DNA from: Fragilaria crotonensis
Lineage: Eukaryota > Bacillariophyta > Fragilariophyceae > Fragilariales > Fragilariaceae
DNA: 36,356 nucleotides
Direction: 5' to 3'
NCBI GenBank assembly: GCA_022925895.1
Contig: JAKSYS010000637.1
Coordinates: 1 to 36,356, forward strand
Shown here: positions 1 to 36,356 of the stretch, piece by piece
Layout: every line of letters begins with the position of its first letter
Position numbering within the stretch: the stretch's first letter is position 1
Translations under genes and position numbers: made by a program
Notes under the pieces: model-generated
What the model was told of the DNA's origin: nothing
The model's database searches: none
What the model saw: only the letters and a program-made list of their open reading frames with translations

Positions 1-567
1 CCCAGTGCGCCACCGTGAATTGGAAGGCTACAGCAATCGGGTACCTAAAGGGCTTAGACATCCTGGAAGGTCATCGTCGATTTAGGTGTACAGTCAAGTC
101 ATTTAGTACGAAGCCTGTTTGATTGTTGGCCTTTTTGTCGGTCAATGTGCATAATACGCCGTGGCAGGGACTGCAGGGCAATGTCGTCGCCTGATCTCGC
201 TCGTTCCGTTGGCACTGTTGTTCGTGAGAATTTTCCTAACTGATGCGAAATACAAACCTGGTGTCCATTAGAAGCGAGTGTGTACTGGACCGAAATGTTG
301 AGACAAGCCCGTTGCCGTTCTTAACAATTTCCTAATCAATAACTACCCCGAGCAGATCGCATGAACATCCCAAATCACCTTTTGGCGGGAAGGTCCCTGC
401 CCATGTGATCTGTTTATTATGTTTATTCCAGCGTGTTCAATCGATAAGGTTGGATAAGTGACGCACTGGTAGAACTCGTGATACCTTCATCAATGTGTGT
501 CGCCAGGTGACATGTTTCACCACGCAGCTGAAAGCTTAGACTGAAGAGTTGTCAAGGATTTGCAATT
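1..567. other. No gene recognised
   Basis: I see no convincing coding region, RNA gene or repeat in this leading stretch. It is the downstream side of the minus-strand methyltransferase gene that ends at 799. Confidence 0.5.
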
Positions 568-645
568 TTGGTGCTTCCTTGGAATCGTCTAAGCCAACCT
601 CGGTCCGATCCGAACGACCACAGAATCCCCATCGTGCGTCGGTTG

Positions 646-783
646 TTGTCAAAGTCGACACATGATGTAGCTCAATCCAATGCCTATCTCTATGAAACTA
701 GCGACATCAAACTATTGTCGAAGTCGACACAAGATGTATGTCAGCCAAACGCCTATCTCTACGAAACTAGCGGCATCAAAGTG
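646..783 (+). repeat. 69-bp imperfect tandem duplication
   Basis: Two head-to-tail copies with a 69-bp period start at 646 and 715. Both begin TTGTC(A/G)AAGTCGACACA. In the plus frame each encodes a 23-residue unit (LLSKST..DV.Q.NAYLYET then S.IK). The copies differ at several bases, yet no stop arises and the period is a whole number of codons. The ORF carrying them (about 570-786) has no good ATG and lies just past the end of the minus-strand gene, so it may be noncoding. Confidence 0.8.
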
Positions 784-798
784 TGACGTCACCAAGAG

Positions 799-1963
799 CT
801 AATCTCGACTCACCGTCAGGATGCTACAATTATAAAAATCGTCAATCATGGGTGAATATCCAGTCCATCGACCTTTCGTGGCCTGGACTTGCGACGGACC
901 GACATCAAGCAAAAACTGTCTCTGCTTCGTCACAGTCACGCTGTCTCCGGCGAACACCGTTGTTGCAAATTGAGCTAGATTATCAAAATCGGTGGGGAAC
1001 AAGATATCCACCAAATCCGGTGCATTCAGATAACAATCATGATCCGTGTCATCCATGTCTGTAACAATGGGTTCCCCTTCGGCCTCGATCGTTTTGCGCT
1101 TCATGGTCCCGGATTTCAAGTCGGGAGGCGGCAAGTAATCGAAATCCGCCATGAGAAGCCACCGTTTGGGCCTTGCCTTGGCAATTTCCATCAGGACACC
1201 GCATGCGACGGTTGGAACCCAAATCGGAATACCACCGCGACCACCGTAGGCTGGGACTTGACGCAACACTTGTTTCAACAATGGATCCGATAGTGGAATA
1301 AATTTTTCTTGATCGTCAACAACCACAGCATTTTCTAGTGTGAAACCTGTTTTGTCTTTCCGCACTTTATCATGCCCGAGATTGTCGAGTAGCTCTAGTG
1401 CCATAAAGATTGTCGGCGTACTTGATACAGTCGGCATCAAGGTGGTCTTGGATTCAGCCACATCCGTCAAGTCTTTCTGCAAGAAATGAAACTTTGACGA
1501 GTGTCCACTTTGTAGCAAAACTTCTTTTTGCAGTTCATGAAGTGATGGTGACGAATCGATAATCGTGTAGCCCACTAGACGCTCGTACACACCAGGATGC
1601 ACTTGTTGTAGATGCGAAAGAATACCCATGGCATTTGTACCTCTTCCACCACCCAGCTCAACGATTTCAAACTCCTCTGACGAGTATTTGTTGTTTCACA
1701 CAATATTCTGCAAGAACTTGGCTATAGTAGGGAGAAAACAGCTCGACAGGGGTCAACCATTGTCCGTGCTGTTCGTCGTATAGCTTCCGGTAAATCCGCC
1801 TCCAATGCCACTCACCAAGCAAATTTCGAAAGTTAACAGTCTGTAAGGGCGCTCCGACAACCAAGTTGGATGGCTGTGCATAATAATCACCCTGGGCTAT
1901 ATGACGACGCAAGAGCGTCATGGTCGATGTGAGTGGGTTCGATCGCATTCCTGCAACCATCAC
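799..1963 (-). CDS. NDUFAF7: NDUFAF7/MidA-type protein arginine methyltransferase, frame-broken
   Basis: This is a SAM-dependent methyltransferase of the DUF185 (Methyltransf_28) family. In other eukaryotes the family acts in the mitochondrial matrix and is needed for complex I assembly. The N-terminal part (1963 to 1667) carries the family stretch QWLTPVELFSPYYSQVLAEY. The SAM-binding loop follows as VELGGGRGTNA near 1630-1660, then the methyltransferase core down to 799. The two parts are in different frames: around 1670-1690 one base too many separates KQQIL from SEEFEIVELGGG. The 23-46 nt GT-AG stretches there either create a stop or are far smaller than other introns in the window, so an assembly indel or a true frameshift is simpler. 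I saw no clear mitochondrial presequence; an upstream exon could supply it. It is divergent from the PhoD gene. Confidence 0.75.
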
Positions 1964-2082
1964 AATTCAGACTTCACGAAATAATAGACAGCAATAGTGA
2001 TGGATCGACAGTATCCTTTGCCAGTACGGCTACGAGCAGACTGGCGGACGGCGGACACTGGATGCGGTCATTGTCATTTATT

Positions 2083-2117
2083 CACATGTGTCATGTCATG
2101 TGTCATGTGTCATGTAG
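2083..2117. repeat. TGTCA/CATGTG microsatellite
   Basis: Short, nearly pure repeat of TGTCATG units in the divergent intergenic region between the methyltransferase and PhoD genes. Confidence 0.7.
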
Positions 2118-2271
2118 ACGAGTGCAGCTGTTAAACGTACTGTCCTCTGTCGATGCACGTAGCCGTACCGTTAGCTTGAGTTTGCGCAGCCTTGCGATTT
2201 GCATGATGCGAGCAATCGTAATGATACATCCGAGCCGGCAAGGTTGCTGCATCGTACAAATTTTCTTGACA

Positions 2272-2485
2272 GTAAGCATCAGTAAGCAAATTATCCCGGT
2301 AAGCATTTGTCAAATTTTTCTGTGCATGATTTTCGTAAGCAAATTCGCTGTAAGTAAATTTTATTTAGTTTGAAAATTGGTATGTCGTATGTAAGCAAAT
2401 TTAATCAGTGCAAATGAAGCAAATGCTTACAATAGATTTGCTTATGGTAAGCAAATTCCGTCAGCAATGTAGCAATGTAGCAAAT
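2272..2485. promoter_or_regulatory. Cluster of GTAAGCAAAT repeats in a divergent promoter region
   Basis: GTAAGCAAATT or close variants (GTAAGCATTT, GTAAGTAAATT) occur at about 2272, 2282, 2299, 2335, 2350, 2391 and 2447. Inverse copies occur near 2420-2444. At 2436-2456 two copies form a near-perfect palindrome, ATTTGCTTA-TGG-TAAGCAAAT. The cluster lies between divergent genes starting at 1963 (minus) and 2800 (plus). A transcription-factor site array and a simple degenerate repeat are both possible; its function is inferred from position only. Confidence 0.5.
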
Positions 2486-2799
2486 CTTACAGACGTCAGC
2501 CGTGTCACCACCACGTCAATTTGCGCCAGCCAGACATCGATCGGAACTTGTTTCACTCCCGGCGAGCGCATACATTCAGGACTTCACCTTGAAGACCAAC
2601 TTCACGACCGTAAAATAAGGTCCTATACGACTAGTAGTGTTGTTCTCAATAATACTCCAGTATAGTATGACATTAGAAATCCCGAATCACGAGTGAGGTT
2701 GTGGGAGCTTATTACAAACCGTGTTGTGCGCGCCTCGTCCAAGTCTGCACAGAGTAATTCATTCTTCATATTCCAGTTCAATTCGTTTTCCCAATCACA

Positions 2800-5042
2800 A
2801 TGGCGTCCTCTTCTTTCAGTTCGCTCACACTAAGCCATACGCAAGATGAGTTGACGAAAGTTATAGGAACGAATCCCACGTCAAAGCAAAAGAATTTGGA
2901 GTACCTGGAGGCGTGGGAACAGAGTCGCAAGATGAGTCGACGCGAGTATCTAAAATCCCTGGAGACTGATGCCAGTCCGGTTTTCCCAACCTTGCTCCTG
3001 TTGCTCACGAAAACGAAACGTTTTGCGATGAACCCAAAGACATAAGTCCTGGTTGGATCTCCCGCTTTGCCTTTTGGAAGTACATGCTATGCAACCGTCA
3101 AGTATACATCGCAACTTCACTAATCGTGCTCGTGCCCATACTTGTGACTTTATTTGCTGTCGGCTTGCGAGCCCAATCGGACAGCCCCGGCACCGTTGAC
3201 GTCGGGGCTTCGTCAAACGTATACAACTTCAACGACGACATTCTTATCAAGGTCGTGGCAAGCAAGCCAAAATCTTCTTACTGGGTAGGGATCTGGCAAG
3301 CCGAACCAGCCCCAGGACCCTTGTATACCGAATCCGATACCCAGACTGCCATGTGGATGAGTCTCTGCACTGGTGGCGACGATTTGTGCGAAAAGGAAAC
3401 CACGCTTCAATTTTCCGAAGGGAGTGGCTGGAAGTCCGAGTACGCACTCGATTGGCCTCTTTGCAATGGCGCATGGGCGGCATGTATCATCGATGACGAC
3501 ACCAGCCAAAACGTGGGTTGTTCCAAAGTCTTTGCAGTCGTCGGCGGTACATGCGATGGTGTCTGTAAACCCGCCACAAGTAGGTTGTCGAAAATTGAAC
3601 ATTTGAATCCAACTCCCATGACTCCCTTGAGCAAGCTTGCCTTCGGATCGTGTTTTGACCCCGACAAGCAGGTTGACGCTCGGTTGTGGCAACATATGCG
3701 GGAGGTGTTCCAACCAGACCTATGGGTGTGGCTGGGAGATAATGCATATGCAGATGGCGAAAACATCGAAGTTAAGCGCGCAACTTACAACGCGAACAAA
3801 CAGGATTTGTATTATACTCAGTATGGACCAGTGGCACAACCAAAGATTCCAACGACTGGCACTTGGTAAGTTCCCAAATGTCATTTTGTGTGCAAGGTTG
3901 GACTTCGCTAATGCCCCGATCCTTTAAACGGTATCAGGGACAGTCACGACGCTAGTGTTGATAACGCTGGAGCTGAATATCAGTGCCACAAGCTTGCTCA
4001 AGATGAGTTCGCGTATTGGTTCAACCTACCTAGTGATGATCCTCGCCATCCTTCCCTGGGACCCAATCAACAAAAGGGTGTCTACTCCTCCGTAATGTTT
4101 AGTAAGCCCGACGAGGTCGATACCAATGGTGTTCACCTAATCCTCTTAGATGTACGCTACCACAGATCCCCAACGTTCAAGGATAAGGGATATTGTCAAG
4201 GTGCCAACTCAACTGTCTTAGGCCTGGAACAATGGAATTGGTTGGGACACGAGCTAAAGAAAAAGTCCAAGGTCAAAGTCATTGGCACTGGTATGCAGGT
4301 CATGCAACCAACCGATCAACTCTTCAATGATGTAGACTCTTACTGTGCCAACGACAATAAGACTTTCTACGAAGCTATTGCTGAGCTCGAAGAGACAGAG
4401 CTTCATTTGGGGACCAAATATGAAAGCTGGAGTCAGATTCCTCAAGAACGGTTGCGATTACTGCGATCTCTTCAGCGCGCCATCAGCGATGGGTTCGCCG
4501 AAAAGATTATCATAATATCAGGTGATATGCAATGGGGTGACGTGATGGCCAAGAAAATGCCTGCCGCTGACGATTATGGCCGGTCGCAAGTCATTTACGA
4601 AGTTACAGCCAGCGGGATCGATAGGAACTTTCCTTACCCAGATCCGAATGCGAATCGACTAAAGATTCGATCTGCTGATACTGCAGGTGACGGCATCTAT
4701 CAACACGAATGCAAATTCCCTTTCAAGTATGAAGGTGTTGAGTACAATGATTGTATCACGGCGAACGAAAGTAAGCCGTGGTGCGCAACCTTGGTGGATT
4801 CTGAGAAGAACTACTTGTCGGGCGATTGGGGATATTGCTTGCCAGAAGGCGAGGAACTGGTTCCCCGGGCCAACATTACTGCATCGGGTGAGAAGTCCTG
4901 CTACGAAGCGCTGCACGTGTGTAAGGCTCAAGCAAATTACGGAGGAATCGAAGTAGACTGGAACAACAGTCTGATCCAACTTTACCTGTTCACGCCGCAT
5001 GAGACTAATCCTGTTGCGGGCAAGGTTACGATTGGTATGTAA
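2800..5042 (+). CDS. Membrane-anchored PhoD-like phosphatase with an inserted fibronectin type II domain
   Basis: This is a metal-dependent phosphatase/phosphodiesterase of the PhoD family. The order is a basic cytoplasmic N-terminus (ATG 2800), one transmembrane segment (IATSLIVLVPILVTLFAVGL, about 3108-3168), a beta-sandwich-like domain, then the catalytic core. Core motifs are GSCFDPD, WVWLGDNAYADG, TWDSHD, LLDVRYH and ISGDMQWGD. A type II anchor with a lumenal or extracellular catalytic domain is inferred. The TWDSHD motif is completed by splicing of the intron 3866-3937. Before the last PhoD strand (GGIEVDWNNSLIQLYLF) sits a fibronectin type II module at about 4708-4838 (CKFPF, YNDC, WCAT, DWGYC). 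The N-terminal frame changes between about 2970 and 3045 without a clear intron. A GTATGT donor at 5035 and CAG at 5068 would replace the stop at 5042 with a tail ending near 5145. Confidence 0.85.
3866..3937 (+). other. Spliceosomal intron, 72 nt
   Basis: The boundaries are GTAAGT and TATCAG. Removal joins ACT TG to G GAC AGT CAC GAC and restores the PhoD motif TWDSHD in frame, so they are well supported. Confidence 0.92.
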
Positions 5043-5276
5043 CACGCATGGGCTTAAGTTACTTGCAGGCTTCAGAAAACAATTGCATGTCTCCTTCGAT
5101 CCGAACACTGGTGCAGCACTACGATGTGGTGGGGAACACCCTTGATTGATCCTTGAGCAAGTCACTGCACAGTGCATTACTGCTTCAAATCAAGTTCATG
5201 AATCATGCAAATGAAATGTTTCTTGAGTACCAGCGTCCGGGTTAGGTGTTATGTTGACTTTCTTAAACTCAAGTGA

Positions 5277-7746
5277 TCAGAATGTCGCAGCTAAAACCAA
5301 TAAAATCGAGCACCACATGCAGAACGATAGTGTCCCTGAGAGACTGAACGCGTTTCGGACTCCCAACTGATTGGGTAGAACATTACCTCGTCCTTCTCGA
5401 TACACCAGAATACCTATTGTGATCCCCAGTCGAGTCATCTGGTGCACGATGAAGTTAATCAGAAGGAAGGCAACAGTAGCAATTATCGTAAGCAAGGGTA
5501 GTGCATCGAATTGCGACTCAACTGCCCACATGGCAAATCGTATTCCCAGAAAGCCAAACAGATACGCGCTCGAAAGAGAAGACCAAATTCCATCTGACAC
5601 AGGAACTAGATCGTACCGCACCACGAAGGTTAAGCTACGCCGGAGGAGCTGAGACAAAATCGCACCATCAATGGCTGGTGCAATACCAAGAAAAGCGGCA
5701 ACAGCGGCATGACGAAGAGCAAACAGTACTACACACGCGCTTCGACCAGCACCGACGATTTGATGCGGATTCGGCTCAGCAATGCCGCCGGCTAAACCAA
5801 GTATGGTCAAAATAATGGGTGGGAAGCAGCAGGTTGCCACAAGGACACACATCCCAAAGGAAAACAGCAGCAGAACCTGAATCGTCGCATTCTATCACAA
5901 CGAGATTGATAAGCAGAAACGCCAAAGTCGACATGTCCCGCAGCACCTTGCGCTCCCACAATCCCAAAGTATTTATACGTTGACCACTTCATCGACGATT
6001 GGCCATCCAAAAGAAAGCACAGTCCAGCCGTTAAAAGCAGAAGGAACGGAGTGATGGACAGAACACCAAGTTCCATGTTCCCCACCCACAGTTGAGGATC
6101 TTGTTCAGTATTGACCGTAAGCAACAATCTGTAACCACCAACAGCAGTCTAAGGAAAGACAAATAGGAGAAACATGAGTTCTTGAGGGAATGTTCGTATC
6201 TGAAGTTGATCTGCTCCAGGTCACTTACGCGAGTTACATTTAGGACGGTGGGTAGCATGTATAAGAAGTTGCATACAACGGCACGACTTTCTTGAGCTCC
6301 CTGTTGAACCAGAAACAATCGCCAGATATCTGATGTAAATAGAAAGTAGGATGTCGTGCATGATGATGTATAGACGAGATTGAGCACGTCAAAGATATTT
6401 GTCGGCGAAGGTAGCGCACGCCGCATCAGGCCTGAGTTAACTTCTGTGAGCTGAGTGTTCATGGTTTGACTTCGTTGTAATGCAATAATCGCAGCTTGAT
6501 GATCTGCGCGAGTTTGACGATATTGTTCCACGAAACCAGCCACCTGCTCCAAAGCGCAATGCCGTGAGAGATGATGCGCTAGATCTTTCCGAACTCCATT
6601 CCATGGGCACCCCATTGTTGCATTCTTGCAGCGCATTGGCATGTAATCACAGGATTGTTCATGTTCCTTCATTGACGCTGACGGCAAGCGTTGGTCACAC
6701 CCGCGATAACTGCAGAGAACTTGCAGGTTCGCGGCTTTCAATTCCTCCCGTAGTGCGTCATCACGTACAATATCATCGACAGTCAATACGGCTCGACAAG
6801 CGGGGCACTTGCTGGAAGTCGAGTTGGAGGAACTTCTAGTGGTGGCAACCCGTAGCAGACACGCATGGCAAAAGCGACTGGAGCATTTGCCACAGGAGGA
6901 AGGATCCACAAAGAACTCATAACAAATGGTACATCGATAATTGTCATGCTGCTCGTCATCATTTTCGTTCGTGCCGGCGGCGAGGTCGTGAGCGCTGGTG
7001 GGTATGACTTGGGCCTCAAGGCGCGGAATCGGGACTCGTGGGATGACATTTGGGTTGTTTGGGTTGTTGTTCTGGGTCTGTTGCGATGCACCGCCGCGGA
7101 TTTGAATGTTTGCTCCCACCCCAACTGGTACAGAAAATTGCCGAGCTCGTGGAGGTACTCGAAGGGTACGATGCGTGGCGCCGGGATTTTGGGCCATAAG
7201 CACGCTCGGTCCTCCACCACTATTTTGAATAATGGAGATACTCTGCCCAGTCGGATTGCCTCGTATTGTGATGCGCGTCACGTTCCCTGATCCACCCGTA
7301 GCAGGCGTAGCTGCTGAATCCGCGATTTCTTCTCTCACTGCTCCGTCTGTAACCCCAATTGAAGCACCGGTATCATCTATTCCTGAGCTGCGTTGAGGTG
7401 CCCCTGTCGATGCGACATTTTCCGTTCGAGTTTCCGCTGCTGCTGGTCCACCCGTAGCAGGCGTAGCTGCTGAATCCGCGATTTCTTCTCTCACTGCTCC
7501 GTCTGTAACCCCAATTGAAGCACCGGTATCATCTATTCCTGAGCTGCGTTGAGGTGCCCCTGTTGATGTGACATTTTCCGTTCGAGTTTCCGCTGCTGCT
7601 ACAGGTTGAGGGACTGATGCTCGGAGGTCGGCATCGGATGTATTGTGCCATCCGTTCACGGCAGCCCTCCGCTCTGCGGCCAGCCGTGCAAGCCGGCGCT
7701 GCTCCTCCCGAAACCGATGAAATTCTTGTACCTGGGGAAACGACAT
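5277..7746 (-). CDS. RING and TRAF-type zinc-finger protein with multi-pass membrane C-terminus
   Basis: This is probably a membrane-bound ubiquitin E3 ligase. Splicing two introns (6149-6228 and 5877-5959) gives about 768 residues with no frame break. From the ATG at 7746, residues 1-30 are a charged Arg/Glu-rich helix. Residues about 49-152 hold a 52-residue tandem duplication. A RING-HC finger begins at residue 271 (CTIC..F, CGKC, FCHACL, CPAC). A TRAF-type finger follows (CSYRGC, CDYMPMRC, GCPW, HLSRHC), then a short coiled coil. The last 300 residues hold several hydrophobic segments, such as the one starting LLLFSFGMCVLVATCC. RING plus TRAF fingers followed by a polytopic domain is an uncommon order. 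The gene converges on the PhoD gene with about 230 bp between stops. The substrate is unknown. Confidence 0.8.
5877..5959 (-). other. Probable intron, 83 nt
   Basis: Donor GTGGGAGC and acceptor GATTCAG on the minus strand. Removal takes the frame from ...KYFGI straight into the hydrophobic stretch VLLLFSFGMCVLV. It explains what looks like two consecutive frameshifts. The donor is not a strong consensus. Confidence 0.65.
6149..6228 (-). other. Spliceosomal intron, 80 nt
   Basis: Donor GTAAGTGA and acceptor TTTCCTTAG read on the minus strand. It lies between whole codons (phase 0, after ...LNVTR). Without splicing the reading frame runs into a different, shorter tail. Confidence 0.85.
7291..7602 (-). 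repeat. 156-bp tandem duplication inside the RING gene
   Basis: Two head-to-tail copies begin at 7291 and 7447 and differ at about two positions in the compared sequence (GTCGATGCGA versus GTTGATGTGA). The period is 52 codons, so the frame is kept. The encoded unit runs from AAAETRTENV to SAATPATGG and looks disordered. The near identity suggests a very recent duplication. Confidence 0.93.
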
Positions 7747-8070
7747 GTTGGACGATGTGGGATTATTAGTGCCCGCGTTTTCGCTTTGCTGATGAAAGGA
7801 AACACGAGTTGTCGATCCCTGTCTCGTAATCCTGACGCCCTCAGTGCAGAGCGATTGATCAGGGGTTGGTGTTGTGGAGCCTGATCATTACTACTCCGTA
7901 CAAGGTACGGTACAATAGCTGCAACGCGGCGGTTCGAGTGCACACTGCACACGCGTTGAAGGAATTTCGACGGAGTGACATTCACTACTTGTATTCGTGC
8001 ATGTACGTTCTGGTATTAATTGTACGTCGTCTCAATTGTGTTCGAGAACCTCCCTGAGTTAAAAAAAAGA
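7747..8070. other. 5' flank of the RING gene, no gene seen
   Basis: Only short overlapping ORFs with no family features. It holds the promoter side of the minus-strand RING gene. Confidence 0.45.
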
Positions 8071-8483
8071 AAGAATGGTAGAATTTGTGAACTTCCATTT
8101 CACAACTCACCAGAGGATACACCGCCATTTGCTGATGTACTGAACAGCTTCATGAACCATGTTGTTCATGAGCTCTATCCTGAGCCAGCTGCTTTCGAAA
8201 AAATTGAAAAGTGATTCATTCGCATGATGCTAGCTAGCTATCGAACCTCCGGCGTGAAAACACAAGCAAAACCATGATTTACAAGCTGTTGAAGGAATTG
8301 AATCCACTTTTGGGCAACCCTCTTGCTTTCTACAAAGAATTTGTTATTTTGTATGATGAGAGCTATAGAAAACTGCAAGAGCTAAAAAATGCCAAGAGAG
8401 AAGAAGAGATGGTGGAGGCACACCGGGACACAACAGAGAGGAGCGACTGTCCATGCACTTGCCAATGGAACACCGCATGTTAA
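8071..8483 (+). other. Possible coding remnant, unrecognised
   Basis: Two short plus-strand frames have protein-like composition. One, ending near 8214, contains FADVLNSFMNHVVHELYPEP. The other, 8274-8483, contains LLKELNPLLGNPLAFYKEF and a Lys/Glu-rich helix. They are separated by stops. I do not recognise a family; they could be remains of a decayed gene or element, or chance. Confidence 0.25.
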
Positions 8484-9460
8484 GAAGAAGGGATGGCAAG
8501 AGCCAAAGAGCTTGGAGCTTCCAAGGAGCCAAAATGAGCAATTCAGAGTGCCAATATACCAAGCAACTTGTTGGATTTCTGGCAGGCAGTCTTCTGCAGT
8601 GTCTCGCACTGATACACAACAACTAACTCGCAACAGACTATTCGGAAGGAGTAAAAAGAGCTGCAACTCATCATGCACTATCACTTACCTGGAAAAAGTG
8701 TGGGGTCAATCACAATTATCCAATAAACAATATGGAAAAACTGAATGAAAAGTAGTCGTGGGAGCATAGAGACAACAGAATCCCACACAACAAATCATCA
8801 TTGGCAGTCTTGTCGGAGTGGTAGAGATACAATATTTGTGGAAGAAATCTCTTAATACTAGTAAGAACTCCCCGTGTTGAGCAGCGGACAAATCAAGAGA
8901 CTGCCTTTGTGTATGACACTCAGACTTGAGCAGTGTTGTTTTGTACTCTGCGTCTATTCAAAGGGGAAGCAAAAGCCGAGTGGGTTGTTGCGGAACAACC
9001 TGATCAGTGCAGCTTCTGAGAGGCTACTATGTCACAAAGTAAGGCTAATCCAGAAAAGAGCATGGGAAGTATGGTCAACTTTGGGGTCTGCAGTGATTGC
9101 TTGAGGATAAATTCTGGCATATTGCATTGCTGCTCAGGTCATGGAGAGCAGTGGCGAGAGCTCTTTCCTTCGAACACTTTCTTTGAATGCAGGAATTTCA
9201 AGGGTTTGAGCTGCATTCTATGATACTCTGGATAATGTAGCACATAGGCCTGTTGTTGTAAAGAGCAAGGTAACACTGTAGTAGTAGCTTCAAAAACTTT
9301 CATGAATGTAACCTTCTTCTTGATGAAGGGCATCAAAGGAAGAAGGGATCACGTGCATCAAGTTTGTTACATACTACTTGCCTCTAGGCAGTACCGCTGT
9401 ATGTAGTGCGCACGTACAGCTACAAGTCAAAGAAGAAAAAACTTTGAAAACCGTGTGCAG
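8484..9460. other. Nothing recognised
   Basis: About 1 kb with only short ORFs below 120 codons and no obvious RNA gene or repeat. Confidence 0.45.
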
Positions 9461-10177
9461 TCAAACCGCCGCATTGGAGGTCATAGATATTGACTGTGGG
9501 GTATTTGAAATTGACGCTGACGGTGCAACAGCACTCCCTGATGTCGGTTCGAGTTGCATAGGGGTCAAATGACCTTGCATATTGTCGAGTGCAGTTGAAT
9601 TGGACGTTGAAGTTGCGTCATTCCCTGGAGCTTGTTCTGTAGACATAGAAGGCAACTGTATTTGTACATCTTGGGTTGCCAGTGGCACTGGCACTGGAGT
9701 TGAGTTGCTCCCTGTATTGGATTCTGGTGGTGGAGAAAGCAGATGAGTTGGTTCATCTTGACCATCCACTGGTATTGACGCCAGCAGTGTTGTTTGTTGG
9801 ATTTGGTCATCTTGAGCTTGATTTGGAATTGCAACAGTATAGTATGTGTTGCTCACTTTTGCCGGCTCTGTATGTGATGGTGAAGTAGGCAGGAGCTGTG
9901 TTCTTTCCTTGGGAGGAGGCACACTTGACAACGTGGCTGGAGTTGAGACTGTCAATGTTGTTTGACTTTGCAAAGAAGGCAAATGCATTGATTCTTCTTG
10001 AGCTGCATTTGGAATTGAGACGCCTGAAGCAGATGGTTCTGCACTTGTACCAGGCAGCTGTAACACTCTCAGCCCCGCCACCATCATCCTTGGCACCGGT
10101 CTCCCTGACTGCAATGCCATGTGCATCGAATTCGGTTCATATGCACAGGTCTTTGAGGACTCTGACCCCACCAACAC
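9461..10177 (-). CDS. Low-complexity Ser/Thr/Pro/Gln-rich ORF with degenerate repeats
   Basis: An uninterrupted minus-strand frame of about 238 codons, open at its 5' end with no good ATG (the first in-frame start codon is GTG). The product is rich in Ser, Thr, Pro and Gln and contains four to five degenerate units of roughly 35-45 residues. The shared core is I/V-P-x(2,3)-A/G-Q-D/E-x-x followed by a hydrophobic-Pro stretch, for example SIPNAAQEESMHLPSL, AIPNQAQDDQIQ, SIPVDGQDEPTHLL and PLATQDVQIQLPSM. The repeats argue for selection or slippage on a coding frame. There is no domain or localisation signal I can name. It could be the C-terminal part of a larger spliced gene or of an element. 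Confidence 0.35.
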   Translation of the reverse strand: MLVGSESSKTCAYEPNSMHMALQSGRPVPRMMVAGLRVLQLPGTSAEPSASGVSIPNAAQEESMHLPSLQSQTTLTVSTPATLSSVPPPKERTQLLPTSPSHTEPAKVSNTYYTVAIPNQAQDDQIQQTTLLASIPVDGQDEPTHLLSPPPESNTGSNSTPVPVPLATQDVQIQLPSMSTEQAPGNDATSTSNSTALDNMQGHLTPMQLEPTSGSAVAPSASISNTPQSISMTSNAAV

Positions 10178-10459
10178 CCCACACGCCTGCTCCCTCGCTC
10201 GGCGCCATCGCCCTCACTCCCACCGGCAATGCGCAAGGCTCCATCTAAGTATCCCTCGCCACTGGTGCCCGCATCTCCCGCCACCGCTGGATTGAACTAC
10301 CCACTCCCGGTACCGCCATCGCTCGCGTCAAAGCCCTGCTGGCCATCACCGACGGCCGACCCCTTATACAAGACAGTGGCCTTAAGTGAGTCCCGAATCG
10401 AAAAAAATCAAAAAAGCAAGTCTTATGGGAGGGTATAAGTCATTTTTTAGGATCTTGGA

Positions 10460-10979
10460 TTTGACCCCCTGGGGTCTATATTTTAATCCCGGGTCTAAAT
10501 TCAGCAAATTTGACCCCAGGGTCAAAGTTTAGACCCCAAGGGGGTCTAAATATTCCACGCGTTTCCTACGCCATGTATATACCACTATCCCCTTTTTCTT
10601 CGGCACGAATTCTGCTTGTCAATGCATGGTGGATGTCACACTACATGTATGCATACACAACAATGTGACCTCCACAACACATGCTCCGGAGAAGAGATGT
10701 GAGCACTCCTGATAAATTTGTTCCATTGTCTTTTCCACAATGATGTCACCACATGGCCATCAGTCTCTTCATGGTGTGATTTGCTTTGGCAATCAAATTT
10801 GCCATGGCAATGTTCTTGTTGACGACGAGTGACGAGTATAGAAGGGGAGCTCGACTCTTGGATTTCTACACTGTTCTTCAAAAAGGTTTGAGTTATTGTG
10901 TAGAAAATGATAAGACTGTTGCTTTTTTTCGTTGGACGTGGAACGTGGAGGATCTAAAATTAAGACCCCAGGGGTTAAA
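10460..10979. mobile_element. Small inverted-repeat element (MITE-like) with nested GACCCC/GGGGTC palindromes
   Basis: The left end near 10460 reads TTTGACCCCCTGGGGTC then TATATTTTAATCC. The right end (10950-10979), reverse complemented, reads TTTAACCCCTGGGGTC then TTAATTTTAGATCC. So the ends are inverted copies about 520 bp apart. Further palindromes sit inside the left end: TTTGACCCCAGGGTCAAA (10509-10526) and TTTAGACCCC-AAGG-GGGTCTAAA (about 10528-10550). It has no coding capacity. The right end stops about 38 bp before the end of the large Harbinger-type element. I found no clear target duplication. Confidence 0.55.
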
Positions 10980-11017
10980 CTGCCAAAAATTTAACACGAT
11001 GATAAGACCTGCTCTTA

Positions 11018-11165
11018 GGGCCGTTCTTACCAAGATGAAATCACGCTCGTTTTTTTTGAATTTTTTGAAAATCGTATCATGCGATAATCTTAGCTAAAAT
11101 ACATGTGTATCGCCTTTCTTACCAAGATTTTTGGTATCACGTGGTATCACATGATACCTTCGCCG
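11018..11165 (+). repeat. Left inverted end of the Harbinger-type element
   Basis: GGGCCGTTCTTACCAAGAT at the outer edge, a second TTCTTACCAAGATTTTTGGT at about 11117-11136, and GGTATCACGTGGTATCACA-TGATACC at about 11134-11159. The preceding TTA (11015-11017) fits a Harbinger target duplication. Confidence 0.7.
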
Positions 11166-11295
11166 TTGAGCCTTTGAGATCCATTACATGGCAGGTATGG
11201 GCAATATCAAATGGTAATGAAATTTCATCTGCGCGACTCCCTCCGACTCGAGTGTACTCTCTTGTGAACTTTTTATTAAAATTCTCATTTCAATC

Positions 11296-12576
11296 ATGAG
11301 CAACTCTGAAGACAATGACTCCTGCAACAGCGGTGACGACGATGAAGATTTGATGGACCTTCTTTTCCTTTATCATGTAACAGATGCCATCTTGCCTGAT
11401 GAGCATGACAGAAGACAAAGGAAGCATAAGTGGATTCATAAGCGATTGAATTGGGCAGAGCATGTAAGAAAGCTGCATCACGAGCAGGCATTCGACAGGA
11501 CGTAGCGAATGTCGTTTGAAGCCTTTAGCACACTGTTAGACTTGCTGAGAGACAACATGACAACTATGACTGCTATGCAGCATGGGGGTAATCACGATAC
11601 AGATCCTGTGGAACCAGAATTAATCATGGCGATTGGTATTCGATGGCTTGGCTGCTGGAGGAAGTTATGTCGATATTCGACATGTTTACGGATGCAGCGT
11701 TCCATCTGTATATCGATTCAGGGACATGTTCTTGGATGCAGTGTTGAACTGCAAAGCGCTAGACATTGTCTTTCCCGACACCGATGAAGATCTGAAGTCA
11801 ACCGCATTGAAGTTTGCCAATAAGAGTTCTGAGAGGGTCATGATCGGTTGTGTTGGCGCAATCGATGGCCTGTTTGTCAAGATTTGTCGTCCCTCTATGA
11901 AGGATTGTGGATACAACCCCCAAGCATATTTCTCTGGCCACTATATGGCACATGGTCTGAACATTCAGGCTGTTTGTGATAGTGATCGCCGTTTCACTTT
12001 CTTTGGTGTGGTTGCTCCAGGAAAATCAAGTGACCAACTTGCTTTCGAGAGAACGTCGTTGCACAAGCGTGTAATGGAATTACCGATGGGGATGTATCTC
12101 GTTGGTGATGCCGCATATCAGGTTTCTGATGTCGTGTTGGTGCCATTTACCCTCAGCGCGAGGATCAGGGACAGGATGCATTTAACTTCTTTCTTTCACA
12201 GCTTCGTATTCGCATTGAAATGGCGTTTGGTTTGCTTCAAACCAAGTGGTGTGTACTGAGCAGGCCTTTGCAGGTCAACTTGAGCACTGCAGCAAAGGTT
12301 ATTGAGACATGTGCGCGACTGCATAATTTTTGTCTTCGTGAAGACGCTGGCATTGACGTCAATGATGAGACTGTCTTGAATGAAGTTATCGTTCCTCAAA
12401 GAGACTCTCCGCTTGGTTGGGGATATCTTCCGACGGTCGAAAAACTCACTCCCATTCCAGGAACATCGCTCATAAGAGATGTGATTATTGATCGCATTGG
12501 TCAACTTGGACTGCGACGACCGACTTACAATCTTCTTGCTAATCGTACTGAATTGTATCACATTGGACTGATGTAG
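11296..12576 (+). pseudogene. PIF/Harbinger DDE transposase, inactivated
   Basis: This is a DDE_Tnp_4-type nuclease that would cut and rejoin element ends. The catalytic residues are visible: VGAIDG (first Asp), LVGDAAYQ (second Asp) and RIEMAFGLL (Glu). The family helix AGGSYVDIRHVYG and the C-terminal ARLHNFCL are also present. The reading frame is broken three times. There is an in-frame TAG at 11503-11505, a +1 shift near 11648 just before AGGSYVD, and another shift near 12150-12165 after VPFT. The N-terminus, MSNSEDNDSCNSGDDDED, is acidic. No active protein can come from this copy as sequenced. It lies 130 bp inside the left inverted end, as expected for an autonomous-type Harbinger element. 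Confidence 0.88.
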
Positions 12577-13153
12577 TAGTTTTTAAGGAATCGGCACGTA
12601 TTGTTGAGAAGTCGTTGTTACTTTCATTACTATCGTACTACTTTACCATTGCATCAGGGAACGCAAATCTCTGGTTTATCCATTTTAATGTAATATTTCA
12701 TATCATAATAATGTAGTGACCAGAGTTTTTATAGAAAATATGTATATTCTACATCATTATGCAAATGCATATCGTGCGTTGAAGATCCAAATTCTCGGAC
12801 ATTCTGTTTCACATAAATATTTGAGTTTAACATCATTTGTTCCCTAAATACTGCATGTTGCACATATTACTTTGGCAGTTTCAGTTCCATTCCTCTTCTT
12901 CTCCATCGTCTCTTCCTTCCATAATCGTGACTTGTGCAGTGAGTCCTATACTGCGTATACTACATACTCACCGTCTTCTCATTATACTCACGCGCCAATT
13001 TTTCCTTTGTGTGATGAGCGTCAAATGCTAGTATTACGACTACAAGGACGAGGCATCATTCTCCCTCATTTTTTTTCTCTACGTTGTCATCTGTTGTATG
13101 CTTTATATTCATTGATTCCAACATCATCCCTTCTGCATTTCCTTGTTAAGAGA
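12577..13153. other. AT-rich spacer between two transposase relics
   Basis: AT-rich sequence with no gene. No second copy of the Harbinger inverted end is found here, which is why the right end is sought at 32.6 kb. The junction with the Plavaka-like element should lie in it, but I cannot place it. Confidence 0.5.
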
Positions 13154-15900
13154 ATGTTTGTTTGCTACAACATGAACTGCTACTCGCAGTTCCGAACTGA
13201 ACGCGGTTTACAACAGCATTTGTGGCACAGTTCTGCCTGCAAGGATTACATGTTGGAACAAAGGGATACTGATGCCGGTATCGAGGCCATTAATAGCACA
13301 CGGCGTCAAGCATATGGAGTTCAATGCACACGCCTGAACTATGAAATGAATGCCGAATTTCCATTGTATGCTCCATATGAAGAATTTCAGTATGATGCAC
13401 CATCCGATGACTTTGATGGTGACGACACATCGGCACTCGATGACATGTACGGCCATTTAGATGGCTTTGCCTCATCGATTTCTGGTCTAGAAAATGTCTC
13501 TCCCTCTGTTTTACATGGAATCATGGAACGCATGAAAGCCAGCGATCGCCAAAGCATCCTGAATTTGCAACATGATGTCGAACACAGAAATATTGTGGAA
13601 CTACTTAAGATTCTGGAGGATGCCCAATGTCCCGACTACATGTTGCAGAAAATTTTGCAATGGGCGTACATTGCAAAATTAGATGGCTTTGACTTCAACC
13701 CCAAAGCTACAACAAGGAAGGCAAATATTGGGTGGATGTACCGGTGTCTGGAACAGTCACATCAACGATTGCCTCATGTGATCTCGACAACTCTCGAGGA
13801 CCAAGAGGCAGCTCAAGACATTGTGTGTTTTGACTTTGGTGTTTCTCTTTGTCGATGCTGCAAGATGATGAACTTATGTTGCCGCAAAACCTTGTGATCA
13901 ATCGGGACGATCCAACGATGTATCATCCATTGGATGGCAAACTTGGGAGGCAAACAGCGGTCAGCGCTATCGTGACCTATACAATCAATTGATCACTCCA
14001 GGAAGAAATCAGCTCCTAGTTCCGATCATTCTGTACCTTGATGGAACCGCCATTGACAGCAAAGGTCACATCGAAATATGTCCGGTGTCGTTCACAACTT
14101 CTTTGTTCACGGAGAAAGTCCGCAGAGACAGTGGTGCATGGCGTGTCCTGGGTTACGTCCCCGACCTGAACCGCGGACGATCAGGTGCCATGAATCAATT
14201 TGCAAACAGCACTTCCGAGGAAGGAAAAGGTAGAACGACTCGTAATTTTCACAAAGTGATGGATGCCATGATGAGGGGCATGGTCGAAGCGCAAGCCGGC
14301 AAAGATTGTCGACTGAAGAAGGTTCCTTTGAAACTTTGTGGGAAGTGGATTGTCGTTGATATCGTCTGTCCTCTGCTCTTCGTCATCAACGATGGCAAGC
14401 AAGGGGATCAACTTTGTGGCCGCATGAATGGACATCACAGTAGTATGAATCGTCATCATCGATCATGCGACTGTCTCTTTGACGATCTTGACAATCCAGA
14501 TGTTGAGTGCACTTTTCTTGATGTCGACACGATCAATGATATCTGTCGCAACGGCTCCGACGACGACCTTCAGGAACTCACGATTTACAAGGTTGATAAT
14601 GCCTTCAACCGCATTCAGATGGGGCAAAACGCACATGGTATCTTTATGTGCGCTGTCATTGATGTCATGCATACTATACAACATGGTATCATCATGTACT
14701 GCCTCGAATCGTTCAAGAAAGGGATTAGCAATGAATCACTGGCAAAGCTTGATGGAATGGCATTTTCCTTTGACAAGACCTGTCGTCAAACTATACGATC
14801 TAGTTTCCCACGGACTGACTTCTCACGTGGAATCACAAACCTCTCCCAGGTCGAATGTTCTGAACAGTCCGGCACTCTCTTCCTGCTTGCGGCCCTTACA
14901 ATGCAAGTTGAAGGATGGCATCTCCTCGAGAGACACTTCGCAGATATGGAGGCTGTTTTGGGAACAATCGAATGCCTTCTGTGTTTTGAGGCTTGGCTGG
15001 ATCAGTTCACATTTTGGGATGTCAACGATACAACTGGTGAGGCGGACAAGGCTGAAGCTGCAATTGCTTCTCTTATGCGCCTCATCGTGAAGTATCTTCC
15101 GCAATTGAAGGGCAATGGGTGGAAGGTTTCAAAATTTCATGAGATCAAGCACATCGTCCGCTTTATCGGTGTGTTTGGTGCACCCGTGGCTACAATGCGT
15201 CCCGTCCTGAGGAGCATCACAAAGCGCATGCAAAACGTCCCGGCCGACGTTCACAGAAGGACATGAACACCATCGACCAGCAGTGTGCGCGCAGAATTGC
15301 CGACACCATTGTTATTGATACCATGCATGGGTTGTTCCAAGAAAGAAATGTTCTTGGGAGTGTCGACAAGAAACGCATTGACACTCCCACTTATCGTCCT
15401 CCGTATGTTGGCATCAACACTGACGGTGACAATCCCGCATTAGAAGAAGGCCGTGGAACAATGTATTGCATCAGGTCGTTTCGAGATCCCGAAAATGGTG
15501 ATCATTTGGTACGAGACGTCAAGTTCACCACGCAAACAAGAGGACCCATGCATTTGGAGGACAATCTTTCGATGTTCATCATACAGTACTATGGCTCCTC
15601 CGACCTTGATGAACGAGGGGAAGGCAGCATCGCATCAGCATTTGTCACGGACGTTGTGTCTTGCAAAGGACGCCGAGGACCAGCCAACCTTCGGTCTTCA
15701 TACGAACGATCTGGACCAGCATCCGACGTCTCAACAGCAACATCATCATCACTTCCCAGCGAAGCACCAACCAAATCCACAGGATTGGTGATGTCACCCT
15801 CATCGAATGGCTCCAGATCGATTCCAAGGTCCACACTGCCCTCATCCGTACAGACACTGGCGAGGCTGTTGTCCTCCCATGATTCCGCGTCATCATCAGG
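13154..15900 (+). pseudogene. Plavaka/KDZ-like transposase, degraded
   Basis: It starts with a zinc-finger-like segment (MFVCYNMNCYSQF, then GLQQHLWHSSAC). An acidic linker and the conserved LLKILEDAQCPDYMLQKIL stretch follow. The core has VPIILYLDGTAIDSKGH, ICPVSF and AWRVLGYVPDL, which resemble Plavaka-type transposases of the KDZ superfamily from fungi and algae. The likely first catalytic Asp is in YLDGT. The C-terminal part has MRPEEHHKAHAK (read across a shift near 15205) and TMYCIRSFRDPENGDHLV. At least four frame changes are needed: near 13840, near 13940, near 15205 and after about 15660. Its 3' end meets the minus-strand gene that ends at 15896. A relic of a related transposase lies on the other strand at 26.3-27.6 kb. 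Confidence 0.7.
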
Positions 15901-17326
15901 CGCAACACTGACCAAGTGTTGGCAGGTATCGAATCTGTACGATGCTGTCCCGCGATACAGACATCTTCCTGGTTTGCGCACCCGGGTGGTTGACTTGCAC
16001 CGAAACACACACATCAACATCACCATCAGAGGGATCAATCACAAGACTCTCGCGTTGGCCAATGACTCGGTGTAGAAATCCGGAGACGTAGTGTCGACAG
16101 CCACGTTTCGCCGACGGAGACGCCTCCAAACCAGCGTTGTACGCCCTGCGAAGATAACGCCTCTCGACCATGGCGTAATCCTGACCCTCCACATGATCAG
16201 GAGCGAGACGAGGCCCCTCCTCATCCGGACATTGCCGAGCATACATGACCCTCTTCATCACCTTAGGGAATGGAAGGAGTCTTGTCGTAAGTCCCATCGC
16301 ATCGGAATTCAGAAGGAAATTTGAGGAACCACGAGAAATTCTCCACTTCCATATCCTGTCCGCGTTGCCATCCCACAAACGGCTAACATAGCCACCTTGA
16401 GCGAATCGATTGTTCTTGGATCCATTACGAACAATCCGAAGCCAATTCATGTCCATGGGAATATGTGTGTTGGGAACGCCAACCGACTCGTGTCTTTTCT
16501 CACGATGACAATAGTAAACACCAGCCTCCGGCAGAACAACCACCAGACATCGATATCGCTTATCATACTTCGCATCGAGGAACTCTGGCATCACCCTCAG
16601 CTTCACAGGGGTGTCCACAACCTCCTTACCCGTCCGACGCCTAGGAATCCTCACCGTGCGTGCAATAACGGCATCCATCATCACAATCTCCAGGTAGTCC
16701 GGTCGCGTGATGACGGAATGGATGTCAACTCCTTCATTCATGTGATCGCACATTGCAAGTGAAACATTTGTCGAGCCATACATTTCCAGGAAAGTGCGGT
16801 GAATGACCTGAACATTCGTGTTCAGCAGTTGAGCACCACCTGGGACACCAAACACAGGGTCGTCAGGGACAGGCTTCCCCTTCATCGCCGACAACACCGT
16901 CTTCCAAGTTTGATGGAATCTGTTGATGTCGGTGCGAGGCAAACACTTCGCTATGACGTTAGCAAACTGAGTCTTCGAAGGATGCCACGCCTTGCGAGAT
17001 ATCGGATCACCAACAGGAGCCTTCCCTTCCAAGTCACCAAAGACACGTGGATTGGAAGAGCCCGCGATGAGATTACGAGCAGTCTCACCAGGAAGGGTCC
17101 GACCACCAAAGAGAACGAGTGGCGGTTCCTTGAAAGGAACCGATCCACCACTTCCAACCTTTCCATGCTTGGAGCTCCGATCCACGTCGTGCTCAAGGGG
17201 CTTCAGGTGCTCAGCACCACCAGCCTTCCTTTTCCTTACTATGTTGAATGAACTTTCATTATTCACAACAACAGATGGATTATGGTGCGAAGGAGAAGCA
17301 CCGTCCTTCCGTTGATTTCCCGACAT
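15896..17326 (-). CDS. Intact gene of unknown function, 476 residues
   Basis: An uninterrupted minus-strand frame. The frame is open upstream to 17470, but the ATG at 17326 (MSGNQRKDGASPSHHNPS) gives a soluble protein; the 48 extra residues would be hydrophobic and are probably untranslated. Residues 1-60 are polar and contain a basic patch, VRKRKAGG, that could be a nuclear signal. The rest looks globular, for example HPSKTQFANVIAKCLPRTD, HRTFLEMYGSTNVSLAMC, KYDKRYRCLVVVLPEAGVYY and RLWDGNADRIWKWRIS. I recognise no family. It is the only long gene in the large element without a stop or shift. It is convergent with the Plavaka-like relic and slightly overlaps that relic's decayed end. It may be a second gene of that element, or host cargo. 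Confidence 0.65.
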   Translation of the reverse strand: MSGNQRKDGASPSHHNPSVVVNNESSFNIVRKRKAGGAEHLKPLEHDVDRSSKHGKVGSGGSVPFKEPPLVLFGGRTLPGETARNLIAGSSNPRVFGDLEGKAPVGDPISRKAWHPSKTQFANVIAKCLPRTDINRFHQTWKTVLSAMKGKPVPDDPVFGVPGGAQLLNTNVQVIHRTFLEMYGSTNVSLAMCDHMNEGVDIHSVITRPDYLEIVMMDAVIARTVRIPRRRTGKEVVDTPVKLRVMPEFLDAKYDKRYRCLVVVLPEAGVYYCHREKRHESVGVPNTHIPMDMNWLRIVRNGSKNNRFAQGGYVSRLWDGNADRIWKWRISRGSSNFLLNSDAMGLTTRLLPFPKVMKRVMYARQCPDEEGPRLAPDHVEGQDYAMVERRYLRRAYNAGLEASPSAKRGCRHYVSGFLHRVIGQRESLVIDPSDGDVDVCVSVQVNHPGAQTRKMSVSRDSIVQIRYLPTLGQCCA

Positions 17327-17439
17327 GATCACGTCACCAAAAAGCCTGACGCAGCACAGTATGAACAACACACTGATGGTGATGTTGTTCAGGGACAGAA
17401 CAACCTTAAAAGCCGGGAAGAGAATCCAACGGAACTTGA

Positions 17440-18430
17440 GGTGACCACTATATGGTGAGTCAATCAACAAGTGGCCCGTCAGAAATCCGTCGCCAGAGTT
17501 GAAACCAAAGGATACTCCAGATGATCACGACGAACACCACTGTATGGTGAGTGCTGCCTGTCAAATCACTCAACAATAGAGCGAGATGACTGTGAAAATG
17601 GGAATGTATCCAACCACAGCTACTACACTTTCGCTTTGTGGTGGTTGCCGCCGCCAAAAATTGTCACTCCAAATGGGAGAACGTTCAAAAGTATAAAGTT
17701 TAAGTATAAAATTCTCCAACAGAGAGGGATGATGACCCGTCACAAAGCAATTGCAATTTTGCTTCGGAATCGTAGCCTGAAACTTGGCAATCCTGATGGG
17801 ACAGCAAGCAGCCGGCTCCTCAGTAACCCGCACTTGAAGATGGGAAACGCAGAACTCCACAAGTTGCAACTCCAAATGGGAGAGCAAGCTTGAGCTTCAA
17901 AACGTAAGAATTCCCAAATGGAGAACGGAGTGTGCAACCTGATCCTCCTGATGGGAGAGAAAGTTTGACCGTGAAGTTCCCTCAAACACAAAAGGGAACG
18001 AAAGAATTTTGCAATTGACACAATGCCACCAATCAGTATTCGCAACGCCAGCAGCCACGTCAAACCGCGTTTTCAACTTTCGTGTCGATGCCGTCTTGAT
18101 GTGACAAGACAACGGCAAACCGCGTTTTCAACTTTCGTGTCGATGCCGCCTTGATGTGACAAGAAAACGGCAATCGGCGTGGACGAAAACGGATCCAAAC
18201 ACAAGGCAACCGTAGTCACTTCTTACGCGTGCTTGCAAACCGTTCCAAACGCAGCCGCAGTCACTTCCAACGCGTGATAGAAAATCCTGTCGATCGTGTG
18301 TTCACGTCCGAAAAGACCGTAGTCAAGAACACACTCAATTCGCAATCTTGCAACTCCTAATGGGAGAGCTTCAACTGCTCGCCAGTAACCGATCAAACAA
18401 AGTCAACTCCTTGATGGGAGGACAGTGATG
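17440..18430. repeat. Dispersed short hairpin motif TCC-N(2-5)-ATGGGAGA
   Basis: ACTCCAAATGGGAGA and variants occur at about 17667, 17790, 17867, 17905, 17940, 18350 and 18404, typically as CAACTCC-x-ATGGGAGAGC. Each unit is a small inverted repeat (CTCC/GGAG). They lie upstream of the minus-strand gene starting at 17326. A second short repeat, CCACT(A/G)TATGGTGAGT, occurs at about 17446 and 17540. I see no coding region here. Confidence 0.55.
18061..18170. repeat. 55-bp tandem duplication
   Basis: CAAACCGCGTTTTCAACTTT begins at 18061 and again at 18116. The copies differ by only a few bases (for example GCCGTC versus GCCGCC). A looser duplication around CAGTCACTTC/ACGCGTG follows at about 18210-18270. 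Confidence 0.85.
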
Positions 18431-19689
18431 ATCAAAGAAACCAACTTTTGTGCTGTGATTCGCAGCGAAAAAGAAAGAAAACCAAGAGAGGGAAACAAGA
18501 TTAGCCCAAGCACTTATATTTGCAGGCGTGTACTATGCAAAAATAAGTAGCATCAGGATGTGTTGTAGCAAGAATCACATGTGGGACTTCGATTTGTTTC
18601 CTTAAGTAAAAAGAGTAGCAATGTGAATATTAAGTGATTAACTATGTGTGACCTTATTTTGTGCACACTACATACAGTCGTGCACAAGCTCTTACGTCGT
18701 GACGTACTTAAAGTAACAGTTCTTGCACATCATGTTTGTTGACAATTTATCAACAACAAAGACTTAAGTATAATTTATAAGGCAAAAGAATATAACATGT
18801 GAATCAGAAAGTAGCAATAGAAGAGAGTAGTAACACGGTATTCAACATTGAGTGACATGTATACTCCATCTACCAGTTACATGTGTTACTGCAAAACAAT
18901 GATAGTGACACATATGTAACGGAAATAGGAAACGTAGAACGTGCGTACTGACAATACCGATTCGTACGCATAGTATCAGATGTACTTGTTTACACATAGT
19001 AGTAGGTAATAGTAGCAGTGATAACCATGCTGTCATTGGTTCAAGCTTATATAAGTGTACGTAGCAAATGTGTACTACTGCAATACAGTAGTACATACGG
19101 AATGCGGAGTTATTGGTATGATAGTACATAAGCTAATTACTACTTAGTATGTGTTTCGTCGTAGTTATGCGACAAACACCAGTACACAAGACCAAAAACG
19201 ATAACAGCTTTGGTACAGCGTACCATTATTTTTGCTGTTGTGTACCAGCAAAGCATGCGCAGCATTGTTCAAGCAACGTCATAGTTCATAGCACTACATT
19301 AATGGTGCAGTTTCAAAATTAAAAAAAGCGTCATGCAGTAATGAACAAATTTCAACGTACGAAGATAAACAAAACAGTGACATATACTGTACAAGCAGTA
19401 TATGCAGCGTGTAGTTAGATGTTTCGGGTTCAAACATGTAGATGTATACTTCATGTTTGAAATAATAGTTAATTTAAATAAAATGTGGTACATCTCACTG
19501 CTAAGTATTCAAATACTTGAAATAAATGACTACAACATGTATAAATATGAAACACAGCTACGTACATTGTCATGTAGGGTGTACGTAGTCAAAGCTGGAA
19601 CGACTCCCATAGCAATAAAATGCAGTGAAGCTTAACATAATCACAACACACAAGGCACTAAAAACGCATATTGAACACCATTGTCAACA
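18431..19689. other. AT-rich stretch without genes
   Basis: About 1.2 kb of AT-rich sequence with many TAGTAC/GTACTA words and only short chance ORFs. No inverted ends that I can pair. Confidence 0.5.
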
Positions 19690-21249
19690 ATGGCAACAGC
19701 GAAGGGTAAGAAAGCAAAGGCAAGGAAAAGGGGAACTCAATAGTTAGAGGTGTGCTTGTAGCAAACAATGCAAACACAGGAAGCCCTGGTAACAACAGGA
19801 GGGTAAGTGGCCATAGAAATGGTGAAATTGAGTCACCATCTGTACTGGAACGACTTGGACAAAGTAATTCTCAGGAGGCAAACGATGGGGGCGGTTTGGA
19901 AAATGCACGCGGTTCTCCATACAGAGATGCTGCATTGACCACTCCGTCGTCCACTCCTACGGGAGGGGACGCCCTTCCAATTGGAGGGGTTACCAACGCA
20001 GCCGTGAGAGTACTACAGCAACAATGTAGTCTTATGGCAGGACCACAGATTGGTGACAGATTGGGAAATGGTGGACGCATTTCTACATTCAGAGATGTTG
20101 CAACAACAACCAATCTGATGGAATTGCACAGACGACAAGTCCAAGTAAGGAAACGCCCCTAACAATGACAACTACTGGAAACGGCGGACCACTACGAAGG
20201 GTTGTTGGTGATCAAGCCTCCCAGAATCGTGATTTTCCATCGGCAACTACTGATGGGTTAATGGAGGAGGTTGACGAGAATACCCCACCTTACATCATTC
20301 ATGCTGCACTTGGTAGGGATGAAAATGACGATCTGATGGACAACACAGAAACACATCTGTCTGGGAAATCTCTGTCATACAGGAAGGCCAGACATTGCCA
20401 ACAAACACATGTAACGCATCGTATACAGAACTTGGTGAAGAAAGTCATCTTCAGAAAACTCAAGTTTGTGACCAACGATGCTCTGTTCTGGAAGGCAATG
20501 AAGGTTGTCATTGAAGCTGAGGATCCTGTGGAGCAAAGTCGGTTCGTGAAGATATACAAGACATGTGTCCTTCAGAGTCTGAACACAAAGAGGAGTACAT
20601 GTGAACAGGCGGGGGCAAAGATTGCTAGGGAGCTCCTTATTGCAAAGAATCATCCTATTGGGAGTCGAGAGCCCCCATACTCCGTGGAGACGCTTTGCAA
20701 GTTGAGAAGGTCAAGAACTGATCACGAGAGAGAGGCATTCCACTGGTTTATTGGAGAATTTCTTGAGTGCGTCTCTGGTAGGAGGGTATGGGGAAGGAAA
20801 AAGTTTACCCACAAGGTGTCGGATCCAATGGAAAGGGGAAGTGCAGAGAAAGTTGTGACTGTGTCAGATGAAGCGTTTGCCATTCTTGTTTATGAAAACT
20901 ACATTGATAAGTGGTTGCGGAAATACACCTGTGAGCAACAAGGGTACAGGGTGAGGACACAAATGAGATTGAGAAGAGAATTAAAGGAAGATACACTGCA
21001 GGAACAACAACACGAGCAGCAAACATAATGTACGGCGGGTGGAGTGATGAGGGCCTCATCCGATTCAATCAGTTGTGCAGATTAGTGGCGATTGACCGAC
21101 AGAATGAAAATGCAGCACAGATGGAGGAACAGGTTCTTCAGAGGCTGAGAGAACAGAGGTATGGAAATGGTGGAAATAATGACGGCATGGAACAAACTGA
21201 TGAAACAATGCTGCAATGGGAGCCTGTGGAGGCATTTTGCGAATTGTAG
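19690..21249 (+). pseudogene. Paralog A of an unrecognised family (KFVT / DEAF / GWxxEG), broken
   Basis: The N-terminal part (about 19690-20300) is polar and disordered. An ATG at 19690 would need a 38-nt GTAAGA...ATAG intron (19706-19743) to join the frame at 19752. The core runs in frame from 20165: VKKVIFRKLKFVTNDALF, then VTVSDEAFAILVYENYIDKW, ending at 21028. The last conserved block, GRYTAGTTTRAAN then GGWSDEGLIRFNQL, is in a different frame up to 21249, so at least one shift lies near 20950-20980. A stop and a possible ATG overlap as TAATG at 21026-21030. Another frame change lies near 20160. Function unknown. The same blocks recur in paralogs B and C. Confidence 0.6.
19871..20160 (+). 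other. Disordered N-terminal region of paralog A
   Basis: Gly/Ser/Thr/Asn-rich sequence with no domain, ending RRQVQVRKRP before a stop at 20160-20162. The core of paralog A follows within 5 bp in another frame. Confidence 0.4.
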
Positions 21250-21781
21250 AATAGGAGAAAGTTCAATGCAAATCTGTCACCGTATAAATATGATTTGTCG
21301 CTGCAAAGTTGTTACATGTAATAATTTAAAGACGGATGTAGAATTGCAATATTGCGTATGAATAAAAAATGGCGCAATGAAATATAAATGATACAGAGCT
21401 GCACTGGACTCAAAAAATGTTGTTACTTTGGGTCGGCAAATGGTACACTTTGGTGCAGAAAAACAAAAAATTGTAAATTGTAAAAAACTGTACTACAGTT
21501 CACAGTCAAAATTATTGTAGTGTGCAAAATAGTTACAGTTGTGTACTGGACTCAAAGAAATAAGGTACAGCGTAAATTTTATTTTACAGTGTAACATCTG
21601 CAGCCTTCTGATGTAGTAAGAAGAAGGCGTTGTTGCATGCATTGAAACCTGGATTAAAGAACATAGCTTTGTTGTGCCATATAGTGTGACATTGCTGAAT
21701 TCTGCTACGGTTACCAACCGCTGTCGCATAGCTGCAGAAGGTAAGGAGGTGAGGATTTGTGTGTTGATATCATTGCGGTGC
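21250..21781. other. Spacer between paralogs A and B
   Basis: AT-rich and gene-free. The phrase TGTACTGGACTCAAA-type (GCACTGGACTCAAA near 21399, GTACTGGACTCAAA near 21543) occurs twice in the same orientation. Confidence 0.45.
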
Positions 21782-21984
21782 ATGATGTCGTCGTCCCCAG
21801 TGCGTCAGAGCACAAGATTACTAAGGGGTAATGCGCAAGGTGCAGCACAAGGGAACGTGAATACTCGGCGGAACCAGGCAAGACCACAACCATATCTTGA
21901 TGAGTCACCACGTACAGCAGCAGCAAGAGTAACGCGCAGCAGAGTAGCACCTGGAAACAGTCGGACAACTCCTGTGAGCACTGA

Positions 21985-22180
21985 AGCGGCGGCATCGGTT
22001 TCAACAGCAGTCATACCATCACCAAATACAAGAGGTGCAGCTGCCAGAGTGGCGGCGGCATCGGTTTCAACAGCAGTCATACCATCACCAAATACAAGAG
22101 GTTCAGCTGCCAGAGTGGCGGCGGCGTCGGTTTCAACAGTCATACCATCACCAAACACAAGAGGTGCAGCTGCTCGTGCC
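21985..22180 (+). repeat. Three 66-bp tandem repeats in paralog B
   Basis: Units with a 66-bp period encode AAASVSTAVIPSPNTRG followed by AAARV. The third has lost one codon. They are nearly identical and in frame. Confidence 0.9.
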
Positions 22181-22758
22181 AGTTTGGGTGCTACAGGATA
22201 CCAGGTCCATCAGCACCTGATATCCCTGCAGGAGGCCGGCGTTCCGTGCTGCTCCACATGCCAGTGCCCGGCGTGTTCCTACTACTACTGCTGCGCAAGT
22301 CCAGCACCAGGAGCAGCAGCTGTTGCTACTGCCCGTGCCTATGCAGGCGTAGGCATAAATGCTGCACCAGCAGCAGTTATGCCTGCAAACCTTGGACAAG
22401 ATTTTGTTGGTGAGGCGCTTCTTGCTCAACGAGGGGTGGAGTTGCTATACAAGGTGGCGGAGCAACAAGGAGGAGGCAAGGCGGACAAGGAGGACAACGC
22501 AACACTGTTGCAAGAAGTGCGGATAAGTTTGCAATTCAAAAGTGTGTGAAGAATATGTGTTCCCAAACAAAAGTTTGTGACTGATGGCGACCTAGATTTC
22601 AGCAACAACGAAATGTCCATTTGTCGATGCATGGCGGCGGTGCTAGATGTAGACAATCGTAATATTGAGAACTGGTGGGAGACTGCAAGGAAAACAGTGA
22701 AAGAGTCGATATAGGCACAGGAACAACACAATAAAGAAGATAAAAACAGTATTCCAAG

Positions 22759-22846
22759 GTAAGATGGTTGCGAGCGTCCATTTCAACCATTTAATTCTGA
22801 ACTTCTAACCCTGAGTGTGTGCTGCCTTCTTCTCCTCGATACACAG
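22759..22846 (+). other. Probable intron, 88 nt
   Basis: Donor CAAG/GTAAGATG and acceptor GATACACAG. Removal joins a frame ending TVFQ to DIILPRKGRFNEV. It shows that this gene family is spliced nuclear material, not a processed copy. Confidence 0.65.
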
Positions 22847-23739
22847 ATATTATACTGCCAAGGAAAGGCAGATTTAATGAAGTCTTTAGCATGGACCGAA
22901 TCATAGCATTGAGAAATGACGCTTTGGAGGGTGAAATCTACATGGACTTATTGGACGACTTGCTGAAGACTGTGGTTGGAGCCACCAAATTCAAGGAGAA
23001 TAGGTGCGAGAAACATCTAAGTGAGTGGTTCACTGTCACAGATGAGGCATTCCTCCTCTTGTGTCTTGAAAATTACTGGCAACAATGGCATTACGAATGG
23101 ATGGTTAACAGAAATGGACCGCCCGCCGACGAACCTGCACCTGAAGTCATTAACCCACGGTACACGGGCAAAACAAGGCACCAAGCGAAGTTGGTCAAGG
23201 GAAGGAATGGAGCGTTTCAATAACCTGGCTGTATTGGTCTATAACGACAGAAGGGAAAGGGGCGAAGAGTTCGATCAGTGGTTCCTTCGGGAAATGATAC
23301 AATCATACGGTGATCGTAATCGAGATGCAGGAAGGGAAAACATCGAGGCAGAAGTTGTCAACGCAGCACCCACAATTGTGTATAATGAATTCAATATGCA
23401 GCTCCTGATCGCCCATGCACAGCACCAACAACTGCAACCACCAGCTCCTGAAGAAGATGATGTCGACAGAGTTCAAGAAGCCGTGTAGGTTCGTGATACC
23501 TGGTAGTACATCTAAGGGTGCCAAAACTAAGTACCATAGTTGATACAAGAATTTTTTCTCATATGTATTGGAAAAATTTCAGGATTCCCAAATGTAGTTC
23601 AGGATTCCTGAAGTTTTGTTCAGGTTTATTTGTTTAGTTCAGGATTTGGAAGTTTGCAGTTTCCTCATTTTTATGAAGAAAATTTTTCACTCCTGAACTA
23701 CTGCAGTATTATTCCTGAGCTTTTTTCTTCATTATTTCG

Positions 23740-24740
23740 ACATCAATAAAAATGCTGGTACTGTAGGCGCTGTTTACGATGTACTGGAGCATGGTGTATT
23801 GTAGATTGTGTATTGTGTACGCGGAGTGTTGCTTCTGTGCGCCATACAGTATACGAGTACAGTAATACAGCTTTTTACAGTTTCTGACATACGGTATTTG
23901 GTGCAATATGCGGTGTTCTATTGTTTACACGCATTTCATGGTCTACTGTATACGGTCTACGTTCTACCACGGTATGGTAGTATGGTTTATCGCGTCTATC
24001 GCACACTGGGTTATATGGTAGTAGTACTACGTATGATATACAAGTACTTGTAGTCCGAACTCCGGAATATGAAGGATGGTGGTGTATTGTTTGTATTGTG
24101 TACCTGGTACCGTCGTATGCTTGTTGTGCATGGCACCAGGCGTTGCGGTGTATCGTATGGTGTGCTGCATGGTTTTGTGGCGTATCAGCATTAAGTGGCG
24201 TAGTGGCGTATGTACTACAAGCCCTGGTATGGTTCATACATAGTACCGTACGTTGTTGTGCGTTGTGTGTTGTTTGTGGTACGGAGTCCATCCTACTGGA
24301 GCAATACTGTCAGTTTTTATGGTGTACTCCGAGTACTTGTACGTCGTATGGTGAACTACAGTTCTTGTGTAGTGTACTGTCTATGGTGCAGTATGCGTAT
24401 GGTATGGTGGCATACGGTATGATATGGCGCGGTTTATGGTGTCGTGTACGGAGTACTACTACCAGTTACTCCGAGTACTGTTTATTAACGGAATGGTACT
24501 GGTACGGTGCTTCATGTAAATGGTAAGGTGGTGTACATGTATTGCGTACTGTAGCTACTCGTATGACAAATGATGCCAAGTGTCTGCGCGTTTTATGATA
24601 CACCGTTCTTGCGCATGCGAGAGCGATCCGTAGAACGTAGAACGGCATTCCGTACTACGAGTACTTCTGGTTTGTTGTTTGTTCGTAGAGAACATGATAC
24701 TACGCAGTAGATCTTACGTAAAAAAGGTATTGTAGGTGGA
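23740..24740. other. Gene-free G/T-rich stretch with GTAC and GTAT words
   Basis: About 1 kb in which the plus strand is strongly G+T-rich and built from words such as GGTGTA, GTACT, TATGGT and GTATAC. It is not a clean tandem array. The open frames in it (for example about 24100-24525) are Tyr/Cys/Val/Trp-rich and look like composition artefacts. Confidence 0.5.
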
Positions 24741-25028
24741 ATATGTCATATACTGATTTTTCTTTCATCACCAATACCAGTGCATGCTGTACATTTCTAC
24801 TGGCTTCGAAAATGCAAACTTATGCAGCCATGGTATTGCGCTTCGTAGAACCCTACCTGTGAATTTTTGTGCGAAGTATCACATCAATTCGTTCGTTGTT
24901 TTCTGAACTCCACCACTTGCTGTCACCCCACATTGAATACTCCATTCTTCGGCACCTTCGCCCCTTCTTCCTCTTCCCACCAAGCACACTTTGCTCTCCT
25001 TGTTGGTGAGTTGTTCCTGGTGATTGTT

Positions 25029-25065
25029 TGAGTGTTGATTGATTTGTTCAATCAATCAACACTCA
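25029..25065. repeat. Perfect hairpin, 16-bp stem
   Basis: GAGTGTTGATTGATT, the 5-base loop TGTTC, then AATCAATCAACACTC, plus one more outer T-A pair. It lies in a gene-free part of the inner element. Confidence 0.9.
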
Positions 25066-25139
25066 TGATGAGTTTTTGAGGTGCTCCTGTTGTGTGGGTA
25101 CTGCCTCCTACGTACAGTACTCATTTCGGTATCACCGAT

Positions 25140-25400
25140 CACCGACCGCAGTACTGTAGTACTGTAGTACTTGGAGTATCTTTGAGGCTACGGTGAACCA
25201 GTACTACTACTCCAGTACTCCAGTACACTCCTCCACTGTGATACTGCTGCATTGTACAGTACTGTGTTACCTACAGTACTCATGACAATGGACTGCAGTA
25301 TTCGGAGTAGCCTGAGGCTACGGTAGACCAGTAGTACTTCTACTGATCTCCCCTCTCTCACTATGACACTGCTGCATTGTACAGTACTGTGGTGATGGCA
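25140..25400. repeat. Diverged tandem duplication, period about 125-130 bp
   Basis: GAGGCTACGGT(G/A) starts at 25184 and 25314. ACTGCTGCATTGTACAGTAC starts at 25243 and 25368. Both copies are rich in CAGTACT words. Confidence 0.75.
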
Positions 25401-26288
25401 TTGTACATCAGCAGTACTAGTACAGCTGCTGATGTTCCTGTCCAGTTGAAGACAAAGATACGTCATTGTACTTGTCCTGTGGCACCTTCATCCCGATGTA
25501 CTTCTACAATACGCTGGCAGCAGTATGCTGCTGCTTCATCGTATTGGTTACAGGCAGGCTGGTACTATTGTTCTTTCTTGTTGTTGTTTTGCATTCAATC
25601 TCACATTGTCCCGCCTTTGTTCTGCTTTTTCTTTTAGGAGGCTGCTTGTGACAATGAATGTTGAGTGCCTCATTTTGTTGTGCTTTGATGGAATATGTGC
25701 TTCTTCTGTTTGTGTGCTTCGATTGAGCATGTAAGGCAATCAGACCTTCAGAATCTTTATTCGGTCACCTGCGAGAGATTCTCATTGATATTGATATGAG
25801 TGAATCAAACCAGGTTGATCTACCGGTACAGGTTCTGTTTGTCAGTTGTCTGTTTGCATGCTCAAGAGTTGTATACACACAAGCCAGTTGCAAGATCATT
25901 CTTATTTAAACCAGCAAAATGTTGCACAATCCATCACTGTCCCAAGTCTCTCGCAAACCAGCAGTTGCTATGAATGAGGTGTAAATTCATCCCCCGCCCT
26001 GTCCAGGAAAAACAGCCAACAAACAAATCATACACATTTATTCCAGTACGGAGCAAAGCATCAAAAAAGTTGGAGGGGAACTGGATGATTGCAAAGCTCC
26101 TCAAGCTACTGATGCCACTTCCACTCCCAATCCATGCCAGCAAAAAACCAAATCTATTTTACGTGCCTATGACAAAGGGGCATTTGACTCACACAGATGG
26201 GCTCCACATTGGGAGGTGTAGTAGCCATCGCAAAGTACTGTTGGATGGAACTTGTGGCCAAAGCCAAATTCACATTGTCGAAATAATC
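25401..26288. other. No gene recognised
   Basis: Short ORFs on both strands without family features. The minus strand may hold further remains of the Plavaka-like relic that lies just beyond, but I cannot identify conserved blocks. Confidence 0.4.
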
Positions 26289-27570
26289 TCAAATGGATCG
26301 CATACTACTCGCGCTGCTTAATCCTCCGGTAGCTTTCACGGAAAATGGAAGCATTGGCTGAGAACCAATTTGTTGTGACAGCTTATGTGTGCTGATCATG
26401 ATTGCCAATATCTTGATGGAGTAACTTCTGCACGTGAGTTTTGTACATGTTGATGAGTTGTCTTTGCACTTCACGCTTGGAAGCAAGCGTCTGCTGTGCA
26501 TGAGTCCGCGCGTTGTGCCCATGGACTTCTTGGTTTTGCTCTTTTCAGAGTGTAGTATACAATCTCTGTCAGAAGAAGTGAATGATGCTCGCTTGCCACA
26601 TTAAGCTTTGTCAAGTAAGGTCATCATGGGCACTGTGTGATAAAAGTGTTGTCGCTGATGCCAACACCACTCCTCCTTACTAAATCCTCCCATGAATGAC
26701 TGGTCCCACCGATTTGATTCTGATCCAGAATGAGAGTCCTCATGGTTGGATGGTGTGCATCTGGCTCCAACACAACATTGTCCATATCAATTGCAAGGTT
26801 TTCTGCAGTCATAATGCTTGGATTTTGCAGCAAACTAAGCAACTGTGAAGCGAAATCAAACATATCACATCAGATGGAGAGCCATGATCTACATCCACTC
26901 TTTGTACAAAGGGAAGCAGTTTCTTCCCATTACAAACTGAGTTGATTAGGGCATCAACGTTTTGGCACGTGAGAGTCCACCCACTGGGTTGTAAGAATAA
27001 TTATCAGCAGATGCAGAGCGTGCCCAGTGTCCACTCCAGAACTTCACCAAAAGTGTAGTCAGGTACATTGACATGGTCCAGGATCTTGAGGAGAGAAACA
27101 GTCCATTTCTGATCGGTAGTACACATGAATGATGGGGCTTCCACATCTTCATCAAGTGCAGAATTGGTACAGGTAAGAATGTTTGGGTCATTACTTAACA
27201 CGGACAAATCATCACTTTTGTTGCAGTCCTCAATATCCTCACAAGAAGTGCTTTCAACAGAAGGTTGTACTGCAGAAGGTTGTCTGTGCCAACAAAATCC
27301 ATGCAGGGATCATTCACCAAATGTCACCTTAGGGCAGCAGGCCTTTTGTTACTTGTGCATGTGACATTCCCATCCTCATGAAGACGGCAGACGGTGTGAA
27401 ACAGAAGCACTATGTGTTGCTGCAAGGTGTGATTTCTTCACAATGAAATTATAGCACGATGTTTCTATCAATATGCTGTGTATATGCTGCTTGATTGGAA
27501 AATGGTTTCTTGTTGAACTTCAGGCAGAAGGGGTTTTGACAGAAGAGCAGGGTGCCTTTGAGGACAACAT
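26289..27570 (-). pseudogene. Relic of a second Plavaka/KDZ-like transposase, N-terminal part
   Basis: Read on the minus strand in several frames, the order matches the transposase relic at 13.15 kb. First comes a zinc-finger-like piece, FCQNPFCLKF then KPFSNQAAYTQHIDR (about 27450-27560). Next is SLLKILDHVNVPDYTFGEVLEW (about 27010-27110), which parallels LLKILEDAQCPDYMLQKILQW of the first relic. Then YSYNPVGGLSR (about 26950-27000) parallels FDFNPKATTRK. Last is FDFASQLLSLLQNPSIMTAENL (about 26800-26863). Stops and shifts separate the pieces. No catalytic core is evident, so only the front part survives. Whether it belongs to the inner element or was inserted into it is not clear. Confidence 0.6.
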
Positions 27571-27640
27571 TTTGAAGAGGACAAGTGAAGTGAACATGAG
27601 ATGTCAAAAGATGACAGGGCACAGATTCACTGCACACCAG

Positions 27641-28066
27641 TGCATGACATCGGGGCCCGTTAGCCGCAGCCGGCCGGAAACCGCGGGCCGGCCGTGATTT
27701 TGGGCGGCTGCGTATTTCTGTCCCGGCCGGTCTCCGGTCGATTCCTATCACTTTTTGGCCAATCGCGGGTAAAGGGCGGATCACCTGTCATTTTTCACGG
27801 GTACGGTGGTTGCTGACAACGTACTGTCAGTACAGTACTGTGTACTATGTTTGTACTATGTACTGTACTTCCTAACAACTGCGGCCGGGTCCGGGTACGG
27901 GCAGGGACAGTCCGGCTGCGGCCCTGTGCGGGCAGGGACTGTCGGACTGCAGACGGGTACGGCCAGGCTCACATATTGGCATACGGCCGGATGCGGCCAA
28001 AAGCCTCTGCAAAAATTTGGCCGGCTGCGGCTTCGGGTACCGTTTTATCTCAGATGTCATGCACTG
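27641..28066. mobile_element. GC-rich foldback element with 11-bp target duplication
   Basis: The termini are TGCATGACATC (27641-27651) and GATGTCATGCA (28053-28063), with further inverted blocks GCCGCAGCCGGCC (27662-27674) and GGCCGGCTGCGGC (28019-28031). CTGCACACCAG flanks it directly at 27630-27640 and 28067-28077. The interior is far more GC-rich than its surroundings and repeats GGCCGG and GGGCAGGGAC(A/T)GTC words. A target duplication of this length and long inverted ends are typical of Mutator-like non-autonomous elements, but the family is inferred. A 3-bp discrepancy (CTG, 28064-28066) remains at the right junction. Confidence 0.65.
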
Positions 28067-29286
28067 CTGCACACCAGCACAGAATTTTGGGAAAGCATGC
28101 ATTCAAATTGTACATGTACTTTTGGTACATTTTTGGTGTATGTAAAAAATGAAGGGGGGTGTGGTATGAATTCAAAATTCAAAACCTCTGCATGAATGTG
28201 TAGAACCTACCTACGAACTTGGTACTTGGTACAAAATTCAAATGGTCGCAAAATACTATCCCACAAAAAGGATTTCCAGTGTTCAAAATTTGGTGCACCA
28301 TCAAAGTTTTTCCAACAACAAGCAAGCACATACGACCATGGCATCAATGCCACAGGAAACAGCAGCAGGCATCACTGCCTTAAAGCCCAGCTCGTCTAGG
28401 AAACAAAGGAGAGAGTTCATAAAAGGCGTGGAACGAGTGACCACAGATCCCAATGATCTGATTCAAAGTGATAACAAGGAGGAGGAGGAGTTGGTGCCAC
28501 GGAAAATGGATGCAAAACAAGGATGGAAGCATGCATACGGAAATCCACCATCCCTACCTTCAACTATTAAAGTCATGGAATCAAGTGACAGCCAACTAAC
28601 ATCATCGGTTCCAGGGCTAAGCAGCTTAATGGACATGAGCATGACGGAAATCTCAGAAGAGAATCAAATCAGTAAGATCAAGACTTGCATGAAAAAACAC
28701 GTGTTCTCTATTTGGAAGTTCTATCAAAAAGACTATCATTCTCATTTCAGTGAAGATGAGAAAACACTTTGTGGCTTTATCATGAAGTACACAAACATTC
28801 GAGGAACCAAAAACTGGTGGCTTGGGATGCGGAGAATAGTTGTAAAACACACACTGATCTTCGGAACAATGCAATAAAAAACATGCAAATGAAATTCAAA
28901 GGTGAGGATTTGAAGTGGGTGTACTTTGCCAAGTCCCGAGCATACTCACACCCACTTGCTGTCAACATCAAACACCTTGCATTCAGGGGATTCACTTCCC
29001 ATTTAGGAACATATGGACACAGCCTGTACAGTGGATGCAAGGATGAAACCAGTTACCTCCTCAAGATGAGGGATAACATCTGCTACAATGCCCAAATCAT
29101 AGACACTCACTCGGCAGCAGCAAGTGGAATAACATTATCAACAACATGGAGAACCACTGTGCAACAACTGACAGGAAAGTATGGAGCAAGAAAATCCTGT
29201 CCATAAGTAATGAAGCATTCATTTTGCTGTGCCTGATCAACTATGGGAAGAGGTGGTTTGCCGAATTAGTAAAGACAGAGAAAATG

Positions 29287-29367
29287 GTAAGTTTATCCGA
29301 GTGGTTTGTCACAGAACAAACAACAAGGAACTAACTGACTTGCTTTGTTATCACTTGTTGGAAACAG
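29287..29367 (+). other. Intron, 81 nt (paralog C)
   Basis: Donor GTAAGTTT, acceptor GGAAACAG, after a whole codon (AAA ATG). Confidence 0.75.
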
Positions 29368-29408
29368 CAAATCGATACATGGACAGATGAGGACAACAAA
29401 ACCTACCC

Positions 29409-29480
29409 GTAAGTTACACTATGATAAGTGAAATGAAAACCACATCCTAAATTCTGACCAATCTTTTCTCATGTTCGCAG
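29409..29480 (+). other. Intron, 72 nt (paralog C)
   Basis: Donor GTAAGTTA, acceptor TGTTCGCAG with a pyrimidine-rich tract before it. It separates a 41-nt exon from the last conserved block. Confidence 0.75.
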
Positions 29481-29824
29481 CCACCACTTTACACATTCTC
29501 CAGGAACAAGGGTGCTCATGATAATGGGGAGGCTGTGATTGGTCACAGGCTGGAATGAGGAAATACGATGAATTATACATGGCCATCAAGAATGATAGAA
29601 AGAAATCAGCCCAAACATTCAACCAGGAACTACTAAAAATGTTTCTGTCGAAGGAAAAAGGAGTCTGGCCAGGGGTCAGGAAACAATTTGATGACAAGGG
29701 TAAGAAATGCCCACACAAGTGCATGGATGTATTTGACGACAACTCTGATGAGGAGGATGATAACTACTCCGGGCATCTTGCTTCTGAACTTATCTACAGT
29801 GAAGTGAAAGTGGAGGCAGTTTAG

Positions 29825-30757
29825 AATTGAGCAGACACTTAGTATGAATAGAAGAATGCTTCATCAAAGCCACACGAATAGGCACATTAACACTAATATC
29901 CAACAAAAGTTAAAATGCGTGACATGTATGTCAATTATATGAACAATGTCAGCTCAGAACTACTGTGGTGATTACTTCATACACACTACACAGCAAACTT
30001 CTTCTTTTCGGATGTCAAATTCAGGAATTGAAATTCATGATCACAAATGAAGAAGTGGTATAGTTCAGATATTTCGAGTCCCAAAGCTCAGGAATTCCAC
30101 TTGGAAGCTAGTTAAAATGAGTCATTGAATTTCAGGATTTGAAATTTTGGAGCTCAGGAATACAAAGTATGAGATCCTATGCAAGAGATGAAAAATTCAG
30201 GAAAAATAAATTTCCGAGTTCAGGAAATACGAGGAAACCCACTTCATACACATGATGTACAAGCTCTTTAGTCCCAAGTTTTTACCTGTATTTTAGGTAA
30301 ACATTATGAGCAAAAAAACATCATATCAAAGATGATTGGTTTTTCATATCCAAGAGCCGACTTGGTTTTGGCACCCTTAGATGTAGGACTTTAGAAACAA
30401 TAACGCACAGTACAGCACTGAAACAGATTGCAACCCCCCAGAATTGGTCGTAGCAGCAAATTGAAACCGAAGAAGAAGTTGTGAATATTTCTCAATCAAC
30501 TATGAATAAAACTGAGTACGACATAACAAATATTTCTCTACATTTTGTACATATTAATTTTGAATTGTAAATAAAAAAGTAGAAACTTGTAAATATGAAT
30601 ATAAGAAACATTCGGTAAAACATTACAGAAACATTTACAAAGTCTTGTAAATTAAGATGTACAAATCAGAGATTTGCACTCCCTGATGTGATTAATAACA
30701 ACATAAATGTCACTACTTTCCTTTTCTTGTCATGCGACGATGTTTCCAAAATGTTGT
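29825..30757. other. AT-rich 3' spacer and subterminal repeats of the inner element
   Basis: It holds the TTCAGGA subterminal repeats and the right inverted end at 30365-30385, then about 370 bp of AT-rich sequence before the minus-strand gene that ends at 30758. No gene seen. Confidence 0.55.
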
Positions 30758-32430
30758 CTACGTCAAGTCGCTTTCTGAGAGCAACCCAAAGATCTCATCG
30801 CGTTTCCTTTTGCACAACGTGGTGATCTCGCGCTTCAAGTTGACGACGTCAGAGTTGTCAGAATCATACGTTGCTTCATTCTTCGCAGCATTCAACTCCA
30901 ACCGTGTTTTCTTCAATCGTCCCTTGTACTCGGAGAATACTTCTAACAAATCTCGCTCGCAACGTGGAGCTGCTGACTCTCGATTCGTCTTCGCTTTTTC
31001 AGCCTGTGCCTGATGAAACGCCACCAGAGCATCCGCGAGTTGTTTCTGCGCATTGTTTTTGTCCTCGTCAACCGCCTTCTTCATCAATGGATCCTTCTTT
31101 TGTCTTGCCTTTTTACGAGCTGAAGTACTAGTATCACTAACGCTGATTCCACCGCCCTTCTCGTCGTCGTCTTTACTAACGCGATAACTTTCTCGAAAGG
31201 CATTTGAAGGAAGCTCAGCAACAGCGAAGTTCAAAAGGTTCGGAGCCTCACTAAGCCAGAGGTGATAATAGAATAAAAAATACCTTGTCCCGACGAAGTT
31301 TTCGAAATCAGAATGCGAACCTGATTGCTTATTCCTTCGAAATGCAATTTGATAATGATGATTGATGTATTCAAGAATCTCTTGAAAATCATTTGTCGTC
31401 AACGCAGAATCAAATTCCGAAAAAGCAATATCGCGATGTATACCTGTTAGTGTCCAAAACACATGGTCGGGAAATGCAAACATAGCAGCATCATCATTGT
31501 TTTCATCAAGGTATTGGCTGAGCAAAGCTTCGTATACATGTCGGTGTGGACTTGTACGACTGTCCAAATTAGCCTTGGTTGGGGGGCGACCAAGGTCCAT
31601 CACAAGAGAGCGATTTGTCTGGCACATGTATACATTGATAACACGAAAATATGTGTTGATACATGTCACAGCATCAGGTGCGGTGCCTTTCGATTTCTTC
31701 TTCTTCCTCCGTTTCGTGACCGAGGCCAATCCCGTTTCATTCGTCGTCTTCATTTCGTCGTCATGGTCGCCAGCATCCTCATCACTGCCATGGTCGTCGT
31801 CGTCCTCATCCAAAGGCGGCAGCCGCACTTCTTCACCAACTTGATATTCTACGTCCTCATGATGCTCAACATCCTTGTTCTCGGCATTTGACTTGCTTAA
31901 ATTACGTTGGCGAGGTGCTGTTGTTGGAGTGGGGTCGTTGCCTTCTTTTGATGATACTGAGAAGTAGGAATCAGAGTCGTCATCCTCCTTGTACATATTG
32001 TTCTTTAGGGTCTCCCGCATCACTAGATTCTTTAGAAGTCCCAACGTGGATTCTTTATTCTGGTTCTTATACCCAGACACCTTGAACCGAACACAAATCT
32101 GACGTAGAAGGGGACTGTGCACTTAGAGACCGGCAATGCCTGATCATGACAATGTCACCACTATCGCTCACTTTGAAGTCTCGATCAACAACCAACTCCT
32201 TGACAAAACTTTCAATCATGTTGAGCTTTTGCTTTGATCCCGGACAGGAGAAGGGGTTATAGTCTCTTGTGATTGCATATTTGATGACATGGTTAACAAG
32301 GCAGAAGTGCGCTTTGTACTCCAGCAGTACTACGCATACAAGAAGTAGGATCTGCTCCTTCTTGTTTGAGCTCGTCCAAGCGCCAAACAACGTTGTGCAT
32401 CATCATCCTCCAAGATCATGTTTTTCATTT
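30758..32430 (-). pseudogene. Candidate Harbinger accessory DNA-binding protein (Myb/SANT-like), frame-broken
   Basis: The main frame (32122 to 30758) encodes about 454 residues. It has an acidic linker, a strong basic patch (TKRRKKKKSKG), a globular region and a Lys/Glu-rich coiled-coil C-terminus (GRLKKTRLELNAAKNEATYD). The globular region contains INHHYQIAFRRNKQSGSHSDF, then FVGTRYFLFYYHLWLSEAPN. The upstream 5' part continues in another frame to about 32390 (LLEYKAHFCLVNHVIKYA, SFVKELVVDRDFKVSDSGD). One base too many near 32105 breaks the join. Harbinger elements usually carry a second gene for a Myb/SANT-like partner that binds DNA and imports the transposase. Position next to the right inverted end, orientation towards the transposase and composition fit that role. 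I see no definite Myb helix motif. Confidence 0.5.
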
Positions 32431-32459
32431 AGAAATATGTCATGTGATACTCGAGAAGA

Positions 32460-32649
32460 TTAGCTGGTATCACGTGATACCTTTTAAGGGGGTCAAAAAG
32501 GTATCACAAATCGGTATCATGATACCAATATGATACCGGTCACAACCCGGATATTCGGAGTCGACACGTGATACCAACGGCTATAAACCCGGAGATGATA
32601 CCAAAAATCCGAAAAAACCTCTTGATAAGAACGACCCTAAGAATGGCCC
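32460..32649 (-). repeat. Right inverted end of the Harbinger-type element
   Basis: Read inward from 32649 on the minus strand: GGGCCATTCTTA, GGGTCGTTCTTATCAAGA, then ATTTTTGGTATCA, GGTATCACGTG, GGTATCATATTGGTATCATG and GGTATCACGTGATACC at the inner edge. It repeats the left-end words in inverted orientation. The outermost 12-mer is duplicated, so the exact terminus is either 32637 or 32649. Confidence 0.7.
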
Positions 32650-33134
32650 TTTTAGAGTACCTGGTACTGGAATGACAGTCTCTTCTCCAGTAACAGTTTC
32701 TGATGGGACGATGGGACAACCAAGAGAACCACATCAATCGTGCCAAATCGGCCCGAGGCAGGCGCCCGCCCGGCGAATTCCCGAATGATTGTGACGCATG
32801 TTTGTGAGTATGCAATTGTACGTCGCCGTATGATAGATAATAGCACATTCTATGTAGAGTGAACTACATCACCACGTCTTGCTGGAGGTATGAGCATATC
32901 GTAGTTATGATAGTCAATGAAACCTATCCAACCGCGTGTCCTGCATTGGATGTACCGTAGTCTGTAGTATCAGTTATTTTGAAGCCCATCGACCTTGAGA
33001 TTAGCTAAGTCTTTAAGGCTTGAGTGAAACCTCCTTTCATAGCCATGCAGTGCAATTAACAGTATAAGATCTATTTGACGTTGGAATGTAACAAACTTCA
33101 GGATGCATCCCGATTGTAGTGCCAAAAATCATGA
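32650..33134. other. Spacer right of the element, no gene seen
   Basis: About 480 bp between the element's right end and the 3' end of the cytochrome b5-like gene. Only short chance ORFs. Confidence 0.5.
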
Positions 33135-33794
33135 TTATAACAACGAAACAACGACCAAAATCATGGTTGTCAATCCGTAGAAGAAATCGCCGATAGTCGA
33201 TCCATTCGAGGTTGGGGCTGCCGTTATGGGAGGAGATGTTGACCCCTCGGTCGGCTTGGATTCCTTCGCCTCTGTTGGTGCTTTTGTGGGGACACTAATC
33301 GGAGAAAACACAAACTCAGGGGAAGGTGTAACGTCGGCGGGAACAGGGGCACCAGTCGAATCCGCTACTGGAGGTTCAGAGGCTACGGGAGCACCAGGGG
33401 CCGCCACGGGTGCGTCAGTAGTAGAAACCGGGGCGGCGGGACCTTCAGAGACCAAAGGACCAATGCGGGTGATGCCGGGTTGGGAAACTACCTGCCCGAT
33501 TGTGTAAGGATGATGTCTCTCGTCGTATGCTTCCATGTACAAGTCGTCAGCCACCGTACCTCCTACACGTAGAATGTACTTCTCGCCGGGAGTATGGACA
33601 AAGCTGGTAATGTCATATACGATACCATCGAGAGCGGTCCATAAACCATCAGCATAGGTGGCATGCGTTGCAAGCTCCGATGCCGACACGTCGCGATCAG
33701 CAAGGTACCTCTCCGCTTGACCGTTCTCCACTGGCACCCTTTGTGCTGTGGTTAGAGCGAGAGCGGAGATAAGGTAAACGGCGTGCAACTTCAT
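33135..33794 (-). CDS. Secreted or surface-anchored cytochrome b5-like protein
   Basis: A single-exon gene of 219 residues. It starts with a signal peptide (MKLHAVYLISALALTTAQR). Residues about 48-100 form a cytochrome b5-like heme-binding fold: LWTALDGIVYDITSFVHTPG, KYILRVGG, then DDLYMEAYDERHHPYTIGQV. The usual HPGG is HTPG here; the first His and a later His pair are present, so heme binding is plausible. A Pro/Ala/Thr/Ser-rich stalk follows (about residues 115-195). The C-terminus is hydrophobic (FFYGLTTMILVVVSLL) with no charged residues after it, resembling a GPI-anchor signal or a tail anchor. Placement at the cell surface or in the secretory pathway is inferred. Most b5 proteins face the cytosol, so a lumenal one is notable. 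Confidence 0.75.
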   Translation of the reverse strand: MKLHAVYLISALALTTAQRVPVENGQAERYLADRDVSASELATHATYADGLWTALDGIVYDITSFVHTPGEKYILRVGGTVADDLYMEAYDERHHPYTIGQVVSQPGITRIGPLVSEGPAAPVSTTDAPVAAPGAPVASEPPVADSTGAPVPADVTPSPEFVFSPISVPTKAPTEAKESKPTEGSTSPPITAAPTSNGSTIGDFFYGLTTMILVVVSLL

Positions 33795-34326
33795 TTTTCG
33801 ATTGTAGTAAGTGCTTGGTTGAAACTCGAAGGAATGGAAAGTTGTAGCGAAAGGGCCTCAAGCGCTGAGTGGAGTGAATACTCGGAGTATGTTTTGTGAA
33901 TCGGCATGTGAGACAGGCATACTTCGTCATCTTTGATGTGGTATCACAACAAAAAAACGCACTCGAGTGCGTCATCGCTCTCATACACATAGAGAGATGT
34001 ATTCATATATAAGTTGATCAATGGATTTTGTTATCGTCTCTGCCCTGTCCGTTGAGGCTCTTTTCAACAAATTTAGGAATTAGGTCAGATTGTTTTCATG
34101 TGCTTGCTACAGTGCCGTACATTTCTACAGTGCTAAAGTGCGTCAGTAACATCTACAAAGAGCGAGTACGTCATATGCTAGTACTCTAGAGTACAAGTAT
34201 CAGACGTTCCGCGCGAGATCTCATGTCGCAAAGGTACAAGTACGCCTCGCGTATGGTGGGCCATTCCATCATGACCGACAACATCATCATCGTCATCAAC
34301 AAAAACAGTGCTGCTAAAAACGAAAC
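33795..34326. promoter_or_regulatory. Divergent intergenic region between the b5-like gene and the 34.3-kb gene
   Basis: A 530-bp shared upstream region of two divergent genes. A TATATA word lies at about 34010, within CATATATAAG, and GTAC-rich words lie near 34180-34200. No function is shown beyond position. Confidence 0.35.
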
Positions 34327-34937
34327 ATGGGACGCACTCAAGTTCTAAGAAATCAACGTTTGGGACGACCAGGCCAGAAAGGACGCGGGCGAGGTGAACG
34401 AATTGAACGACCTAGAAAAGAAACGGGTGAGAATGCTCCTTGGCGCCTGTCACAGAATGATGGCGTCGATGAGAGCACTCCTGCAAAAATGTCAAGTCAA
34501 GAAGAATTGGACGACGATCTCTTGGCACTGGAATCCCACGGAAATTATTATGGTAGTCCTTCGTTCGGAATTTCCGTGGGAAACGATGATATAGTTTCCA
34601 GCGGCAGTTTTCTTGGTGGATTGACCAAGATCGATGTGTACAGCAAATCGATCGTGGGCTTTCGACCCTATCATTAAGCGAAATTCTGGGTTTGCCACCA
34701 CATTTGACGGAATCGTTGGAAGACCAATCCCGCCATGTCGTAGGAGCGACGTTGCGACAAACGTACAATCACGACGAAACCGTCGTTGGAAGTTGGAATG
34801 ATGACCAGCAAACGATTATTGCCGAAGAGAAGACAGTTGAGACTCAATCTCAGGAGTTATCCAAAGAAGCGAATGGAAACACAGAGGATGACGACGAGGA
34901 CGACATGGAATCGTGGCTTGACAGTGTTATTGCGTAA
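34327..34937 (+). CDS. Small basic-to-acidic protein of unknown function, frame-broken
   Basis: From ATG 34327 the first 35 residues are strongly basic (NQRLGRPGQKGRGRGERIERP). A Ser/Glu/Asp-rich part follows, with GNYYGSPSFGISVGNDDI. That frame stops at 34677. A second frame (LSLSEILGLPPHLTESLEDQ, then RQTYNHDETVVGSWNDDQQ) is open to 34937 and ends in a very acidic tail (NTEDDDEDDMESWLDSVIA). One extra G in the run at about 34650-34655 would join them, which suggests an assembly indel. A 41-nt GTACAG...TTAAG intron would also work but is smaller than typical here. No family recognised. It is convergent with the next gene, with about 100 bp between stops. Confidence 0.5.
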
Positions 34938-35036
34938 AGTCGATGGAAACATGACTCTTATGCATCGGGCTACAAATGTACAAATCCCCCATATCATACA
35001 ATTCTTCCAACAACCATACGTCATTCTTGCACCTCT

Positions 35037-36199
35037 TTATTGAGCTTCTTCAACTTCTGAAGTTTCACTGTCACCATGTTCGACATCGTCTAGTCCACCC
35101 TCACCTCCGTGGCTTTGTTCAATTTCATCATCCTCATCGACATCGTCATGAGCATTCCTTGCCGCCAACAGGGGTTGTCGTAGCGTCGTGACCGTTGCAG
35201 TCCGATACATGTCATCATTCAATCGTCCATAATCATCAGGATTGTGTGTGATATCGGCCCACATTTGTGATACAATCGCCACCTGCAGGAGGAATTTGGT
35301 CAGCAAGGGTGAGAGCCCAGTAGATGAAGCGTCCATGTCAGTTCTCGCCTCGTGCACCAGGGGATCACACGACATCAGCAAGGAGGTTCCGACTATAAGA
35401 ATAAACAGCGTATTCGGTAGTCGTTTAGAAGGTCCTTCCAGGTACCACAAGACATTGCCAACGCAATTAGTGATCCGTGCCAGGCAAGCAAAGTTGCCGT
35501 GGCCACATTAGTCATCAGGGCGGACGTTGTCGTGAGGGACCACAGGCCTGTAACTCGCACAACTCGCAGCGGCATTTGGATCGGTCCCAGACAGAACGCG
35601 ATAAGCCCCAAAATAAGAAAGAACAGGACAACAGTGCCGGAGAGAAGAAAGAAATGTTTCATCCGCATATTGTGCAATCCCATTCGCAGTCGTAATCGCG
35701 CCTTGATGTAAATGTAGGAGACTGAAAAGAGTGCCACCGGCAGCATGACAAGTTGCAGGAAACAACAGTACCACCACAAAAATGTTTGCAATGTGGCACC
35801 GCCGTATCCGTGTCGGATCCAAAGCTCGTTGGCGACCGTTGCATTGGACGCCGTGAGGATATACGAAGGCCAGGAAGCATCCCAAGCTCCACATGCCAGT
35901 CGCAGGTGGTCGAGTGCGGTGGCGAGAGTAAAACAAATCACTCCGAAGCGACCCAGTAATAAATGCCATTCAGAAATGTCGTTCGGAGGGTTTGGGGAAT
36001 TCATTTCGCGAGCAGCAATTCGCAGACATTGGATCACAAACAGGATGATGGCAATCACGAGCAATGTAAGGTAGGGCAAACCCTCTCGATGAAACGGTAA
36101 CACCAAACATGTGCCGTGCAAATCGACGAGGCATTTTGCTATTTCATCGCTGTGATGCCGATCTTCGAGTGGAACAATCGGTAGAATCATGATGCTCAT
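35037..36199 (-). CDS. Multi-pass membrane protein of unknown function
   Basis: The protein runs from ATG 36199 (MSIMILPIVPLEDRHH). It has about seven hydrophobic segments, including LPYLTLLVIAIILFVIQCL, FLQLVMLPVALFSVSYIYI and FFLLSGTVVLFFLILGLIAF. A hydrophilic, acidic C-terminal tail follows (DDVDEDDEIEQSHGGEGG). A 53-nt intron at 35393-35445 (GTACCTGG...TTATAG) joins LAMSC to GTSLLMSCDPLVHEAR and keeps the frame to the stop at 35037. The size and segment number would suit a receptor- or transporter-like protein, but no family motif is visible. The only upstream sequence in the window is the last 157 bases. Confidence 0.65.
35393..35445 (-). other. Probable intron, 53 nt
   Basis: Donor GTACCTGG, acceptor TTCTTATAG, phase 1. 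Length 53 exactly corrects the frame difference between the two halves of the membrane protein gene. Confidence 0.65.
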
Positions 36200-36356
36200 A
36201 ACTTCCGATTAATGGCGAGCACAATGCACTTCCGTCTCCGCTACGCAATACTCCGATGATTCGATAAAAGCCGCTGCTGCGTTGACAGGTGGGAGCCGTT
36301 GGCAACTGAGTTATTTCTCTGTTTTGTTGACGAGTGCAGATTGTCGAGAGTATATC

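Follow-up and report, generated by a model that had tools for sequence, protein, structure and literature searches.

The window analyzed here, i.e., the whole stretch of 36,356 nucleotides from Fragilaria crotonensis (contig JAKSYS010000637.1), carries between positions 11018 and 32649 the two halves of a PIF/Harbinger-type transposon, an 18,037-bp insert between them that is made up of sequence from three other elements, and, within this insert, transposase genes, accessory genes and the remains of a TET-like dioxygenase gene (Table 1). A MITE-like repeat adjoins the Harbinger on the left.

Table 1. Features of the nested stretch and its left neighbor (window coordinates; percentages are identities to copies elsewhere in the genome)
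Feature	Position	Strand	Details
~636-bp MITE-like repeat	10382-11017	.	many copies, with ends that coincide to within a few bases
Harbinger left half (subfamily A)	11018-12651	+	DDE_Tnp_4; 95.0% to L001, 97.7% to L002
Harbinger transposase remains	11624-12576		two frames; PF13359 DDE_Tnp_4, E 1.8e-13 and 7.9e-09 in two pieces
18,037-bp insert	12652-30688	+	ends CATCAGGG..CCCTGATG; 41-bp inverted repeats (34/41 alike); TG on both outsides
8.8-kb element, left part	12652-15633	+	99.1-99.5% to 5/8 near-full-length copies; 96.0-97.5% to other 3
CMC-type transposase gene of 8.8-kb element	13157-15640		several frames; tblastn
12.3-kb element, right 5,980 bp	15634-21613	+	99% to C160; 88-93% to C340/C134/C161, in pieces
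TET-like dioxygenase gene, N-terminal remains	15911-17524	-	~1 kb with HxD..H part missing here
Right-end gene of second (12.3-kb) element	19692-21246	+	fast-evolving accessory family
8.8-kb element, resumed	21614-23508	+	97.5-99.1%, one piece, 8/9 fetched copies; 98%, two pieces, L013
Right-end accessory gene of 8.8-kb element	21620-23485		the element's own
Third element, 6,875 bp	23509-30383	+	ends CATCTAAGGGTGCC..GGCACCCTTAGATG; TA either side; 97-99% copies C521, C549, C34
Third element transposase remnant	26768-27273	-	sole transposase trace
Third element accessory gene	28170-29206
8.8-kb element, right end	30384-30688	+
Harbinger right half	30689-32637	-	30689-30690 TG duplication; A to B switch at 30892-30905
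Harbinger candidate accessory ORF	30758-32122	-	454 codons
Harbinger right terminal repeat	32620-32637
TAA + GAATGGCCC	32638-32649	.	11/12 bases = end of A-type right terminal repeat

The similar inverted ends, 21.6 kb apart, that a first-pass annotation had described are present as claimed: CTCTTA precedes the left end, which reads GGGCCGTTCTTACCAAGA (11018-11035), the right end, taken in inverse orientation from 32649 down to 32620, reads GGGCCATTCTTA and then GGGTCGTTCTTATCAAGA, and the inward words ATTTTTGGTATCA and GGTATCACGTG occur at both. These ends are not due to chance because the end 18-mer (at most one mismatch) occurs nine times in 62.1 Mb vs. once for its reversed control, and exact inverted pairs of it lie 3.6 kb apart on two contigs (C163 and C525). 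The assignment to PIF/Harbinger also holds, based on the DDE_Tnp_4 domain (E 1.8e-13). The PIF-type target that had been reconstructed from the flanks stands only in part: CTC-TTA is found on the left, but on the right the outermost GGCCC is followed by an extra TT before TTAGAG, and the inner right end is bordered by TAA, not TTA. CTC is the end of the separate ~636-bp repeat, and therefore CTCTTAGAG represents host target only in part. The right end of this repeat, CTGCTC-TTA, adjoins the Harbinger, and its left end seems incomplete compared to the copy at L003.

Harbinger copies that lack the interior measure 3,609, 3,644 and 3,540 bp elsewhere in the genome, with one additional short copy of 542 bp; at L001 and L002 only 3.6 kb separates the left end from its right-hand partner, which the first-pass annotation itself had named as speaking against a giant element. 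Target duplications at the complete copies are TAA/TAA (L001) and TTA/TTA (L004 and L005), with CTA/TTA at L002. The family shares with PIF/Harbinger the DDE_Tnp_4 transposase, short terminal repeats and a size of 3.5-3.6 kb; it also has a candidate second ORF, and 3-bp TTA/TAA duplications flank three of the four complete copies read. The second ORF of classical PIF/Harbinger members is Myb-like; the 454-codon ORF here gave no Pfam match at E values up to 1. Unlike PIF/Harbinger, the window's Harbinger is chimeric, joining two subfamilies, and 18 kb of other elements break it.

The two outer ends of the window's Harbinger do not look like those of one insertion, the left half belonging to subfamily A and the right half to subfamily B. 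Of 217 diagnostic sites on the left side of the insert (counting some flank), 211 are A, three B and three other, and the A to B switch falls at 30892-30905 (Table 1). The two halves overlap by 2 bp at the insertion point when compared to L001. With TTA on the left and TAA on the right, there is no matching direct duplication. From the sequence, we infer that TAA and GAATGGCCC are the remnant of an A element into which B inserted; an insertion of B in A's right terminal repeat would explain the TTA vs. TAA of the window, with A's presumed outer duplication being imperfect (TTA vs. TTT or TT-TTA). Alternatively, the chimera might be the product of gene conversion, or of a template switch, involving separate loci, in which case TAAGAATGGCCC would be a mere host target; TAAGAAT is possible as a natural flank, as at L001 (right flank TAAGAATTTCC). 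We consider this alternative rather unlikely since 11 of the 12 bases fit A's terminal repeat where an inserted B would leave them and a B-in-A insertion accounts for the unequal flanks as well.

The insert that splits the Harbinger has its own TG target duplication (12650-12651 and 30689-30690) and is an 8.8-kb PlavakaB-like element enlarged by two further elements. Ends of the 8.8-kb family gave 14 left and 13 right matches in the genome, and both ends are found on 11 contigs, of which eight have a spacing of 8.7-8.85 kb (near-full-length copies). A 2-bp duplication flanks eight of the nine copies with both flanks readable (including C30), and copy C526 (L008) is without one. The second element, a member of a 12.3-kb family with duplications in both copies assessed (CA/CA in C340, GA/GA in C134), ends on the right in CTTCTGATG at 21613, followed by TA. 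At the 15634 junction, the left portion of this second element is absent, as are 3,657 bp of the 8.8-kb one. We also considered whether 15634-21613 might be one straightforward insertion flanked by a duplication of its own and rejected this reading; the right side is a true element end, but the left looks like a deletion junction. The 6,875-bp third element, of a 6.9-kb family, is missing at the matching place in L006, and 2-bp duplications flank two of three members of its family, i.e., the window copy (TA/TA, including 23507-23508) and C549, not C521. The accessory proteins matched no Pfam family above its cut-off. Unpaired inner ends also occur, on C249, C839, C614 and C552. Methyltransferase domains were seen on further contigs, which may be contaminants.

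With short Harbinger copies lacking the interior, and an interior with ends and duplications of its own and copies at other places, the 21.6-kb stretch is a small, ordinary Harbinger with larger transposons stacked inside, not one giant element; of the two readings that the first-pass annotation had left open, 'heavily nested' is borne out and 'cargo-bearing giant element' finds no support. A single giant 21.6-kb Harbinger moving whole, with the interior as cargo, would agree with the Harbinger-type character of both ends and with the placement of a transposase close to one of them and of an accessory gene close to the other. We give it next to no credence given the 3.5-3.6-kb copies without the interior, the independence of that interior, the two subfamilies to which its halves belong, and the single exact match to one inner junction. 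More specifically, the pattern of the junction between the second and the 8.8-kb element was matched exactly once, in the window itself, and once with two mismatches, on C76. The same counts bear on whether the 18-kb composite might move independently, with the nested elements carried along by the terminal repeats of the 8.8-kb element. Both 41-bp ends are present and the duplication is perfect, which would permit end-dependent mobility, but apart from the two-mismatch hit on C76 its inner junction is matched only here. Its transposase gene is spread over several frames, and therefore the 18-kb form would depend on relatives. We regard such a unit as very improbable, and nothing in the nest suggests a cargo carrier on the move. 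A related contig (C651, allele or paralogue) matches the window at 97% over 5427-7444, 94% over 7443-7890, and then 81% and 67-80%, but blastn found nothing from 10062 to 32734 (E up to 1e-4), and C651 has copia-like sequence in the corresponding region (RVT_2, E 3.6e-5, under the Pfam cut-off; three other frames tried gave nothing). Together, these observations speak for absence of the nest there without giving the exact target, and a precise empty site for the Harbinger was not obtained from C651, the related contig examined.

The ends, duplications, copies, crossover and junctions of the nest are observed directly, and we infer from them the order of events, including the B-into-A insertion and the deletion in the second and 8.8-kb elements. 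An A-type Harbinger (~3.6 kb) would have inserted into TTA at the end of the MITE-like repeat, followed by a B-type Harbinger, probably into TAA within the right terminal repeat of A, and recombination between these homologous copies would have left a single chimera, with its left side from A and its right side from B, followed by the final 9-12 bp of A. The 8.8-kb PlavakaB-like element would then have inserted 202-215 bp left of the crossover, duplicating TG, and would itself have received the 12.3-kb and 6.9-kb relatives, before a deletion took the left part of the 12.3-kb element together with the middle of the 8.8-kb element.

Movement of the inner families is probably catalyzed by a CMC/RAG1-like DDE transposase. 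In a ten-row alignment of the inner transposase, D312, D427, H678 and H682 are invariant and E702 is present in at least 90% of rows, with the C(2)C motif complete in just four rows. No Pfam family scored above its cut-off at E values up to 5 (up to 1 for the second family), and fold matches 1-13 were all RAG1 or RAG-like, based on a poor model (mean pLDDT 49.8, pTM 0.42). The termini are CATCA..TGATG in the 8.8-kb and 12.3-kb families and CATCT..AGATG in the 6.9-kb family. Based on the available portions of the description of fungal PlavakaB (Kojima 2025, PMC12730594), common features are the CATCA..TGATG termini (two of the three families here) and duplications of 2 bp (2 or 3 bp in PlavakaB). 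Of the CMC-type series of D, D, C(2)C, H(3-4)H and E, the transposase here conserves both D residues, H(3)H and, in at least 90% of rows, E, with C(2)C intact in the four rows mentioned. In contrast, the hosts are fungi there and a diatom here, the third family begins with CATCT, and the TET-like protein has HxD vs. the PE-type-marking HxE listed for Plavaka.

The TET-like gene is encoded by the 8.8-kb and 12.3-kb families; no TET-like match was found for the 6.9-kb family in C521 or the window. The window's copy is dead, its catalytic part having been lost, and this HxD..H part (~1 kb) is present in C160, C340, C134 and C161. The C137 copy (L032) is among those that retain an open frame. H527 and D529 are found in 13/13 aligned rows and H589 in 12/12, one further row ending before H589; the two parts of the motif are 62 residues apart. 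Relatives occur at 74 or more places in the genome, many of them fragmentary, with a transposase (single query) within 6 kb of just 15 of these; at four further TET-like flanks, the expected side held a transposase in three. Viral contigs searched with the alignment gave 19 pattern matches, none confirmed. The predicted model (pTM 0.79) is a double-stranded beta-helix closest to TET: TET2, NgTET, CcTET and CMD1 take Foldseek ranks 1-11 and VIA ranks 1-16, the latter 16 TET/CMD1 entries having Z 13.1-17.2 vs. 11.4 for the next family. That is, the TET/JBP dioxygenases (TET2, NgTET1, CcTET, CMD1) are the best structural matches by Z and share the HxD..H motif, but there is no sequence-level match (no Pfam family and no PDB sequence-profile relative) and identity in the aligned structures is 5-14%. 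We are highly confident in the joint reading of a three-layer nest of cut-and-paste transposons together with a CMC/RAG1-like transposase and a TET-like dioxygenase in the inner families.

Judging from the predicted fold, the motif and the co-residence with the transposase, the protein would most likely be a 2-oxoglutarate dioxygenase whose role is to oxidise methylated bases of the element itself, thereby relieving silencing. Alternatively, it might be a 2-oxoglutarate oxygenase that does not act on 5-methylcytosine (AlkB/FTO-like, with an RNA or protein substrate), a serious contender that we nonetheless place clearly below an even chance: AlkBH3 and FTO match too (Z ~11) and a shared fold does not reveal the substrate, but ranks 1-16 all go to TET2, NgTET, CcTET and CMD1, at least 1.7 Z units over the next, and there is precedent in the TET genes of Plavaka and other fungal transposons, according to the available portions of PMC12730594. 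The same portions place TET/JBP dioxygenase genes inside DNA transposons of three fungal lineages, with the TET-carrying Plavaka families all within PlavakaB. Here, a TET-like gene lies within transposons of a genome that has many silicon-transporter matches, in keeping with a diatom host; the available portions of the open-licence literature (including PMC12344493, PMC12633428, PMC11244446 and PMC9998398) yielded no account of diatom transposons that carry TET genes.

A broader proposal, to which we give slightly less than an even chance, is that this diatom genome hosts a large, recently active PlavakaB-like group, many members of which may encode a TET-like dioxygenase of their own and use it to remove silencing methylation from the element. 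Iyer et al. 2014 reportedly dealt with TET/JBP genes and transposons of fungi. If the proposal is true, the PlavakaB-TET partnership would extend across fungi and stramenopiles, as an ancient pair or through transfer, and transposons would be a plausible source of TET/JBP enzymes. It also raises the directly testable question of whether TET-carrying elements erase their own silencing mark.

Finally, while the nest per se is ordinary genome archaeology, its significance lies in what the layers revealed, i.e., a TET-like gene in diatom transposons. The nest is also unusually legible, with boundaries and near-identical copies available for every layer and duplications for most.

The first-pass annotation had reported a pair of inverted, Harbinger-type ends separated by 21.6 kb and had offered two readings of what they bound, a giant element bearing cargo or a nest; both ends are present in the sequence, and the nest is the reading that held. 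In the genome (62.1 Mb, 881 contigs, with the window as contig C599), the left end, GGGCCGTTCTTACCAAGA, and its exact inverse are found 3.6 kb apart on contigs C163 and C525, in copies of 3,609 bp (L001) and 3,644 bp (L002), respectively, while a second Harbinger subfamily measures 3,540 bp (L005). L001, whose two genes have open reading frames 434 and 536 codons long, matches the window in two parts that overlap by 2 bp on L001, which reveals an insert of 18 kb flanked by a TG on each side. Given that complete copies are ~3.5-3.6 kb long and that the insert has inverted ends and duplications of its own, a single giant 21.6-kb Harbinger is not supported; what is present is a true nest, with a history legible nearly base by base. 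TAA or TTA is repeated on both flanks in three of the four complete Harbinger copies, the exception being L002 (CTA/TTA). A 542-bp short derivative of the second subfamily (L004:4249-4790, on C51) has TTA on both sides.

Coordinates of the layers of the nest, their genes and the features of the flanks
Feature	Position	Detail
PhoD-like phosphatase with fibronectin type II domain	3912-5042	
Tandem duplication of 156 bp	7287-7598	98% alike; within RING/Sina-type ORF
Stretch of ~1.6 kb not in C651	7891-9483	
Harbinger, left match to L001	11017-12651	
Harbinger, right match to L001	30689-32644	
Insert in Harbinger	12652-30688	inverted ends of 41 bp, 34/41 positions identical
Segments shared with L006 (8.8-kb element)	12652-15633; 21614-23508; 30384-30688	
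Right part of 12.3-kb family element	15634-21613	99% to C160; piecewise 88-93% to C340, C134 and C161
TET-like gene copy	15911-17524	
Accessory genes at right ends of three inner elements	19692-21246; 21620-23485; 28170-29647	fast-evolving family
6,875-bp element	23509-30383	ends CATCTAAGGGTGCC..GGCACCCTTAGATG, TA each side
Harbinger A to B switch	30892-30905	

The ends of the insert gave 14 (left) and 13 (right) matches in the genome, with both ends on 11 contigs (three left and two right ends were unpaired), and the paired ends are 8.7-8.85 kb apart on eight contigs, 5.3 kb on C818, 12.4 kb on C30 and 18.0 kb in the window. Duplications of 2 bp were found at eight of nine copies, that is, C30 and seven of the eight fetched copies with both flanks readable; L008 is the sole readable copy without one, and L007, which extends past its contig end, was left out. 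Since most paired ends are 8.7-8.85 kb apart and flanked by duplications, the window copy represents an enlarged 8.8-kb element.

Within it, the 6,875-bp element is absent at the corresponding place in L006 and has 97-99% identical copies on C521, C549 and C34, with flanks of TA/TA on C549 and GG/CG (no repeat) on C521. The 12.3-kb family is full-length on C340 (12,256 bp, CA/CA flanks) and C134 (12,262 bp, GA/GA flanks); in the window, TAGTAAG from the 8.8-kb element comes after its right end, CTTCTGATG, and both its left part and 3,657 bp of the surrounding 8.8-kb element are missing. This junction has one exact match in the genome, the window itself, and one other with two mismatches, and therefore there is no sign of the composite moving as a unit. 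Similarity among the accessory genes of the three inner elements is weak (E 1e-4 to 1e-19), and they matched no Pfam family.

The Harbinger itself is a chimera. At the sites that separate L001 and L002, which agree there (type A), from L005 (type B), the left half plus a little flank carries the A base at 211 of 217 (3 B, 3 neither) and the right half the B base at 224 of 261 (35 A, 2 neither). Scattered sites aside, the switch occurs once, within the accessory ORF, 202-215 bp to the right of the insert and its duplication. The flanks are TTA on the left and, on the right, TAA followed by GAATGGCCC, which together with that TAA matches the end of the A-type right terminal repeat at 11 of 12 bases. 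We infer, as the simplest account of both the chimera and this right end, that a B copy would have inserted into a TAA within the right repeat of an A copy and that the two would then have recombined into one. Gene conversion is a possible alternative origin of the chimera because L001's own right flank starts with TAAGAAT.

As for the class of the inner elements, an alignment of their transposases (10 rows) shows D312, D427, H678 and H682 to be invariant and E702 nearly so, with the C(2)C motif complete in four rows, and the predicted structure (a poor model, pTM 0.42) retrieved RAG1 and RAG-like proteins at ranks 1-13. Kojima (PMC12730594) assigns Plavaka to the CACTA/EnSpm-Mirage-Chapaev-Transib group, gives PlavakaB termini of CATCA..TGATG with 2- or 3-bp duplications, and places all TET-carrying Plavaka families of fungi in PlavakaB. 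Our 8.8- and 12.3-kb families agree with PlavakaB in termini and duplications, whereas the 6.9-kb family deviates at terminus base five.

The 8.8- and 12.3-kb families carry a TET-like gene on the minus strand, with the transposase on one side of it and the accessory gene of the right end on the other; no TET-like match was found in the 6.9-kb family. Searches of Pfam and PDB sequences returned no relatives of the protein. A structure prediction based on 13 paralogues (pTM 0.79) gave TET2, CcTET and CMD1 at Foldseek ranks 1-11, and the first 16 VIA-align hits were TET2, NgTET1, CcTET and CMD1, at Z 13.1-17.2, with AlkBH3 next at 11.4. H527 and D529 are invariant in the alignment and H589 nearly so, the two histidines 62 residues apart. 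The assignment expresses a likeness of predicted fold, from which the substrate does not follow. The genome holds at least 89 matches to the gene (79 scored of 444 candidates) at a minimum of 74 places, many fragmentary or with stops, and one transposase query matched within 6 kb of 15 of these 74. Further flanks fetched on the expected transposase side carried a transposase in three of four cases (C829, C466, C285), with none within 5 kb on C63, and a fifth flank, on the opposite side on C109, held the accessory gene. The window copy lacks ~1 kb with the HxD..H part, which is present in the 12.3-kb family's other four copies, and is therefore dead. The genome also gave 13 matches to C5-methyltransferase domains (PF00145), among which contaminant contigs may be included. 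The lasting interest is a PlavakaB-like element group with a TET-like gene in what is probably a diatom genome, of which we found no published report in the open-licence literature searched.

Silicon-transporter domains (PF03842) gave 19 matches in the genome, 18 over the cut-off, compared to a match in one of 14 control genomes and none over the cut-off, which makes a diatom the probable host. On C97 (29749-33762), three such domains follow in succession in a single open frame of 1,456 codons.

Contig C651, an allele or paralogue, matches the window on the left at 5427-7444 (97%), 7443-7890 (94%) and 9484-10061 (81%) and on the right at 32735-33941 (67-80%); blastn gave no match across 10062-32734. 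Where the window carries the nest, C651 (1-7500) has copia-like frames (RVT_2, E 3.6e-5, under the cut-off). The 156-bp duplication is a single unit in C651, and a 651-codon frame there spans the site of the window's ~1.6-kb stretch, for which clear element ends were looked for and none seen. Farther left, the window encodes a PhoD-like phosphatase paired with a fibronectin type II domain, probably an unusual combination in an alga.
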